A stretch of 64,000 nucleotides of DNA from Neolewinella aurantiaca (GTDB lineage: Bacteria > Bacteroidota > Bacteroidia > Chitinophagales > Saprospiraceae). The notes under the pieces were generated by a model that saw nothing but the letters and a program-made list of their open reading frames with translations, was not told the DNA's origin and did not search any database. The position numbers were made by a program, and so were the translations under genes. Location: NCBI RefSeq assembly GCF_008014675.1, contig NZ_VOXD01000025.1, forward strand, positions 1 through 64,000, written 5' to 3'. This document shows, one piece after another, positions 1-64,000 of the stretch (within the stretch, counting starts at the first letter, position 1; each line of letters begins with the position of its first letter).

Positions 1-767
1 GGTTGCGTAACAGACATGCTAGACAAGATGTATGACGAGATATGACGCCGTTACGCTCCTGCAAAGACTGGCCGCACGGAAGTAAAGTCATCTCTTTAGC
101 TATAAACCGTAGCGGACCATTGTAACTCGTAATTTGCACAGCAATTCCTACACAAAAAGACTCCTCACAGAAACAGAGGTAAAGAAAGCGATCAAACAGG
201 GTTTACACGGCGAAAACAACTCCCTGTCAAATAACCCAAATAATGGTGACCAGACGCCACAAAAATACCATATTCCTCAACTAAAGGCGTATCAACTCCC
301 AATTAGCGCAATAATTATTCGCTTGTTGCAGCAGAGAAGTCATAACTCCTTGACAGCCTAATCTGGCGATCTGACCGGCAAGGAGCCCGCAGGAGACTTT
401 GCTGATCATAAACAGCAATCACTTAATAGTAGGGTGTTCCCCCTGGTAGACTAGCCTAACGCTTTCTGCACGGTTCTGCTCACTCCGTTCGTAACCTCAT
501 GTCCGGCCCCTTTTGCTGCGCAGTACTTCGTGCTCGCTGCGCGGCTCCCTTCGGAGGTCTGTGGGAGAGGGGAGCAAAACAAGTAAAACGAGGCAGAAAA
601 AAGCAGTCTGATGTGTTTACTCCAGCTAAGTCTATCCGTGAACTAAACCGAGCCGCCAGATATGGGTTATAAAGCAGGAGAGTGAGCTTGCTCTCTGGAT
701 TCTCCGTCGCGCAACCTATATTTAACGGGTAACGCAATCTAAATCAGCGAAAATTCGCTAAATCAGC
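1..767. other. Long non-coding stretch upstream of pdhA
   Basis: No convincing gene is seen on either strand. The open frames here are short, lack an ATG start (the one at 134 would need TTG) or have low-complexity composition. I found no tRNA-like fold. The part near 510-560 carries the word GCTGCGC twice as a direct repeat. The last 60 bases should hold the pdhA promoter, with an AT-rich TATATTTA at about 715-722, but no clear -33 partner was found. Confidence 0.5.
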
Positions 768-1826
768 ATGGCAACAGTAACAAAGAAAACGACAACGCGG
801 GCGAAGAAAACCACGACCGCCAAAAAGAACGGAACGGCTAAAGGCCTGAAATACAGCGCAGAGCAGTACATAGAGTGGTACACACTCATGTTGCGTATCC
901 GTAGATTTGAAGAACGTGCACTGATGGCCTACGGCCAGCAAAAGATTCGCGGTTTCTGCCACGTGTACATCGGTCAGGAGGCCGTTGCTGCCGGAATGGA
1001 GAGTGCAATCACAAAAGATGACGGCATTGTGACGGCTTATCGTCAGCACGGAACGGCCATCGGTCGTGGTGTGTCGATGGACCAGGCAATGGCTGAGCTT
1101 TACGGCAAAGAAACCGGCATCGTAAAAGGTAAAGGTGGCTCCATGCACTTCTTCAGCAAAGAGAACAAATACTTTGGCGGCAACGGCATCGTAGGTGCTC
1201 AGATTCCGATCGGAACGGGCATTGCAATGGCTGAAAGCTACAAAGGAACCAAGAACCTGTGTGTAACAATGTTTGGCGATGGCGCCAGCCGCCAGGGCGC
1301 ACTCTGGGAAAGCTGGAATATGGCCATGACCTGGAAGATCCCGGTCCTCTACGTTTGTGAGAACAACGGCTATGCAATGGGAACTTCAGTAGAACGGACC
1401 AGTAACGTAACCGACCTCAGCCAGCTGGGTGCCAGCTTCAGCATGCCAAGTAAGAGCGTTGACGGTATGGACCCCGCCGCCGTTCACGAAGCCTTCACCG
1501 AAGCCGCTGAACATATTCGCGCAGGCAAAGGACCGTATTACCTGGAAGTGAAAACTTACCGTTACAAAGGTCACTCCGTTTCTGACCCGGCCAAGTACCG
1601 CGAAAAGAGCGAACTTCAGGAATATCAGGAGCGTGACCCCATCAAGGTAACCGAAAAACTAATCCTTGAGAACGGCCTTGCTACCGAAGCCGAAATCAAG
1701 AAGATCAAAGACGACGTGAAGGCCGAGGTTGCGCAAGCAGCCAAGTTTGCCGAAGAGAGCGACTTCCCTTCTGCCGACACGCTCTACACCGACAACTACT
1801 CCGAGCCTTACCCCTTCCTTACCTAA
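768..1826 (+). CDS. pdhA: Pyruvate dehydrogenase E1 component, alpha subunit
   Basis: This is the thiamine-diphosphate-dependent E1 alpha subunit that decarboxylates pyruvate in the cytoplasmic pyruvate dehydrogenase complex and passes the acetyl group to lipoyl-E2. The 352-residue protein has the TPP motif beginning GDG at residues 170-172 and ending NN at 199-200, an early RIRRFEE segment at about 44-50, and the family's phosphorylation-loop-like YRYKGHS segment near residue 265. The first 25 residues are an unusual Ala/Thr/Lys-rich tail (repeated TTT and AKK) ahead of the conserved core. Neither an E1 beta nor an E2 gene follows, so the rest of the complex must be encoded elsewhere. A 15-bp hairpin lies about 100 bases after the stop. 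The identification is secure. Confidence 0.95.
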   Translation: MATVTKKTTTRAKKTTTAKKNGTAKGLKYSAEQYIEWYTLMLRIRRFEERALMAYGQQKIRGFCHVYIGQEAVAAGMESAITKDDGIVTAYRQHGTAIGRGVSMDQAMAELYGKETGIVKGKGGSMHFFSKENKYFGGNGIVGAQIPIGTGIAMAESYKGTKNLCVTMFGDGASRQGALWESWNMAMTWKIPVLYVCENNGYAMGTSVERTSNVTDLSQLGASFSMPSKSVDGMDPAAVHEAFTEAAEHIRAGKGPYYLEVKTYRYKGHSVSDPAKYREKSELQEYQERDPIKVTEKLILENGLATEAEIKKIKDDVKAEVAQAAKFAEESDFPSADTLYTDNYSEPYPFLT

Positions 1827-1927
1827 TAAGGTGAATGGCGGTAGAAACAACAGCGCAGGAACGAGGTGTTCCGGATTCTTTCTTTCTGCTTCCGCCATTT
1901 ATTAAAGGCCCGTTTAAAAGCTTCACG

Positions 1928-1961
1928 ATCGCCCTCTTTCCGTCTTCGGGAAGGGGGCGAT
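1928..1961 (+). terminator. Hairpin downstream of pdhA
   Basis: A 15-bp stem (1928-1942 pairing with 1947-1961, two or three G:T pairs, TCTT loop) lies after pdhA. No clean T-tract follows, so it may be an imperfect terminator or an mRNA-stabilising hairpin. Confidence 0.5.
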
Positions 1962-2035
1962 GTGGTAAGAGCCTCTTTATTCGGCTGAAATCAGAAGGTT
2001 TTTCAACGGGATAAACAGAATACCCCGACATTACT

Positions 2036-2043
2036 TATCTTTG
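2036..2043 (+). promoter_or_regulatory. TAnnTTTG-type -7 box upstream of the TPR gene
   Basis: TATCTTTG matches the Bacteroidota sigma-ABfr -7 consensus TAnnTTTG and lies 52 bases before the ATG at 2095. A T-rich stretch at 1999-2003 is somewhat too far upstream to be a canonical -33 box. Confidence 0.45.
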
Positions 2044-2094
2044 CGCTCGCTTATCGGAGGCCCGTTGAACCGGGCCTTTCTAAATTAAGAGAAA

Positions 2095-2850
2095 ATGGCA
2101 AAGAAAAATAACATCGGCCGCCGCCCTCAGGGCACGCCAAGTACCGGTCGCCCCCGCGGCACGTCCGCTCCTGTTCTTGAGGGTGATGAAACCCTAGTAG
2201 ACCTCGTTGAAGTCCGTGACCAGGGCCTCGATTTTTTTGAACGTAATCGTAACATCATCGTCTTCGGAGCCATCGCCATCGCCCTGCTTGTTGCCGGGTA
2301 CTTCGTCTATAAGACTTTCGTACAGATCCCTGCTGAGAAAACAGCTATGGCTGAAATGCAACAGGCTCAGATTCAGTTCGAGCGTGACAGTTTCAACCTC
2401 GCCCTCGTAAACCCAGGCCAGGGAGGTCTCGGTTTCGTAGACATCGTTGATCAGTACGGCAGCACCAAGGCCGGAAACCTGGCCAACTACTACGCCGCAG
2501 TTTCTTACCTCAACGTAGGTAAGTACGAAGCAGCGCTCGACTACGCTAAGTCTTTCGATGCCTCCGGCACCCTGCTCCCCGCAATGAAGTACGGTGTAAT
2601 CGGAGATGCTGAAAGCGAACTCGGCAACATGGATGCTGCCATCAGCAGCTACCGCAGCGCAGTAGACGCCGCAGGAGACAACTTCGTTACTGCCGGTTAC
2701 TACCTCAACAAACTTGGACTGCTGCTTCGCAATCAGGGCAAAACCACCGAAGCGCTCGAAGCTTTCAAGCGTCTCAAAACCGACTACGGCCAGAGTCCGG
2801 AAGCGGCACAAGCCGACAAGTACATTTCCATGCTGGAAATGGCAAACTAA
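2095..2850 (+). CDS. Membrane-anchored TPR protein, YfgM-like
   Basis: The 251-residue protein has a basic, Pro/Arg-rich cytosolic head, one membrane segment at about residues 54-72, and an extracytoplasmic C-terminal half made of tetratricopeptide helices (repeated KYEAAL, NMDAAI and KTTEAL hallmarks). Size and order resemble YfgM of E. coli, an ancillary SecYEG partner, and the many Bacteroidota proteins annotated only as tetratricopeptide-repeat proteins. A role in envelope protein folding or complex assembly is inference. A very strong terminator follows the stop, so it is probably transcribed alone. The start is well supported by a TAnnTTTG box 52 bases upstream. Confidence 0.75.
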   Translation: MAKKNNIGRRPQGTPSTGRPRGTSAPVLEGDETLVDLVEVRDQGLDFFERNRNIIVFGAIAIALLVAGYFVYKTFVQIPAEKTAMAEMQQAQIQFERDSFNLALVNPGQGGLGFVDIVDQYGSTKAGNLANYYAAVSYLNVGKYEAALDYAKSFDASGTLLPAMKYGVIGDAESELGNMDAAISSYRSAVDAAGDNFVTAGYYLNKLGLLLRNQGKTTEALEAFKRLKTDYGQSPEAAQADKYISMLEMAN

Positions 2851-2895
2851 ACAATCAGCCCTGGCCCGATCCAGCGCCCGACTACCTGATTTCAG

Positions 2896-2938
2896 AAAAA
2901 GCCCGCTGCACGATTCCTTATCGTGCAGCGGGCTTTTT
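2896..2938 (+). terminator. Strong Rho-independent terminator
   Basis: A perfect 19-bp stem (2896-2914 with 2920-2938) has a 5-base loop and flanking A and T runs. It ends transcription of the TPR gene and could act on both strands. Confidence 0.9.
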
Positions 2939-3029
2939 CGTTTTATGCAAACCAAATCCGTATCCTGCTGTTGCTTTTCCTGAATCCTGCCGTGTGTCTG
3001 TTCCACGGCTAAACCTGATCTCCAAAAGT

Positions 3030-4574
3030 ATGAGCGCTTCTCCTGTCGGTATCGACGACCTGTCCGTTTACGTCCCCCAACTTTACTTCCCGATTGAAGA
3101 CCTCGCTGCGGCGAGGAACCTCAGCTACCCCAAACTCAGCAAAGGACTCGGGCTGCAGCAAATGGCCATCGCGGACGCCCGTGAAGACGCCGCCACCATG
3201 GCCGCCAATGCGGTGCTCGACCTGATGCACAAAAACGATCTGGACCCCAACGACATCGGTCGCCTCTACCTCGGCACCGAATCGGCACTCGACGGAGCCA
3301 AACCAACCGCTACTTACGTACTGGAGATGCTACAGGACCACTTCAGCGACAGCCACGGCGGCAACTGCTTCCTTAACTGCGACGTAGTAGACCTCACTTT
3401 TGCCTGTATTGGCGCCGTTGATGCACTTCAGAACTCTCTGGAATGGGCAGCGGCTAAAGACGGCCGCATCGGCATTGTAGTAGCAAGCGACGAGGCCAAA
3501 TACGAAATGAACAGCCCGGGCGAATACACTCAGGGGGCAGGTGCCGTTGCGATGATCGTGAAACAAAACCCGCGCCTACTTGCCATCGATCCCGATTTCG
3601 GCGTGGCAACCCGGCCCGCCCACGATTTCTTCAAGCCTAACCGCAAAGTCACCAAGCGCGAAATCATAAATGAGGTCCTCAACCTTCTGCCCGACACTTC
3701 TGCGGAAGACTTCGACGTTGACGGGCTTATCGGCAAGCTGTCCGAAGGCCTCGACTGCAACGGCGTGCTGGACTGCAACGAGAACGACCTCTATCTGCAC
3801 AAGGTCACTCCCGTATTCGATGGTCCGTACAGCAACGAAGCCTACCAGGCCCGCATCCGCGAGGCGTTGCAGGATTACCGCCGCCGCTCGGGTAAAAAAG
3901 AAGGTGAGCTCCTGACCGATTTCAGCCACCTGGTCTTTCACCTCCCTTACGCCTTCCAGGCGCGGCGGATGTTCTCAGAAATTTTCATGGAAGAACTCAA
4001 GGCCAACGGAGGATGGGTTGACTTCATCCTGAAAAACGAACTGGAAGTACCCTGCGCCGATGATTACTCGGAACGGGAAGAGTACCTGACCAAGTGCACC
4101 GATTTCCTTCGCCTGGTCACCAAATCCGAAGATTACAAAGCTTTCGTGAACGAACGCATCGCTCCGGGGGAGTGGGCAAGCTCGCGCGTGGGCAACCTCT
4201 ACGCAGGTAGCGTTTTCCTGAGCCTGATGAGCACTTTAGAGGCGCTGACGCAGGATGCAAAGAACGTTGAAGGGCAAAGCATCTGTGTCTTCGCCTATGG
4301 CAGCGGTTCTAAGTCCAAAGTTTTTGGAGCAACCCTGCAAGCCGGATGGAAAGAAGTCGCTCAACAGTTTGACCTCGAACTCCGCCTCGACCAACGCCAG
4401 GCCATTGATTACGCCGCTTACGAACAACTCCACCGTAGCTCGCTGAAAGATAACATTGCCCATTCCGACGGCGGGAGCTTCTTCCTCGCTGATGTCCACG
4501 ACGAACGGGACGAAACCGAAGGCGTACGCCACTACGGTTACGCTTCGGCCCTCGCGGGAACCTTCACGGCGTAG
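3030..4574 (+). CDS. Hydroxymethylglutaryl-CoA synthase family protein
   Basis: This enzyme condenses acetyl-CoA and acetoacetyl-CoA to HMG-CoA, the entry step of the mevalonate route to isoprenoids. It belongs to the thiolase-fold family. In the 514-residue protein the catalytic Cys is probably C126 (in TFACIGAVDAL) and the general base E84 (in GTES); a GSG loop lies near the C-terminus. I start it at the ATG at 3030. A GTG at 2994 is in frame but would add a poorly conserved leader just behind the upstream terminator. It is longer than bacterial HmgS (about 390 residues), with inserts in the middle, so a related acyl-condensing role is possible. No other mevalonate gene is nearby. Confidence 0.8.
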   Translation: MSASPVGIDDLSVYVPQLYFPIEDLAAARNLSYPKLSKGLGLQQMAIADAREDAATMAANAVLDLMHKNDLDPNDIGRLYLGTESALDGAKPTATYVLEMLQDHFSDSHGGNCFLNCDVVDLTFACIGAVDALQNSLEWAAAKDGRIGIVVASDEAKYEMNSPGEYTQGAGAVAMIVKQNPRLLAIDPDFGVATRPAHDFFKPNRKVTKREIINEVLNLLPDTSAEDFDVDGLIGKLSEGLDCNGVLDCNENDLYLHKVTPVFDGPYSNEAYQARIREALQDYRRRSGKKEGELLTDFSHLVFHLPYAFQARRMFSEIFMEELKANGGWVDFILKNELEVPCADDYSEREEYLTKCTDFLRLVTKSEDYKAFVNERIAPGEWASSRVGNLYAGSVFLSLMSTLEALTQDAKNVEGQSICVFAYGSGSKSKVFGATLQAGWKEVAQQFDLELRLDQRQAIDYAAYEQLHRSSLKDNIAHSDGGSFFLADVHDERDETEGVRHYGYASALAGTFTA

Positions 4575-4585
4575 AGACAAAGAAA

Positions 4586-4610
4586 AAGCCGGGGCCATTG
4601 GCCCCGGCTT
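4586..4610 (+). terminator. Terminator after HMG-CoA synthase
   Basis: A perfect 12-bp GC-rich stem (4586-4597 with 4599-4610) begins 11 bases after the stop and is followed by an AT-rich tail. Confidence 0.75.
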
Positions 4611-4868
4611 CTAATTAATAAGGTTGCAAAAAACGGGAAAATACTCAGTAAGGCTCAGGTGGGTATTCAAGGGATTATAGTGTCTAAATAAAGGGTTTTA
4701 GGTGTAAATCATCGGATGACATTCTCTCTGTTTCCGATAGTACAAATATAATACCACTGAAACATTCACACAACTATATGCGTACATTTAATCACAAATA
4801 GCACAAACTAACTTTTTTGATTATAAAAATCAATCTTTTTCTTCTCCTTGCTCCTCCAACAGCACCCT

Positions 4869-4886
4869 GCACCCGCGTCTGCGCCC
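4869..4886 (+). repeat. Dispersed 18-base motif, copy 1
   Basis: GCACCCGCGTCTGCGCCC is an exact match to GCACCYGCG-NNN-SCGCCC. It is intergenic, 190 bases upstream of the start at 5059. Confidence 0.75.
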
Positions 4887-4907
4887 GCCATCACACGCTG
4901 GCCAGTG

Positions 4908-4980
4908 TATACTCCCCTCAGCTACAGCAGATGATTTTTGACGCGCCATCTTTTCACCTCATGTGACCGAGGGGAGTATA
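4908..4980. repeat. Perfect 12-bp inverted repeat
   Basis: TATACTCCCCTC at 4908-4919 is repeated inverted at 4969-4980, separated by 49 bases. It could be a long-loop hairpin or two operator half-sites in front of the small membrane protein gene. Confidence 0.6.
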
Positions 4981-5058
4981 GATAAAGCCGGTTTATCTCC
5001 GCAGAATGAAAACATGGACCTGAAAATGAGGTTACTTGCAGAGAGAAAATATCTAACT

Positions 5059-5220
5059 ATGACAGACGCGCCAAAAGACAAAAAGACATCCAAAATGATG
5101 ACCCTTTTCTACATCATTCTCGGAATCATTTTGCTGACCGTGTTTCTGGAAATGACCGGCATTGCCGACGTTGCCGGCAAACGAGAGCAGCAGGAAATTA
5201 TTGACCGGCCGCACCAGTAG
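5059..5220 (+). CDS. Small single-pass membrane protein, unknown function
   Basis: The 53-residue product has a short Lys-rich N-terminus (about residues 1-13), one hydrophobic segment at about 14-33 rich in I, L and F, and a charged tail ending near EIIDRPHQ. The frame stays open upstream to 4963, but that extension would run through an inverted-repeat arm and has no membrane-protein character, so I prefer the ATG at 5059, which follows GAGAGAA. I recognise no family. The start is uncertain. Confidence 0.5.
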   Translation: MTDAPKDKKTSKMMTLFYIILGIILLTVFLEMTGIADVAGKREQQEIIDRPHQ

Positions 5221-5261
5221 GATTGTAAACTACGACTTTTACTTTCGTCACGTCGGCCTCT

Positions 5262-5621
5262 TTAGCCCACATCTTCCATGATAAAGATGGCGTTGTTGTT
5301 TAAGTCGTAAAAGCCGAATTCGTTGGTTCCCCAATCGGTCCTCATCCGGAGTTTATCCTGGCCGATGGTTCCCCGCAACACGAATTCCTCGAAGAGAGGT
5401 AAAATGCCCTGAACCTGAATGCGCATTACGCCGGCCATTACGGGATCGTCTTCTGTGCCGTGGTGAAGTTGCAGGTGAAACTCCATGTTTTCCCGCTGCA
5501 TGATGGCGTAACCTTTCTGATCGGCTACGTTTTGAAAACCGGTCTTCTCTTCATACCAGGCAACATCCCGGGCCAGGTCTGAAGAAGCAAGCACAGGAAT
5601 AGTATTCAGGAATTTAATCAT
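5262..5621 (-). CDS. Glyoxalase/bleomycin-resistance (VOC) family protein
   Basis: The 119-residue single-domain protein has the vicinal-oxygen-chelate pattern: an opening FLNTIPVLASSDLARDVAWYEE strand-helix with WY, a central MEFHLQL strand with a candidate metal ligand, and a closing GTNEFGFYDLNNNAIFI segment. Proteins of this size act as dimers that bind a metal or a hydrophobic drug. The close similarity to bleomycin-binding layouts (aromatic WYEE, EFGFYDLNNN) suggests that subgroup, but substrate cannot be read from sequence. It is convergent with the small membrane protein upstream in the window and stands alone. Confidence 0.8.
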   Translation of the reverse strand: MIKFLNTIPVLASSDLARDVAWYEEKTGFQNVADQKGYAIMQRENMEFHLQLHHGTEDDPVMAGVMRIQVQGILPLFEEFVLRGTIGQDKLRMRTDWGTNEFGFYDLNNNAIFIMEDVG

Positions 5622-5780
5622 AGCATGTTTTCAGGATAAAACACCTCCCCTGGTACGCGATCGTAGTAGCTCTGGATGGCAGTGGCAACCCGGCAAAAAC
5701 GTCCTAAGCGGAACGTGTACGTACGGGCCCGGCTCCAACGGATACCAGACCAACGAACGAGCACTGAAGCGGTATTTCCT

Positions 5781-7418
5781 CTAAGGTTTCAGCAGTTTTG
5801 CGTACCGGGCCGGATCGTTGAGTACCGCAATTGCTTCCTGAACTTCTTTGTCGTTCCGTAAGCCCATCTGGACCTCACCACGCTGGTAGTAATAACGGCC
5901 GGCGATTTCCTTTTCGATGATGTTGATGATTTCGGCCTTATAGCTCTGGATGGCCTCGAGTTGTTCTTTATCTACCTGGGCTTGAATTGCTTTGAGCTGA
6001 GCACTAATATCGTAGCCTTCTTCTTTGGTTGCTTCGAGGGCTTTCTCCAGCGCTTTTTCGGCTTTAGAGGTGTACTCGTAGTCTCCCTTTTGCAGAAAGC
6101 CGACGAACTTGTCCCAATCCGTGAAGCGGAAGTCAGCAACGGAGTCGATGGTTGGATGGCTGGTAACCCACTCGTTTACGAAGTCGAAAATGACGTGTTC
6201 TTCGAGCAGGCCTTTGGTGATTGCCGTTCCACCGAGAACGGGAAGTTCGATATCCGGGGCAACACCTCCTCCGTCGAGTACTTCGCGGCCGGCACGGGTC
6301 TTGAATACGGCGCGTTCGCTGTCGGGGATATCGAACGGCTTACCGTCGCGGTATTCGAGTGCCTGAATACAGCGCAGGCTGGGAATGTAGTATTTGGCCG
6401 TGGTGATCTTAACCCGGCTGCCGTAACCGGTTTCCATGATATTCTGGACCAATCCTTTGCCGTAACTCCGCTGGCCGATGAGCACCCCACGGTCGAGATC
6501 TTGCAGTGAACCGCTAACGATCTCGGAGGCTGAAGCAGACTTATTGTTGATGAGTACGGCTACGGGCAGTTCCAGGTCCAGGGGATTGCCCTTGGTTTTG
6601 TAGCTACGGTCCCATTCGCGCACCTTGCCCTTGGTGGTTACGATCAGTTCGTCCTTCGGGACGAAGATGTTGACGATGTCCACCGCTTCGTTGAGGAGTC
6701 CACCGCCGTTGTTTCTCAGGTCGAGTACCACCCCTTTCAATTCTGGGTTTTCGGCGCGCAGCTTGCTAACTGCGTCGCGGACATTCTTCCCGGCCTGTTG
6801 GGTGAAGGTCGTCAGCGCAACGTAGCCTACGTTGTTGGCCAGCATTCCGGAATACGGGACATTAGGGATGGAGACGTCTCCACGGAGCAGTTCCAGTTTT
6901 TTCTGCCCTACGCCCGGGCGCTCTACCGTCAGCTTCATGGTAGTGCCGGGGAACCCGCGCATTATTTCTTCGAGTTGTTCGCGGTTGTAGCCCGCAGTTT
7001 CGCGGCCGTCGATTTCCAGCAGGCGGTCTCCTGTTTTCAGGCCTGCCTCATCGGCAGGCTGGTCTTTAAACAAGACCATAATGGTGGGTAGCCCATCGAT
7101 GTACTCAATGTCGGCACCAATACCCTGGTACTTTCCGCTTTGCCGCAGACGTGCAAGTTCCACGTCGGTTTCACTGATGTAGTTGGTGTAGGGATCGAGC
7201 GAGCTCACCATCGCTTCGATGCCGGTACGCATCAGTTTATTCGGTTCGATGTCGTCTACGTAGTAAGTATTGACTTCTTTATAAACGTTGGTATAGACCT
7301 CGATGGCCTTCATTATTTCAAAAAACTTATCGTTTACCGGACTCACCGTAGCGGCAGTAAAAACCATAAAAGCAAGGCCACCAAGTAGGCCGGAAAAAAT
7401 CTTTTTGCGCGTAGACAT
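5781..7418 (-). CDS. S41-family carboxy-terminal processing protease
   Basis: The 545-residue CtpA/Prc-type periplasmic serine protease has an N-terminal signal or anchor segment (about residues 6-24), a PDZ domain (about 90-168) beginning near YQGIGADIEY, and the S41 catalytic core with LDLRNNGGG at 233-241. The likely Ser-Lys dyad is S296 (in NKSASASE) and K321 (in SYGKGLVQ). The family trims C-termini of envelope proteins and degrades misfolded ones. About 130 C-terminal residues form a helical, Lys/Glu-rich tail beyond the protease core. The gene stands alone, with a highly structured intergenic region upstream. Confidence 0.93.
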   Translation of the reverse strand: MSTRKKIFSGLLGGLAFMVFTAATVSPVNDKFFEIMKAIEVYTNVYKEVNTYYVDDIEPNKLMRTGIEAMVSSLDPYTNYISETDVELARLRQSGKYQGIGADIEYIDGLPTIMVLFKDQPADEAGLKTGDRLLEIDGRETAGYNREQLEEIMRGFPGTTMKLTVERPGVGQKKLELLRGDVSIPNVPYSGMLANNVGYVALTTFTQQAGKNVRDAVSKLRAENPELKGVVLDLRNNGGGLLNEAVDIVNIFVPKDELIVTTKGKVREWDRSYKTKGNPLDLELPVAVLINNKSASASEIVSGSLQDLDRGVLIGQRSYGKGLVQNIMETGYGSRVKITTAKYYIPSLRCIQALEYRDGKPFDIPDSERAVFKTRAGREVLDGGGVAPDIELPVLGGTAITKGLLEEHVIFDFVNEWVTSHPTIDSVADFRFTDWDKFVGFLQKGDYEYTSKAEKALEKALEATKEEGYDISAQLKAIQAQVDKEQLEAIQSYKAEIINIIEKEIAGRYYYQRGEVQMGLRNDKEVQEAIAVLNDPARYAKLLKP

Positions 7419-7552
7419 GCGGTTTCGTTTAGGGAGGTACTTTATGGTAACGTTTTTAGGCGGAGATAGATTATCAAGGCACCGCCGTGAGGCGGTAAAA
7501 TGGAAGGAGAGGTTAGTACGTGGGTATCACGATACGTCAGGAGTTCCCTCTT

Positions 7553-7669
7553 CCTGCACAAGTCGACATTTGCTCCCAACCCCTACCCCACGGGGGAGGG
7601 TCTGGTGAAAACGCCAGGCGTTTTGAGGGCAAGATTATCCATGACGAGCCATTTGGGGACTTGTGCAGG
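7553..7669. repeat. Long inverted repeat enclosing inner hairpins
   Basis: CCTGCACAAGTC (7553-7564) is perfectly inverted at 7658-7669, and the similarity extends imperfectly about ten bases outward. The enclosed DNA contains the palindrome AAAACGCC-A-GGCGTTTT at 7608-7624 and an imperfect C-run/G-run hairpin at about 7580-7601. Together they could fold into a multibranched RNA or a cruciform. Confidence 0.7.
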
Positions 7670-7696
7670 CAGGGGGACCGAGGAAACGGGACAGGG

Positions 7697-7734
7697 GCAG
7701 GGAGGTCTGTGCATCTCGTGATGCACACCAATAC
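7697..7734 (+). repeat. 38-base hairpin unit, copy 1
   Basis: The unit contains a perfect 8-bp stem TGTGCATC (7708-7715), loop TCGT, GATGCACA (7720-7727). A second copy, one base different, lies 71 bases downstream. Confidence 0.8.
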
Positions 7735-7736
7735 CA

Positions 7737-7760
7737 AGTCCACAAATCGTGGACTCTTTT
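7737..7760 (+). terminator. Hairpin between the two repeat units
   Basis: AGTCCAC (7737-7743) pairs with GTGGACT (7749-7755), followed by CTTTT. It is terminator-like, although no gene ends on the + strand just upstream. Confidence 0.5.
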
Positions 7761-7767
7761 AAAGCCG

Positions 7768-7805
7768 GCAGGGAAGTCTGTGCATCTCGTGATGCACACC
7801 AATAC
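7768..7805 (+). repeat. 38-base hairpin unit, copy 2
   Basis: This is a near-identical duplicate of 7697-7734 (one mismatch), with the same 8-bp stem at 7779-7786 and 7791-7798. Confidence 0.8.
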
Positions 7806-7841
7806 TTCCCACACTCACCTCCTCCTTATCCTCCGGAGCTA

Positions 7842-7849
7842 TACCTTCG
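7842..7849 (+). promoter_or_regulatory. Near-consensus -7 box just before grpB-family gene
   Basis: TACCTTCG differs by one base from TAnnTTTG and ends six bases before the ATG at 7856, so the transcript would have almost no leader. Confidence 0.35.
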
Positions 7850-7855
7850 TTAATC

Positions 7856-8377
7856 ATGCTGCTCCACCCCTACAACCCCACCTGGCCCGATCACTTCCGC
7901 CAAATCGCCGACATCCTGACCGCCGCGGCGGGAGACCATCTGGTGACGATCCACCACATCGGCAGTACCGCCGTGCCCGGCCTGGCCGCAAAACCGATTA
8001 TTGACATCGATATAGAATTCAGCGGAGAAGAGAAGCTACAACTGATTATCGCCGCGTTGGGGCAGGCAGGCTACTACCACAATGGCGATCAGGGCATCCC
8101 GGGTCGGGAAGTTTTCAGGCGCAGAACAGACGTCTCCTTCCACACCGTACTCGACACCATTCCGCACCACCTCTATGCGTGCTCTTCAGACAACGCGGAA
8201 CTGCACCGCCATCTCCGGTTTCGCGACAGTTTACGGTCAGACGAAAAGGCCCGCGCTACCTACGAAAACATAAAACAGGAAATAGCGACCCTGGCCGGTC
8301 AGGAGCGCAAGGCTTATGCCAGGATCAAAGAAGAGCGGGCCAGGGGGTTTATAGAAGCGGTTTTGAAAGAAGGATAA
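7856..8377 (+). CDS. GrpB family (UPF0157) nucleotidyltransferase-like protein
   Basis: The 173-residue protein matches the GrpB/UPF0157 family throughout: an opening LLHPYNPTWPDHF, the signature HHIGSTAVPGLAAKP at about residues 33-47 followed by acidic IIDIDIE, and HHLYACSSDNAELHRHL in the second half. The family has a nucleotidyltransferase-like fold. The GST and DID residues resemble the catalytic GS/DxD of that fold, but its substrate is generally unknown; some members are fused to CoaE. A near-consensus promoter box ends six bases upstream. No operon partner is evident. Confidence 0.9.
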   Translation: MLLHPYNPTWPDHFRQIADILTAAAGDHLVTIHHIGSTAVPGLAAKPIIDIDIEFSGEEKLQLIIAALGQAGYYHNGDQGIPGREVFRRRTDVSFHTVLDTIPHHLYACSSDNAELHRHLRFRDSLRSDEKARATYENIKQEIATLAGQERKAYARIKEERARGFIEAVLKEG

Positions 8378-8455
8378 AACCATAATGATCGGCCCTTTTT
8401 AGGGTTTAGGCCGGATAAAAAGGAAAAACTCAACCCGGAGCCCCCCCGAACACGT

Positions 8456-8463
8456 TACCTTAG
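8456..8463 (+). promoter_or_regulatory. Near-consensus -7 box for rhodanese pair
   Basis: TACCTTAG (two bases from TAnnTTTG) lies 20 bases before the ATG at 8483. Confidence 0.3.
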
Positions 8464-8482
8464 CTATACCAACAAATAAGCA

Positions 8483-8839
8483 ATGAACGAAGGCCCTCCC
8501 GCCTGCCCCATCCCCCGCTGGACGCTTCTGAAACAGGAGCTTCGCAACGTAGGCCCCGCCGAATTCGACGAACTCCTGACCAAAGCTCCCGCCGGTACCG
8601 TACTGGACGTACGGGCTCCCGCTGAGTTCGAGGCATTTCACCTGGACGGTGCCGTGAATATGAATTACCTCGGCCCTGATTTTCTGGAGCAGATGGAAGC
8701 CCTCGACCCCGACACCGAGTACCTGGTGTATTGCCGGAGCGGTCGCCGCTCCGTGCGGGCCTGCACCCTGATGCGCAATGCGGGCATCAAGAAGCTGGTC
8801 CACCTCGACGGAGGCATCAATGCTTACGATGCAGAATAA
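8483..8839 (+). CDS. Rhodanese-like domain protein, cytoplasmic
   Basis: The 118-residue single rhodanese domain transfers sulfane sulfur through an active-site cysteine. It has the family LDVRAPAEFEAFHLDGAVNM segment (about residues 41-60), the active-site loop LVYCRSGRRS with C84, and the closing LDGGINAY. It has no signal peptide, so it should be cytoplasmic. It lies 15 bases upstream of a second rhodanese gene that carries a lipoprotein signal, suggesting a two-gene operon with one enzyme on each side of the membrane. The sulfur donor and acceptor are unknown. Confidence 0.9.
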   Translation: MNEGPPACPIPRWTLLKQELRNVGPAEFDELLTKAPAGTVLDVRAPAEFEAFHLDGAVNMNYLGPDFLEQMEALDPDTEYLVYCRSGRRSVRACTLMRNAGIKKLVHLDGGINAYDAE

Positions 8840-8854
8840 CTCCAACCCATAGAG

Positions 8855-9253
8855 ATGAAATTTTTATTACCTCTGCTCCTGCTAACCCTACTGTGCACCT
8901 GCGGCCCCGCCCCCGAAAAGGCCACAAGCCAGGACACCGCAGCGGCACCAGCCCCAGCTTATCAGGACATTTCGCCGGCAGAGTTTGCTGGACGAATCGG
9001 TGGAAAGAATACCATTCTTATCGACGTCCGCACCCCCGCGGAAACCGCGGGAGGCATTATTGAAGGAGCAATTGAGATCGATTATCGCTCTCCGGACTTC
9101 GAGCAAAAAATAAGCGAACTGGACCCCGACAAAACATTCCTCGTTTACTGTGCCTCCGGTGGCCGGAGCGGTAAAGCCTGCGAGAAACTAAGTGAATTAG
9201 GTGCCAGCAAACTCTACAACCTCAAGGGAGGCTACGCAGCCTGGAAGGAGTGA
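8855..9253 (+). CDS. Rhodanese-like lipoprotein
   Basis: The 132-residue protein is an exported rhodanese. It has a hydrophobic leader (LLPLLLLTLLCTCG) with the lipid-modified Cys probably C16 (C14 is the alternative), a Pro/Ala spacer, then a rhodanese domain with LIDVRTPAE (about 55-63) and active-site C99 in LVYCASGGRS, ending GGYAAW. The core closely resembles the rhodanese just upstream (shared DxxELDPDKTFLVYC layout), so the two may have arisen by duplication. The bases encoding CTCGPAP are themselves an exact copy of the dispersed 18-base motif (8895-8912), placing the motif in the lipobox region. Confidence 0.9.
   Translation: MKFLLPLLLLTLLCTCGPAPEKATSQDTAAAPAPAYQDISPAEFAGRIGGKNTILIDVRTPAETAGGIIEGAIEIDYRSPDFEQKISELDPDKTFLVYCASGGRSGKACEKLSELGASKLYNLKGGYAAWKE
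8895..8912 (+). repeat. Dispersed 18-base motif, copy 2 (in a lipobox)
   Basis: GCACCTGCGGCCCCGCCC is an exact consensus match. It is read in the frame Cys-Thr-Cys-Gly-Pro-Ala-Pro of the rhodanese lipoprotein, 40 bases after its start codon. Confidence 0.75.
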
Positions 9254-9265
9254 GGTGATACCGAA

Positions 9266-9287
9266 AAAGCCGGACAAATCCGGATTT
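9266..9287. terminator. Weak hairpin between convergent genes
   Basis: CCGGA (9270-9274) pairs with TCCGG (9279-9283), with A and T runs on either side, between the rhodanese stop and the LpxR-like stop. Confidence 0.4.
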
Positions 9288-10227
9288 AGCGAACAACAGG
9301 ATTGAGCCTTTTTTTACCCGGTTGTATTCCAATTGAAAACCAGGCCCATGCGTGCGGATCTCCGCCTCTGAACTCGGTCGTGAGGTGGCGTAATCCTCCG
9401 CTCAGGCGTAATCCGCGGTAGTCGATCACTCCGTCGAAACCAAGCGTCCCCACCAGCGCATTAGGGTTAATTTTGCCCCGGTAGCGATCGTCCCGGTTAA
9501 GCAGGCCACCGCTGAGCGTGGCATCGTATGCTACGAGCTTACCGTTACCGAAAAGGTCGAAGCGGAGCGTTCTTTGTTCATCGATCCGGATGGCCAGCCA
9601 GCTGAATTTCAATTCCGGAGCGAGGTTGGTATAGAGCGTTCCCAGCCGTCCGTATACGGCGGGGGTGAAGCTCAGGCGCGGAGACATATCAAAACGCTGG
9701 CTCAGTTTGAGTTCGTAGTTCAGAATTACGTCTGGCTTAACTTCGTGTGACCACCCCGGCACCTCGTCGGCAAAAGGCAGTAAATCGTGAAATGCATTCT
9801 GTATTTTTCCTCCACCGGCGTATCGGCCCAGGATTCCTGCCGTGAGCTCCCAGCGCAACCCAAACCCCATCTGGTCATCGGTGAAGGACTTCCCCCGGGT
9901 GGCGACGAGATAAGACGCAAAGGGGCGATCGTTTTTAAGCAACGACTTCGCCTCAATCCTCTTGGGTGTATAAATGTTTTGAGTCAGCCGCCAGTAGCTT
10001 TCCGCAGTGATGGTCCCACCTGCGCGCAAAGGGGTGGAGAACCGTTCGCGTTTACCAAACTCAAAATTGAGCCCACTTGTGAAATACTGGTCGGTTTTGA
10101 TCGGCAGGTACAAAACGTCATTTGCTACTTTCAGCGTGAAGTAGGTGTGTCCCCAGGTCGATTGACCCGGGAGAGCAAAAGAAAAAACAGCTAAAATGGT
10201 TCCAATCAGGAACAATGCTTTTGACAT
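9286..10227 (-). CDS. LpxR-family lipid A 3'-O-deacylase-like outer-membrane protein
   Basis: The 313-residue protein has a signal peptide (about residues 1-22) and alternating beta-barrel strands. Motifs match LpxR, the Ca2+-dependent outer-membrane enzyme that removes the 3'-acyloxyacyl chain of lipid A: N36-D37 (ANDVLY), Y48-S51 in TDQYFTSGLNF, QNIYTP at about 83-88, NDRPFASYL at 99-107, and H147 followed by E155 in the segment FHDLLPFADE. These align with the catalytic Asn, Asp, Ser, His and Glu of the Salmonella enzyme. Activity on this organism's lipid A is inference. The gene converges with the rhodanese pair. Confidence 0.85.
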   Translation of the reverse strand: MSKALFLIGTILAVFSFALPGQSTWGHTYFTLKVANDVLYLPIKTDQYFTSGLNFEFGKRERFSTPLRAGGTITAESYWRLTQNIYTPKRIEAKSLLKNDRPFASYLVATRGKSFTDDQMGFGLRWELTAGILGRYAGGGKIQNAFHDLLPFADEVPGWSHEVKPDVILNYELKLSQRFDMSPRLSFTPAVYGRLGTLYTNLAPELKFSWLAIRIDEQRTLRFDLFGNGKLVAYDATLSGGLLNRDDRYRGKINPNALVGTLGFDGVIDYRGLRLSGGLRHLTTEFRGGDPHAWAWFSIGIQPGKKRLNPVVR

Positions 10228-10386
10228 ACGTGCGGGAATTAATCACTGGTATGACCCGCTTCACAAAGCTAATATCGTCGGCAGAGGCCGGCACCCGGTA
10301 GGGTTACTCAGCAAATGTACGAGGATATGCTGGGTTTTGGATGATATGATAAGCCAAATTTTGATCAACAGGGCCTTGATTTCGAC

Positions 10387-10394
10387 TACCTTTG
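10387..10394 (+). promoter_or_regulatory. TACCTTTG -7 box at the start codon of the RsmI-like gene
   Basis: A perfect TAnnTTTG box ends four bases before the ATG at 10399, with TTTTG at 10359-10363 as a loosely spaced -33 element (23-base spacer). Transcription would begin at about the start codon, giving a leaderless mRNA. Confidence 0.5.
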
Positions 10395-10398
10395 TACC

Positions 10399-11100
10399 AT
10401 GGCTGGCAAACTTTTCCTCATCCCTTCTCCTCTTGGCGACAACGCCCTGCACACGATCCCTCAACCCACGCTGGACGCCATCCTCCCTATTCGTCACTTT
10501 GTGGTAGAAACGGGCAAGGTTGCCCGCCGTTTTCTCAAGCAGGTCGGAGTTCCGCTGCAAGAGTGCGAGTATTACGACCTCAACAAAAGGACCGAACCAC
10601 AGGATTTGCCGGAGATGCTTAGTGCGACGAAGCGCGGGTGCGATGTTGGCTTACTTAGCGACGCCGGTGCCCCCGGAGTTGCTGACCCTGGCGCCAGACT
10701 TGTGCTGCTCGCCCATCAAAAGGGTATTCAGGTGGTTCCGCTGATTGGCCCTTCCGCAATTTTGCTCAGCGTTATGGCCTCGGGGCTTAACGGTCAATCA
10801 TTCACTTTTCATGGTTATCTGAGCCCGAAGCGACCGCAGCTTGCCAAAGACCTCCGCCGGCTCGAGGCCGCCAGCCGTAAAGGCAACACCACCCAACTGT
10901 GGATCGAAGCGCCGTACCGTAACCAGGCCACCGTCGAAGTAGCACTGGAGAGTCTTCACCCCGAAACGCTCTTCTCCGTTGCCTGTGACATCACGCTCGA
11001 GACAGAATACATCTTCACCGGCCGGGTAAAAGACTGGAAAAAATCGGTAGGAGCAGAATTGCAGAAACGGCCAGCGATGTTCCTTCTTCTTGCTCGCTGA
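10399..11100 (+). CDS. SAM-dependent methyltransferase of the RsmI family
   Basis: The 233-residue protein is a tetrapyrrole-methylase-fold enzyme close to RsmI, which 2'-O-methylates 16S rRNA at C1402. It has LFLIPSPLGD at the start, VETGKVARRFLK, the family signature LLSDAGAPGVADPGA (about residues 84-98) and a SAM-binding IGPSAILLSVMASGLNG. It lacks the usual opening NLxDI strand and the C-terminal roughly 50 residues of typical RsmI (about 280), matching the short form often seen in Bacteroidota. Methylation of rRNA is therefore likely but not certain. A leaderless-type promoter lies directly before the start. Confidence 0.8.
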   Translation: MAGKLFLIPSPLGDNALHTIPQPTLDAILPIRHFVVETGKVARRFLKQVGVPLQECEYYDLNKRTEPQDLPEMLSATKRGCDVGLLSDAGAPGVADPGARLVLLAHQKGIQVVPLIGPSAILLSVMASGLNGQSFTFHGYLSPKRPQLAKDLRRLEAASRKGNTTQLWIEAPYRNQATVEVALESLHPETLFSVACDITLETEYIFTGRVKDWKKSVGAELQKRPAMFLLLAR

Positions 11101-11123
11101 AGTTGAATTCAGGAAGAACACCT

Positions 11124-12602
11124 TTAAAAATCGTAGCATTTTACGGCTTTGCCGCCCCGGCGGTTGTTGCGCGAGCGGCCTTTGCTCCGGCCTTTTTTAC
11201 TCCCCCCGAAGTCGTGAACCCGTAGCCCCACGTAAAAGCTCCCGCTGCTCAGTTCCTCCCGCTTCAGGATCATGCCGAAGAGCTCATCGGTACCCAGATA
11301 CAGCGGGCCCAGACGCAACTGGAGGCCGATGTTAACGCGGTCCCAGTCGTAGATGCCGGCGGTAAGCCCGGCCCCATACCACCATTTGCTGTAATGCGCG
11401 GCGGCAATCAGCTGGCTTCCCTGGGTGAGCTGCCGGGCCCGAAACGGAAGGTCTCCGCGGTAAACGGCGGAGAAGGAGACTTCTTCGATCGGCCTTACAC
11501 TGAACTGAGCACTGATGGCCGTTGGTAGATTTACCGTAAACTCGTCTCCGGCCAGCGAGGTCAGCCCGCCGTCGTACACGGCTTGGCTGAGGCGCTGCAG
11601 CGCCTCGTCGGTGTAGTTATCGCTCTCAAAATCATAGTCTTCCCCATCAAGCAGGACATCACCGGTATTGACGAAGCGATGAACTTGTGCTCCGCGGTCG
11701 AAAGTGATGCTCCCCATATCCAGAACGGACAAACCTAATGTATAGCGAAACCCGGAGTCTCCTACTGCCCCCCAGGCGTACTGCACGCCCAGATCGACCC
11801 CGAACCCGGCACCAGTGGTACCGGTGTTGTCGTACTCCTGCCGGAAGGCGTTCGTGAAGGCGAGTTCTCCGTTGAGGTTACTGATCATTATGCTGTCTCC
11901 GCCCAGCTTCTGCAGACTGCTGCCAGCCGGGTTAAAGACCGAAGCGCCTTCTATCCCGAGCAAGTATTTGGGGCTGATGCCCAGTCGTAGTTCTCCGTCG
12001 TACCCCACCGCAAAGGCCCGGGAAAGGTGGAGAACAATTTCGCCCCAGGCTGCGGCTGAAGCATAAGTTTCGCGTACGGGAATGTCGGCACCGTTGGCAA
12101 AAGCATCGTAAGGATAATAATTGAAGCTGGCATCCAGGCTCCGGGTACTTGCAGCAGCCCTGAGTCGGGTAAACGCCCCCAGCCTGGTAAACTCCCCAAC
12201 CTGAACGGAAAAGGAAGGCCCGGTTATCTCGGCACTGACGGTGGCATAGACAGACTCCCGCCCTGCGGGGAAATCATAAAAATAAACCTGGTCGTCTATG
12301 GCTACCGAGAACTCCGTTTCGCTGTAAGTAAACGTTTCGGCACCGCTGAGCTGACGAAGGAAGGAGAGTCCGGCTGCATTCTTCAGGAAGGTGAAGTTAT
12401 TGCGAACGTTTACCCCTGCCGCGCTGAGGGTAAAGTCCCAGTCGTAAGGCGAAGCAGAAGTCGATGCCGGCTGCAGAAAAGCTGACGTTACGCCAGCATG
12501 AGGATCTGTGACCCAGCCCAGGCCCTGCTGAGCGCTCAGCCTGAGCGTAGCAATAAGAAAGGTGGCAAACAAAACAGTTGCTGCCCGGAATGATAATTTC
12601 AT
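11124..12602 (-). CDS. DUF5723-type outer-membrane protein
   Basis: The 492-residue protein has an N-terminal signal peptide ending around LRLSAQQ (residue 25) and then repeated amphipathic beta strands with Gly and aromatic residues, typical of an outer-membrane barrel. The start of the mature part (PHAGVTSAFLQPASTSASPYDWDFTLS) resembles the Bacteroidota DUF5723/PorP-SprF-like proteins that precede or partner T9SS components. The C-terminus ends in a very basic KGRSKGRSRNNRRGG tail, odd for a barrel. Its function is not known. It ends 23 bases from the RsmI-like gene, with which it converges. Confidence 0.65.
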   Translation of the reverse strand: MKLSFRAATVLFATFLIATLRLSAQQGLGWVTDPHAGVTSAFLQPASTSASPYDWDFTLSAAGVNVRNNFTFLKNAAGLSFLRQLSGAETFTYSETEFSVAIDDQVYFYDFPAGRESVYATVSAEITGPSFSVQVGEFTRLGAFTRLRAAASTRSLDASFNYYPYDAFANGADIPVRETYASAAAWGEIVLHLSRAFAVGYDGELRLGISPKYLLGIEGASVFNPAGSSLQKLGGDSIMISNLNGELAFTNAFRQEYDNTGTTGAGFGVDLGVQYAWGAVGDSGFRYTLGLSVLDMGSITFDRGAQVHRFVNTGDVLLDGEDYDFESDNYTDEALQRLSQAVYDGGLTSLAGDEFTVNLPTAISAQFSVRPIEEVSFSAVYRGDLPFRARQLTQGSQLIAAAHYSKWWYGAGLTAGIYDWDRVNIGLQLRLGPLYLGTDELFGMILKREELSSGSFYVGLRVHDFGGSKKGRSKGRSRNNRRGGKAVKCYDF

Positions 12603-12737
12603 GCAAAAGGGAAGTGAAGCAGGTAGAAGAAGAACTTCGGCTTCAGGTATTTCCTGTTGACAACGGTTGATCTTTTGGTATATATTTCATCGGAGAGGAG
12701 AAATTTGAGGTCAATCCGATGTTTTTGACGAAACTGT

Positions 12738-12755
12738 GCACCTGCGGCCGCGCCC
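12738..12755 (+). repeat. Dispersed 18-base motif, copy 3
   Basis: GCACCTGCGGCCGCGCCC is an exact match (GCC-centred form containing a NotI octamer). It is intergenic, 136 bases upstream of the DUF5723 gene start. Confidence 0.75.
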
Positions 12756-12847
12756 ATTCTCAGCCAATCTGAGAGAAAGCAGCGCGGCCACAGAAAGCGA
12801 TTCAAGCGTGGAAATCCCTTTCCCCGGCTCACGAACAACATTGCTTT

Positions 12848-15001
12848 TTAGTTCATCAGCGAGATCCCGTTTTCCATGTCGATGTGAATCACCCGTTCCG
12901 TTTCTGCCCGGTCATAGATGTCTTCGCTGGAGTTTTCAAGGCGTAGTACACCCCGCGGACAAACAGCAGAACAAACCCCGCAGCCAACACAACTGGCACG
13001 AACAATATCCTGCCCCTTCTGCGCGTAAGCACGCACATCGATCCCCATTTCACAGTGGGTGGAGCAATTACCGCAGCTAATACACTGGCTACCGTTGGTC
13101 GTGATCCGGAAGCGGCTCTGGAACTTCTGCACAAGGCCGAGGTAGGCCGCCAGCGGACAGCCGAAGCGGCACCAAACGCGGTTGCCCATCAGCGGGTAGA
13201 AGCCCGTGCCGACCACGCCGGCGAAGCCGGCACCAATCAGGAAGCCGTACCACTTTTGTACATTGCCGGTGCTGGCGAACAGGTAGTTGTCGCCACCAAA
13301 GGTCATGTAGTAAATGTTAAGCGCGATCATGCCGACGCCGAAGGCGACGCCCAGGCTGAGGCCCAGTTTGGAGATCGTCAGGCGGCTTTTTTGGTAAGCC
13401 ACCAGCGCTACGGCCATTGCGATGGCCAGCAGGGCGGAAAAGATGATCAGGAAGCTCGTCCGGTTAATCCAATAATCGTCGTTAGGAAGGAAGGAATAGA
13501 TCGTGGCCGCCGTCATCAGGATGGCGAAAATGAGTACGCCGTGAATGATGTAGCGCTCGAACTTCCAGGCCCGCAGGCTCTTGTCCGACAGTTGCCGCCA
13601 GGGGTCTCCCATCGTCTCGGCCAGGCCACCGCAGCCACAAACCCAGCTACAGTACCAACGCTTGCCCACCAGGTGCACCATCAGCGGTACCCCGACGATA
13701 ACCAGAATGATGCCCCAGAAAAGCATGAACATGCCCAGCGAGCCGGGATTGTCGATAAAACCATCGATCGACCAACTGTGGAAAAAGTCGTAATCCAGCG
13801 GCCAGATGTTTTTCATGTCCTGAAACGGCAGGGTGGCTTTGTCTCCATGCCAGCCTTTATTGAGCGCAAGCAGGATTTCGGGAATCATAAAGGCAAAGGA
13901 AAGCTGGAAGAACATCACGGAAATGGTCCGGATGATCTGGTATTTGTTGTGGCGATATTTGGAGATCATCCGAACCCCCATCACGAGCATAATAAAGGTG
14001 TACATTAGTCCGTACAAGAACCATTTGCCCGCTTCGCCGCCTTCGTTGTATCCACTGAAGTACTGGTATATTCCTTCGCTTATCGGGCTCACCATGTGTA
14101 CCCAGGCCACCACGTGCTGATCCGCCCAGTAGAGCAGCACGTAGAAAGCGATGAAGTAGGTGCCGGCCAGGATGCCGAGCCAACCGCTGTAGTCTTCCGG
14201 CCCCGCGTCGCGCGCGTCGCGCCCCCAGCTGTGGTGCACAAACAATACCAGACCGATGATGGCAAGCCCGATTGCAGCGGTAATGGCGGGCCATACGAGC
14301 TTATCGTCCATGTAGTAAAAGCCGTAGACCAGGATGCCCACTACCGTCAGCGTAAGAAAGACGCTGCGCCAGCTCAGGTCCAGCCCCCGCGTAAGCTGGT
14401 TGTGGAAAATATGGTCATTTTTGATGCCTGGCTGTGCCGAAAATTTTGGGATAATGTACAGCAGACCGCCCAGCGCTCCCAGCCCGAAGGTGAGCAGAAA
14501 AAACAGCCAGGGGTTACTTTCCACCGGCCCTGTGGCGGCATTTTTGATCCAGCCTGCGGCATTGTTTTTCAGCTTCCAGTCGGGCAGTTCTACCTGCCAC
14601 ATCTGCACCAAAGCGGGTTCGCCTTCCTCGTTCGTTTTGGGGTTACCCTCACCGTCGACATCCTGCGGCAGCCCTTCGGTTTCGTAATATTCTTTTACCC
14701 GGGCCTGAGCGGTGGCGTAGGTTTGCTTCAGCTTTTTCTCGGAGGCGAAGGTGGTACCGAAAGTTTCAGAAAAAAGCCCGGTTTCTTCGCCGGCGATTTT
14801 GAGGTGTGCCTGGTGAAAGGCCGCTGCGTCCTGTTGCCAGTAATTGGCATCTTCGCCTGCGGCGAAGGGTGTCAGAATTTGTTCTTCGTTGAACTTGTAG
14901 TCGTCGAGGCCAAGCATAGCCGTAAAAACCAGCAGAGAGATGGCGAACAGCCCGAGACCGATGTACTGCAGGACGGATTTTTTGGTAGATGTGGTTGGCA
15001 T
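12848..15001 (-). CDS. Polytopic 4Fe-4S membrane protein (NosR/NapH/CcoG-like polyferredoxin)
   Basis: The 717-residue protein has about a dozen predicted membrane segments (first at about 10-29, others near 164-184, 212-231, 238-256, 274-293, 328-346, 422-444, 484-502, 515-536 and 545-565). Between them lie two membrane-flanking Cys motifs, C451/C455/C457 (YCSWVCGCGG) and C611/C615 (WCRFGCP). Two ferredoxin clusters follow at C640-C643-C646-C650 and C671-C674-C677-C681. This is the layout of NosR/NapH-type electron carriers. A large soluble domain at residues 30-160 has no family I recognise. The flavoprotein gene just upstream (15078-16433, same strand, 76-base gap) is its probable partner. 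Confidence 0.8.
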   Translation of the reverse strand: MPTTSTKKSVLQYIGLGLFAISLLVFTAMLGLDDYKFNEEQILTPFAAGEDANYWQQDAAAFHQAHLKIAGEETGLFSETFGTTFASEKKLKQTYATAQARVKEYYETEGLPQDVDGEGNPKTNEEGEPALVQMWQVELPDWKLKNNAAGWIKNAATGPVESNPWLFFLLTFGLGALGGLLYIIPKFSAQPGIKNDHIFHNQLTRGLDLSWRSVFLTLTVVGILVYGFYYMDDKLVWPAITAAIGLAIIGLVLFVHHSWGRDARDAGPEDYSGWLGILAGTYFIAFYVLLYWADQHVVAWVHMVSPISEGIYQYFSGYNEGGEAGKWFLYGLMYTFIMLVMGVRMISKYRHNKYQIIRTISVMFFQLSFAFMIPEILLALNKGWHGDKATLPFQDMKNIWPLDYDFFHSWSIDGFIDNPGSLGMFMLFWGIILVIVGVPLMVHLVGKRWYCSWVCGCGGLAETMGDPWRQLSDKSLRAWKFERYIIHGVLIFAILMTAATIYSFLPNDDYWINRTSFLIIFSALLAIAMAVALVAYQKSRLTISKLGLSLGVAFGVGMIALNIYYMTFGGDNYLFASTGNVQKWYGFLIGAGFAGVVGTGFYPLMGNRVWCRFGCPLAAYLGLVQKFQSRFRITTNGSQCISCGNCSTHCEMGIDVRAYAQKGQDIVRASCVGCGVCSAVCPRGVLRLENSSEDIYDRAETERVIHIDMENGISLMN

Positions 15002-15077
15002 TATCTTATGGTTGAGCGCATGCAGCGCGATTTAGTAAATTATGGTGTCGATTATTGCGCTACAAGCGCTCGACCCA

Positions 15078-16433
15078 TTATGTACTTACGGCTTTGCGTA
15101 AAAACCGAATCGCGGCTGAAAGCCCTCGTTTCGTCTTCAGTTCCAGTTTTGTACCCTCCTGTTGGTTGTAAAGATTCACGACATCCTGCTCGTACTGTTT
15201 GTAAAACTCAGGATCGAAGTTGGCAAGACCGAGGTTCTGCAGGACCTCCTCAATGTGCGTTTCGGTGGCAATCCATTTCTCACACACTTCGTGGCGGTAG
15301 CGGATTCCCATCAGGTTAAAGCCGCGTACCGCTTTGGTGCTTGCTTCGTAGTTGATCCGTACGGCGTGCTCACCGTCTTCGTGCTCCCAATAAAGGGATG
15401 CCAGTCCCTCGCGGCCGTGAGCAGGCACCTCTCCGTACACCTGGTATTCCAGGTCGATGAATTTGGCGGAGTTGAACCAAATACCTGGGTCGTATTCCAC
15501 CGGTTTATTCAGAATATTGTAGGCTACCGTCTCGCCCATCATCCGGCCGGTGTACCAAATAGCTTCGATGTTCCGCCGGCCTTCGCGCGGTGTTCTTAGC
15601 TCGGCACAATCTCCGATGGCGTAGATGTTCGGCACGGAGGTGCGGAGGTTATTATCTACCTTGATGCCCCGCCCAAGCTCGATCGATTCTTCGCTTTTCA
15701 GAAAACTTACGTTAGGGCTCACACCCGCGGTGAGCCCAACAAACTGACAGTCGATTTTTTCACCATCTTTGGTGGTCACGCTGCCCGCTGCCCCTTTCCC
15801 ATCATCGTGGATGGTGTCGAGCTCTGTGTTCTCCCGCAGGTCGATGTGATGGCTTTTGATGTGCCGGCTCACCATTCTGCTTTCTTCAGGGGGCAGGGCG
15901 TTGCTCCAGTAAGAACCTTCCCGAATCAGTAGCGAAACGGGAATTTGCCGACTGTGAAGCATTTCCGCCAGCTCAATCCCGATCAGTCCGCCCCCCACAA
16001 CGACGGCCTTTTTGATTTCGGGCGTAATTTCTTCGAGGTACTGAAGATCCTGAGCTGAGACCATTCCCCCTACCCGTTCCAGGTCCTGCCCCGGCCAGCC
16101 GAACTTATTCCATTTGCTTCCGCAGGCGATCACCAGGTGATCGTACAGCATAGTGGTACCGTCGGCAAACTCCAGTTTATTATCGGCGGCATGGACGCGC
16201 TCGACGTAATTCCTCTCGAGATCAATACGGTTTTTCTCCCAGAAAAAAGGCTCGTAGGGCATCAGGTCTTCCCAGCGCATATGGCCCATATAGGCGTACA
16301 TGAGTGCAGTACGAGAAAAATGAAACTCGGTTTCAGCAGAGATGATGGTGATTCGGACGGCGTCGTCGAGTTTGCGCAGCCAGCGGGCGGCACTCACTCC
16401 GGCGATGCCGTTGCCGATGATGGCTACGTGCAT
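15078..16433 (-). CDS. NAD(P)/FAD-dependent oxidoreductase
   Basis: The 451-residue flavoprotein has an N-terminal FAD Rossmann motif (GNGIAG at residues 7-12), a second dinucleotide motif VVGGGLIGIELAE for NAD(P)H, and the C-terminal FAD signature YAIGDCAE. This arrangement resembles rubredoxin/ferredoxin reductases and class I disulfide reductases lacking the redox CxxxxC. I start it at the ATG at 16433 because the N-terminus then begins directly with the FAD-binding strand; the frame is open to 16481. It is encoded immediately before the polyferredoxin, so a membrane electron-transfer chain is a reasonable inference. Confidence 0.85.
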   Translation of the reverse strand: MHVAIIGNGIAGVSAARWLRKLDDAVRITIISAETEFHFSRTALMYAYMGHMRWEDLMPYEPFFWEKNRIDLERNYVERVHAADNKLEFADGTTMLYDHLVIACGSKWNKFGWPGQDLERVGGMVSAQDLQYLEEITPEIKKAVVVGGGLIGIELAEMLHSRQIPVSLLIREGSYWSNALPPEESRMVSRHIKSHHIDLRENTELDTIHDDGKGAAGSVTTKDGEKIDCQFVGLTAGVSPNVSFLKSEESIELGRGIKVDNNLRTSVPNIYAIGDCAELRTPREGRRNIEAIWYTGRMMGETVAYNILNKPVEYDPGIWFNSAKFIDLEYQVYGEVPAHGREGLASLYWEHEDGEHAVRINYEASTKAVRGFNLMGIRYRHEVCEKWIATETHIEEVLQNLGLANFDPEFYKQYEQDVVNLYNQQEGTKLELKTKRGLSAAIRFLRKAVST

Positions 16434-16764
16434 AACTATGGTGGGTTCTTGTTGCAAAGAATGGTTCTGCAAACTACGCATTTAAGCAGAGTTTGTTGCC
16501 GGACACGACGAGGTCTTGTCGGGAAAGGACGTTTGCCCCCTCACTATTGTCATATTGCGACGCTGTTTTTCCAGTTTGCACCTACCCATCGTTTCATACA
16601 GGCGCAAGAGAATTTGGGCGCAAACGCAGGTGCAGTAAAAGTTATGAAGGAGCAGGCCTCTTCGTCGAAAAAAATGGGACGCTCGTCCAAAGACACCTTC
16701 TGTACCACCTCAACCAGCCCTACTTTAGATCAATAAACCTAAGCATTCATCATCCATTATCATC
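16434..16764. other. Divergent intergenic region
   Basis: No gene is supported. It separates the flavoprotein (leftward) from a lipoprotein (rightward) and so must hold two promoters. It contains one exact motif copy at 16616-16633 and, 40 bases before it, a half-like TTTGCACCTACCC. TACTTTAG at 16721-16728 is a weak -7 candidate for the lipoprotein gene. Confidence 0.5.
16616..16633 (-). repeat. Dispersed 18-base motif, copy 4
   Basis: On the minus strand it reads GCACCTGCGTTTGCGCCC, an exact match, in the divergent gap 149 bases upstream of the lipoprotein start. Confidence 0.75.
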
Positions 16765-17295
16765 ATGAAACCACGCTACCTCCTCCTGCTTGCTCTGCTG
16801 GCCTGCGGCTTCTCCGCCTGCACAACCGACTATACTACCAATACCTCCCACATCTCCCCCCTGCCGGAAGGCGAACTCATGAACGCCGCTTCCTTCGCCG
16901 AACTCGCTTCCGGCCTTGAAGAACTCGGCCTTTTCGACGCAACTGCGATGGCGGACGAACCTCTCGCTGTAGAAGACCTTCGCATTTACCTACACGAAAA
17001 TGAGCTTACTGCAGATTTCCTGTCCGACAGCGGCAACGAAGAGACCGACCTTACGCTGGAAGAAATTATGGCCCTGCGCCCTGCACGTAACTGGAGCAGT
17101 TCCGTTACCCTCTCATATTCGAAAGAGGGCGCCGAACGATTACAACGCTGGCTCACCGATAACTTCACCGGTAGTACACACATAGACTTGCGCTTCATCG
17201 TTTCCGCAAACAAACAGGAAATCATCGTTCGAGGAATAGAACCCTCCGCCGCAGATTTCGAGCAGTTTCCGGAAGTGCCTCTTTTCAATTTCTAG
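16765..17295 (+). CDS. Putative lipoprotein, unknown function
   Basis: The 176-residue protein has a typical lipoprotein signal (LLLLALLACGFSAC), with the lipidated Cys at residue 19 or 14. The mature part is acidic (many Glu and Asp) and alternates short helices and strands, ending FEQFPEVPLFNF. A segment around residues 105-160 (SVTLSYSKEGAERLQRWL, then IDLRFIVSANKQEIIVRG) looks like a small alpha/beta domain of the SecDF P1 or DUF type, but I cannot name a family. It converges with clpX across a strong hairpin. Confidence 0.65.
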   Translation: MKPRYLLLLALLACGFSACTTDYTTNTSHISPLPEGELMNAASFAELASGLEELGLFDATAMADEPLAVEDLRIYLHENELTADFLSDSGNEETDLTLEEIMALRPARNWSSSVTLSYSKEGAERLQRWLTDNFTGSTHIDLRFIVSANKQEIIVRGIEPSAADFEQFPEVPLFNF

Positions 17296-17318
17296 TGCTC
17301 GAAGGCATCATAAACGAA

Positions 17319-17353
17319 CACGGAGCCGCAGACAAATTGTCTGTGGCTCCGTG
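17319..17353. terminator. Bidirectional hairpin between lipoprotein and clpX
   Basis: A 17-bp stem (17319-17335 with 17337-17353, one G:T pair) with a single-base centre lies between two convergent genes. There is no long T-run on either strand. Confidence 0.65.
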
Positions 17354-17407
17354 ATAACATAGTTCAAATTAAAGAAGCGCCCTCAGAGTGGGCTGTGGCA
17401 GAACCTG

Positions 17408-18682
17408 CTACGCTGCTCTCAGCATTTCCAACATACCGCCTTCCAGTTTGGACTTGGCGTAGGCACGGTCGATGGTAAAGTGCTTCACGTCCTTCATTCC
17501 TGGCATTTCGAACATCGCATCGGTCATTACTGCCTCACAGATAGAACGCAGGCCACGGGCACCCAGCTCATACTCCAGTGCAGTTTCGGCCAGGTACTCA
17601 ATTACGTCGGGCGCAAAGGTCAGGTTGATGCCCTCAAGCCGGAACAAGTGCTGGTACTGTTTCAGCAGGCTGTTTTTCGGTTCCGTCAGGATAGACTTCA
17701 TGGCTTCCAGGTCGAGTGGCTTGAGGTAAGTTACTACCGGCAGGCGACCAATCAACTCGGGGATCATACCGAAACGACGGATGTCTTTGTGAGAGACGTA
17801 CTTGAGCAGGTCTTCCTCCTCAATGCGTTCGTCTTTATTGCTGCCAAAGCCGATTACCTTGCTGTTCATCCTCCGGGCAATCACTTTTTCGATGCCATCG
17901 AATGCTCCGCCACAGATGAAGAGGATGTTTTCGGTATTCACCTTCACCAGCTTCTGCTCAGGGTGCTTGCGGCCTCCCTGGGGTGGAACCATCACGTCGG
18001 TCCCTTCCAGCATTTTCAGCATAGCCTGCTGTACGCCTTCGCCGCTCACATCACGCGTGATGCTTGGGTTGTCAGATTTACGGGCAACCTTGTCCATCTC
18101 ATCGATGTAAACGATACCACGCTGGGCGCTTTCCACATCATAGTTACACACCTGTAGAAGCCGGCTGAGAATAGACTCGACGTCTTCACCTACGTAGCCC
18201 GCCTGGGTAAACACGGTGGCATCTACGATAGAGAATGGGACATCGAGGAACTTAGCAATCGTCTTGGCAAGCAGCGTCTTTCCGGTACCGGTACGACCAA
18301 CGAGCAGAATGTTGCTCTTCTCGATCTGTACTTCGTCTCCGATTTCGGCGGGGTGCATCAAACGCTTGTAGTGGTTATAGACAGCAACGGAGATGATTTT
18401 CTTCGCCTGGTGCTGACCAATCACATACTGATCGAGATGCTTCTTGATGTCGCGGGGAGTGATGTTCTTAGGAAGTTTGAACTCTTTTGTTGTCTCTTCC
18501 GCTTCTGGCTGCACAGCGGCTGGCATCATGCCTCCGTATAGCTCTTCAGCAACGATTTCCTGTGCTTGTTCAACACAAATTTCACAGATGTGAGAACTCA
18601 GGCCTGCTACGAGCACCAGGGCCTCGCCTTTGTCGCGGCCGCAAAAGGAGCAATGTACCTCCTGTCTTTTTCCTCGCATCAT
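17408..18682 (-). CDS. clpX: ATP-dependent Clp protease ATP-binding subunit ClpX
   Basis: The 424-residue AAA+ unfoldase recognises tagged substrates and feeds them into ClpP. It has the N-terminal zinc-binding domain with C11, C14, C33 and C36, Walker A GRTGTGKT at 129-136, Walker B VYIDEMDK, a GYVG pore loop (AGYVGEDV) and the C-terminal sensor region ELGARGLRS. The residues that dock ClpP (an IGF-like loop) appear as VIGFGSNK. The first two codons are both Met; either could start. ClpP is encoded immediately upstream on the same strand, separated by a hairpin. Confidence 0.97.
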
Positions 18683-18763
18683 AGGAGTAGTAATTTAGTA
18701 GTGATGTTTGATAGCGTTGCTACCATGCGTTGGAGGTGACTCCACGCCACCGAATAAGAGAAA

Positions 18764-18810
18764 GAAGCCGCTCCGGAACAGTCGCCGTTGGCGGGTCTCG
18801 GAGCGGCTTC
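18764..18810 (-). terminator. Terminator or attenuator between clpP and clpX
   Basis: A perfect 12-bp stem (18764-18775 with 18799-18810) has an inner small hairpin in its loop. Read on the minus strand it is followed by a T-rich TTTCTCTTATTC, so clpP transcripts are likely to end or be attenuated here before clpX. Confidence 0.7.
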
Positions 18811-18882
18811 GGGGTGCGAAAGTACGAATAATGCGCGATGGAAATAACGGATTGATTCAATCCGTCATTCCACTACGATTTT

Positions 18883-19581
18883 CTACTCTTTGTCGCGGCT
18901 GAGCACTTCGTCAACCAGGCCGTAAGCAACGGCTTCCTTGGCGGTCATCCAGTTGTCACGATCACTGTCCTTTTCGATGGACTCGAAAGTCTGGCCGGTA
19001 TGATTGGCCAGAATGGTGTAAAGTTCGTCGCGCAACTGGCTGATGAGGCGGTAGTTAATTTCCATATCGGAGAACTGGCCCTGCATGCCACCGCTTGGCT
19101 GGTGGATCATGACACGGGCGTGGGGTAGAATAGAGCGCTTACCCTTCTCGCCGGCAGCAAGGAGGACAGAGCCCATAGAAGCCGCCAAACCGGTACAAAT
19201 CGTTGCCACATCGGGGGTAACGTACTGCATCGTATCGTACATGCCCATTCCGGCAATTACACTGCCACCGGGGCTATTGATAAACATCTGAACATCGCGC
19301 TTCGGGTCAACAGACTCAAGAAAGAGTAGCTGTGCCTGAACAACATTCGCTACATAGTCAGATACTGCGACCCCCATAAAGATGATGCGATCCATCATCA
19401 GACGGCTGAAAACATCGAGGGCAGCAATGTTCATCTGCCGCTCTTCGATTACGTTAGGGCTAAAACCGGTTACCTGTGGGGTAGCCATGCCTCCGATCGT
19501 GGAAGCGTATTTCTCAAGGTGCATTGTACTCATCCCCATATGACGGGTTGCGTACTTCATGAATTCATCCTGTGGGATCAT
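18883..19581 (-). CDS. clpP: ATP-dependent Clp protease proteolytic subunit ClpP
   Basis: The 232-residue serine protease forms the tetradecameric barrel that degrades proteins unfolded by ClpX. The catalytic triad is S135 (in TGLAASMGS), H160 (in VMIHQP) and Asp at about 209 (in DSDRDNW). The conserved NSPGGSV oxyanion strand is at 102-108. The N-terminus runs about 25 residues longer than E. coli mature ClpP, and several in-frame Met codons (1, 8, 15, 17, 20, 32) make the start uncertain; it may include a processed propeptide. It lies upstream of clpX on the same strand. Confidence 0.96.
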   Translation of the reverse strand: MIPQDEFMKYATRHMGMSTMHLEKYASTIGGMATPQVTGFSPNVIEERQMNIAALDVFSRLMMDRIIFMGVAVSDYVANVVQAQLLFLESVDPKRDVQMFINSPGGSVIAGMGMYDTMQYVTPDVATICTGLAASMGSVLLAAGEKGKRSILPHARVMIHQPSGGMQGQFSDMEINYRLISQLRDELYTILANHTGQTFESIEKDSDRDNWMTAKEAVAYGLVDEVLSRDKE

Positions 19582-19972
19582 GGTAGGGTTATTTTTTTGT
19601 TGCTGACGCTACCGGAAACGGGCGTCTGGAGGTAAACGCGTAAAGGGGAAAGGGGTTTAAAAAGACCTTTGTAGTATTGGTTCACCCGGGAGGCAGGATG
19701 CCGTATTCACGACTCTATTTTTGGTGGAGAACATCTCTGATTCGCCTCCTCGTTCAAGCGATCGCACTTTAATACGGCACTACCTGTCCCTTTCTCCATA
19801 TCAAGTCCAGTTTTTCGGACATAAGAAAGTACAAGGCTCTCCCTAACACAGTGTTGTGTCATTTTACGGCTCCATTAAAGTCTCAAAACCTACCGCATCC
19901 TCTTGATTTGTTACCTTTGTATGTATATTCAGTCTTCTATATATCCCTTTCGATCATAATCCGTGAACTCTT
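19582..19972. other. Divergent intergenic region clpP / haem peroxidase
   Basis: No gene is supported. The region contains a short inverted pair GCCGTATT...AATACGGC (from about 19692), a T7 run next to the clpP start and the promoter box described below. Confidence 0.5.
19912..19919 (+). promoter_or_regulatory. TACCTTTG -7 box for the haem peroxidase gene
   Basis: A perfect TAnnTTTG box lies 53 bases before the ATG at 19973. No clear -33 TTTG was found at the usual spacing. Confidence 0.45.
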
Positions 19973-22819
19973 ATGAAATTGAAATTATTACTTAGTTGCT
20001 GCTTACTATTCTCTTTTATTCCATCCCAGGCACAGACCGTTGACACTGATCTTTACCGTACGTTTACCGGAGAAAGTAACAATCCCGATCAGCAAAACTG
20101 GGGAGCATCACATACAGCCCTTATTCGTCTCGCTGGCGACGGTTACGTCGATGGCCAATCGATCCCTCCCGGCGAAAACCGCCCCAACCCCCGCACTGTA
20201 TCCAATACGCTTTTCGCACAGGAAGGCCTGTTCAATGATCCCGTCGGGCTAAGCGACTACACCTGGGTTTTTGGGCAGTTCATCGACCACGACGTAACGC
20301 TTACAGAGATTCCTCAGGAGTATACTCCTATTCCCGTCCCCGCCGGAGATCCGGATTTTGACCCCTTCTTTTTCGGGTCAGTAGTCATTCCGTTCAACCG
20401 CAACGCCCCCCGGCCCAATACCGGCTTCGGCATCGGTAACCCGCGTAATTACAACAACGATATTTCAGCCTTCATTGACGGTTCAGGAGTATACGGTTCT
20501 GACGAAGCTCGTGCCAATTGGCTGCGCTCTTTCAGTGATGGAAAACTGAAAGTCAGCTCCGGAAACCTGATGCCTTACAACACCATCGACGGAGAAATCG
20601 ACAGCCCACTGGACCCCACCGCTCCGCACATGGACGACGCCGTAGGGCGCTCTCCGTATCACTTCGTTGCCGGCGATGTCCGCGCCAACGAGAACCCCCT
20701 TCTGGCAAGTTTTCACACTCTTTTTGTGCGCGAACATAATTTGCAGTGCGAACGCCTCAAAAGCGAGCACCCCGACTGGGACGATGAACAACTCTACCAA
20801 CATGCCCGCAAAATTGTAGGAGGGCTCATCCAGGCCATCGTTTACAACGAGTGGTTGCCGGCAATGGGAGTTCCCGTCGGCGAATACCAGGGTTACGACC
20901 CTCAGGTCAATCCTCAACTCACTAACACTTTTACCGCCGCTGCTTTTCGGGTAGGTCATACTCTCCTGAACGGAAACCTTCGTCGCTTAGATGTGAACGG
21001 AAACGTAATTCCCGAAGGGAATATGACCCTTCGTGATGCTTTCTTCAACCCAACGGTATTAGCCGAAGTCGGCCTCGATCCTTTCCTGCGCGGCATGGCC
21101 GAGCAAGTCCAGCAAAAGATGGACAGCAAGGTTGTCGACGATGTTCGGAACTTCCTCTTTGGCCCTCCCGGAGCCGGAGGCCTCGACCTCGCATCGATAA
21201 ACATCATGCGGGGGCGGGACCGTGGCTTGCCCAGCTACAACAACATTCGGCTGGCCTACAACCTCCCGATCAACTTCACCTTCGATCAGATCAATCCTGA
21301 TCAGGAAGTCTACACCGTTCTCGAAACCCTCTACGACAACAACATCGAAGAAATCGACCCCTGGGTAGCCATGCTGGCCGAGCGCTCCGAGAACGGCAGT
21401 ATTTTCGGCTCCACCATCCGCAGAATTATGGAAACCCAATTCTCCAACCTGCGAACGGGTGATCGCTTTTTCTACCTCAATGATCCGGTGCTCAGCGAAG
21501 ATGAAAAAGACATGATTCACACAACCACCTTTCAGGAGATCGTGATGCGGAACAGCAGCATCGAACTGATGCAGGAAAACGTATTCGAAGCAATGCCCTT
21601 CAGTGAAATTTGCGGCGATGCCGTAACTTCTACAGACGGCTGGATTCAGGTCCATACCGTTGGTACACAACTACCCGATGTTACCGTTTCTGCTAACGGT
21701 GATAATGGTTCGGTAATGGGCACCTCAGTCACTTCTGATCTCGGATTCTATGAGTTCGAAACCCTGCCCGCCTGCCAGGATATCGTCCTAACGGCCAGTC
21801 TCAACGACGACTGGGTATCTGGAGTCAACATCTTTGACATGATCGCCATCAACCGGCACCTGCTCGGCCTTCAGTACCTCGAAAATCCATATCAGCTTAT
21901 TGCCGGAGACGTCAACAACGACAAGTCTCTGGACGTAATGGACATCATTGATATTTCCCGCCAGCAGCTTGGTTACATCGACAGTTTCCCCGGCGGTAAC
22001 GCACAGCCCTGGATCTTCATTCCGGCGGGCTACGACTTTGTCGACCCCGAGTTCCCCTTCGACGAAGACATTCCCTTCTCGATCGACTTCGCCCGCGTGC
22101 CTCCCTCCGAGATCAACCAGGGTTTTGTGGCGATCAAACTGGGTGATGTAAACGCCGACTTACAAATTGACGCCAACAACCAACCTCCCGGATTATGGGT
22201 CGAAGTACCCGAAGAAGAGATCGCCGCCGGCGATCAACGTACCATTGAACTCCAGTTTTCCGGAGAAGAACTCAACGGATTTCAGTTCGGACTGCAGGCA
22301 CAGGGGCTCCGCGTACTCGACGTAGTGAGTACCGATTTGCCGGAAAGCGCATACCGGCTCAGAGACGGAGAACTACAGTTCGTAAGTCTCGAAAACGGTA
22401 CTACCCGCCATTCGGTGGTACTAACGGTACAGGCTGATCGTTCCGGCCCCCTAGCCGATATGTTCTCCCTGACTCCCGACACAGCTCCGGTAGCAGTCGA
22501 TTTATCGGGTGCTCCACGTAGCGTTCAAATAGGCACGACTGCAGGTGCAGGGAGCGTCGCTTTGGAGAGCACAGTATCCCCCAACCCTTTCACCAATTCG
22601 GTCAGGCTGAGCTTCGCCTCTCCCCTCACGGAGTCGGCTAACCTCGAGCTGTTGGATGTAAACGGTCGCACACTCTATACTGAGGTATTGACCGCCGGAA
22701 CCGAATCTTCCCGCATCGATGGTCTCAGCCTCCCGGCGGGAACTTACCTGGTGCGGGTACTGAGCGCCGCTTCGGGGGACGTTCTCTTCCGCAAGACTTT
22801 ACAGTCGGTTGCCCGCTAG
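19973..22819 (+). CDS. Secreted animal-type haem peroxidase with dockerin-like repeats and T9SS sorting domain
   Basis: The 948-residue exported protein begins with a signal peptide (about 1-21). An animal-type (peroxidasin/peroxinectin) peroxidase domain spans roughly 25-540: distal His H106 in GQFIDHDV, DGSGVYGS, catalytic Arg R253 in FVREHN, proximal His H329 in AFRVGHTLL, and NIMRGRDRGLPSYN. A prealbumin-like or SdrD-B-like strand region follows, then dockerin-type Ca2+-binding repeats (DVNNDKSLDVMDI and GDVNADLQIDAN). The C-terminal 80 residues form a T9SS type A sorting domain opening SPNPFTNSV and ending LVRVLSAASGDVLFRKTL. It should be exported through T9SS to the cell surface or medium. 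Confidence 0.92.
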   Translation: MKLKLLLSCCLLFSFIPSQAQTVDTDLYRTFTGESNNPDQQNWGASHTALIRLAGDGYVDGQSIPPGENRPNPRTVSNTLFAQEGLFNDPVGLSDYTWVFGQFIDHDVTLTEIPQEYTPIPVPAGDPDFDPFFFGSVVIPFNRNAPRPNTGFGIGNPRNYNNDISAFIDGSGVYGSDEARANWLRSFSDGKLKVSSGNLMPYNTIDGEIDSPLDPTAPHMDDAVGRSPYHFVAGDVRANENPLLASFHTLFVREHNLQCERLKSEHPDWDDEQLYQHARKIVGGLIQAIVYNEWLPAMGVPVGEYQGYDPQVNPQLTNTFTAAAFRVGHTLLNGNLRRLDVNGNVIPEGNMTLRDAFFNPTVLAEVGLDPFLRGMAEQVQQKMDSKVVDDVRNFLFGPPGAGGLDLASINIMRGRDRGLPSYNNIRLAYNLPINFTFDQINPDQEVYTVLETLYDNNIEEIDPWVAMLAERSENGSIFGSTIRRIMETQFSNLRTGDRFFYLNDPVLSEDEKDMIHTTTFQEIVMRNSSIELMQENVFEAMPFSEICGDAVTSTDGWIQVHTVGTQLPDVTVSANGDNGSVMGTSVTSDLGFYEFETLPACQDIVLTASLNDDWVSGVNIFDMIAINRHLLGLQYLENPYQLIAGDVNNDKSLDVMDIIDISRQQLGYIDSFPGGNAQPWIFIPAGYDFVDPEFPFDEDIPFSIDFARVPPSEINQGFVAIKLGDVNADLQIDANNQPPGLWVEVPEEEIAAGDQRTIELQFSGEELNGFQFGLQAQGLRVLDVVSTDLPESAYRLRDGELQFVSLENGTTRHSVVLTVQADRSGPLADMFSLTPDTAPVAVDLSGAPRSVQIGTTAGAGSVALESTVSPNPFTNSVRLSFASPLTESANLELLDVNGRTLYTEVLTAGTESSRIDGLSLPAGTYLVRVLSAASGDVLFRKTLQSVAR

Positions 22820-22840
22820 CGGTTATATCGCAAAAGTCTT

Positions 22841-22857
22841 CCGGCCCGCAGGGCCGG
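22841..22857 (+). terminator. Short GC hairpin after the peroxidase gene
   Basis: CCGGCCC (22841-22847) pairs with GGGCCGG (22851-22857), 22 bases after the stop. Confidence 0.45.
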
Positions 22858-22871
22858 GCCTTAAAAACAAT

Positions 22872-22904
22872 CAGGGCCACCACTTCTACGAAGTAGTGGC
22901 CCTG
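22872..22904 (-). terminator. Terminator of eno
   Basis: A 15-bp stem (22872-22886 with 22890-22904, one mismatch) lies after eno. On the minus strand it is followed by ATTGTTTTT, so it best serves eno. Confidence 0.75.
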
Positions 22905-22941
22905 GTCATTTAACGGACTTAAGCTTAATAAGCCGGAGGGC

Positions 22942-24237
<1,296 letters not shown>

Positions 24238-24355
24238 TCAATTATATTTTTCGAGTGGGTAGTGTGCTGCACCCAGACGGGGGGTCCGGGAGGCATGATG
24301 ATGATGGGTTTGTGGTTTCGCAACTGCGCCCTGAACATGCCCGCATTCGGGTAGC

Positions 24356-24373
24356 TGGCGCGGTCGCAGGTGC
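24356..24373 (-). repeat. Dispersed 18-base motif, copy 5 (inverted pair with copy 6)
   Basis: On the minus strand it reads GCACCTGCGACCGCGCCA (one mismatch). With copy 6 it forms a perfect 13-bp inverted repeat (24365-24377 with 24428-24440), 119 bases upstream of eno. Confidence 0.7.
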
Positions 24374-24431
24374 AGGGAGAAGGTTCTTTGAAGAGCCGGG
24401 GAGTAAGAAACGATCTTTCATCCCCCGCCCT

Positions 24432-24450
24432 GCACCTGCGTTCCCCGCCC
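24432..24450 (+). repeat. Dispersed 18-base motif, copy 6 (inverted pair with copy 5)
   Basis: GCACCTGCGTTCCCCGCCC carries one extra base relative to the consensus. It lies nine bases from the carA stop codon. Confidence 0.65.
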
Positions 24451-24458
24451 CTATAATG

Positions 24459-25562
24459 CTAGGCTTTATTCTCTTTGATCAGGTCGACGAACTGATCGAA
24501 CAGGTAATCAGCGTCGTGTGGCCCGGGGCTGGCCTCGGGGTGGTACTGTACGCTGAAAGCCGGTTTACCAACGATACGAATGCCTTCAATCGTATCGTCG
24601 TTGAGGTTGCGGTGGGTTACTTCTACCTTGTCCGCATTAGCGGCAATAGCTTCGGGGCTTACTCCAAAGCCGTGGTTCTGGCTCGTGATCTCCGACTTGC
24701 CGGTGATCAGGTTTTTTACGGGGTGGTTGATGCCACGGTGACCGTGGTGCATTTTGTAGGTCGGGATGTCTACGGCGCGGGCCAGAATCTGATGACCCAG
24801 ACAAATACCGAACATCGGCTTTTCCTGCTCCAACATCTCTTTAGCAGTGTCTACTGCGTAATCCATTGCGCCGGGGTCGCCGGGGCCATTGGAGACAAAC
24901 AGACCGTCGGGAGAGAAGCTCATGATATCTTCGATGCTCGCCTTGGCGGGAAAGACCTTCACGTAACAGTCCCGGCGCAGGAAATTGCGCAGAATATTCT
25001 GCTTGGTTCCCAGATCGAGCACGGCCACCCGGTAGGAGGCAGATTCTTCGCCGAGGGTGTAGGCTTCTTTGGTGGTCACCTTGCTGGAGAGCTCGAGGCC
25101 GTCCATATCCGGAGCCGCATCAAGTTGCTTCTTCAGCTCATCCATATCGAAGGTCTCGCTGGAAATGATGCCGTTCATTGCTCCTTTGGAGCGTATATGG
25201 CGAACGAGCGCGCGGGTATCCACGTCGCTGATGCCAACAAGTCCTTCGCCTTCCAGGTAATCCTGGATGGAGCTTTCAGCAATCTGGCGGCTGTAGGGTA
25301 CAGTGAAGTTCTTACAGATCAGGCCGGCGATCTTCACCGAATCGGATTCTGTGTCGGCATTCATCGTTCCGTAGTTACCGATGTGGGCGTTGGTGGTAAC
25401 CAGCAACTGGCCGAAGTATGAAGGATCCGTGAAAACTTCCTGATAACCGGTCATACCGGTATTGAAGCAAATTTCACCGGTGGTTGTCCCTATTTTACCG
25501 ACAGCTTTCCCTTCGTAAGTGGTGCCGTCGGCGAGGAGTAAAATGGCGCGTTGATGATCCAT
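24459..25562 (-). CDS. carA: Carbamoyl-phosphate synthase, small (glutaminase) subunit
   Basis: The 367-residue subunit hydrolyses glutamine and passes ammonia to CarB for carbamoyl phosphate, the precursor of arginine and pyrimidines. It has the N-terminal CPSase small-chain domain (ILLLADGTTYEGKAVG; FNTGMTGYQEV) and a class I glutamine amidotransferase domain with nucleophile Cys in FGICLGHQIL and the His/Glu pair in YHPEASPGPHD. I start it at the ATG at 25562. The frame is open to 25709, but the extra 49 residues do not resemble the family. carB is not adjacent. Confidence 0.95.
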   Translation of the reverse strand: MDHQRAILLLADGTTYEGKAVGKIGTTTGEICFNTGMTGYQEVFTDPSYFGQLLVTTNAHIGNYGTMNADTESDSVKIAGLICKNFTVPYSRQIAESSIQDYLEGEGLVGISDVDTRALVRHIRSKGAMNGIISSETFDMDELKKQLDAAPDMDGLELSSKVTTKEAYTLGEESASYRVAVLDLGTKQNILRNFLRRDCYVKVFPAKASIEDIMSFSPDGLFVSNGPGDPGAMDYAVDTAKEMLEQEKPMFGICLGHQILARAVDIPTYKMHHGHRGINHPVKNLITGKSEITSQNHGFGVSPEAIAANADKVEVTHRNLNDDTIEGIRIVGKPAFSVQYHPEASPGPHDADYLFDQFVDLIKENKA

Positions 25563-25806
25563 GGAGCGTTTTACGGGGGTCAATATTTGCGCAAAGATAA
25601 AAAACGTAGGGGGTTGGAGCCGGTAGGCCAGTAATATGTTTTGGTTAAGTACGATGTGTAGGGAGCTCCCCTTCTTACCAACCAGCAGCGAGAGAGAACT
25701 TTTGTCCATCTCACCGGGCTTATGTTAACCGGCATTAACCGATTTCTTACCTAAACTTAGTTTTCGATTCTCTCCCCATTAACATTCGGGCAGGACCTTA
25801 GCCACC

Positions 25807-27387
25807 ATGTTACGTGGCGTTTCATTGTCTTCATGGTGGCTGGTCTTCGTCCTGGTTCTTTTCCTTATCGGGCTTGGGGCGTTTCCGGTATACATTGTCG
25901 ACGAAGCCCGAAATGCGCAGGCAGGTTGGGAGATGTTCCGGTCCGGCGACTGGCTCGTTCCGACCTTCAATGGAGGTGTGCGTACCGATAAACCACCGTT
26001 GCACTACTGGGCGATGCAGCCCTTTTACGCCTTGCTCGGTAAAACAGCCGTGGCGGCGCGCCTTGGCAGCGCGCTCTGCGGAGTACTGACCGCATTGTTG
26101 GTTTTCGCTTTTTGCCGCTGGAGTTTCAGCTCCCGGGCTGCGATCCTGAGTGCATCTGTATACGGTCTGGGTATTTACGTTCCTCTTCAGTTTGGCCTGG
26201 CAACGCCAGACCCGTACCTGGCGCTGTGCTTCACGGCAGGAATGTTCGCCTTATTCCGGGGCTACCGTGATTGTGATAAAAAATTTCTCTTCGCTGGCTA
26301 CGCTCTGCTGGGGATCGGCTCCCTGGCCAAAGGTCCCGTCATATTCGTTCTCGCCGCGACGGCCTGGGCTGTTTACCTTCTATTCAGCGGCCGGGATTGG
26401 TGGTCTGGCGTGCGCCGCCTGAACCCACTTGCCGGAATAATACTGGCATTGGCTATTGCCGCTCCCTGGTACCTGATGATTCACTGGCAAACCGAAGGAC
26501 TGTTCACCCGGGATTTTTTCATGGATCACAACATCCGGCGATTTGCTCATACCAAAGAAGGCCACGGCGGCCCGGCTCCTCTTATTCTTTTGCTGGCACT
26601 AGGTGCATTATTACCCTTCAGCTGCTGGTTGCCCCGCGCGGCGGTAGCCGCCGCAGGGCGTTCCGCCGCCCCCGCCCTGAAGTTTTGCCTGGTAACCGGC
26701 AGCGCGGTTCTGGTCTTTTTTGCACTGAGCGGTACAAAACTCCCAAGTTATCCTTTTCCCGCACTGGCATTCCTGGCTGTTCTCATCGGAGTATGGCTCG
26801 AACGTTTGTGGCTCGGCCAGCGCCCGGTCCTGTCAGATCACCTGGCCTTCAGCGTCGCTTCGTTTTTTGTTGCTGCCTTACCGCTTGCAATGTGGCTGGG
26901 CCTCAAACAAGACAAAGTACTGGCGCCACTGGCGGGAGATTGGTGGCACCTGGGTTTTCTCTGGCCGGCAGCCCTTGGGGCTGCCTGGTACTGGCTTCGC
27001 CAACGCCCAACGTACGCCCTTGCCACCCTGGCTGCCGCCTGGTGGGGATTACACCTCTACCTCATGCTGGTTCTTCTGCCTGCCATCAGCGGGTTCAATC
27101 AGGTTACAGCGTCGCTGCCCGTGCTTAAGCCTTCCCCTTCGGTAACGGCCTTTGGCCGGTTTGCACCAGCTTACGTTTTCGAGCTAGACCACGAAGTACC
27201 CCGACTGGACTCAATCATCGCGCTTACGAACTGGCTTGACACGGTCGCCGACGGCGGCCGCCTCCTGTCGGCGGAGAGATACATTGATTCCATTCCCCCA
27301 AACGCTCCTCTGGAGATAATTTTTCGCCAGAAAGATTTATTCGAATATCCTACCACCATAATCTACCAGTACCATGCACCACACTGA
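25807..27387 (+). CDS. GT39-type membrane glycosyltransferase (ArnT/PMT-like)
   Basis: The 526-residue polytopic protein has about eleven hydrophobic segments. In the first extracytoplasmic loop it has the GT39/GT83 acidic motif YIVDEARNAQ (about residues 30-39) followed by VRTDKPPLHYW (59-69), the same order as ArnT and related enzymes that transfer a sugar from a polyprenyl-phosphate donor to lipid A or protein. The final hundred residues form a soluble C-terminal part. The gene overlaps the following PAP2 phosphatase by 14 bases, so the two are translationally coupled and likely act on the same undecaprenyl-phosphate-linked or lipid A pathway (inference). Confidence 0.85.
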   Translation: MLRGVSLSSWWLVFVLVLFLIGLGAFPVYIVDEARNAQAGWEMFRSGDWLVPTFNGGVRTDKPPLHYWAMQPFYALLGKTAVAARLGSALCGVLTALLVFAFCRWSFSSRAAILSASVYGLGIYVPLQFGLATPDPYLALCFTAGMFALFRGYRDCDKKFLFAGYALLGIGSLAKGPVIFVLAATAWAVYLLFSGRDWWSGVRRLNPLAGIILALAIAAPWYLMIHWQTEGLFTRDFFMDHNIRRFAHTKEGHGGPAPLILLLALGALLPFSCWLPRAAVAAAGRSAAPALKFCLVTGSAVLVFFALSGTKLPSYPFPALAFLAVLIGVWLERLWLGQRPVLSDHLAFSVASFFVAALPLAMWLGLKQDKVLAPLAGDWWHLGFLWPAALGAAWYWLRQRPTYALATLAAAWWGLHLYLMLVLLPAISGFNQVTASLPVLKPSPSVTAFGRFAPAYVFELDHEVPRLDSIIALTNWLDTVADGGRLLSAERYIDSIPPNAPLEIIFRQKDLFEYPTTIIYQYHAPH

Positions 27388-28027
27388 TGCCTGGCGACAA
27401 TTCATTCGCCTGTTTTTCCTGGTTTTCCTTGCGGGTCTCGCAGTTGCTCTCTTCACAGAAAAAGGTGCCGTCGTTTTATGGATGACTGAGCACCGCACCC
27501 CGGTGGCGAACACCGCTTTTCGGGTCATCACCTTTCTCGGTGATGGTATTATGGTTGCTCTGGTGTGTTTACTGGCTCTTTTGATCCGGTACAAATACAC
27601 CCTTACCTTAATACTGATTGGGCTGGGCCAACTGTTAATATCTGCTTTTCTAAAGAGAACCGTTTTTGGCAATCACCCCCGTCCTCTGGCCTATTTCCAG
27701 GAAATTGATCCGCTGTGGCTCGTAGAGGGAGTGCAGGTACACACTAACTATGCTTTTCCTTCCGGGCATACGATCACTGCTTTCAGCCTCTGTTTTTTCT
27801 GCGCGCTGATGTTTGACCGCCGGTGGATCACTTTTTCCATGGTGGTGCTCGCTACGCTGATCGGTATCAGCCGGGTTTACCTCTTCCAACACTTCATTGA
27901 AGACGTTGTAGCTGGCAGCATGGCCGGAGTAATCATTACCGGAGGCATTTACTACGCCATGGCCGGGTGGGCCCTCTTCTGGGAAAACCAAAAACTGCAA
28001 AGATCCGTTGTGGGAGAGTGGTTTTGA
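27374..28027 (+). CDS. PAP2-family membrane phosphatase
   Basis: The 217-residue polytopic enzyme has the three PAP2 phosphatase motifs: KRTVFGNHPRP (residues 94-104), PSGHT (129-133) and SRVYLFQHFIEDV (166-178) with catalytic His H173 and Asp D177. Homologues dephosphorylate undecaprenyl pyrophosphate, phosphatidylglycerol phosphate or lipid A. Its ATG lies inside the end of the upstream glycosyltransferase gene, pointing to coupled expression and a shared lipid-linked glycan substrate. It converges with a lipoprotein gene 37 bases away. Confidence 0.9.
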   Translation: MHHTDAWRQFIRLFFLVFLAGLAVALFTEKGAVVLWMTEHRTPVANTAFRVITFLGDGIMVALVCLLALLIRYKYTLTLILIGLGQLLISAFLKRTVFGNHPRPLAYFQEIDPLWLVEGVQVHTNYAFPSGHTITAFSLCFFCALMFDRRWITFSMVVLATLIGISRVYLFQHFIEDVVAGSMAGVIITGGIYYAMAGWALFWENQKLQRSVVGEWF

Positions 28028-28064
28028 GGCGTGTAGAGTTTTGCTCAATACCGGCACAATAAAG

Positions 28065-28571
28065 CTACTGCTCCATCCTCCGGTATCGAAGCGCGCAATA
28101 TTCCACACACGTAAGGTAAACTACGGCCAATTCCCCTCTATCCAGATCGACGCTGAAAGTGTGCGTGTAAGGATAGTTCACGGTATCGTTAGGGCAGGAG
28201 TCGACCACGAAATGAGAATTCTCGGCGTCGTAAGGAATTTCCTCAGGTGCTCCGGCTGGGCCGGAAAGATCACAAAAGCTACCGTTGGTGTACACTTTTC
28301 CCTGCCAAAACTGAAGGGTACGCTCGCTGTGCAGGGGCTGTACCTCCGACGGGTCCCAGGAGATACTCTGAACAGATGCATCTAGTTGCCAGACAACAGC
28401 TTCGGAACGCAGATCATTTAGTGTAGTCAGCTCCTTGTTTTTCTCACAGGAAGACAAAGAAAGAAGCAACAGAATAAGCGGGCAAAAATATTTCGTTGTC
28501 AACGATTTAACCGTACAACGCAAGCTGTTCACCAATTGCTGCTTGCTGACATTTTTCTTATCCAGAGGCAA
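28065..28571 (-). CDS. Putative lipoprotein, unknown function
   Basis: The 168-residue open frame contains a lipoprotein signal, LILLLLSLSSC, with the lipidated Cys at about 42. The first 23 residues are polar and unlike a leader, so translation may really begin at a TTG near 28502, which would give a normal signal starting TTKYFCPLIL. The mature part is a small beta-rich domain with four Cys (FCDL, DSCPND, LTCVEYC), possibly two disulfides. No family is recognised. It lies one base after the stop codon of the HAD hydrolase gene on the same strand, so the two are probably co-transcribed. Confidence 0.6.
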   Translation of the reverse strand: MPLDKKNVSKQQLVNSLRCTVKSLTTKYFCPLILLLLSLSSCEKNKELTTLNDLRSEAVVWQLDASVQSISWDPSEVQPLHSERTLQFWQGKVYTNGSFCDLSGPAGAPEEIPYDAENSHFVVDSCPNDTVNYPYTHTFSVDLDRGELAVVYLTCVEYCALRYRRMEQ

Positions 28572-28572
28572 C

Positions 28573-29196
28573 CTATTTTAAGACCTCCAACTTCCTCAGC
28601 TCCCCCTTCAGCTCCTCCGGCCCAACAAACTGGATGGTCTCCAGCCCCAGCGACCTTGCTGTCTCACAGTTTCGCGCACTGTCATCAATGAACAGGCAGC
28701 CCGAGAAATCACCCAGCTTATACGTTTCCGCCAGGTGCAGGAATATATCTGGGTTGGGCTTCTTCATTTTTACCTCGCCGGAGACCATGATATCTTCGAA
28801 GATGTCGAGAAAGTCGAAGTTTTCGCGGGCCCAGGGGAAGAGCTCGGCGCTCCAGTTGGTGAGGGCGAGGAGGCGGTACTCTCCGGAGGCTTCCAGTGCC
28901 TTTAAAACTTCCACTGAACCTGCGATCGCGCCCGAAAAATGCTCCGTCCACCGGTCGTAGTACATACGGATTTCGCGTTCCCATTTCGGGTGTTCGCGTA
29001 CCAGTTCTTCGGTCGCTACGGCTACGGGGCGGCCCCGGTCCTGCTCTTCGTTCCAGTCCAGGTGGGTAATGTTATTAACAAACCAGTCGGCCTCTTCGGG
29101 CGTGTCGAACACCTTATTATACAGCAGGCGGGGGTTCCAACCGATGAGTACGTTGCCGATATCGAAGATGATGGTATGTTTTGGGGTGTTCGTCAT
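28573..29196 (-). CDS. HAD-superfamily hydrolase, YihX-like
   Basis: The 207-residue HAD subfamily IA phosphatase has motif I FDIGNVLIG with nucleophile D12 (Gly rather than Asp at the +2 position, as in YihX/epoxide-hydrolase-N types), motif II LTNWS at about 116-120, motif III Lys in KMKKPNPDIF and motif IV LFIDDS. A cap domain lies between motifs I and II (about 20-85). E. coli YihX hydrolyses alpha-glucose-1-phosphate; the substrate here is unknown. It is transcribed leftward with the lipoprotein gene that begins two bases after it ends. Confidence 0.88.
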   Translation of the reverse strand: MTNTPKHTIIFDIGNVLIGWNPRLLYNKVFDTPEEADWFVNNITHLDWNEEQDRGRPVAVATEELVREHPKWEREIRMYYDRWTEHFSGAIAGSVEVLKALEASGEYRLLALTNWSAELFPWARENFDFLDIFEDIMVSGEVKMKKPNPDIFLHLAETYKLGDFSGCLFIDDSARNCETARSLGLETIQFVGPEELKGELRKLEVLK

Positions 29197-29397
29197 TTGG
29201 TCTGGTAATTACTGATGCGCAAATTACCAATAGTTCCAGTAGATCACACACTCCGGCGGGGCAAATCTCAGCGCAATTACACACGCAAAGGAGAGAACTT
29301 AAGGAAGCGGGCGATTACGCAGGATGCAGGGTTGAAATCCTTCGGAGCAGCAAAATAGTGGACCGAAACCCGTAACGCACAGCACCTTCGGGGTATA

Positions 29398-29436
29398 AAG
29401 CACCGAATCATCCCTCCTTTCCATGTTTCGGTGCTT
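29398..29436 (+). promoter_or_regulatory. Hairpin presenting the start codon in its loop
   Basis: AAGCACCGAA (29398-29407) is perfectly inverted at 29427-29436, with a 19-base loop that contains the ATG at 29423. The right arm overlaps codons 2-5. It could modulate translation initiation of the T9SS type B protein. Confidence 0.5.
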
Positions 29437-31036
29437 ACTTCCATTGCTGGCTTTCGTTTGCTGCGGTTCGCTGGTGGCACAAGACTTCCCGGCCGTCACC
29501 GAAGTATGCCGGTACGGGGCCTTCTCCCTGCAAAGCCCGCTCACAGATGGTGTAAACTACGCCTACCAGTGGGAGCGGAGTTTTGACGGAGGGGCTAGTT
29601 GGTCGCCCACCGGCACCGACGCGCCATCCCTCCACATTCCCAGCCCAAACTCCGGCGTAAGCTACCGGCTTTTCTACGCCACCGACACAAGCTGCCTTGC
29701 CCTGGCAAGCTGCCGCTCGGTTACTTCCGCCACAACTCTGATGGTGAGCATCCCGACCTTCGCCCAGGGCCGGAGCATCTGCCACGGCGACACGCTTTTT
29801 GTAGGGGCAACGGCCCTCACTTCTTACGGCAATCACGAAACGGTCTTGCAAACAGCAGACGGGAACTGCGACAGCCTGGTCCGGACTTTCCTGCAGGTGC
29901 TGCCCGCCTACGACGATCGTTTTTTTATCGACCTCTGCCCCGGCGATTCTTTTCGTGGCCAGGTCTTTACGGCCGACACCATTATTCAGGAGTTTCTGGT
30001 AGCAAGCTCGGGGTGCGACAGTACCGTGGCTTACGCGATCAGTATTGCCTTCCCTTCGCAACCCACCATCACCGGTCCCGACCAGATTTGTGCCGGAGAA
30101 ACGGCCAGCCTGGAAGTTGCCGGAGCCTTCTCGCGGTACGCGTGGAGTACGGGCAATGACGGAGATGACGCATCGGTCACCACCCCCGGAACATACACCC
30201 TTACGCTTACCGACTTCAACGGCTGTACCCTTGAGCTGAGCCACCAGCTCTCCGTAACCGAACTGAGCCTGGAAGCCCCAACGACCACCCAGCCCGCCTG
30301 CCCGGGCGGAAGCAGCGGAGCAGTTTCCGTATTCGCCACCGGAGACAGCGACCTGCTCTATTCCATCGATGGCGGAGAAAGTTTCCAGCCCGACTCACTG
30401 TTCTCCGGCCTCAGCGCCGGAGCATACGACCTGGTGGTCGAAAACATCGACGGTTGCCAGGCAACCGGTTCCGTTGTGCTTGACGATGCTCCCCAACTGC
30501 GCATCTCCGGCAACTTGCCGGAGGAGTTGACCATAGAGCGCGGAGACTCCGTTTTTGCAAGCTTTACCTCCGACTTTGCCGTAGAGGAGTGGCGCTGGAA
30601 CGGACAGGCTTTTGCTTCCTGCAACGACTGCCCGGACCCCGTGCTCACGCCTTTCGTCACTACCCGGTTCATCATCGAAGCGGTGGCCGCCGGTGGCTGC
30701 AGCGTGCAGGATTCCGTCCGGGTTAACGTTCTCGACAGCCGGCGTTTCTACGCTCCTACCGCCTTTAGCCCCAACGGCGATGACCGCAACGATGTGTGGC
30801 GGCTCTTTACCGGTCCGCGGGTAGAAGCCGTAACCGGCTTACAGATTGCGGACCGTTGGGGCGGAATTCGTTACCGGCAAATCGCTGATTTGCCTCCCGA
30901 CGAGGCAGCCTGGGACGGCAACCAACAAAACGACGGGCAGCCACTGCCCGCGGGCACCTACGTATGGTCAGCCGGTCTGCTCTTCACGGACGGCAGCAGC
31001 CGGGCGGTACGGGGGCAAATCACCCTGATGCGTTAG
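29423..31036 (+). CDS. Secreted T9SS type B protein (gliding-motility-type C-terminal domain)
   Basis: The 537-residue exported protein begins with a signal peptide (about 1-17, LLPLLAFVCCGSLVAQ). It contains several Ig-like or PKD-like beta domains (YQWERSFDGGASWSPTG; SISGPDQICAGETASLEV style repeats; a SprB-repeat-like LLYSIDGGESFQPDSLFSGLSAG at about 300-330). It ends with a type B T9SS sorting domain of about 85 residues starting FYAPTAFSPNGDDRNDVW and finishing LPAGTYVWSAGLLFTDG. Proteins of this form are surface adhesins. The next gene on the same strand is another T9SS cargo. Confidence 0.88.
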   Translation: MFRCLLPLLAFVCCGSLVAQDFPAVTEVCRYGAFSLQSPLTDGVNYAYQWERSFDGGASWSPTGTDAPSLHIPSPNSGVSYRLFYATDTSCLALASCRSVTSATTLMVSIPTFAQGRSICHGDTLFVGATALTSYGNHETVLQTADGNCDSLVRTFLQVLPAYDDRFFIDLCPGDSFRGQVFTADTIIQEFLVASSGCDSTVAYAISIAFPSQPTITGPDQICAGETASLEVAGAFSRYAWSTGNDGDDASVTTPGTYTLTLTDFNGCTLELSHQLSVTELSLEAPTTTQPACPGGSSGAVSVFATGDSDLLYSIDGGESFQPDSLFSGLSAGAYDLVVENIDGCQATGSVVLDDAPQLRISGNLPEELTIERGDSVFASFTSDFAVEEWRWNGQAFASCNDCPDPVLTPFVTTRFIIEAVAAGGCSVQDSVRVNVLDSRRFYAPTAFSPNGDDRNDVWRLFTGPRVEAVTGLQIADRWGGIRYRQIADLPPDEAAWDGNQQNDGQPLPAGTYVWSAGLLFTDGSSRAVRGQITLMR

Positions 31037-31137
31037 CCCGCTCTTTCACCCTTCCTTCATTACCGGAGGAGGAGACCAATGCAAGAGACAACACACGCCG
31101 ATTTTTTCTAAAAACCTTCATCCCAAACTCTACCACC

Positions 31138-31653
31138 ATGCTTTTTTCAACCCTCCATTGCACCCGCGGCCGCGCCCCGATGCTACTGATGGTACTCTTT
31201 GTCGCCTTTACCCCCCTTCTTTCGGGCCAGGAGTTGTCGCGCAGCGTCGTTGGCGCTGCGGGTAGCTACTACTCGGAAGTCAACGTCGGCAACATCCATT
31301 TCACCGTAGGAGAAATTGCCGTAACCCGTTCGCAAAACGGGTTGGTACTGGAGCGCGGCTTTCATCATGGCCTCTACGAACTGATTGCAACCAGCACCTG
31401 GAGTGCTCCGGCAATCCAGCTGGAGATGAGTGCTTTCCCAAACCCAACGGCCGACAAAGTGACGCTTACCGGCGACTGGAACCTCCGGGATCGCCTTAAG
31501 GTCTCCGACCTTTTGGGGCGCTTACTCTCCGACAAAGAGTTACCGCCGGGGCAGGCTGAATTAGACCTGACAAGCTACCCCTCCGGCACTTACCTCCTAA
31601 CTGTTTCACGAGCCGGCCAGCCGCTGAAAACACTGCGGATTGTCCGTCAGTAG
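31138..31653 (+). CDS. Secreted T9SS type A cargo protein, small
   Basis: The product is 171 residues from the ATG at 31138 (157 from the ATG at 31180). The second start gives a cleaner signal peptide, MLLMVLFVAFTPLLSGQ, so either may be used. The mature part has a short domain, VVGAAGSYYSEVNVGNIHFTVGEIAV, common in Bacteroidota secreted proteins, and then a complete T9SS type A sorting domain from SAFPNPTADKVTL to SGTYLLTVSRAGQPLKTLRIV. The protein is little more than a leader, a short unknown domain and a sorting tag. An exact copy of the dispersed motif at 31160-31177 lies between the two possible starts. Confidence 0.8.
   Translation: MLFSTLHCTRGRAPMLLMVLFVAFTPLLSGQELSRSVVGAAGSYYSEVNVGNIHFTVGEIAVTRSQNGLVLERGFHHGLYELIATSTWSAPAIQLEMSAFPNPTADKVTLTGDWNLRDRLKVSDLLGRLLSDKELPPGQAELDLTSYPSGTYLLTVSRAGQPLKTLRIVRQ
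31160..31177 (+). repeat. Dispersed 18-base motif, copy 7
   Basis: GCACCCGCGGCCGCGCCC is an exact match. It is read as Cys-Thr-Arg-Gly-Arg-Ala-Pro if translation starts at 31138, or it lies just upstream of the ATG at 31180. Confidence 0.75.
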
Positions 31654-31735
31654 TCGAGTTCAGGCAACGACCACGTAACACCCTCCCCCTCAGACGCATA
31701 AACCATCACCAGTCATTCCCATAAACCCATAAACG

Positions 31736-33952
31736 ATGCAACGCTTAATTTTCACCTGCTTTCTTTTCCTTACCCTTGCCGGCCTTAACGCACAGGCGCC
31801 ATCCGGTTTTCGATTTCAGGCAGTAGCCCGGGACGTAGATAACAACGCGATGGCTACCGACAATATCGCCGTGCGGGTCAGCCTCCTTGCCGGCGGCCCC
31901 TCCGGCTCCGTAAGTTACTCTGAGCGGCACGAAGTAACCACTACCGACCTTGGGGTTTTCGACCTTCATATCGGTAACGGCTCGGCGCTGTCCGGAGACA
32001 TCAACACCATCAATTGGGGTACAGACAATTACTTCCTCAAGATCGACATCGACCCCGATGGCGGCAGTAGTTACATCAACCTGGGCGCCAGCCAGCTATT
32101 GTCTGTTCCCTATGCTCTTTACGCCAAAGAGAGCGGCTCCGGCGGCGGAGGCGGAGACCCCACCGATGAGCTCCAGAACCTGATCTACGATCCCGGCTCC
32201 CAAACGCTTACCCTTACCGATGGCAACTCGGTCACCCTTCAGGTCGGCGGCAGCGGCATGCCCCAAACCCTTGCTTTCGACAACGCAACGCGCCAACTCA
32301 CCATCAGCGGTGGCAACTCCATCGAGATTCCTGGCGGAAGCCCGGGTCCGCAGGGCGACGCTGGCCCAGTAGGTCCGCAGGGTGATCCCGGCCCGCAAGG
32401 CCCCCAAGGCGATCCCGGCCCAGCAGGCCCGCAAGGCCCGCAGGGTGATCCCGGTCCGGCAGGGCCACAGGGCGATACCGGACCAGTAGGGCCGCAAGGC
32501 GACGCAGGGCCCGCAGGGCCACAGGGTGACGCAGGGCCGGCAGGCCCGCAAGGTGATCCCGGCCCGCAAGGCCCTCAGGGTGTTCCGGGCCCTCAGGGCC
32601 CCGCTGGCGATCTGGAACTGCCTTACTTCGAAGAGACAACGACCGACGACGCCAGCGCGGCTTTCCACATTCAGAACACCAACACCAACGCAACTTACGG
32701 CGTGGTGGGTACTACGGGTGATGGAGGTTCAACGCTTCCTTCCAACCGGGCGGGCGTACTTGGTTTTTCTACCGATGCACACGGGGTGTACGGCGTATCA
32801 GAGACCAGCTTTTTCGCCGGTGTACAGGGCGTATCGAATTCACCCGAGGGAGTAGGTGTTCAGGGTTACGGTTTCGGAGGCGGTGTTGGCGGTCACTTCT
32901 ACACCACCTCCAGCGGAGTTGCGGCCCTGACCACCGGCAGGGGCAACGTGGGCATTGGCATCGATGAGCCGGAAATGAAGATGCACGTAGGAGGAGACCT
33001 TTTCGTGCAGACCAACCTCGGCGAACTGGTGATGGGATTCCCCGATAACGGTAACCAGTGGCAGTTCAGTACCAGAGGACAAGGAGCTGACTTACAGTTT
33101 CAGCACAAAGAGAGTGATACCAATTCATTCCTCACCAAATTTCGGATGCGTCAAAACGGCGAGTTTCAGATCGGCGACATTGGCACGCCAACTGCCTGGC
33201 TACACGTAGAGGCCAACAGCACCCTGAGTAAACCGCTGTTGAAGCTGGAAGAAACCGGCAACGATTTCGCCCGGTTGGAACTAACCAACGACGCCGCCAG
33301 TGGCTCTTTTTGGCACGTAGCCGGATTACCTTCCGCAACAACTTCCAGCGCACGACTCAACTTCTACTTCCGGAACGGAAACGGAGCAGCAGACCGCATG
33401 ACGATCACCGGAGATGGCAAAGTAGGCATCAACGGAACCCCGACCGCGAGACTCCATATTAACCAACGCAGTCAAACCGTAGGTACCGGATTGCGGTTCA
33501 GCGACCAAACGGCCAACCAGGACTGGGATATCACGCACGGGTTCGGTCTCCGCTTCCACTACGGCGGCAACCTGAGATCGCTCATCAATGCCTCCACGGG
33601 TGCTTACGTACAGAGTTCTGACAAGCGGCTGAAGGACAATGTGAACCTGCTTTCGCCCGTACTGGCGCGCGTCAAAAACCTGGCGGTAAGTACCTACCAC
33701 TACAAATCCGACAAGACCAAAGAATCTACCATCGGCCTGATCGCCCAGGACGCCCGGAAGCTATTCCCGGAACTCGTTTCATACTCCGAGGCAGACGAGC
33801 TATACGGGATTAACTATGCAGGTTTCAGCATGGTAGCCATCAAGGCCATTCAGGAGCAGCAGACGACAATTGATGCGCAGGATAAACGCATCAGCGAACT
33901 CGAAGCACGGTTGGCGCGGCTGGAGAGATTGCTGACGGCAGAAAAAGAATAG
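31736..33952 (+). CDS. Collagen-like surface protein with S74 self-cleaving chaperone domain
   Basis: The 738-residue exported protein has a signal peptide (about 1-20, ending LNAQAPSG), a beta-rich head (21-200) common at the start of Bacteroidota tail-fibre-like proteins, a collagen-like Gly-X-Y tract of about 31 triplets (201-293), a long beta-helical middle, and a C-terminal peptidase S74 intramolecular chaperone domain. In that domain SSDKRLKDN gives the expected Ser-Lys pair S628 and K633, and the protein ends in a coiled coil ([25 protein letters not shown]). Such domains trimerise and then cleave themselves off. A fibrous trimeric surface appendage is inferred. It is followed by a strong terminator and then porX. 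Confidence 0.88.
32336..32614 (+). repeat. Collagen-like Gly-X-Y coding repeat
   Basis: About 31 tandem nine-base codon triplets encode G-P-Q, G-D-P, G-D-A, G-P-A and G-P-V. The X position is mostly Pro or Asp, with many GDP, GPQ and GPA units; Gly is in every third place without interruption. Confidence 0.9.
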
Positions 33953-33965
33953 GCCATTCCCGTGC

Positions 33966-33983
33966 GCACCTGCGGGAGCACCG
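33966..33983 (+). repeat. Dispersed 18-base motif, copy 8
   Basis: GCACCTGCGGGAGCACCG (two mismatches in the right half). It lies 13 bases after the S74 gene stop and pairs with copy 9 in inverted orientation across the terminator. Confidence 0.6.
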
Positions 33984-34008
33984 AATGTTTTGTGAAGTAG
34001 GTTACACG

Positions 34009-34048
34009 ACACTTCCGGACACTGTTGTCCGGGGGTGTCCTTTTTTTT
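34009..34048 (+). terminator. Strong Rho-independent terminator
   Basis: A 12-bp stem (34009-34020 with 34027-34038, two G:T pairs) is followed by CC and a run of eight T. It terminates the S74 gene. Confidence 0.85.
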
Positions 34049-34073
34049 GACTTCTTCGGGTGTACCCTTCCGG

Positions 34074-34091
34074 GGGCGCTGACGCGGGTGC
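34074..34091 (-). repeat. Dispersed 18-base motif, copy 9
   Basis: On the minus strand it reads GCACCCGCGTCAGCGCCC, an exact match, 159 bases upstream of the porX start codon. Confidence 0.75.
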
Positions 34092-34249
34092 AATGGAGGC
34101 TGGGAAGCAAAGTAAGGCGGTAAATCGTCCGAAAGCCAAAGACTATTCGGATAATCAGCTACGTTCAGAACATCACGCCCTTTGAAGCGTACTCTTGTAG
34201 CAGTTAACACTTCCCCTACTTCTGCTAAGACAAAAACCCCAAATACTAC

Positions 34250-35806
34250 ATGGATCAGATCACCATCCTCTGGGCCGACGACGAAATCGACCTGTTCAAG
34301 CCACAGCTTTTATTTCTGAAGAAGAAAGGCTACGAAGTCATAACCGCCACCAACGGTCACGACGCTCTGGAAGAGCTGAGCGAGAACGACGAGATAGACA
34401 TCGTCTTTCTCGATGAATCCATGCCAGGCCTCACCGGCCTGGAAACCCTGGGTCGCATCCGGGAAACGGGCAACAATATCCCCGTGGTGATGATTACCAA
34501 AAACGAAGCTGAAAGCGTGATGGAAGAAGCCATCGGCAGCCAGATTGCAGGCTACCTGCTTAAGCCCGTAAACCCGATGCAAATCCTGCTTACGCTGAAA
34601 ACCATTGTCGACGAAAAACGGCTCGTCCGGGAAAAAACCAATACCGATTATCAGCAGGACTTCCGCCAGTTACTTATGCAGATCAATAGTGGCCTCGACC
34701 GGGAAGAATGGGTTGAGGTGTACAAAAAGATCATCAACTGGGAGCTGAAGCTGGACGATAGCCAGAGCGAACAGATGGGCGAAATCCTTGCCGTTCAGAA
34801 ACGGGAAGCAAACGCAGAATTCAGCAAGTTCATCGAACGCAACTATATGGACTGGGTGCAGGGCGAGGACGCTCCCATTATGTCTCATAACCTGATGAAG
34901 AAAAAAGTGCTTCCTCATCTGAATAAGGAAGTACCAACGGTGATGGTACTGCTGGACAATATGCGCTACGATCAATGGAAGGTGATAGAGCCCTACTTGA
35001 CAGAACTCTTTAAAATTGAAGAAGAAGACCACTTCTACAGTATCCTGCCTACTGCAACCCAGTATAGCCGCAACGCCATCTTTGCTGGCATGATGCCCTC
35101 CGAAATAGCCAGACATTATAAAGAATGGTGGAAAAACGACGCCGACGAAGGAGGTAAGAACATGCACGAGGCAGACCTGCTTGGCAAGCAGCTCGAACGG
35201 GTTCTCCGCCGGGGCGATATCAAATGGGATTACACTAAGGTTACCCGCACCAACTTTGCCCGCCAAATGCAGGACCGGGCGCTGGATTTCCTGAACAATG
35301 ACTTCAGTGTCATCGTCTATAACTTCATCGATATGCTGAGCCACGCCCGCACAGAGATGGAAGTGCTCAAGGAGCTGGCTGGCGACGAAAAAGCCTACCG
35401 CAGCCTTACTCGCAGCTGGTTCGAGAACTCCCCCCTGTGGGCAACTTTACGCAAGCTCGCAGAACGCGACGTTCAACTCATCGTAACAACCGACCACGGC
35501 ACCATCCGCGTCAATACGCCCAGCCGCGTGGTTGGCGACCGCGACACCAGCTCGAATCTCCGCTACAAACTCGGCCGCAATCTGAACTACGACGAGAAAG
35601 ACGTTCTTGAAGTACGCGACCCTCTGAAGGCTAAGCTTCCCCGCCCGAACCTCAGTTCCACCTTCATCTTCGCCAAGGAGGATAAGTTTTTCCTCTACCC
35701 CAACAACTATAACTACTACAACAATTACTACCGCAATACTTTCCAGCACGGTGGCATTTCGTTGGAGGAGGTCATATGCCCGGTTATTCGGCTGCGCAGC
35801 AGGTAA
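34250..35806 (+). CDS. porX: PorX: response regulator with PglZ phosphatase domain, T9SS control
   Basis: The 518-residue two-domain protein has an N-terminal receiver domain (1-125) with acidic pair D10-D11, phosphoacceptor D55 (FLDESMPG), T82 and K104. A linker leads to a C-terminal PglZ/alkaline-phosphatase-like domain (about 220-518) with metal-binding segments MVLLDNMRYD, the TQYSRNAIFAG nucleophile Thr region, NFIDMLSHAR and TTDHGTIR. This is the architecture of PorX, which with the PorY kinase and SigP controls expression and function of the type IX secretion system. The neighbouring T9SS cargo genes fit that role. It is transcribed alone. Confidence 0.93.
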   Translation: MDQITILWADDEIDLFKPQLLFLKKKGYEVITATNGHDALEELSENDEIDIVFLDESMPGLTGLETLGRIRETGNNIPVVMITKNEAESVMEEAIGSQIAGYLLKPVNPMQILLTLKTIVDEKRLVREKTNTDYQQDFRQLLMQINSGLDREEWVEVYKKIINWELKLDDSQSEQMGEILAVQKREANAEFSKFIERNYMDWVQGEDAPIMSHNLMKKKVLPHLNKEVPTVMVLLDNMRYDQWKVIEPYLTELFKIEEEDHFYSILPTATQYSRNAIFAGMMPSEIARHYKEWWKNDADEGGKNMHEADLLGKQLERVLRRGDIKWDYTKVTRTNFARQMQDRALDFLNNDFSVIVYNFIDMLSHARTEMEVLKELAGDEKAYRSLTRSWFENSPLWATLRKLAERDVQLIVTTDHGTIRVNTPSRVVGDRDTSSNLRYKLGRNLNYDEKDVLEVRDPLKAKLPRPNLSSTFIFAKEDKFFLYPNNYNYYNNYYRNTFQHGGISLEEVICPVIRLRSR

Positions 35807-35819
35807 CCTGCGGGAGTTT

Positions 35820-36356
35820 CTATATCTCCGCAGGGCTCGGCACCACGCCCGCCAGGATTTTTTCGTCTACCTCTCCGGAACCTTCTTTGTGGAGTACGGA
35901 AACATCTCCCGTGGTTTCGAAGACGACGGCCTTTACGTCCTGCAACCGGAATACGTTTGCTTCCCTCAGTTTGGCCATCAGGTCCGACTCGGTAACGCCG
36001 GTGTTTGCCAGATTCTCTGACAGTACCTCTCCCTCCCACATCAGGTAAACCGGGTTATTTTCCGATTTGTCCTCGAACCAGTCTGAGTAGCGCTTTGCGA
36101 AGGAGAAGAGTTGCTGAAAACCGATGATGGTAAGCAGGGCAACAGCGCCTTTGAGCAACGACTGGTCGGTATTGATTGCGATGGACGCAAGGATCGAACC
36201 AACCGCAATGGTGGAGGCAAAATCTACGCTGGACATCTTAGCAAAGCTCCGCAGGCCATACAGCCGCACGATCACCAGGATGGCGATAAAGATGAGGATA
36301 CAGGAAATAATGGTCTTTACGATTACAGGCAGCGGAGCGGTAAGCCAGTTTTCCAT
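35820..36356 (-). CDS. DUF421/YetF-family membrane protein
   Basis: The 178-residue protein has an N-terminal hydrophobic pair at about residues 12-32 and 68-85, flanking the conserved SSVDFASTIAVGSILASIA loop, and a soluble C-terminal domain (about 95-178) with YLMWEGEVL, ITESDLMAKLREANV and VKAVVFETTGDVSVL. This is the YetF/DUF421 layout, a family of unknown biochemical role linked in some bacteria to stress resistance. It ends 13 bases after the convergent porX gene. Confidence 0.85.
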   Translation of the reverse strand: MENWLTAPLPVIVKTIISCILIFIAILVIVRLYGLRSFAKMSSVDFASTIAVGSILASIAINTDQSLLKGAVALLTIIGFQQLFSFAKRYSDWFEDKSENNPVYLMWEGEVLSENLANTGVTESDLMAKLREANVFRLQDVKAVVFETTGDVSVLHKEGSGEVDEKILAGVVPSPAEI

Positions 36357-36443
36357 AGTTCAGGGTTTTACAGCTATAGCATAAAATCCTTCGCCTATGT
36401 TCTTTCTATCGGGCAAAGAGCCCCTTCTTCGTAAACGAGGTTT

Positions 36444-36461
36444 GCACCTGCGGCCGCGCCC
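36444..36461 (+). repeat. Dispersed 18-base motif, copy 10
   Basis: GCACCTGCGGCCGCGCCC is an exact match, intergenic between two leftward genes, 88 bases upstream of the DUF421 start. Confidence 0.75.
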
Positions 36462-36474
36462 GAAACGTTTTGCT

Positions 36475-37926
36475 CTAACTGTACCCAACCGCTACCGCCA
36501 GCAGCAGCCCCAGCCAGGCCCAGACCAGGAGCATCCCCGTAAGCGGCAGCGCAAAGCGCAGCCACCGGTCGAACGGAACCCGGCACAGCGACAGCATTGC
36601 AACAAGGCCACCCAGCGACGGATTGAAGAGATTTGTAACGCCGTCGCCAATCTGAAAAGCAAGGATGGATATCTGAGGATTGAGCCCCAGTTCGTTGCCC
36701 AGCGGAATCATTACTGGTAGCGTCGCCATTGCCTGTCCGCTCCCCGAAGGGATGAGCAGGTTGAGGCCACTTTGCCCGATCGACATCCCGATGGCAGAGA
36801 GGTACGTAGGCAGCCCGTCCAGCGCGTTGGCCAGGCCGTTCGAGATGGTGTCCTGAATCTGCCCCTGCTCCATAATCACGCTCACCGTGGTGGCCATCCC
36901 GATGATGAAGGTTGCCGGAGCCATCTGGGCGATCGAGTGAAACCCCGCTTCGGTAACGGCCTGCCCCGAAAGACCGCTGGCCACCGCCAGCGCTACAGTC
37001 ACCATCAGAAAAATAGCGGAAGTATCGTTGATGTGGAAGCCCTCGATGTTGAACACTCCGTAGAGCACGGCCGCAAGTCCGAGCAAGAAGATCGACAACA
37101 ACAACCAGTTCTTATTCGTGATTTCGTACTCCGCCAGGGGCTTGCTGAGTTGCATCCCTTCGGTATCCAGTCCACGCCCGATGCCGCTTTCCGGATCGGC
37201 CTGTAGCCGGCGGTAGTACCGCACGTTGTACCAGGCAATGAGGGCGAGGCCGCCGGTGCAAAGAATGGTTCTGAGCCAGGCTCCGCTGAACAGGGGCAGA
37301 TCGGCGATCAGGTGGCCGTTGCCCACCGTGTAAAAATTGATCGGAGACAGGCCGAAGGCAACCGTCATGCCGCCCACGCTCACTCCTGCTGCGAGCACGA
37401 GGTCTCCGCCCAGCGCCAGCACGACGATCGCTGCAATCGGGATGGTTGCAATATTGTTTTCGTACCCGACCATTATCCCCAGCAAGCCGTAAACGATGGT
37501 GAGCAGCACCAGTAAAATCTCTGCCCGCCCCTTCTTCATGGGTGCACTTTGCCCCATTCCGGCCTTCTGTGGTGCGAGGGCCGGAGCCGTAGTATGCTTC
37601 CCGCTCATCAGATAGACCACCCGTCCGATTACGTTCTCGATGGTTTTGCTTCGTTCCAGCAGCGAGAACATCAGGGCACTGGCCAGGCAGATAAAAATAA
37701 TCGGGGTTGCCCGTTTATAGCCTTCGGGGAAAGCCTTGAAAATATCGAATATGCTGAGCGGAGAGGGTTCCACCAGCCCGTAGCTGCCAGGGACTACCCG
37801 CATCCGGCCGTCAACTTCTACCCGCTCGTACAAGCCGGCGGGCAATAGCCACGTCATTGCCGCCACCACCAGGATGATCAGGAAAAGCATGATGAGGGGA
37901 GAGGGGATACGGCTGTACCATTTCAT
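36475..37926 (-). CDS. YfcC-family (C4-dicarboxylate/arginine-ornithine-type) membrane carrier
   Basis: The 483-residue polytopic protein has about twelve hydrophobic segments of the DcuC/YfcC (C4-dicarboxylate anaerobic carrier) superfamily: PAGLYERVEVDGRMRVVPGSYGL near the N-terminus, YENNIATIPIAAIVVLALGGD and a C-terminal IPSGSGQAMATLPVMIPL followed by GDGVTNLFNPS, both hallmark helical-hairpin motifs. The start at the ATG at 37926 gives a normal N-terminus; the frame is open to 38016 without family similarity. Substrate cannot be read; the family takes up C4-dicarboxylates or basic amino acids. Confidence 0.85.
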   Translation of the reverse strand: MKWYSRIPSPLIMLFLIILVVAAMTWLLPAGLYERVEVDGRMRVVPGSYGLVEPSPLSIFDIFKAFPEGYKRATPIIFICLASALMFSLLERSKTIENVIGRVVYLMSGKHTTAPALAPQKAGMGQSAPMKKGRAEILLVLLTIVYGLLGIMVGYENNIATIPIAAIVVLALGGDLVLAAGVSVGGMTVAFGLSPINFYTVGNGHLIADLPLFSGAWLRTILCTGGLALIAWYNVRYYRRLQADPESGIGRGLDTEGMQLSKPLAEYEITNKNWLLLSIFLLGLAAVLYGVFNIEGFHINDTSAIFLMVTVALAVASGLSGQAVTEAGFHSIAQMAPATFIIGMATTVSVIMEQGQIQDTISNGLANALDGLPTYLSAIGMSIGQSGLNLLIPSGSGQAMATLPVMIPLGNELGLNPQISILAFQIGDGVTNLFNPSLGGLVAMLSLCRVPFDRWLRFALPLTGMLLVWAWLGLLLAVAVGYS

Positions 37927-38070
37927 AGTGGGGTAATCAAAAAGTCTTTCGCCCTGTAACTCAGGCCAAGCCGAAAGTACGACGTGAACCGTTACGTTCA
38001 CGAACCTGCCGTTCAACTTACCCTGTATCCTGCGTTTGCGCCCTTATTATCTGGTCTTGTGGCTGTATTT

Positions 38071-40035
38071 CTACTTCAACCGATCAATCAGCCTGCCGCT
38101 GACCCTCAGGAAGTCCATCTCGGTGATGATTCCCACCAGTTCCTTGTCTTTGATCACGGGCAGACAGCCGATTTTCTCGCCCCGCATTACGTGCATCGCA
38201 TCTTTGATCTTTGTACTGGGGTCGATGGTACGGGGGTTCGCGATCATAATGTCCTTCACACACACGTAGCCCGCCTCCGGGCTGTCCGGACGATCCCGGC
38301 GGGTGTAGTACCGCAGCAATTTGCGGGTCGTGATGAGGCCGGTGAGGTGGCCCTTGCCATCCTCAACGGGTACGTAGCGCAGTTTACGCCACTCCATCAC
38401 GTTGGCTACCATTTCGAGCAAATCGTCTTCGTGCACGGTAAAAAGATCCGTTTCCATGAATTCTTCCACCCGCAGGCCTACCGGACGGTAGCTTTTGAGG
38501 TCCTTCACGTTCGGCAACTCCCAGGTATGAACGGGCTTTTCCGACATCTGATTACGAATCATTGCCGATGTGATCACCGTGAGGCCTTCGTCCTGATTGA
38601 CTTCAGCTTCGAGCTTGGTGAACGATTGCAGCAACCAGCGGGCACCGTTCTGGTGGGCTTTCGCTCTTTCTTCGATCACCCCCAGGTAACGGTCGATATC
38701 TTCGGCGACAATTCCCCTGCTTTGCAGCCCCTCGCGGGCGATAGGGATCAGTTCATCGACGATGAGGTCGCAGCAGGCGACCTTTCTGTTGTTGAACCAG
38801 GTGAACTGGGTGTCTACTCCGAACTGGGCCGCCTTCACGAAGTTGTCCTTCGCGTCGGCGAAGCTCATATGCTCGCGGATGTCTTTGAATTTGTTGGCCA
38901 TACCGATCATGGTTCCCAGCCAGAAGGCGGAGTTAGCAACCTGATCGAGCACCGTTGGCCCGGCGGGGATGACCCGGTTCTCGATCCGGAGGTGTGGCAT
39001 ACCGTTTTCACTGATTCCGTAGCAGGGCCGGTTCCAGCGGTATACCGTACCGTTGTGTACCTGCAGTGCCTTCAGTTTCGGGATTCCTTTTTTACCGACG
39101 GTTTCCAGGCTGTTCTCCTCCACTTCTGCACCCAGGAGGACGCGGAAACGGGAAATGTCTTCTTTATAAATTTCCATGATGCTCTTATCGAGCCAGTCGG
39201 TACCAAAGCTCACCCGTGGCTCGGGCTGGCGCATGTGGTCCTGGGTGGTCCGCACATCGAGCGACTGCTGGAACAGGGCGATGCGGCTCTCGTGCCACAG
39301 CCGCTTACCAAACACCAACGGGCTGTTGGCGGATATGGCCAGAATCGGACCGGTGATCGCCTGAGCGATGTTGTAGAGCGGAGCGAAGGTATCGGGCGTA
39401 ACCTGCAGGTGAACCTGATAGCTGGTGTTGCATGCTTCCATCAGCGGGCTGTCGTGACTGATGATCAGTTCGTCAATTCCCGTCAGCCGCAACTCAAACC
39501 CTTTGGAGGATTTTGCCTGGGCCCGGATCGCTTCGATCAGCGCCCGGTAGCGGGGCTTCGGCGTCAGGTTGTCCATCGAGAGGTCAAACTTCCGCAGGGT
39601 CGGCAGAATTCCTGTCAGCACCACCAGGGCATCGCTTTTTTTTGCCGACTCTAAAATCTTAGCCAACTGGGCCCGGTTTTCGGTCTCCATCAGGCGCAAG
39701 GCATTCCCGGTAAACTCCTGAGGGCTAAGATTGCACTCCACATTGAAGCGGGCAATCTCGGTAGTTGCCCACGGGTATTGCTTCAGGCGGTTCAGTACCT
39801 GAATGTTCTTTGGTGTAGGTTTCAGCGTTTTTTTATCGACAAGACACATTTCCTGTTCCGCACCAATCCGGATGGTTTCGGTCTCAAACCATTCGTGTGC
39901 CAGCATGTATTCCAGCGCCTGCACGTCCTGCAACAAATGGCGGGTAAAGTTGGTGCGGCTTTCGCTGGTGGGTACGTTAACTTTTTCTTCGCCCATGGTG
40001 GTTTCCTCGTAAATTGGTGTGCTTGTATCACTCAA
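38071..40035 (-). CDS. GCS2-family glutamate-cysteine ligase-like protein fused to paired CBS domains
   Basis: The 654-residue protein has an N-terminal domain (about 30-470) resembling the carboxylate-amine ligase/GCS2 family: EWFETETIRIGAEQEMCLVDKKTLKP, RFNVECNLSP, SLMEACNTSYQVHLQV, ISANSPLVFGKRLWHESR and HLRIENRVIPAGP. A Bateman pair of CBS domains follows at the C-terminus (about 515-575 and 590-654), with FMETDLFTVHEDD and DIMIANPRTIDPSTKIKDAM. CBS pairs bind adenine nucleotides, so the ligase may be energy- or SAM-regulated. The family forms gamma-glutamyl or related bonds; whether this one makes glutathione precursor is unknown. Confidence 0.85.
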   Translation of the reverse strand: MSDTSTPIYEETTMGEEKVNVPTSESRTNFTRHLLQDVQALEYMLAHEWFETETIRIGAEQEMCLVDKKTLKPTPKNIQVLNRLKQYPWATTEIARFNVECNLSPQEFTGNALRLMETENRAQLAKILESAKKSDALVVLTGILPTLRKFDLSMDNLTPKPRYRALIEAIRAQAKSSKGFELRLTGIDELIISHDSPLMEACNTSYQVHLQVTPDTFAPLYNIAQAITGPILAISANSPLVFGKRLWHESRIALFQQSLDVRTTQDHMRQPEPRVSFGTDWLDKSIMEIYKEDISRFRVLLGAEVEENSLETVGKKGIPKLKALQVHNGTVYRWNRPCYGISENGMPHLRIENRVIPAGPTVLDQVANSAFWLGTMIGMANKFKDIREHMSFADAKDNFVKAAQFGVDTQFTWFNNRKVACCDLIVDELIPIAREGLQSRGIVAEDIDRYLGVIEERAKAHQNGARWLLQSFTKLEAEVNQDEGLTVITSAMIRNQMSEKPVHTWELPNVKDLKSYRPVGLRVEEFMETDLFTVHEDDLLEMVANVMEWRKLRYVPVEDGKGHLTGLITTRKLLRYYTRRDRPDSPEAGYVCVKDIMIANPRTIDPSTKIKDAMHVMRGEKIGCLPVIKDKELVGIITEMDFLRVSGRLIDRLK

Positions 40036-40120
40036 TTTACGGTAATTCAGGGCAGATGTTCGAGCAAAGCTTGTTATTCGTTGTAAATCAATGCTTTTCG
40101 TAAAAACACAGAGATTCAGG

Positions 40121-40138
40121 AGGCGCGGCCGCAGGTGC
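40121..40138 (-). repeat. Dispersed 18-base motif, copy 11
   Basis: On the minus strand it reads GCACCTGCGGCCGCGCCT (one mismatch). It is intergenic, 86 bases upstream of the GCS2-CBS start codon. Confidence 0.75.
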
Positions 40139-40197
40139 AGAGGGAGTTTTGAGGGAGCTTCGCTGGCCGGGACGGCTGGAACTGGCGCAGGCTCTGT

Positions 40198-41604
40198 TTA
40201 CAGTGTCTTCAGGTACTCCACTACGGCCCAGCGTTCTTCTTCTGAGAACTTATCCCCGAAGTAATGTCCCTCGTTGCTATAGCCGGGCACTTCGGTATCG
40301 AAAGTCCATTTTTCGTTTTTGGGCTCAGGGTCGTAGTTCCAGCCCAGGTGTTTCCAGTCGTAGTCTTTGCTATCGCCGGAGCGCGTCCAGCGGGCCGGAC
40401 GTGCTTCGGAGTTCAGGACCTGATACACGGTAGGAACTGATCCGTTGTGCAGGTATGGTGCCGTGGCCCAGATCCCGTCGAGCGGCGGAGCTACGTAGCC
40501 CATTGTTGGCTCGAACCTCGAATTGGGTTGGCTGGTTGCAAACCAGCTTTCGTTGTACCAATCCACGATACCACTTTGATTGATGTAATCGGCGTAGAGG
40601 CGATCGGTTTTCACTACGTTCAGGTTAACGACTTTATTGGGGTAGGTATGTCCTTCCTCATCATCGTAGGTGCCGTGGCAACCTGCGCATTTTTTCTCGA
40701 ACAGGGGTTTTCCTGCCGCAGCAAGTTTCTGATCTATTTCGCCGGGGTACGCCGGGCTCTCCAGCTGAAGTAACCAGGCGTAGACGTCTTTAAACGCTTC
40801 GACAGATTTTCGGCTGTGGCTGCTGTCCGGCACACCGAGCACGCTGGCCTGTAGTAGCAGCTTTGGCATGCTACCCCGGCCGATGCCGTTGTAGTAGAGG
40901 GTGTTCTTCTTTTTCACGTGCCAGAGGGGCGGCGTATCGGTGGCGATGTTGTAATCCCACATATCGTAGAGGGGCTTGTCTACGTAAGTAAGGTCATCGG
41001 GGTCGCGGTGCATCATACACGCTTCCGCGAGGCGGAAGGCGGGGTTGGAACCGGGCTGGGTGGTTTTGATCTTTGGCGCCATTCGTTTGAAGTAATTGCC
41101 AAAATCTTCGAAAGCAGCTGGCTCGAGGTCCTTCTTTTTACTGTACTTGACGGCCATCCCGAAGCGCATCATAGTTCCCATCGTCACCATACTTTTTTCG
41201 AAATCGGAGAAGCTGTCTCCGAGGCCAATCACCAGTTCACCGTTCACCTTACCAGCGTGGCAGGTGAAGCAGTTTCCGTTGGCGATTTTCGCTCCGTTCG
41301 GGGCAATGAAAGCCGTCATAAAGTACGGGATCCCCTCGTTGAGTTCATTGCGAGGGTATGGATCATCCTGGCGCATTTTAGGCGCAGCCTTTTGCATTAT
41401 TTCTAACGGTACTCCACTTCCGATATAATCGCCGTGGATGAGAAAATCGAAACCGGCAACGGGGTCACCGGTTGTATCCTGCTGACTGGGCGGCAATACC
41501 CGGGTCTTCCAGGCATCAGTACCCGCGGCAGTTTCGGCCAGCGGCCGGTAGGCATTGCAGGCTACGAAGAGCAGCAGGATGGAGAAGATGTATAGGTAGC
41601 GCAC
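40198..41604 (-). CDS. Di-haem cytochrome c lipoprotein
   Basis: The 468-residue exported lipoprotein (signal to LLLFVAC, Cys 16) has two CxxCH haem sites: NCFTCH (C112-C115-H116) and CAGCH in the second half. It also has the segments PPLDGIWATAPYLHNGSVPTVYQVL and PYPRNELNEGIPYFMTAF that recur in cytochrome-c-peroxidase/RoxA-like di-haem proteins. Predicted location is the periplasmic face of a membrane, in electron transfer or peroxide reduction; exact activity is unknown. The only nearby candidate partners are the divergently transcribed efflux operon genes, so no pathway is implied. Confidence 0.8.
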   Translation of the reverse strand: MRYLYIFSILLLFVACNAYRPLAETAAGTDAWKTRVLPPSQQDTTGDPVAGFDFLIHGDYIGSGVPLEIMQKAAPKMRQDDPYPRNELNEGIPYFMTAFIAPNGAKIANGNCFTCHAGKVNGELVIGLGDSFSDFEKSMVTMGTMMRFGMAVKYSKKKDLEPAAFEDFGNYFKRMAPKIKTTQPGSNPAFRLAEACMMHRDPDDLTYVDKPLYDMWDYNIATDTPPLWHVKKKNTLYYNGIGRGSMPKLLLQASVLGVPDSSHSRKSVEAFKDVYAWLLQLESPAYPGEIDQKLAAAGKPLFEKKCAGCHGTYDDEEGHTYPNKVVNLNVVKTDRLYADYINQSGIVDWYNESWFATSQPNSRFEPTMGYVAPPLDGIWATAPYLHNGSVPTVYQVLNSEARPARWTRSGDSKDYDWKHLGWNYDPEPKNEKWTFDTEVPGYSNEGHYFGDKFSEEERWAVVEYLKTL

Positions 41605-41942
41605 TCGGGTTCAATTTTCGGGTATCCAGCCGGCCTTCAGACCGGCTGGGCAGGTTATGCCTATGAAATGACCAGAATCAAAAAGAGTTCACTTTAATTA
41701 TCAAAGTTCTTTAAATATTACAAAACCATTATCGTCAACACCTTTACACGGCTAGCTTCGCGCAATTACGCGAGCGGCCAACAAGTAAGAGCAAGCTTCA
41801 ATTCAACAACTCTTTGCACCTGCGGCCCCGCCCCGTTATGTCGCAAACGTTAATTTCTCAACTGACCAACAATAGTTACCCACCACTCCGTTAACTTTAG
41901 GCATCCTATTTTCGCTGTTTTCTTTCCACCATACCCATTACG
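41605..41942. other. Divergent intergenic region
   Basis: No gene is supported. It separates the cytochrome gene (leftward) from the efflux adaptor (rightward). It contains a hairpin (41626-41635 with 41640-41649, one G:T pair) near the cytochrome start, an AT-rich core at about 41690-41740, motif copy 12 and a weak -7-like TAACTTTA at about 41890-41897. Confidence 0.5.
41816..41833 (+). repeat. Dispersed 18-base motif, copy 12
   Basis: GCACCTGCGGCCCCGCCC is an exact match in a divergent gap, 110 bases upstream of the adaptor start. Confidence 0.75.
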
Positions 41943-43325
41943 ATGAAAAAATACCTGCTCCCGCTTCTTGGCCTGGCCCTCGTTGGCCTTGCCGCCTGGT
42001 ACTTTACCCGGCCAGCCGAGACTGAAGAATCCGTCCAACTTACTGCGGCCGTAAAAAGAGGTCAGTTTCTGATGAACGTGATCGCCACCGGCGAACTGCA
42101 GGCCAAACGCTCCGAAAAGATCAAAGGCCCTACGGGCATGCGCAGCAATCAGATCTACCAGACCAATCTTACCGACCTCGTGCCGGAGGGCACGATGGTG
42201 AAGAAAGGCGACTACGTAGGTCAACTCGATAAAACGGAACTCGACACAAAAGTAAAGGCCGCCCTGAGCGAGATGGATAAAATCAATACCCAACTCGAGG
42301 CGACCCGCATTGATACCGCAATCGAAATGCGGGCGATGCGCGACCAGCTCATCAATATGCGTTTTGGGATGCGCGAGAAAAGGCTCGAGGTAGAACAAAG
42401 CAAGTACGAAGCACCGATGGTGATTCAACGCGCCAACATTGAACTGGAGCGCTCGGAGCGCGACCTCAAGCAACTGGAACAGAAGTACGAACTGAGCCAG
42501 GAAAAAGCCCGGACCCAGGTTGCTGAGATTATGGCCAACATCAAGCAGCAGCAGGTCATTGTAACCCGGCTGCAGGAGTTGGCGCAGGAGTTCACCATTA
42601 TGGCCCCGAAGGACGGAATGGTGATTTACGCCAGGGGCTGGGGTGGCAAAGTAAAAGCAGGATCGCAAATACAAGCCTGGGATCCGGTGGTTGCGGAACT
42701 GCCTGACCTTTCGGAAATGATTTCCAAAACCTACGTGAATGAAGTAGACATCAGCCGCGTTCGTAAAGGGCAGGAGGTACAGCTAAAAGTTGATGCTTTC
42801 CCCGACAATACTTACACCGGTCTCGTTATTCAGGTCGCCAACATCGGGGAACAACTCCGCAACTACGACTCGAAGGTCTTTGAGGTCATCATTCAGGTCA
42901 ACGAAGCCGATTCTATCCTGCGGCCGGCCATGACAACCGGCAACGAAATTCTGACGGATGTGCTGGAAGACAAACTCTTTATCCCGCTCGAAGCACTCTA
43001 TAAAGACACCGTTTCCTTTGTTTACAAAGAGGTAAACGGACGCCCCGTAAAACAGGAAGTACTAAGCAGCTGGAGCAACGAAAACGAAGTTGTGATTGTA
43101 GAAGGGCTTTCTGCCGGAGACAAGGTTTACCTTACGGCTCCGGCCGATGCGGTAAATATGCCGATGCAACCACTGGCGCAAATGGTTCGTGATTCGGCAA
43201 CGAATTTCCTGTACTCCGAACGGGAAGAGCGGCGAAAAATCGGTGACGCCAAGGCGGCAAAAGTGAGAGACGAAGGTCAGCTCGGCGGAGGTGGAGGTGA
43301 AGGAGGCTTCATGATCATGTTCTAG
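41943..43325 (+). CDS. Periplasmic adaptor subunit of an efflux system (HlyD/MacA-like)
   Basis: The 460-residue membrane-fusion protein has an N-terminal signal anchor (about 3-20), a first barrel-sandwich strand with GDYVGQLDK, a long alpha-helical coiled-coil hairpin (about 100-210, many Glu/Gln/Leu heptads), a second sandwich half with GMVIYARGWGGKVKAGSQIQAWDPVVAELPD, a beta-barrel domain with GQEVQLKVDAFPDNTYTGLV, and a Gly-rich C-terminus. It links an inner-membrane transporter to an outer-membrane TolC channel. The MacB-like permease and TolC genes follow on the same strand. Confidence 0.9.
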   Translation: MKKYLLPLLGLALVGLAAWYFTRPAETEESVQLTAAVKRGQFLMNVIATGELQAKRSEKIKGPTGMRSNQIYQTNLTDLVPEGTMVKKGDYVGQLDKTELDTKVKAALSEMDKINTQLEATRIDTAIEMRAMRDQLINMRFGMREKRLEVEQSKYEAPMVIQRANIELERSERDLKQLEQKYELSQEKARTQVAEIMANIKQQQVIVTRLQELAQEFTIMAPKDGMVIYARGWGGKVKAGSQIQAWDPVVAELPDLSEMISKTYVNEVDISRVRKGQEVQLKVDAFPDNTYTGLVIQVANIGEQLRNYDSKVFEVIIQVNEADSILRPAMTTGNEILTDVLEDKLFIPLEALYKDTVSFVYKEVNGRPVKQEVLSSWSNENEVVIVEGLSAGDKVYLTAPADAVNMPMQPLAQMVRDSATNFLYSEREERRKIGDAKAAKVRDEGQLGGGGGEGGFMIMF

Positions 43326-43402
43326 ACGTTCCCCCTGCCTTTTCTGTGCGGGAAGGATTTTCAGTCTATGTGTCCCCTTTATTAACCTCAGTCACCTGCC
43401 CC

Positions 43403-44722
43403 ATGCAAAAACTGTTTTTCAACTTTCAACTCGCCCTCGAAGGCGTTGCGGCTAACCGGTTGCGGGCTTTCCTGACCGCTCTGGGTATCGTCTTTGGTGT
43501 CGCGGCCGTAATTGCGATGCTTGCCATCGGTACCGGCGCGCGGGAAACCATCCTTGCTCAGATGCGCCTCATCGGGGCCAACAACATCGTCGTTACCAGC
43601 CTCACCGAGGCTGCCGACGATGAAGAAGCCGAAGAGGCCCAGTCTGCCGGCCAGGACAAAAACACCAAAAAGTGGTCTCCGGGCCTGACGCTGGGCGATG
43701 TCCGGGCCATTACATCTATCCTTCCCGGCGTAACTGCCACCAGCCCCGAGATTGTGCTTCCCACCACCATCATCCGGGACGGTAAGATCGGTAAAAGCCG
43801 GGCGGTGGGGGTTACCAATGCATTCTTCGAACTCAACAACCTGGGCCTTGAGCGGGGAACGATGTTCCACAGCCTTCACCAGCAACGGGGTGATCCGGTC
43901 TGCATTATCGGGCAGGACATTCTGCGGAAGTACTTCAGCGCAGGGAACCCGATTGGCCAACGCATTAAATGCGGCAACACCTGGATGCGAATCATCGGAG
44001 TGCTGGAGCGACGCATCGCGAAAGACGAACAACTCGAAAACCTTGGCATCCGGGACTACAATCAGGACGTCTACGTTCCGCTACAAACAGCGCTGATTCG
44101 CTTCAAAGACCGCAGCTACGCCCACCTGACCAACATCGGCCGCAGCAACAACAACCAGAAGGCCGAAAACTACCATCAGCTCGACCGGCTGGTGATCAGA
44201 GTAAACAAATCTGAAGAGCTCCTTGCTACCTCCAACGTAATAGCCCGTGTGCTCAAGCGCCGGCATCAGGGCGTGCTTGATTATGAAATGGCCGTTCCCG
44301 AGAAAATGCTCGAAGCGCAGCAGCAAACACAAGACACCTTCAACAAAGTACTCGCCTTCATTGCCGGTATTTCCTTGCTCGTTGGTGGCATCGGCATCAT
44401 GAACATCATGCTGGCCTCGGTGCTTGAGCGGACAAAAGAGATCGGTACCCGTCGCAGCCTGGGCGCAACCCAGCAGGACATTGTACAGCAATTTTTGCTG
44501 GAGGCCATCTTCATCAGTCTCCTCGGCGGCATCAGCGGCATCATTGTCGGCGTAGGCGCAGCACAGTTTATTGCGGCCAATTACGACATCCCGACCGAAG
44601 TGTCGCTCTGGAGTGTACTCCTTTCCTTCGGGGTAGCTTCGGTTATCGGCCTCGTATTCGGACTCTTCCCCGCACAGCGCGCGGCAAAACTCGACCCCAT
44701 CAAAGCCCTTCGTTCAGACTAG
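43403..44722 (+). CDS. ABC transporter permease, MacB type
   Basis: The 439-residue protein has one N-terminal membrane segment at about residues 22-43 (FLTALGIVFGVAAVIAMLAIG), a large periplasmic domain (about 45-310), and a C-terminal block of three membrane segments with GGIGIMNIMLASVLERTKEIGTRRSLG and FGLFPAQRAAKLDPIKALR, the FtsX/MacB permease signature. I start it at the ATG at 43403; an earlier GTG at 43346 is in frame but adds residues unlike the family. No ATPase is fused or nearby, so the ATP-binding subunit must come from elsewhere. Confidence 0.88.
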   Translation: MQKLFFNFQLALEGVAANRLRAFLTALGIVFGVAAVIAMLAIGTGARETILAQMRLIGANNIVVTSLTEAADDEEAEEAQSAGQDKNTKKWSPGLTLGDVRAITSILPGVTATSPEIVLPTTIIRDGKIGKSRAVGVTNAFFELNNLGLERGTMFHSLHQQRGDPVCIIGQDILRKYFSAGNPIGQRIKCGNTWMRIIGVLERRIAKDEQLENLGIRDYNQDVYVPLQTALIRFKDRSYAHLTNIGRSNNNQKAENYHQLDRLVIRVNKSEELLATSNVIARVLKRRHQGVLDYEMAVPEKMLEAQQQTQDTFNKVLAFIAGISLLVGGIGIMNIMLASVLERTKEIGTRRSLGATQQDIVQQFLLEAIFISLLGGISGIIVGVGAAQFIAANYDIPTEVSLWSVLLSFGVASVIGLVFGLFPAQRAAKLDPIKALRSD

Positions 44723-44731
44723 CCCGCACAA

Positions 44732-44803
44732 TGCACGCTCGGCGTGCGAGCTTGAAACCCCGCAGCCAGAGGCTACACCGTAAGCTCGCACACGGAGTGT
44801 GCA
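44732..44803. repeat. REP-like imperfect palindrome
   Basis: Two 22-base arms (44732-44753 and 44782-44803) pair with three mismatches. The 28-base loop contains a small inner stem (AGCC with GGCT). It lies between the permease stop and the tolC start. Confidence 0.6.
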
Positions 44804-44834
44804 CCCACCCGGCACAACCAGAAAACCCAAGCCC

Positions 44835-46295
44835 ATGCGTTCCCTTACTTTGCTGTTCCTGTTCTTTTTTTGCACCTGCGTCAGCGCCCAAAAAACCTAT
44901 GTCTTAACCCTGGAGGAAGTGGTGGAGATTGCCCGCAGCGAGTCTCCCGACATGAAACTTGCCGAAACCCGGCTCAACAACAGCCTCTGGCAATACCGCT
45001 CGTTTCAGGCCGATTACAAACCGCAGATTAGTCTCGACGCCACGCTGCCCGGCCTCAACCGTTCCATCGAGCCCATTACGCTGCCCGACGGCAGCGAAGA
45101 TTTCGTGAGCCGGGCTTTCATGCGCAATTCGGTCAACCTTTTTCTCTCCCAACCCATCACGGCCACCGGAGGACAAATTTTCCTCACCACCGGTCTGCAG
45201 CGCCTCGATGTATTCGAGACCGACATCAACGCAGGGTCACTGTCTTACCTCTCCACACCGGTTTCCATCGGCTTCACCCAGCCCCTGCGGACTTACAACG
45301 ACCTGAAATGGCGGCAAAAAACCGAACCGTTGCGTTATCAGGAAAACAAGCGTCAGTTCAACGAAGCGAAGGAACAGGCAGCAGCTACCGCATCGAACCT
45401 GTTCTTCGACCTCCTCATCGCTCAGCTAACCCTGGAAGCAGCCAACAAAAACAAAATCAACGCCGACACCCTCTACGAAATCAGCCAGGGCCGTTATTCC
45501 GTTGGCCGCATCGCCGAAACCGACCTATTACAGATTGAGCTGAGCGTCATGAACGCCAACGCCTCGCTCGCCAGCGCCAACCTGAACGCACAAACGGCCA
45601 ACGAGCAGCTGCGCAGTTTCCTTGGGATTACGACCAATGCCGAATTCCAACTCATCCCGCCCGACGGCATACCGACCAATACCGTTGACCCCGAAATGGC
45701 CCTGCAGCACGCCCTCCAGAATCGCAGCCTCATCCTCGCCTTCGAACGGCGGGTGCTGGAAGCCGAAGCCGAACTGGACCGCGCGGTAAAAAGCAACGGC
45801 TTTCAGGTTGACATTAACGGGCAGTTTGGCCTTTCCGGAACGGGAAAAAGCCTGGACGGAGCCTACAACGGGCTCATCGATCAGGAGGTGGTTACCCTGG
45901 GGATTCGTGTTCCGATCGCAGACTTTGGCAAGGCCCGCAGCCGCATCGAGGTTGCCCGGTCGAACCAGGACCTGGAGCGGCTCAACATATCTCAGGAGAA
46001 AATCAGCTTCGAACGGCGCATCCGTTTGCAGGTGCAGCAGTATGACCTGCTGCGCAACCAGGTTGCTCTTTCTGACCGGGCCTACGAGGTTTCCATCCGC
46101 CGCGAAGAGATCACCCGCAAACGCTACCTGATCGGCAAACTGAGTGTGACCGAGCTCAACCTGGCCGTGCAGGAAAAAGACGCGGCCCGGCGGCAATACC
46201 TCTCCAGCCTGCGGGATTTCTGGATCGGGTATTACGAGCTCCGTCGGCTTACCCTCTTCGATTTCGTTACGGGAGAAAAGTTGGTGGCGGAGTAA
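44835..46295 (+). CDS. TolC-family outer-membrane efflux protein
   Basis: The 486-residue TolC-type channel has a signal peptide (about 1-20, MRSLTLLFLFFFCTCVSAQ) and duplicated helical hairpin halves with the opening EVVEIARSESPDMKLAETRLNNSL and later LDAERRVLEAEAELDRA-type helices, plus beta strands near SLDATLPGLNRSI and VTLGIRVPIADFGKARSRIEVARSNQ. I start it at the ATG at 44835, in keeping with the signal peptide; an ATG at 44799 is in frame. The codons for CTCVSA are an exact copy of the dispersed 18-base motif. With the adaptor and permease it forms a tripartite efflux pump, perhaps for macrolide-like compounds, peptides or lipids. Confidence 0.9.
   Translation: MRSLTLLFLFFFCTCVSAQKTYVLTLEEVVEIARSESPDMKLAETRLNNSLWQYRSFQADYKPQISLDATLPGLNRSIEPITLPDGSEDFVSRAFMRNSVNLFLSQPITATGGQIFLTTGLQRLDVFETDINAGSLSYLSTPVSIGFTQPLRTYNDLKWRQKTEPLRYQENKRQFNEAKEQAAATASNLFFDLLIAQLTLEAANKNKINADTLYEISQGRYSVGRIAETDLLQIELSVMNANASLASANLNAQTANEQLRSFLGITTNAEFQLIPPDGIPTNTVDPEMALQHALQNRSLILAFERRVLEAEAELDRAVKSNGFQVDINGQFGLSGTGKSLDGAYNGLIDQEVVTLGIRVPIADFGKARSRIEVARSNQDLERLNISQEKISFERRIRLQVQQYDLLRNQVALSDRAYEVSIRREEITRKRYLIGKLSVTELNLAVQEKDAARRQYLSSLRDFWIGYYELRRLTLFDFVTGEKLVAE
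44872..44889 (+). repeat. Dispersed 18-base motif, copy 13 (in a signal peptide)
   Basis: GCACCTGCGTCAGCGCCC is an exact match. It is read as Cys-Thr-Cys-Val-Ser-Ala at the signal peptidase region of the TolC protein, 37 bases after the start codon. Confidence 0.75.
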
Positions 46296-46303
46296 TTTTT
46301 TTC

Positions 46304-46321
46304 CTGCGCGGACGCAGGTGC
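46304..46321 (-). repeat. Dispersed 18-base motif, copy 14
   Basis: On the minus strand it reads GCACCTGCGTCCGCGCAG (two mismatches). It lies nine bases after the tolC stop, the only copy in a convergent gap. Confidence 0.6.
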
Positions 46322-46364
46322 AGAAACAGTTATGCTGCCGCAATGAACCCCTCCAAAACAAAGA

Positions 46365-46394
46365 AGCCCCGCAACCATTGCTGGTTGCGGGGCT
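46365..46394. terminator. Bidirectional terminator between tolC and fadA
   Basis: A perfect 13-bp stem (46365-46377 with 46382-46394) with a TTGC loop lies between convergent genes. CTGTTCTT follows on the + strand. Confidence 0.8.
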
Positions 46395-46423
46395 CTGTTC
46401 TTCAGCCTTCAGGCTGAGCGGTA

Positions 46424-47596
46424 TCAGCTCAAACGCTCGAAGATGCCGGCAATACCCTGGCCACCACCAACACAGGCGGTAACCATTCCGTACTTCTGAT
46501 CGCGGCGGCGCATCTCATCCAGCAACTGGATGGTCAGTTTGGCTCCCGTACAACCCAGCGGGTGACCCAGAGCAATGGCCCCACCGTTGGGGTTCACCGT
46601 TTCGGGATCGATGCCCATCGTCTTGATCACGGCCAGCGCCTGGGTGGCGAAGGCTTCGTTGAGTTCTGTTTGCTGGATGTCCTGAAGTTTCAGTCCGGCA
46701 CGTTCCAGAGCTTTCGGGATCGCTACACAGGGGCCGATGCCCATGTAAAGCGGATCAACACCACCTACGGAGCAGCTCGCCAGGCGGGCGATTGGCTCCA
46801 GGCCCAGCTTCTTCACCATGCGCTCGCTCATCACGAGGGTAAAGGCGGCCCCGTCGGAAGTCTGGCTGGAGTTACCGGCAGTAACCACACCACCTTGCTC
46901 GAACACAGCGCGCAGACGGGCGAGGCCTTCCATGCTTGTGCCACGGCGAACGCCTTCGTCCATCGCAACGGTATGGCTTGACTTCACCATTTTGCCGTCC
47001 TTCACGAACACGTCTTCTACTTCAACCGGAACGATCTGGCTGTCGAAGTTACCAGCGTCAATACCGGCAGCAGCTTTTTCGTGGCTGCGTACGGCAAAGG
47101 CGTCGGCTTCCTCGCGGGTTACGTTGTACTTTTTGGCAACGGCTTCGGCCGTTTTACCCATACTGACGTGGTAGTTGATGTTGTCCATCGTGGCCTTGTA
47201 GCTTGGGCTGAGCTTGTATCCCGTCATCGGGATCTGGCTCATGCTCTCGGCTCCGCCGGCGAGGTAGATGTCCCCGAAGCCTGCTTTGATCTTACCCACC
47301 GCCATAGCGATAGACTCGAGACCAGAGGCACAGTAACGGTTGATGGTAATACCCGGCACTTCTTTACCGAGTGCGCGGGCAGCGATGAGGCGACCGACCT
47401 GAAGGCCCTGCTCCCCTTCCGGGTTGGCGCAGCCAACGATCACATCGTCGACCAGTTTAGGGTCCAGTTCGGGCACCGTGCTCATCAGGTGCTTGATTAC
47501 GTCCACGGCGAGATCGTCGGAACGGTAGTTTTTAAATCCTCCTTTTTTGGCGCGGCCAACGGCGGAGCGGTATCCTTTTACTATGTAAGCTTCCAT
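46424..47596 (-). CDS. fadA: Acetyl-CoA C-acyltransferase (3-ketoacyl-CoA thiolase)
   Basis: The 390-residue thiolase cleaves 3-ketoacyl-CoA in the last step of fatty acid beta-oxidation. The catalytic residues are C89 (in NRYCASGL), H345 (in [10 protein letters not shown]) and C375 (in TACVGGGQG). Length and motifs match FadA-type degradative thiolases. It is transcribed leftward behind the fadN-type gene, with a hairpin in the 90-base gap, and is very probably co-regulated with it. The partner enzyme supplies its substrate. Confidence 0.93.
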
Positions 47597-47629
47597 GATT
47601 GGTGCTTTAATTGTTGAGTTGAGGGGATG

Positions 47630-47691
47630 TTAGAAACTAGGAACTAGAAACTAGGAGCTAGTTGCCAGCCCTACTAGTTCCTGGTTTCTAA
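47630..47691. repeat. AC-TAG-rich inverted repeat between fadN and fadA
   Basis: An 18-bp stem (47630-47647 with 47674-47691, one G:T pair) is built of repeated words such as AGAAACTAG, GAACTAG and GAGCTAG. It may act as an mRNA processing or attenuation hairpin. Confidence 0.65.
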
Positions 47692-50087
47692 TTCCTAAGT
47701 GGCTTATTGTTCTGCAGTGTGTACTGGATCCGTTCCAGGGTCTTCTGGTTGCCCAGCAGACTGAGGAAGGCCTCACGTTCGAGGTCCAGGAGGTACTGCT
47801 CGCTTACCAGAGTGGTCTGGGTAAGCTCGCCACCACAGAGGATGTTGGCTACGTGGCGGGCCACAACGCCGTCGTATTCGGAGATGTATTTACCGAGCTT
47901 GAACTCATTGATCGCCGTGTAGAGGGCGGCCAGTCCGGCACGGCCAAGAACAGTGATGTCTTCGCGGATGCTGGGTGCTACGTACTCACGGGAGAGTTCA
48001 AGCACCTTACGCTTGGCTTCGCCGATGTTGCGCTGGAGGTTCATCTCTACGAAGTCTTTGCCCTCAATGAGGTATCCGTAGTCAAACGCTTCGGAGGCTG
48101 AGGTAGAGACCTTCGCCGTTGCGATCGTCTGGAAGGCATCGATGAGGGTTGGCATCATAACGTCGCCTTCGAAGAACTTGTCGGACGCACGCAGGGCGAG
48201 TTCCTTCGTTCCGCCGCCGCCGGGGATGAGACCTACTCCTACCTCCACGAGGCCGATGTAGCTTTCTGCGGCGTAAACGCCCGCATCGGCGTGCATTGCA
48301 ATTTCGCAACCACCACCGAAGACGTACCCCTGAGTGGCCACCACAACGGGAACCTTACAGGTCTTGATTTTCATGTTCAGCTGCTGGAAGCCATCGATGA
48401 GTGCATCGAGTTCGGTGAACTGTTGCTGCATCGCCATCATCCCGACGTTCATCAGGTTAGCTCCTACGGTGAAGTTTTTGGCGTTGTTGCCAATCACGAT
48501 ACCGGCCCAACCTTCTTCTTCCGCCTTATCGATAGCGTCGGAAATAGCCTGGCCGATGGCGTCGTCGATGGAGTTCGACTTAGAGGTAAACTCTACGCAC
48601 ATTACACCGTCGCCGAGGTCGTGAACCGTCGCAGAATCATTCTTGATGATCGGTGCGTTCTCCCGCAGGGTGTCCAGTATGATGTAGTTCTCGAGGCTCG
48701 GCACTGGCTTGTAGCCCTTACTTGCCTGGTCGTAGTACAGCCGCTTACCGCCTTCTACTTTGTAGAAAGAGTCGTGGCCGGCCTTTTGCATTTCGCTGAC
48801 CCAGCCGGCGACTTTACTGCCGGTTTCTTCGATCATCTTGATGCCTTCGGCGAGGCCGATCTGATCCCAGGTCTCGAAGGGGCCGTATTCCCAGAAATAG
48901 CCGGTCCGCATCGCGTCGTCGATGCTGTACAGGTCGTCTGCAATTTCTGGTACACGGTTAGCGGAGTAAGCGATGAGGCCAGCGTAGTATTCGCGGAGGA
49001 ATTTGCTCTCCCGGTCGTCTCCACCAACGATGGTCTTCATCCGCTGCCCCATATCGTCGATCATCTTAGCCTTACCGATCGGCAGGCGCGGACGCGTAGC
49101 GGGAGCGTACTCCAACGTTTTGAGGTTGAGCGCGTGGATGATGGATTTACCCTTCTCATCGCGCTCTTTTGTCTTTTTGTAGAAGCCCTGACCAGACTTA
49201 TTACCGAACCACTTCTGGTCAAGCAGGTGCGCCATGAACTCAGGCTGCTTCTTGCCTTTTACTGATTCGATGTACTCATCGTCGGAAACGTTTTCCATTA
49301 CGAAGCCAGACACTTTAGCACTGGTATCGATGCCCACGAGATCCTGCAGGCGGTAGGTTGCCGTGTTTGGCCGCCCGATGAGAGAACCGGTGATTGCATC
49401 AACTTCCTCGATCGTCATATCGTACTTCACCGTAAGGTCCATCATCTGGACGCCAGACATTACGCCGATGCGGTTACCGATGAAGCCGGGAGTATCTTTA
49501 CAAAGTACGGTTTGCTTACCGAGATAAACATCGCCGTAGTGCATGAAGAAGTCCACTACGCCCTGGTCGGTTCCTTCGTGGGGAATCACCTCGAAGAGGC
49601 GCAGGTAGCGCGGCGGGTTGAAGAAGTGCGTACCACAGAAGTGCTTCTGAAAATCTTCAGAACGACCTTCGGCGAGCATCTTGATCGGGATACCGGAAGT
49701 GTTGGAAGTAACAAGGGAACCGGCTTTGCGGTACTTGTCTACCTTTTCAAAAATCTGCTGCTTGATGTCGAGCCGCTCGATCACTACCTCGATGATCCAG
49801 TCGCAGTCACCGATTTTTTCGAAGTCATCGTCAAAGTTTCCGGTGGTGATGTGGCTGGCAAAGTCTTTCTTAAACAGCGGAGCTGGTTTAGATTTTATGG
49901 CTGTGGCCAGTGCACTAACAGCTTGGCTGTTGCGCTTCACGGGGTCTTTTTTCTCTTCGTCGGAGAGGTTAAAGGGGACGATATCCAGCAGGAGTACGTC
50001 GAGTCCGATATTAGCAAAATGGCAAGCGATGCCAGAGCCCATAACGCCGGAGCCTAGTACGGCGACTTTCTTTATTCGGTGTTGCAT
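47688..50087 (-). CDS. fadN: 3-hydroxyacyl-CoA dehydrogenase/enoyl-CoA hydratase (FadN type)
   Basis: The 799-residue bifunctional beta-oxidation enzyme has the order dehydrogenase then hydratase, as in Bacillus FadN (E. coli FadB is reversed). The N-terminal NAD domain has GSGVMG at about 12-17 and NTSGIPI; the 3-hydroxyacyl-CoA dehydrogenase C-domain includes HFFNPPRYLRLFEVIP. The C-terminal third is a crotonase fold with IVIGNNAKNFTVGANL and EVGVGLIPGGGGTKELAL. It performs hydration and NAD+-dependent oxidation of 2-enoyl-CoA. fadA follows about 90 bases downstream on the same strand. Confidence 0.93.
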   Translation of the reverse strand: MQHRIKKVAVLGSGVMGSGIACHFANIGLDVLLLDIVPFNLSDEEKKDPVKRNSQAVSALATAIKSKPAPLFKKDFASHITTGNFDDDFEKIGDCDWIIEVVIERLDIKQQIFEKVDKYRKAGSLVTSNTSGIPIKMLAEGRSEDFQKHFCGTHFFNPPRYLRLFEVIPHEGTDQGVVDFFMHYGDVYLGKQTVLCKDTPGFIGNRIGVMSGVQMMDLTVKYDMTIEEVDAITGSLIGRPNTATYRLQDLVGIDTSAKVSGFVMENVSDDEYIESVKGKKQPEFMAHLLDQKWFGNKSGQGFYKKTKERDEKGKSIIHALNLKTLEYAPATRPRLPIGKAKMIDDMGQRMKTIVGGDDRESKFLREYYAGLIAYSANRVPEIADDLYSIDDAMRTGYFWEYGPFETWDQIGLAEGIKMIEETGSKVAGWVSEMQKAGHDSFYKVEGGKRLYYDQASKGYKPVPSLENYIILDTLRENAPIIKNDSATVHDLGDGVMCVEFTSKSNSIDDAIGQAISDAIDKAEEEGWAGIVIGNNAKNFTVGANLMNVGMMAMQQQFTELDALIDGFQQLNMKIKTCKVPVVVATQGYVFGGGCEIAMHADAGVYAAESYIGLVEVGVGLIPGGGGTKELALRASDKFFEGDVMMPTLIDAFQTIATAKVSTSASEAFDYGYLIEGKDFVEMNLQRNIGEAKRKVLELSREYVAPSIREDITVLGRAGLAALYTAINEFKLGKYISEYDGVVARHVANILCGGELTQTTLVSEQYLLDLEREAFLSLLGNQKTLERIQYTLQNNKPLRN

Positions 50088-50282
50088 GATGATGGTTGTA
50101 TAAATGTAGTAACGCTACGAGTTGACAATGAGTTATATCAATTTAGCGAATTTTCGCTGGCGAAGATAAGGAGTTATGGCCCAACAGTCAAATACTCCTG
50201 CAGTCAAACCGTCTCCGGGGGCAATAATATTGTGCGTTTCGCCCGGTTGAAGCGGGAATAGTGCGACAATCCCGCAGGGAGC

Positions 50283-50349
50283 AAACCAGATTGTCGCGGC
50301 TCCTTCCCAGGGTAGCGATGCGGGGAGGGGTTGAGCGACAATCTGGTTT
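50283..50349. repeat. Perfect 15-bp inverted repeat
   Basis: AAACCAGATTGTCGC (50283-50297) is exactly inverted at 50335-50349, with 37 bases between. A third partial GCGACAATC lies just upstream near 50262. Confidence 0.7.
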
Positions 50350-50378
50350 ACGACCCATCCCACACAGGGGAGATATAC

Positions 50379-50396
50379 GGGCGCGGCCGCGGGTGC
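50379..50396 (-). repeat. Dispersed 18-base motif, copy 15
   Basis: On the minus strand it reads GCACCCGCGGCCGCGCCC, an exact match, in the gap before the small-protein/HNH pair. Confidence 0.75.
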
Positions 50397-50511
50397 AGAG
50401 GATGCTTTCAGGGAGCGACCGCGGGACTGTTCACCGTGCGTTGGGTCTAGGAATGATCTCGCTGTGGCACAAGTTGAGAGGAGGGAAGAACTTTGCCTTA
50501 AAACCGTTTTT

Positions 50512-50529
50512 TCACCTGCGCTCGCGCCT
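50512..50529 (+). repeat. Dispersed 18-base motif, copy 16
   Basis: TCACCTGCGCTCGCGCCT (two mismatches, first and last base). It is inverted relative to copy 15 and 97 bases upstream of the ATG at 50609. Confidence 0.6.
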
Positions 50530-50608
50530 TATTACTGTACTAATAATCAGCCAGGTAAACTTTTATCTGCCCTGAAATCGTTATATTTACCACTCAAAGC
50601 TTTCAATC

Positions 50609-50854
50609 ATGGCTAAACAGAGCCAACTACTAAGTCGGGTTATTGATGTTCTTTCGGACTTTCCCTCTCCGGAAGCTGTGATGGAACTTTGCACCAACCC
50701 GGCAGAGGAAATCCGTTTAAATGAGCTTTCCGTCAGGAATGAAGCCGGGCTTCTTTCCTTTGAAGAAAAAATTGAATTAGAACATTACCGCGTGGCAGAA
50801 CACATGGTGCGCATGGCCAAAGCCCGTGCTTACCGCCGCCTGATGAAAGCCTGA
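50609..50854 (+). CDS. Small helical protein encoded before an HNH nuclease
   Basis: The 81-residue helical protein has no signal or membrane segment. Its layout (an early PSPEAVMELCTNPAEEIRLNELSVRNEAGLLSFEEKIELEHYRVAEHMVRMAKARAYRRL) matches a type of short protein often found directly upstream of a standalone HNH endonuclease gene in unrelated bacteria: a region with an LS-F-EE-ELE-Y-V heptad and a basic C-terminal end. Its function is unknown. Its stop is 58 bases before the GTG of the nuclease gene. It could be an antitoxin, a regulator or an assembly partner for the nuclease; none of these is demonstrated. Confidence 0.7.
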   Translation: MAKQSQLLSRVIDVLSDFPSPEAVMELCTNPAEEIRLNELSVRNEAGLLSFEEKIELEHYRVAEHMVRMAKARAYRRLMKA

Positions 50855-50911
50855 TTAGCCGTAGCGCTGAAGCATCTGTGTTAAAATTTTGATTTTCCAG
50901 GAGTACCCAGC

Positions 50912-51334
50912 GTGAGCAAAACCTACATCCCCGTCATCCTTCGCCGTCAAATTACCGAAGCAGCCGACAATTGCTGCGAGTACTGTAGAGTGCCCCGGGC
51001 CGTCGCTTTTGCCAGTTACCATATCGATCATATTATCAGCGAAAAGCAGGGCGGAGAGACCGTATTCGGCAATCTTGCCCTGGCGTGCAGGCTTTGCAAC
51101 CTCAGTAAGGGAAGCAGCATCGCTGCCTGGCACGAGTTCCAGGAATCCCTCATCCGGCTGTACAACCCAAGAAAAGACGCCTGGCATAATCACTTTAATT
51201 TCCGTCCTTCCGGACTGATCGTTGCGCGCACTGAAATCGGACTCGGAACCATAAAGGTGCTCAACCTCAACGACCTCAACCGGGTAAGTTCGCGCGGGGT
51301 GCTCATCGACGCGGGGATTATCGAAGCCAGCTGA
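50912..51334 (+). CDS. Standalone HNH endonuclease
   Basis: The 140-residue protein has an HNH nuclease core. The zinc-binding pairs are C22/C25 (CCEYC) and C59/C62 (CRLCN); the catalytic His-Asp-His lies in YHIDHIISEKQGG (residues 36-48, with H37, D39 and H40), followed by N54 in FGNLALAC. It starts at a GTG, preceded by CCAGGAG, so translation begins there. Nearby mobile DNA is absent. The same gene pair is seen in many other genomes, suggesting a two-component module. The target nucleic acid is unknown; restriction, defence and toxin roles are possible. Confidence 0.85.
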   Translation: MSKTYIPVILRRQITEAADNCCEYCRVPRAVAFASYHIDHIISEKQGGETVFGNLALACRLCNLSKGSSIAAWHEFQESLIRLYNPRKDAWHNHFNFRPSGLIVARTEIGLGTIKVLNLNDLNRVSSRGVLIDAGIIEAS

Positions 51335-51480
51335 TTTTTTCGAGGAGAACTAACCCTGTAAAGCGCCTACCCTAAAAGGCGGAAAACCCGATTATCTGTC
51401 GTATACCAACAAGATACCCTTGCCCCCTGTGCCGCAAATATGGCGTAACTTGCACCGATCTTTAGTAAACCTGAATCGAC

Positions 51481-53055
51481 ATGTTTTTACGTCTGTTAAC
51501 GCTACTGGTAATTGCCGGTATTTCCTCCGTCTTTTCTGCCTGCCAGCAAAGTACTCCTGCCCTGGAAGACATCCTGAAAAGCCCGGTTGAGGTGAGGCTA
51601 AACCCCTACGACCGGGTTCCGCTGAGCGCCATTCTCCAGATCAGAACCGAGAAACCCTGCAGTGTTTCAATCACCGTTCCGGGTGAAACGCCTCTGGTAC
51701 AAACGTTCTCGGACCACCTCAACTTCCGGGAAGTTCCGGTTTTGGGTCTTTACCCCGGCCAGGAGAACAAACTCGGGATTGTGCTCACTACCGAAGATGG
51801 TGAAGTATTTGAAGGGACCACCTCCGTAACCACAGCAGCGCTGCCCGCCGGCTTCCCGACCATAGACGTGACAACCCTGAAACCAGACCGGATGGAAGAT
51901 GGGTTCCACCTCGTTGAACTGCTGCTCGCCAACAACGGCAAGTTCCTGCCCTACACCTTAATGTTCGACGATCAGGGCGTGATCCGGTGGTTCATGGACA
52001 TGAGCGAGCAGGGACAAATCTCTTATACCACCTACCGCCTCAGAAACGGGAATTGGTTATACCTCAACTGGATCAAACTACTCGAAGTCGATGACCTCGG
52101 TAAAACCATCCGGGAAGAACAGATGTGGGGCAACGCCGGCAACCATGAGATCATCGAGATGCCCAACGGGATGCTGCTGATGGGCGGATCGAAGAAAGAC
52201 AGTTACGTGATGAGCGAAGGCCGCAAGGTCCCTACCCGCTTCGACCACGCCGTCATCTGGGACCGGGTCACCGGTCGCACAGCCAAGGAATGGGACATGC
52301 GCAAGTACCTTAAAGTGGACCGACAGATTTTCCCGGCAGATTACGGCATGGACCCAGCAACCGACTGGTTCCACGTCAACTCGATCGCGATGAGCCTGCA
52401 GGACAACTCAGTGCTTGTCTCCGGACGAAATCAGGGTGTGGTAAAAATCGGTCCGGACGACGGCCTGCGCTGGATTCTGGCTCCGCACGTTGCGTGGGGG
52501 CAGGCCGGTTTTGACGGCAAAGGCCTCAACACCACCGATTATCTGCTGGCTGCTGCCAACCCGGCCGGCGAGCTCTACCCCGGAGAGGTCCAACAAGGAA
52601 AGGTCTCTGCCGAAGACTTCGACTGGCCCTCCGGCCAGCACGCACTTACCGTTTTGCCCAACGGCAACCTGCTGTTGTTCGACAACGGCCTGCGCAGAAA
52701 CTATGAAGCAAAGCCGACTTACTCGCGTGCGGTTGAGTATAAAATCGATGAAGCCGACCGGACCATCACTCAGGTGTGGCAATATGGAAAAGAGCGGGGC
52801 ATGGATCTTTTCTCCCCCATCACCAGCGATGTTGACGCACTCCCCAATGGTAACCGCCTGATCACTTCCGGAAACATCCGGGCGAGCGGCAAACCCGGCC
52901 ACGGAAAGATGGTGGAAGTCACCTACCCCGACAACGAAGTTGTTTTCGAGGCCGACATCTACTTCAAAGACGCACTCGGCTCCGGCGAGAAAAGCTGGGG
53001 ACAATTCGACATCCTTTTCCGCGGAGAGCGGTATTCTTTACTCAATAACGAATAA
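51481..53055 (+). CDS. Arylsulfotransferase-like (ASST) lipoprotein
   Basis: The 524-residue lipoprotein (signal ending SSVFSACQ, Cys 21) has the beta-propeller fold of aryl-sulfate sulfotransferase AssT, recognised by the repeats GNHEIIEMPNGMLLMGG, DWFHVNSIAMSLQDNSVLVSGR and GQHALTVLPNGNLLLFDNG. AssT moves sulfate between phenolic compounds in the periplasm without PAPS. The conserved His residues in NHE, FHVN and GQHA are good active-site candidates. The next gene encodes a PAPS-type sulfotransferase, so the two may share a sulfation theme, but no common substrate is shown. Confidence 0.85.
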   Translation: MFLRLLTLLVIAGISSVFSACQQSTPALEDILKSPVEVRLNPYDRVPLSAILQIRTEKPCSVSITVPGETPLVQTFSDHLNFREVPVLGLYPGQENKLGIVLTTEDGEVFEGTTSVTTAALPAGFPTIDVTTLKPDRMEDGFHLVELLLANNGKFLPYTLMFDDQGVIRWFMDMSEQGQISYTTYRLRNGNWLYLNWIKLLEVDDLGKTIREEQMWGNAGNHEIIEMPNGMLLMGGSKKDSYVMSEGRKVPTRFDHAVIWDRVTGRTAKEWDMRKYLKVDRQIFPADYGMDPATDWFHVNSIAMSLQDNSVLVSGRNQGVVKIGPDDGLRWILAPHVAWGQAGFDGKGLNTTDYLLAAANPAGELYPGEVQQGKVSAEDFDWPSGQHALTVLPNGNLLLFDNGLRRNYEAKPTYSRAVEYKIDEADRTITQVWQYGKERGMDLFSPITSDVDALPNGNRLITSGNIRASGKPGHGKMVEVTYPDNEVVFEADIYFKDALGSGEKSWGQFDILFRGERYSLLNNE

Positions 53056-53223
53056 GCAGCCGGTTCGGGCTGCTGCCTTATGCATCCGGCACAGCAAAAA
53101 AGTCAGTTGGCGCCAGCCCAACAAACCCTCTGTAACCTTACGCTCTCATTAGGGTGTGAGTGACACCACTAACTCTCTTTTCTTTCCTGACACTACGTAC
53201 ATCTCAGGGCCAAACAAACTCAA

Positions 53224-53916
53224 ATGTCATTGAAAATACTTGGTGTGGGAGCTCCCCGCACCGGAACCTCATCCCTTAAAGTTGCCCTCGAAATGCTTGG
53301 CTACGGCAAATGTGCCCACATGCAGGAGCTGTTCGGCAACCCCACCAAAACCAGTCAATGGGAGCAGTTCTTTGAGACGGGCAAAACAGATTTTCCGGAC
53401 CTCTTTGATGGTTACCAAAGCAGCACAGATTTTCCCGGCTGCCTGATGCATAAAGAGCTCTCGGAACAGTACCCGGGGATGAAGTTTATCCTCACTCTCC
53501 GCGATCCCGAGGAGTGGTACGAGAGTGTGCTGCGGACGATCCACGCTGCGGTACCGCACAGCGCTGCGGCAAAAGAAGCAATGCGATTGAAGGGTGAGGC
53601 TTCGCCGAAATTCAGGAGTATTGGCAATGCACTCGCCCTGGTAGAGAAGTATCTTTTTCAGCGGCACTACGCCGGAGAGTTCCTGAACAAGGAGGCAACA
53701 ATCTCGCGTTACCTTGCTTTTCAAAACGAGCTCCGCACCTGCGTCCCCGCCCAAAATCTGCTCGAGTTTCGCATCAGCGACGGTTGGGAACCCTTGTGTG
53801 CTTTCCTTGGTGTTCCGGTTCCTGAGGAGCCTTTCCCGTTCAAGAACAAACGCAAAGATTTCCAGGAACAGATCGGAAAGATGATATCTGATGGCGGACA
53901 GTTAAGAATAAAGTAG
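53224..53916 (+). CDS. P-loop (PAPS-type) sulfotransferase family protein
   Basis: The 230-residue protein has the sulfotransferase nucleotide loop APRTGTSSLKVAL (about residues 10-22), the 3'-phosphate-binding segment FILTLRDPEEWYESV and a conserved FLGVPVPEEPFPF near the C-terminus. It is of the short Sulfotransfer_4-like group that transfers sulfate from PAPS to a small molecule, sugar or lipid. An exact motif copy lies at codons 171-177 of the coding sequence, one of the few in the middle of a gene. Its context (AssT-like upstream, GT39 downstream) suggests modification of surface glycans. Confidence 0.85.
   Translation: MSLKILGVGAPRTGTSSLKVALEMLGYGKCAHMQELFGNPTKTSQWEQFFETGKTDFPDLFDGYQSSTDFPGCLMHKELSEQYPGMKFILTLRDPEEWYESVLRTIHAAVPHSAAAKEAMRLKGEASPKFRSIGNALALVEKYLFQRHYAGEFLNKEATISRYLAFQNELRTCVPAQNLLEFRISDGWEPLCAFLGVPVPEEPFPFKNKRKDFQEQIGKMISDGGQLRIK
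53735..53752 (+). repeat. Dispersed 18-base motif, copy 17 (mid-gene)
   Basis: GCACCTGCGTCCCCGCCC is an exact match inside the sulfotransferase coding region, read as Arg-Thr-Cys-Val-Pro-Ala-Gln around codons 171-177. Confidence 0.7.
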
Positions 53917-53966
53917 CTGTAACAAAAAGGGGGCCATCTTCGTGTATAAATTGTCACCACTACTTT

Positions 53967-55511
53967 ATGCACACCCCCACCCCCAAACCCGGCCTGTTTC
54001 AGAAAGGCCTTTTCGGACTGCTTGCCGCCAAAACGTTGCTCCACCTTACGGCCATTTTAAATGGTTATGGCCTGCACAGAGATGAATACCTCTACCTTGC
54101 CGAAGGCCATCACCCACTGTGGGGATACATGGAGGGGCCGCCCGTAATCGGCTGGGTGGCAGGCATCAGTCAGCTCATTTTTGGCGGGACGATATGGGCG
54201 GCAAAAATTCCTGTGCTTATAATTGGGCTGCTCAGCCTGTGGTTGCTCTGCGAGATGGTCAGAGAACTGGGCGGCGGGAAGCACGCCCAACTGATTGCGG
54301 GCGCCGGTTGGTTGCTCTCGCCCGTATACCTGGGCTCTAATGCGTTGTTTCAACCCGTCAGTTTCAACCAGTTTTGCTGGCTTCTGACGGGACTCGCCCT
54401 GGTGCGCCTGATTAATTACCAACGCCCGAAAGACTGGTACATTCTCGGCGGAGTCGCAGGCCTCGGCCTGATGACTAAGTACAGCATCGTATTCTACCTC
54501 TTTTCCTTGCTGGCGGGCCTGCTGCTTACCGAGCAACGCTCCCTGCTTCGCAGCAAACACCTGTGGCGGTCTGTCGGGATTGCGCTGGTCATGTGGTTAC
54601 CGAACCTGTGGTGGCAGTTCAATCATGGATTTCCGGTGATGGCACACATGCAGGAATTGTCTGAAACACAGCTGGTGAATATGTCGGCGATGGATTTTCT
54701 CGTCCCCCAATTTCTGTTCCACGCGCTCGGAGTCCTGATCTGGCTACCGGGTTTGGTTTACCTCATCCGGTCGAAGCAACTCAGGCCTTACCGCTCTCTG
54801 GCCTTCGCTTACATCATTTTAATTGCGCTCTTACTACTGCTGAACGGAAAAGCGTACTACACCTTTGGGGCCTACACTTCTCTCTTCGCAGCAGGTGGCT
54901 GTTACTGGGCTCAACGCCTGGGAGAGAAAAGCTGGTGGGTGGTGTTACCGCTGGCAGCCAACTTCATCCTCATACCATTCGGTTTACCGGTACTGCCTGT
55001 GGATAAAATGCAGCAGTACAGCATTTTCACCCGCGACAACCTGGGAATGACCGCCGGGCTGCGCTGGGAAGACGGTACTGTACGTGATCTCAGCCAGGAC
55101 TATGCCGATATGCACGGGTGGGAGGAAATGGTAGCAAAAGTAGCTGAGTTTTACCACCAACTACCACCGGAAGAACAGGCTACCTGTATGATCGAGGGTG
55201 GCAATTACGGACACGCCGGGGCGCTGAGCTTCTTCCGCCATAAGTATGACTTACCCGAAGCGGTTTCGTTCGATGCCAGCTTTCTCCTCTGGGTTCCTGA
55301 GCAGGTTGAATTTGACCGACAGATTATTCTCGACGATAGTCCGCAGGGACCATCCGACTACTTCTCCGTTGTCAGCCTGATCGACAGTACCCATACACCT
55401 TATGCCAGGGAAACCGGTTTCATCTACTACCGCAAGCAGCCAAAAACCGATGTTTCTCAGGCATGGACAGATATTGTGCGTGCCCGCAGGGCCGCACAAC
55501 TAGGAGAATAA
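53967..55511 (+). CDS. GT39-type membrane glycosyltransferase
   Basis: The 514-residue polytopic protein has about nine to ten membrane segments, with LHRDEYLYLA (about residues 36-45) and GYMEGPPVIGW (52-62) in the first loop, matching the acidic motif and following PP element of PMT/ArnT-like enzymes that use polyprenyl-phosphate sugars. The C-terminal 120 residues are soluble and extracytoplasmic. It is the second GT39 protein of the window (the first at 25807). Its acceptor is unknown; a protein or lipid glycan at the surface is likely. Confidence 0.82.
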   Translation: MHTPTPKPGLFQKGLFGLLAAKTLLHLTAILNGYGLHRDEYLYLAEGHHPLWGYMEGPPVIGWVAGISQLIFGGTIWAAKIPVLIIGLLSLWLLCEMVRELGGGKHAQLIAGAGWLLSPVYLGSNALFQPVSFNQFCWLLTGLALVRLINYQRPKDWYILGGVAGLGLMTKYSIVFYLFSLLAGLLLTEQRSLLRSKHLWRSVGIALVMWLPNLWWQFNHGFPVMAHMQELSETQLVNMSAMDFLVPQFLFHALGVLIWLPGLVYLIRSKQLRPYRSLAFAYIILIALLLLLNGKAYYTFGAYTSLFAAGGCYWAQRLGEKSWWVVLPLAANFILIPFGLPVLPVDKMQQYSIFTRDNLGMTAGLRWEDGTVRDLSQDYADMHGWEEMVAKVAEFYHQLPPEEQATCMIEGGNYGHAGALSFFRHKYDLPEAVSFDASFLLWVPEQVEFDRQIILDDSPQGPSDYFSVVSLIDSTHTPYARETGFIYYRKQPKTDVSQAWTDIVRARRAAQLGE

Positions 55512-55676
55512 GAACTTAAGGCTTTTCCGGCCTTACAAGCTGCGAGTGCTCTCCTCCGCCGCCGGTTTCCCGGGAGGAGATTGGATTTGAGAGACACTCG
55601 TCAGCCTGCAGCGAAGCAAAGCTTTTCAGTTTGTCGTTGTACCTGGTTCCCGCGATGTAAATGTGAGAATGTAGAG

Positions 55677-56105
55677 TTATGCCATAATTCGGTCTGCGTA
55701 AAGAATTGGTTCCGGGTAGGCCTTTTTGAATGAGTACCTGATCACATCGAAAGCCGTAACCACTCCCTTCAGTTTACCGTCGAGATTAACGACAGGCAAA
55801 GTTTTGAAGCGGCGGTCCATGAACAATTCGGCAGCGGTGCCAACCTTGTCTTTTGGGGCCAGTTTAACGATGGATCTGGTCATGACCGTTCCTACGAGTT
55901 CCTCGGCACAATTGGGGTTGTTGCGGCAATTCTGCCAGAGGTCGTAGCTTGTAATCAGGCCTACTAGTTTGCCGTACTTGTCCACAACAGGCAGCTGTTG
56001 CAGGCGTTTTTGTTCCATTAGCTCCAGCACGTCGGCTACGTGCTGGCCTGGCGTCACCGTAGTGACCCTGGTGGACATAATCGTCCTTACTTCTTCGTTC
56101 ATCAT
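55677..56105 (-). CDS. CBS-domain pair protein
   Basis: The 142-residue protein consists of two CBS domains: first VRTIMSTRVTTVTPGQHVADVLELMEQKRLQQLPVV, second MTRSIVKLAPKDKVGTAAELFMDRRFKTLPVV. Such pairs bind adenine nucleotides and act as energy sensors. I start it at ATG 56105 or the following ATG (56102). An in-frame extension to 56312 exists but would read through the sucD terminator hairpin. It stands downstream of sucD on the same strand; the partner it regulates is unknown. Confidence 0.8.
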   Translation of the reverse strand: MMNEEVRTIMSTRVTTVTPGQHVADVLELMEQKRLQQLPVVDKYGKLVGLITSYDLWQNCRNNPNCAEELVGTVMTRSIVKLAPKDKVGTAAELFMDRRFKTLPVVNLDGKLKGVVTAFDVIRYSFKKAYPEPILYADRIMA

Positions 56106-56217
56106 AAGCTCTATGTTTTGAATACGGATTACTATATGACTGTAATATACTGAATTTAGCCGTGTAAAGCAAATCATATTTTGAACGAGACCAAAGATGC
56201 AAAACAAGCTGAGCGCC

Positions 56218-56263
56218 AAAAAAAAAGGAAGGGCCGGTTTCCGTACTGGAAACCGGCCCTTCC
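56218..56263 (-). terminator. Rho-independent terminator of sucD
   Basis: A perfect 16-bp stem (56227-56242 with 56248-56263) and a run of nine A on the + strand (a T9 tail on the minus transcript) follow the sucD stop. Confidence 0.92.
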
Positions 56264-56292
56264 CGGGTGGTTGCAAGGTAACTTGCCTCTTA

Positions 56293-57165
56293 CTATCCTT
56301 TGAGTGCAGCAACCATCGTTTTGCCGATGTCTGCCGGGCTTTTTACTACGTGGATACCACACTCAGCCATAATCTTCATTTTGGCTTCGGCGGTGTCTTC
56401 ATGTCCACCAACGATGGCACCGGCGTGACCCATGGTACGGCCCTTAGGTGCAGTCTGACCAGCAATGAAACCAACAACTGGCTTGGTTCCGTGCTCTTTG
56501 ATGTAGTGTGCAGCGTCGGCCTCCATTGTTCCTCCGATTTCTCCGATCATTACGATGGCGTCGGTATCAGGATCTTCCATCAGCAGTTTTACAGCATCTT
56601 TAGTGGTGGTTCCGATGATGGGGTCGCCTCCGATTCCGATACAGGTGCTCTGGCCCATTCCGGCTTTGGTGATCTGATCTACCGCCTCGTAGGTAAGAGT
56701 ACCTGAGCGGGAAACGATACCGATACGACCAGGGTTATGAATGAACCCAGGCATGATACCACATTTTGCTTCTCCGGGAGTCATTACGCCTGGGCAGTTA
56801 GGGCCGATGAGGGTACAGTCGTAGTCATCGATGAAGGAACGAACCTTCACCATGTCCTGAACGGGAATACCTTCAGTGATACAGATGATCACCTTGATAC
56901 CTGCGGCAGCTGCTTCCATGATAGCGTCTCCGGCAAATGCCGGTGGAACGAAGATGACGGTGACATCAGCTCCAACTTTAGCTACAGCTTCGGCTACGGT
57001 GTTGAATACGGGGACACCTACGGCCTCCTGACCGCCTTTACCGGGTGTTACACCACCAACAAGATTGGTGCCGTATTCTTTCATCTGGCCGGCGTGGAAA
57101 CCACCTTCTTTACCAGTGATACCCTGAACGATGATGTTTGAATCTTTTCTTACGAGAACTGCCAT
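56293..57165 (-). CDS. sucD: Succinate-CoA ligase, alpha subunit
   Basis: The 290-residue subunit of the TCA-cycle enzyme interconverts succinyl-CoA and succinate with formation of ATP or GTP. It has the CoA-binding Rossmann start [10 protein letters not shown], the [11 protein letters not shown] strand, [12 protein letters not shown], and the phosphohistidine H247 in GHAGAIVGG. The length is standard. The beta subunit gene (sucC) is not adjacent, which is common in Bacteroidota. A strong terminator follows. Confidence 0.96.
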
Positions 57166-57436
57166 GTGGAGTTAGATTTTTTAATTTTCTGGTTGGTGGA
57201 GAAAGGTTTGCTCAGAACGATGGTTATTCAAAAGCCAGGCTTTCAAAAAACCTCCCCTGCCCCGAAAGCTATCGGAGACGGCTGTGCCCTGAAAAGCACC
57301 TGTGGAAATTTGACGCGAAGGTAAGGTTTGGAAGACGGCGCACAAAAAGTTATTGAGGGTGAACGTCCGGAATACAGAAATCCACGCATAAGTTTACTTA
57401 CACGTGGAACTTATCCGGAAGAATGAATTAAGAATT

Positions 57437-57763
57437 TTACTCATCATCTTTCTCAACGATGATGAAAACATCCTCGTCGTCTTTCTGCATGAAGTAGCCT
57501 TCACGGGCAAAAGTCTCACGGTTCGTTTCCATATCCAGCTTTTCGGCTTCGGCCTCATCGATAAGGTCATCAAACCGGTCCAGGTCTCCCTCCAGTCGCT
57601 CTACGGTAGAATGAAGGCGGAACTGGGTGGAAATGTCGTGCCGGTCAATAAAAACCATAAAGAAAGTAAATGCGACTAACGCCAGGAAATAGCGATTGCG
57701 CAAATAGGGAGGAAGCTTGTTAATCAAATCCCCAACCGGGTCCTTTTTCTTTTTTAGTGCCAT
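57437..57763 (-). CDS. Septum formation initiator family protein (FtsB/DivIC-like)
   Basis: The 108-residue bitopic membrane protein has a basic head (ALKKKKDPVG), one membrane segment at about 24-40 (YFLALVAFTFFMVFI) and a periplasmic coiled coil (about 45-90) rich in Leu, Asp and Glu, with the family's C-terminal REGYFM element. It belongs to the DivIC/FtsB group that links FtsL with the late division complex. It is divergent from rlmB; the two starts are about 130 bases apart (57763 and 57892). Confidence 0.85.
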   Translation of the reverse strand: MALKKKKDPVGDLINKLPPYLRNRYFLALVAFTFFMVFIDRHDISTQFRLHSTVERLEGDLDRFDDLIDEAEAEKLDMETNRETFAREGYFMQKDDEDVFIIVEKDDE

Positions 57764-57891
57764 AGCGGATGCAAGATAGTCAAATAGTCAAACAACAGAG
57801 CTATCTGAAGCTCCTGGCCGCCAGCCTGTGCCTTCTGCTCTGGTCATTATTTGATCCACTCACTAATCAACTGCTTGACTACCTTTGGGCC

Positions 57892-58632
57892 ATGGCAAGA
57901 GAAAGAGAAGACCTGGTATACGGCCGCCACCCCGTTCTGGAAGCGCTGGCCTCGGGCCGGCCCGTCGACAAGGTATTCCTGCAACAAGGAACACGTGGTG
58001 AATTCGAGAAAGAACTTCGCGGTCTGTGTAAACTGCACGAGGTGCCCTTCACTATTATCCCTCAGGCTAAGCTGGGGCGTATGACCCGGGGTAACCACCA
58101 GGGCGTAATTGCTCAGCTGGCCGCTGCAGCGTACCAGAAAACGGAAAATCTGCTGCCTCTGCTTTACGAACAGGGCCACACTCCCCTGCTCCTCTTGCTT
58201 GATGGAGTCACCGACGTACGGAACCTGGGGGCCATCGCCCGCTCGGCCGAAGTATGCGGAGCACATGGCATCATCATTCCGCAGAAAAACAGTGCCGGCC
58301 TTACGCCCGACGCCGTAAAATCAAGCGCAGGTGCCCTGCTGCGCCTTCCAGTGTGCCGCGAAAAAAGCCTTGTCAATACCGTAGAGCTCCTGCAAATGAG
58401 CGGAGTGAAAGTGATCGCTAGTGACCTCGCCGCTACAAAGTATCTCCACGAGCTTCAGCTGACCGAACCGCTCTGCATTGTGATGGGTGCCGAAGGCGAA
58501 GGGATTTCTCAGGGCGTAGCCCGGGCGGCCGACGTGACCTTCAAAATCCCCCAGGCAGGAACCCTCAACAGCTTCAACGTAAGTGTTGCGGCCGGTATCC
58601 TTTTGTTCGAAGCAATGAAGGCCAGAATGTAA
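57892..58632 (+). CDS. rlmB: 23S rRNA (guanosine-2'-O)-methyltransferase of the TrmH/RlmB family
   Basis: The 246-residue SPOUT methyltransferase matches RlmB, which 2'-O-methylates 23S rRNA G2251. It has an N-terminal substrate-binding domain opening LVYGRHPVLEAL and the SPOUT core with LLDGVTDVRNLGAIARSAEVCGAHGI, IVMGAEGEGIS and LNSFNVSVAAGILLFEAM. I start it at the ATG at 57892; an earlier ATG at 57769 would add a hydrophobic 41-residue leader unlike the family. The exact target base is inferred from the family. Confidence 0.92.
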   Translation: MAREREDLVYGRHPVLEALASGRPVDKVFLQQGTRGEFEKELRGLCKLHEVPFTIIPQAKLGRMTRGNHQGVIAQLAAAAYQKTENLLPLLYEQGHTPLLLLLDGVTDVRNLGAIARSAEVCGAHGIIIPQKNSAGLTPDAVKSSAGALLRLPVCREKSLVNTVELLQMSGVKVIASDLAATKYLHELQLTEPLCIVMGAEGEGISQGVARAADVTFKIPQAGTLNSFNVSVAAGILLFEAMKARM

Positions 58633-58812
58633 GAAGAGGCCCGCATCTTTAAGGAAGCCAGCAGCCTCCGTTTCGGCAGGGCGCAGGCAGTACCCGGTCC
58701 CGCCCAAAACAAGCGTTCTTTCTGGTACCCGAGCAGTCCTTACTTTCTGTCCCTTACCTACTTATTACTGTCATATTCTATTTAGACCAACTCAAAACAA
58801 AAGATTTCCACA

Positions 58813-58820
58813 TATATTTG
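58813..58820 (+). promoter_or_regulatory. TATATTTG -7 box for feoA
   Basis: A perfect TAnnTTTG match lies 25 bases upstream of the ATG at 58845. No clear -33 partner is seen at the usual distance. Confidence 0.5.
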
Positions 58821-58844
58821 CGTTTGCTACCAAATACTCTGATC

Positions 58845-59078
58845 ATGCCCTTTCCCCGCAGCACCGCAGCTTCTCACTTTGTCGCCGGAATGTCCGGTAC
58901 GATTGAGCGTTTCACGAATGAAAACCTTGCCTGTAAGTTGTTGGATATCGGTGTCCGGCCGGGCTCCCGCCTCCGGCTGGTTCGTAAAGGTCCCTTTGGT
59001 GGCAGCTGGTACGTTAAAATCGATCAGCAGTGCCTTGCTCTTCGCAAACAAGAGCTTGCCTGTATCCTTATTAAGTAG
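58845..59078 (+). CDS. feoA: FeoA-domain protein of the ferrous iron uptake system
   Basis: The 77-residue SH3-like FeoA protein has the family GMSGTIERF near the start, LLDIGVRPGSRLRLVRKGPFGG and the closing strand of ALRKQELACILI. FeoA is the cytoplasmic partner that helps FeoB. I start it at the ATG at 58845 (an earlier in-frame start at 58818 is a TTG inside the promoter box). feoB follows 126 bases downstream on the same strand, so the two form the Feo operon. Confidence 0.93.
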   Translation: MPFPRSTAASHFVAGMSGTIERFTNENLACKLLDIGVRPGSRLRLVRKGPFGGSWYVKIDQQCLALRKQELACILIK

Positions 59079-59204
59079 ACAGCCCCAAAGCCAGCGAGGG
59101 AAACGCAAAGGTCAGATCACAAAAAAGTGCCCTGGCTATTGCTAACGAGTCTCTGGCATGTGCGTTCTGCGCTTCAATTTCTGCAATTTAATTCCTTCCC
59201 TTAA

Positions 59205-61346
59205 TTGGCTAACCCCGGAACATCAGACTTTTCTATCACCTCGCCGGTCGTCGGCCTTGTTGGCAATCCCAACAGTGGTAAGTCATCGCTCTTCAACCTG
59301 CTTACGGGTTTACGACAACGCGTCGGCAACTTCCCCGGCGTTACGGTCGAGAAGAAGTCGGGGGTGATGAGAATCGAGAACCTGCCTCCTGTAGAGATCA
59401 TCGATTTCCCAGGAGCTTACAGTTGCTATCCTACCAGCCTCGATGAGCGCCTCGTTGTTCAGGAGCTCACCAATCCTAAAGGAGACCTTTTCCCCGACGC
59501 CATCGTCTACGTTGCAGACGTTACCAAACTGGACAAGCATTTACTGCTATTCACCCAACTCCGCGACCTAGACCTCCCCATGATTCTCGTCCTGAACATG
59601 GCCGACCTCATCGAGGAAGAAGGCCTGCAAGTGGACGTTACCGGTCTTAGTCGCCGCCTCGGCGTTCCTGTAGTAGCGGTCAGTGCCCGGGCAAACAAAG
59701 GCGTAAGCGAATTAAAAAAAGCCATCGCCGATCTTTTGCGCAACCCGCAGGAGTTTCGCCCGGAAGAACCCTTTTACGAGCCGGGTGTACTCGCCCGCGA
59801 CGTACTCGGTGATTTGCGCCAGGAACTTCCTGCCCGCAACGACTATCACGCACTCCTACTTGCCCACCACGCCAGCTGGCTCAAGCATGTTCCTGAAAAA
59901 ACGCGGCACAAAGTCCAGGAAGCGAGGGTGAAAAACGGCTTTCACAGCCTACGGGCACAGGTGGAAGAAACAATGGAACGGTACGACACCTTCGAGCCCA
60001 TCGTTCGGGACACCGTTCGCCGGGCAAAAAACAAGTCTTCTTTCAGCGAGCGCGTTGACGATATTCTTACCCACCGCGTCTTCGGCCCGATGATCTTCGT
60101 CCTCATCATGCTTCTTCTTTTTCAGGCGCTTTTTGCCTGGACCGGCTGGCCGATGGAGGGGATTGAATGGTTTTTCGAGACCCTGGGCAACACCGTCCGG
60201 GAAAACCTCTCTGAGGGCTGGTTTACCGACTTACTCGTGGATGGCATCATCGCCGGGCTCGGTGGGGTACTGGTGTTTGTGCCACAAATCGCTGCTCTTT
60301 TCCTCTTCATCACCATTCTTGAAGAAGTCGGCTATATGGCCCGGGCAGCTTACCTTTTCGACAGCCTGATGCAGCGGTTCGGGCTCAACGGCCGATCTGT
60401 GGTTGCCCTCATTAGCGGACACGCCTGTGCCATCCCCGCCATCATGAGCACCCGCACTATAGCCAACTGGAAAGAACGCCTGCTGACCATCATGGTCACC
60501 CCGCTCACGTCCTGTTCCGCCCGTATCCCGGTCTATGTTATCCTAATAAGTTTTGCAGTCCCGAAGGGGACCTTCTTCGGTTTCGGTTACCAGGGGCTGG
60601 CCTTTGCCGGGCTCTACTTCCTGGGAATCATCTCCGCAATGCTTTCTGCCCTGATCTTCAAACTTGTTCTCAAGAGCCGGGAGCGTAGTTTTCTGATGCT
60701 CGAAATGCCGGATTACCGTACTCCGGTATGGCGCAACGTAGGCATTACCGTCTGGCAAAAGGTCAAGAGCTTCATCATGGAGGCCGGTAAAATCATCCTG
60801 CTTATCAGCATTGTACTTTGGGGCTTGTCTACTTATGGTCCTTCAGGAGCAATGGAAGAGGCGCGGGCGCAGGTCCAAAAAACGGTTGAGGAGCAAGGAC
60901 TCAGTGACGACGACGCTGCCGATCTTCTCGCAAGTGAACAACTCGAAGCCAGCTACGCCGGACACGTCGGTAAGTTTATCGAGCCCGTCATTCAGCCACT
61001 TGGTTACGACTGGAAAATCGGTATCGCACTCTTCACGAGTTTTGCTGCCCGCGAGGTTTTCGTTGGCACCATGGCCACTATTTACTCCATCGGCAGCGCT
61101 GATGATGAGTTGCGCATCCGTGACCGTATGGCCGAAGAAATCAATCCCCGCACCGGCGAACAGGTCTACAACCCAGCGACGGCATGGAGCCTACTGGTCT
61201 TTTATGTCTTCGCAATGATGTGCATGTCTACGCTCGCGGTCACCAAACGGGAAACCGGCGGTTGGAAATGGCCGGTCATTCAGTTTACTTTCATGACGGC
61301 GCTGGCTTATGTTTCGGCGATGGTGGTTTACCAGGTATTAAGCTAA
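59205..61346 (+). CDS. feoB: Ferrous iron transport protein B
   Basis: The 713-residue GTP-dependent Fe2+ transporter has an N-terminal G domain with G1 GNPNSGKSS (about residues 20-28), switch FPGVTVEKK, G3 DFPGAY and G4 NMAD, followed by a GDI-like spacer and a polytopic core of about eight segments with two Gate motifs containing SGHACAIPAIMSTRTI and CSARIPVYVI. Translation must start at the TTG at 59205, because a stop codon (TAA) immediately precedes it and no in-frame ATG exists before the G domain. FeoC is absent. Confidence 0.95.
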   Translation: MANPGTSDFSITSPVVGLVGNPNSGKSSLFNLLTGLRQRVGNFPGVTVEKKSGVMRIENLPPVEIIDFPGAYSCYPTSLDERLVVQELTNPKGDLFPDAIVYVADVTKLDKHLLLFTQLRDLDLPMILVLNMADLIEEEGLQVDVTGLSRRLGVPVVAVSARANKGVSELKKAIADLLRNPQEFRPEEPFYEPGVLARDVLGDLRQELPARNDYHALLLAHHASWLKHVPEKTRHKVQEARVKNGFHSLRAQVEETMERYDTFEPIVRDTVRRAKNKSSFSERVDDILTHRVFGPMIFVLIMLLLFQALFAWTGWPMEGIEWFFETLGNTVRENLSEGWFTDLLVDGIIAGLGGVLVFVPQIAALFLFITILEEVGYMARAAYLFDSLMQRFGLNGRSVVALISGHACAIPAIMSTRTIANWKERLLTIMVTPLTSCSARIPVYVILISFAVPKGTFFGFGYQGLAFAGLYFLGIISAMLSALIFKLVLKSRERSFLMLEMPDYRTPVWRNVGITVWQKVKSFIMEAGKIILLISIVLWGLSTYGPSGAMEEARAQVQKTVEEQGLSDDDAADLLASEQLEASYAGHVGKFIEPVIQPLGYDWKIGIALFTSFAAREVFVGTMATIYSIGSADDELRIRDRMAEEINPRTGEQVYNPATAWSLLVFYVFAMMCMSTLAVTKRETGGWKWPVIQFTFMTALAYVSAMVVYQVLS

Positions 61347-61494
61347 GGCGGCAAAGCAGCCTCCGGATGCGATACCTCGCCTACGTAAAAAGCACACACC
61401 AGCGCGTAGCCTCGCACTTCACGGAACATCACAATACCGCAACACGATCGGAGAGGGTGCGGACCGCTTCCTCCCGGAGGGTGCGGCGACCAGC

Positions 61495-62706
61495 TTACCA
61501 GTGCTTGGCCACGTAGGGGTAAGTCATCTGGTATTCATCCTTCACCATTGACACCAGGCGATCACGCAGTTTATCCATGTTCTCGCGGGTATGGGCTGAA
61601 ATCAGAAGAGCTTCATTCTGGAATTCGCTTTCCAGACTTTTGCGCAATCCTTCTTCTACTTCCTCGCGGCCTTCCTCATCGAGGTAAAGGTCGTAGTTCC
61701 GCTCACGGAAAAGATCGATTTTATTAAAGACGAGCACGGTTGGTTTCTGGTCAGCTCCAAGTTCTTTGAGCAGCTCCTGGACGGTCCGTATCTGGTCTTC
61801 GTGCGCGGGGTGGGCTACGTCTACTACGTGCAGGAGGATGTCGCTCTCGCGTACCTCATCGAGGGTAGACTTAAAGCTTTCAACCAGGTGGTGAGGTAGT
61901 TTACGGATGAACCCTACCGTATCGGTCAGGAGGAAAGGGACGCCTTCGTAGGCGACCTTCCGCACAGTCGTGTCGAGGGTTGCGAAGAGTTTGTTTTCGG
62001 CGAAGACATCCGACTTGGTGATGAGGTTCATCAAGGTAGACTTGCCGACGTTGGTGTAACCCACCAGGGCTACCCTGACCATTGCATCGCGGCCCTTGCG
62101 TCGGGTTTCCGCTTGCTTATCGATCTTGATCAGGTCTTTCTTCAGTTTGGAGATTTTATCGCGGATGATCCGGCGATCCGTCTCGATCTCGGTTTCACCC
62201 GGCCCGCGCATCCCGATACCACCACGCTGGCGCTCAAGGTGAGTCCAGAGTCCGCGCAGGCGGGGCAACATGTACTGCATCTGGGCAAGTTCGACCTGGG
62301 TTTTGGCCTGGGCGGTTTGGGCACGTCTCGCAAAAATATCCAGAATAAGACTTGAGCGGTCGATGATTTTCACCTTCATGCGTTCTTCAAGAACGCCGTT
62401 TTGCTTTCCGCTGAGGTCATCATCAAAGATGACCATCGTTACTTCTTCGTGGTTTTTCACGTACTCGGCGATCTCGGCTGCTTTACCGCTACCGACAAAG
62501 GTTTTGTTGTCGGGGCTGTCCAGCTTTTGGGTAAAACGCTTAACGGTTACTGCACCTGCGGTGAGCGCCAGAAACTCCAACTCGTCGAGGTATTCAGCTA
62601 CCTGCTCTTCGGTTTGGTTGCGCTTGATCAGCCCCACCGTTACCGCGTATTCCGTTTCTTTTTTAAGGCCAGATTGTTTTTGCCCTAAGTTCCATTCGTT
62701 TGCCAT
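61495..62706 (-). CDS. hflX: GTPase HflX
   Basis: The ribosome-splitting GTPase is 403 residues from the ATG at 62706 (408 if the ATG at 62721 is used). It has an N-terminal HflX domain with VGLIKRNQTEEQVAEYLDELEFLALTAGAV and FVGSGKAAEI, the characteristic GIGMRGPGETEIETDRR linker helix, and a G domain with GYTNVGKS, DTVGFIRKLP and NKIDL. HflX binds the 50S subunit and rescues stalled ribosomes under heat stress. It is the leftward neighbour of glyS, across an intergenic region with one motif copy. Confidence 0.94.
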   Translation of the reverse strand: MANEWNLGQKQSGLKKETEYAVTVGLIKRNQTEEQVAEYLDELEFLALTAGAVTVKRFTQKLDSPDNKTFVGSGKAAEIAEYVKNHEEVTMVIFDDDLSGKQNGVLEERMKVKIIDRSSLILDIFARRAQTAQAKTQVELAQMQYMLPRLRGLWTHLERQRGGIGMRGPGETEIETDRRIIRDKISKLKKDLIKIDKQAETRRKGRDAMVRVALVGYTNVGKSTLMNLITKSDVFAENKLFATLDTTVRKVAYEGVPFLLTDTVGFIRKLPHHLVESFKSTLDEVRESDILLHVVDVAHPAHEDQIRTVQELLKELGADQKPTVLVFNKIDLFRERNYDLYLDEEGREEVEEGLRKSLESEFQNEALLISAHTRENMDKLRDRLVSMVKDEYQMTYPYVAKHW

Positions 62707-62811
62707 ATGTGTAGGTAACAATAGAAATAAGTCGCAAGTTTTCTTTTGCTTCTCCTTTGCGCTCCGTGGAGCACAACTCGTTGGTTATTACTTTGCCGAA
62801 AACCTTCCTTC

Positions 62812-62829
62812 GCACCTGCGGCCGCGCCC
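62812..62829 (+). repeat. Dispersed 18-base motif, copy 18
   Basis: GCACCTGCGGCCGCGCCC is an exact match, intergenic between the glyS stop and the hflX start, 106 bases upstream of hflX. Confidence 0.75.
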
Positions 62830-62850
62830 GAGAAAGCCGCTGCCATCAAG

Positions 62851-62888
62851 CAATCAGGCTGCTGCAATTTCTTGCAGCAGCCTGATTG
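62851..62888 (-). terminator. Terminator hairpin of glyS
   Basis: A perfect 17-bp stem (62851-62867 with 62872-62888) with a TTTC loop lies just after glyS. No strong T-run follows on the minus strand. Confidence 0.75.
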
Positions 62889-62910
62889 TTACACTAAACG
62901 CTGAATGCTC

Positions 62911-64000
62911 TTACTGAGCAGCAGCCAGCAGGTTAGCCATATCCACTTTAGGGCCGATGAAGGCCGCGAGATCTTCGATCTTGATCCGGGTCTGCTCCAG
63001 TGTGTCGCGATCACGGACGGTAACGGTTCCTTTGTTCTCGCCTTCTTCGATGGTATCGAAATCGACGGTGATACAGAAAGGTGTACCTACCGCATCCTGA
63101 CGGCGGTAGAGTTTACCGATGGCTCCGGTGTCATCGTACTGTACGTCGAAGCGGAAGCGGAGATCGTTGAAGATGTCTTTAGCGACCTTCACGATTTCCG
63201 GATTGTTACGCTTTAGCGGCATAATTGCAGCCTTGATAGGGGCCAGTGCAGGGTGGAGTTTCATGACATCGCGGACGTTATTCTCATCGTCCTGCCCGGG
63301 TACCGTTTCGGTACGCAGCGCGTGACTCATTGCGGCGAGGAAAAGGCGATCAGCACCGATGGATGTTTCGAGAACATAGGGGACATAACTCTCTTTCGTT
63401 TGCGGATCGTGGTACGTCATTTTTTTGCCGGATAGCTCCATGTGAGCACCGAGGTCGAAGTCGGTACGACTGTGAATACCTTCAAGTTCCTTGAAGCCGA
63501 AGGGGAAGTCGAACTGGATATCTACGGCTGCATCGGCGTAGTGTGCCAGGTTATCGTGGTCGTGGAAGCGGAGTTTTTCCTCCGGGTGACCAAGTGCACG
63601 GTGCCACTTCATGCGGGTCTCCTTCCATTTGTTGTACCACTCCATTTGGGTCCCTGGCTTGATGAAGAACTGCATCTCCATCTGTTCGAACTCCCGCATG
63701 CGGAAGATGAACTGGCGGGCGACGATCTCGTTCCGGAAAGCTTTACCAATCTGCGCGATACCGAAGGGTAGTTTCTGGCGCGTGCTCTTCTGCACGTTGA
63801 GGAAGTTGACGAAGATACCCTGAGCCGTTTCCGGGCGGAGGTACAGCTTGCCCTCCTCTCCTGCGATGTTGCCGAGCTGGGTGGAGAACATGAGGTTGAA
63901 CTGGCGCACGTCTGTCCAGTCCGCCGCGCCGCTCTCCGGGTCTTTGATTTCCAGGTCGATGAGCATTTGCCGGAGCTCCTCCATATTGCCATCAGTCATG
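62911..64000 (-). CDS. glyS: Glycyl-tRNA synthetase (3' part; N-terminus beyond the window)
   Basis: The C-terminal 362 residues of a class II, dimeric (eukaryote/archaeal-like) glycyl-tRNA synthetase are present; the frame runs off the right edge and about 130-150 N-terminal residues are missing. Visible are RPETAQGIFVNFLNV, motif 2 in FRNEIVARQFIFRMREFEQMEMQFF, and motif 3 in IGADRLFLAAM, followed by the anticodon-binding domain ending LAAFIGPKVDMANLL. It attaches glycine to tRNA-Gly in the cytoplasm. The Met at 63999 is probably internal. Confidence 0.93.
   Translation of the reverse strand, partial: MTDGNMEELRQMLIDLEIKDPESGAADWTDVRQFNLMFSTQLGNIAGEEGKLYLRPETAQGIFVNFLNVQKSTRQKLPFGIAQIGKAFRNEIVARQFIFRMREFEQMEMQFFIKPGTQMEWYNKWKETRMKWHRALGHPEEKLRFHDHDNLAHYADAAVDIQFDFPFGFKELEGIHSRTDFDLGAHMELSGKKMTYHDPQTKESYVPYVLETSIGADRLFLAAMSHALRTETVPGQDDENNVRDVMKLHPALAPIKAAIMPLKRNNPEIVKVAKDIFNDLRFRFDVQYDDTGAIGKLYRRQDAVGTPFCITVDFDTIEEGENKGTVTVRDRDTLEQTRIKIEDLAAFIGPKVDMANLLAAAQ

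Follow-up and report, generated by a model that had tools for sequence, protein, structure and literature searches.

The word in the window

The window, that is, the whole stretch of 64,000 nucleotides that was analysed, is contig C23 of G000, a 6.0-Mb genome in 104 contigs, and the genus concerned, Neolewinella, belongs to the Saprospirales within the Bacteroidota. The word under study, GCACCYGCG-NNN-SCGCCC, occurs in the window in 12 exact copies, and in 21 copies when up to two changes are allowed, against 0.87 expected (mean of 100 dinucleotide shuffles; largest value 4). A preliminary description of this DNA had given 12 exact and 6 inexact positions. All of them are present in the sequence, but the resulting total of about 18 is an undercount, as copies at 28916 (one change) and, on the minus strand, at 37242 and 60859 (two changes each) raise it to 21.

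Genes were called with our own rough hexamer caller, so start codons are approximate. By these calls, 9 of the 12 exact copies and 15 of all 21 are intergenic. The exact intergenic copies lie at 4869..4886 (plus strand, GCACCCGCGTCTGCGCCC), 12738..12755 (plus, both flanking genes being on the minus strand), 16616..16633 (minus, between divergent genes), 31160..31177 (plus, 2 bases upstream of a predicted start whose codon is uncertain), 34074..34091 (minus), 36444..36461 (plus), 41816..41833 (plus, between divergent genes), 50379..50396 (minus) and 62812..62829 (plus). The three exact copies in predicted genes are found at 8895..8912 (plus), within a predicted signal-peptide start that reads ...LLCTCGPAP, at 44872..44889 (plus), where the gene for an outer-membrane efflux protein encodes its signal peptide (MRSLTLLFLFFFCTCVSAQ), and at 53735..53752 (plus), in sense orientation in a sulfotransferase-like gene (53224-53916, plus strand) that aligns there without a gap to its counterpart in the relative G002.

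Some copies form inverted pairs. The gap between the genes for enolase (22942-24237, minus strand) and the small chain of carbamoyl-phosphate synthase (24459-25709, minus strand) holds one such pair, with its left arm at 24356..24373 (minus, one change) and its right arm at 24432..24449 (plus, two changes), and a wider pair consists of the exact copy at 50379 as the left arm and 50512..50529 (plus, two changes) as the right. The other inexact copies are intergenic at 33966..33983 (plus, two changes), 40121..40138 (minus, one change) and 46304..46321 (minus, two changes), antisense at 28916..28933 (plus) in a HAD-hydrolase-like gene (28573-29196, minus strand) that is gapless there against the relatives compared, sense at 37242..37259 in a predicted gene (36475-37926, minus strand), and antisense at 60859..60876 in a FeoB-like gene.

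Anatomy, abundance and range

The spacer of the word is nearly fixed. In the 478,765 bases of G000 analysed, CGCCC follows GCACCYGCG after four bases (NNNS) in 55 of the 68 copies with a spacer of 0-8 bases, the others having spacers of 5-7 (13 copies), with none at 0-3 or at 8. A weaker module lies upstream, with AACC at positions -11 to -8 and CTTT at -4 to -1, and it is present in intergenic copies (n = 74) and in copies deep in genes (n = 32); in the latter, C at -8 reaches 80% and T at -1 86%, and A at -11 and -10 just 52 and 46%. Because coding copies have this module too, it is more than a matter of gap composition, and it belongs to the word, which comprises 15 fixed or two-fold bases plus the flank and is about 28 bases long with it. 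Read by eye, the right half holds a short dyad, GCG..CGC, and the corresponding part in G011 is TTTG..CAAA.

The whole genome of G000 contains 684 exact copies, and the reversed pattern occurs once, so the over-representation claimed in the preliminary description was right and even understated. In the 478,765 bases, exact copies number 52 against none for either the reversed or the complemented pattern, copies with at most one mismatch 117 against 2 and 2, and copies with at most two mismatches 151 against 18 and 18, which makes single copies with two mismatches less certain. Taken by itself, the nine-base core has 142 matches there, or about 30 per 100 kb. The same account had named counts at the level of shuffled sequence, or a loss of intergenic enrichment, as outcomes that would speak against it; with the reversed pattern as the control, neither was found.

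Within the sample of the order, the word is restricted to the genus. Among 396 genomes sampled from the order (17 of them in the genus), 28 had a match, with at most two copies in any genome of another genus. The best-fitting pattern gives 113 to 1,084 copies per genome in the 20 genus relatives (593 in G018). When named GTDB contigs were scanned with a somewhat stricter form of the word, at least 111 stretches matched, 80 of them listed; among the matches listed, Neolewinella agarilytica, N. persica, N. lacunae and N. antarctica are represented by two or more contigs each, as are bins named uncultured Lewinella, 'Bacteroidia bacterium' and Saprospiraceae, Lewinella sp. W8 has one match, and the others are scattered over many phyla. 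In viral contigs, the 15-base word gave at least 120 stretches, and 76 of the 80 listed have a single match. We also looked in other genera for comparable words, scoring enriched 9- to 12-mers in samples of about 100 kb from each of G020, G021, G025, G026, G051, G077 and G180 and of 81 kb from G037. The 10-mer score of G020 (67) is of similar strength to those of 100 kb of G000 (80) and of G011 (92), and its signal is an AT-rich tandem array, at least in L465; weaker words were seen in G180 (score 44) and G077 (28), and no comparable 9- to 12-mer was found in the other five genomes scanned (G021, G025, G026, G051 and G037).

Dialects within the genus

De novo word counts and seeded consensus, followed by whole-genome counts over 21 genus genomes, separate four dialects, whose patterns differ in length, so that their counts are not strictly comparable. 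Dialect A (GCACCYGCGNNNSCGCCC), that of G000, has 226-1,084 copies in 15 of the 20 relatives and lower counts in G015 (134), G004 (130), G007 (18), G001 (2) and G011 (1). Dialect B (ACCYGCGCTCCGNCGCC) has 239 copies in G001, 113 in G007 and at most 59 elsewhere; dialect C (GCTCCYGCGNNNSCGCC) has 418 in G004, 257 in G017 and at most 31 elsewhere; dialect D (TTGCTACTTTG-N1-2-AGNCA) has 504 in G011 and none in the 20 other genus genomes. G017 is mixed, with 297 copies of dialect A beside its 257 of dialect C. In a three-gene, midpoint-rooted tree, B corresponds to the clade of G001 and G007, C to the clade of G004 and G017, and D to the longest branch. Thus, the dialects follow the species tree, as judged from these three genes and with G017 mixed.

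Such a word could in principle be a side effect of bias in DNA modification, restriction or repair, that is, an over-representation of the HIP1 kind, and HIP1 is indeed a precedent for genome-wide words that rise without a known receptor. However, such motifs are far shorter than a word of 15 fixed or two-fold bases with its flank, and from one dialect to another several bases change together, the extreme being the very different word of G011. We therefore regard this explanation as very unlikely.

Placement, orientation and close pairs

In the G000 sample, 74 copies with at most one mismatch are intergenic and 43 lie in genes; intergenic sequence makes up 14.6% of the bases, and the intergenic enrichment is about tenfold per base. 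The preliminary description, which had placed the word mostly upstream of genes and in either orientation, was broadly right in this, but the distance of 85-160 bases to the start codon that it gave is no sharp rule (quartiles 53, 95 and 156 in same-direction gaps). Of the exact copies in this sample, 8 are sense and 11 antisense in same-direction gaps, 12 lie in divergent gaps and 1 lies in a convergent gap. Over species, counted in the genomes with long stretches and with the dialect pattern of each, same-direction gaps hold 67 sense and 42 antisense copies, and convergent gaps are short of words, with 15 where 27.7 would be expected. The sense excess over species and the sparse convergent gaps mildly favour a role at the upstream sides of genes and speak against a purely neutral tag.

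An element of this kind might be a promoter, a 5' leader or an RNA element that controls the downstream gene. Its frequent upstream position and the sense excess over species would agree with this, as would the enolase-carbamoyl-phosphate-synthase gap, where the word upstream of enolase is exact and at the same place in G002, G003, G008 and G031, altered in several other relatives and not found in G005, G014, G009 and G012. Against it stand the 42 antisense copies in same-direction gaps, the opposite direction of the exact copies in G000 (8/11) and the antisense copies inside genes. We rejected a 5' leader or promoter element because of the two orientations and the internal antisense copies, and consider any such control element very unlikely.

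The strands are balanced, with 330 and 354 copies in G000, 252 and 252 in G011 (dialect D) and 116 and 123 in G001 (dialect B). Orientation shows no blocks: the 49 copies on one 1.1-Mb contig form 31 runs, against 25.5 +/- 3.5 expected. A replication-strand marker of the KOPS or Chi kind was rejected for this reason. The spacing of copies is near random as well, with a coefficient of variation of 0.90 on that contig and 0.89 in G000. Among close pairs (25-150 bases apart, in clean stretches), the -+ arrangement accounts for 13 of 19. In 13 close inverted pairs the arms are independent, since their centres are equal in 2 of 13 against 1.5 expected. The stretch between the arms appears unconserved by eye.

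These features bear on the main rival of the explanation that we prefer below, namely that an abundant chromosome-organising or global regulatory protein of the cytoplasm binds at least 1,000 long, two-part sites, each kept by selection of its own, and that the sites co-evolve with it into dialects. The length, two-part build and asymmetry of the site, its flank module, the roughly tenfold intergenic enrichment per base, the sense bias over species with the shortage in convergent gaps and the preferred -+ pairs at 25-150 bases would all suit such a protein. However, it would require separate selection at hundreds of sites, many of them genic and far from starts, and near-random spacing and orientation are not what it would lead one to expect. 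We judge it to be a possibility to be taken seriously, though a tentative one.

Copies within genes

Coding copies were used in a gap test. Coding words in the first 45 residues, 32 in number, were excluded beforehand, and 19 of the 73 beyond residue 45 had a usable homologue in the sequence compared, same-genome comparisons having been removed. A gap within three residues of the word was seen in 5 of the 55 alignments of these 19 words, against 396 of 4,863 control windows, and a gap inside the word in 2 of 55. Among alignments of at least 50% identity, gaps fell near the word in 2 of 44 and inside it in 0 of 44, against 113 of 3,239 control windows. Fourteen of the 19 words are gapless across all their alignments, and a copy in a threonine aldolase gene (two mismatches) is gapless in the three alignments compared.

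The miaA gene, chosen by eye from the coding copies as a recognised family, allows a closer view. Its word site is gapless in 20 of 20 genus genomes and holds a recognisable word in 16. Grouped by eye, 12 genomes have GCACCYGCGNNNSCGCC (the final C in G006 alone), G001, G007, G013 and G016 have a variant whose right half reads CNNCGGCGCC, and the word is absent or decayed in G017, G004, G009 and G011. Compared with solved MiaA chains, the word codons are gapless in the three alignments compared, although two of these show a short gap nearby, at most about three residues away. For unchanged residues, the same-codon rate over all 20 genes rises from 0.41 elsewhere to 0.59 at the word, although residue conservation is lower there (0.58 against 0.64). 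Among 250 windows ranked by this rate, that of the word comes 10th, and 1st is one that overlaps it and starts a codon earlier. The excess is nearly gone in the eight genomes without the common form (47% against 41%, rank 53 of 246). Among the 12 carriers the same-codon rate reaches 0.82, a partly circular result, since these genomes were picked for having the word, and the figure for all 20 is the fairer one.

Thus, the coding copies arise by substitution, not by insertion, and the word is under constraint at the DNA level, as seen in one gene, miaA. The intergenic copies probably arose in the same way. Gain in place by substitution, a mark of uptake sequences, was accordingly observed for coding copies, whereas insertions with definable empty sites, the mark of REP/REPIN repeats, were not found among them; the intergenic copies are too diverged for such sites to be defined.

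This result bears on the idea that the word is a short mobile element like REP or REPIN, carried around the genome by a RAYT (Y1) transposase. The hundreds of copies, the -+ inverted pairs as the commonest close arrangement and the four Y1 transposase genes of G000 are what such a repeat would show. But the coding copies are not insertions, the pair arms have independent centres, and the stretch between them looks unconserved. Nor is the transposase gene flanked by repeats at the Y1 loci sampled (19 of the 65 in the genus, including 1 of the 4 in G000): their 61,485 bases hold 9 words, or 1.46 per 10 kb against a background of 1.93. G018, for its part, has its hundreds of words and no Y1 match in a fragmented assembly. 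A mobile repeat was rejected for the coding copies by the gapless alignments, and the independent arms and the lack of enrichment at Y1 loci make it highly improbable otherwise.

Competence machinery

ComEC was found in all 19 genus genomes searched, and also in 8 of 11 genomes of other families, which are without the word, so its presence does not discriminate. The comEC gene of G000 itself carries the word (C2:33455). A full-length ATPase of the pilus and type II secretion family (PF00437) was not found in the 19 genus genomes. Partial matches of about 19-25 bits occur in 18 of them, 10 of which barely reach the curated cut-off, covering about 83 of 370 positions in proteins of about 950 residues; we take these to be other ATPases. 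Two other genomes of the order exceed 400 bits. By this search for the ATPase, then, the genus genomes gave no sign of a type IV pilus whose minor pilin might bind the word, and a receptor would have to be new.

Transformation of Riemerella anatipestifer needs ComEC, DprA, ComF and RecA together with four proteins unlike known machinery, and none of these eight essential genes is termed a pilus gene in the accessible part of that report (PMC8459023). The domain of its candidate DNA receptor, DUF5689, is present in just 1 of 19 genus genomes, G011, and a receptor of the Riemerella type was rejected on this ground. G011 is also the genome with the odd dialect D, a coincidence in one genome that is no more than a lead. 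In the literature searched, mostly without subscription papers, no report of competence in Neolewinella or Lewinella was found.

A proposed self-DNA uptake signal as the best explanation

The best explanation of these observations is, in our opinion, that the word is a genus-wide self-DNA uptake signal that works like the DUS of Neisseria or the USS of Haemophilus, to which we assign a probability of roughly 0.6. A word that is long, two-part, in place, strand-symmetric, clade-specific and partly coding has the pattern of uptake sequences kept by biased uptake and recombination, and over-representation on both strands, clade dialects and ComEC, the last of which is not specific, were all found. 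Under an uptake signal, biased uptake would act as a drive, and point mutations that create or improve the word would spread by it on either strand, both between genes and wherever a gene tolerates them. When the preference of the receptor shifted in a lineage, the words would drift along with it and a dialect would form. Three things are presupposed here, each of which we infer: competence of these bacteria, a promoting effect of the word on the uptake of DNA, and a receptor that reads it.

Some findings do not sit easily with an uptake tag. The sense excess (67/42) and the low count in convergent gaps (15 against 27.7) are not predicted for a neutral tag, the predominance of -+ close pairs is explicable only by analogy with DUS pairs, and the word is longer than the 9-12 bases of DUS and USS. 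Among the candidates named in the preliminary description, the uptake-like word fits best and a global DNA-binding protein is possible, as the main rival, while the mini repeat is not supported, given the substitution origin of coding copies, the independent arms and the unenriched Y1 loci.

We consider the odds slightly favourable that the word represents a third, independently evolved sequence-specific uptake signal, the first in the Bacteroidota, independent of type IV pili and read by a new receptor in the outer membrane. The genus would then have at least four dialects of it, among which TTGCTACTTTG is almost unrelated to the others. If true, the principle of preferring self-DNA would no longer be tied to one particular machine, since this third case comes from a distant phylum and apparently lacks a pilus ATPase. 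The presence of several dialects in one genus would then be a natural experiment for finding the receptor by co-variation, and regular gene exchange among these marine bacteria would be suggested. If a chromosome-wide binding protein is responsible instead, the sites form a system of unusual length and number. Under either reading, the word is directly testable with short DNA fragments.

Comparison with known systems

The preliminary description knew of no described counterpart. For the sequence this agrees with the literature searched (titles and the starts of abstracts, mostly without subscription papers), in which no uptake word was found for Bacteroidota, Flavobacteri-, Lewinella, Neolewinella or Saprospiraceae; for the behaviour it does not, as DUS and USS are close counterparts.

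HIP1 of cyanobacteria is likewise highly iterated over the genome and also found in genes, but it is an 8-base palindrome, whereas the word here is long and two-part and has clade dialects. REP and REPIN repeats with their RAYT share the many short intergenic copies and the inverted pairs, and differ in that the coding copies here arose by substitution and no link to the RAYT loci sampled was seen. The USS of the Pasteurellaceae has a core plus an outlying flank module, and its coding copies are kept in tolerant positions, both as in the word described here. Its sequence is unrelated, with a core of 9 bases in the accessible accounts, and it uses pilus machinery in a gammaproteobacterial family.

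Riemerella is a member of the Bacteroidota. The transformation system of R. anatipestifer is thus the one from the same phylum, and it shares ComEC, but its DUF5689 surface protein family is nearly absent from the genus, and the accessible main text of that paper contains neither 'uptake sequence' nor 'uptake signal' (PMC8459023). The DUS of the Neisseriaceae is unrelated in sequence, has 12 bases in the accessible text as against about 28 here with the flank, and is bound by the minor pilin ComP, whereas in Neolewinella no full-length pilus ATPase was found and the uptake role of the word is a proposed one. In its behaviour, however, as far as the accessible text on DUS goes, the likeness is close: DUS also occurs in many copies on both strands, with an intergenic bias and yet also in genes, and both inverted pairs in gaps and several dialects that follow the phylogeny have been reported for it (PMC3630211).

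Results

The genus genome G011, whose dialect of the uptake-signal-like word (GCACCYGCG-NNN-SCGCCC in Neolewinella aurantiaca) is very different, carries TTGCTACTTTG-N1-2-AGNCA (loci L394-L399 and L147), which whole-genome counts place at 504 copies there and at none in the 20 other genus genomes, and the 1-base and 2-base forms of its spacer are both present side by side. In the comparison genome G030, the intergenic stretch between the enolase and carbamoyl-phosphate synthase small chain genes (L135) has a perfect inverted repeat, GTCCCGACT/AGTCGGGAC, in place of the right half of the word. Other genera of the same order have repeated words of their own, namely TTAATGGTTA..., ATACGAATTACAT and TTGAATATTG arrays (G180, L496-L500; G077, L491-L495; G020, L461-L465).

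Within N. aurantiaca genes (genome G000), one reading frame of the word gives CTC(V/G)(R/S/P)A(Q/P), with which the predicted signal peptides of several proteins end (window 8895 and 44872; contig C1 58644 and 75861; contig C2 62918), and an exact antisense copy lies within comEC (G000:C2:33455). The window also encodes, at 19973-22819, a large protein that resembles animal haem peroxidases and carries a Por secretion tail domain.

Discussion

Three DUF5689 matches were found in one 708-aa open frame of G011 (L449, G011:C115:8691-10592) and in no other of the 19 genus genomes searched; DUF5689 is the family to which a Riemerella transformation protein belongs.
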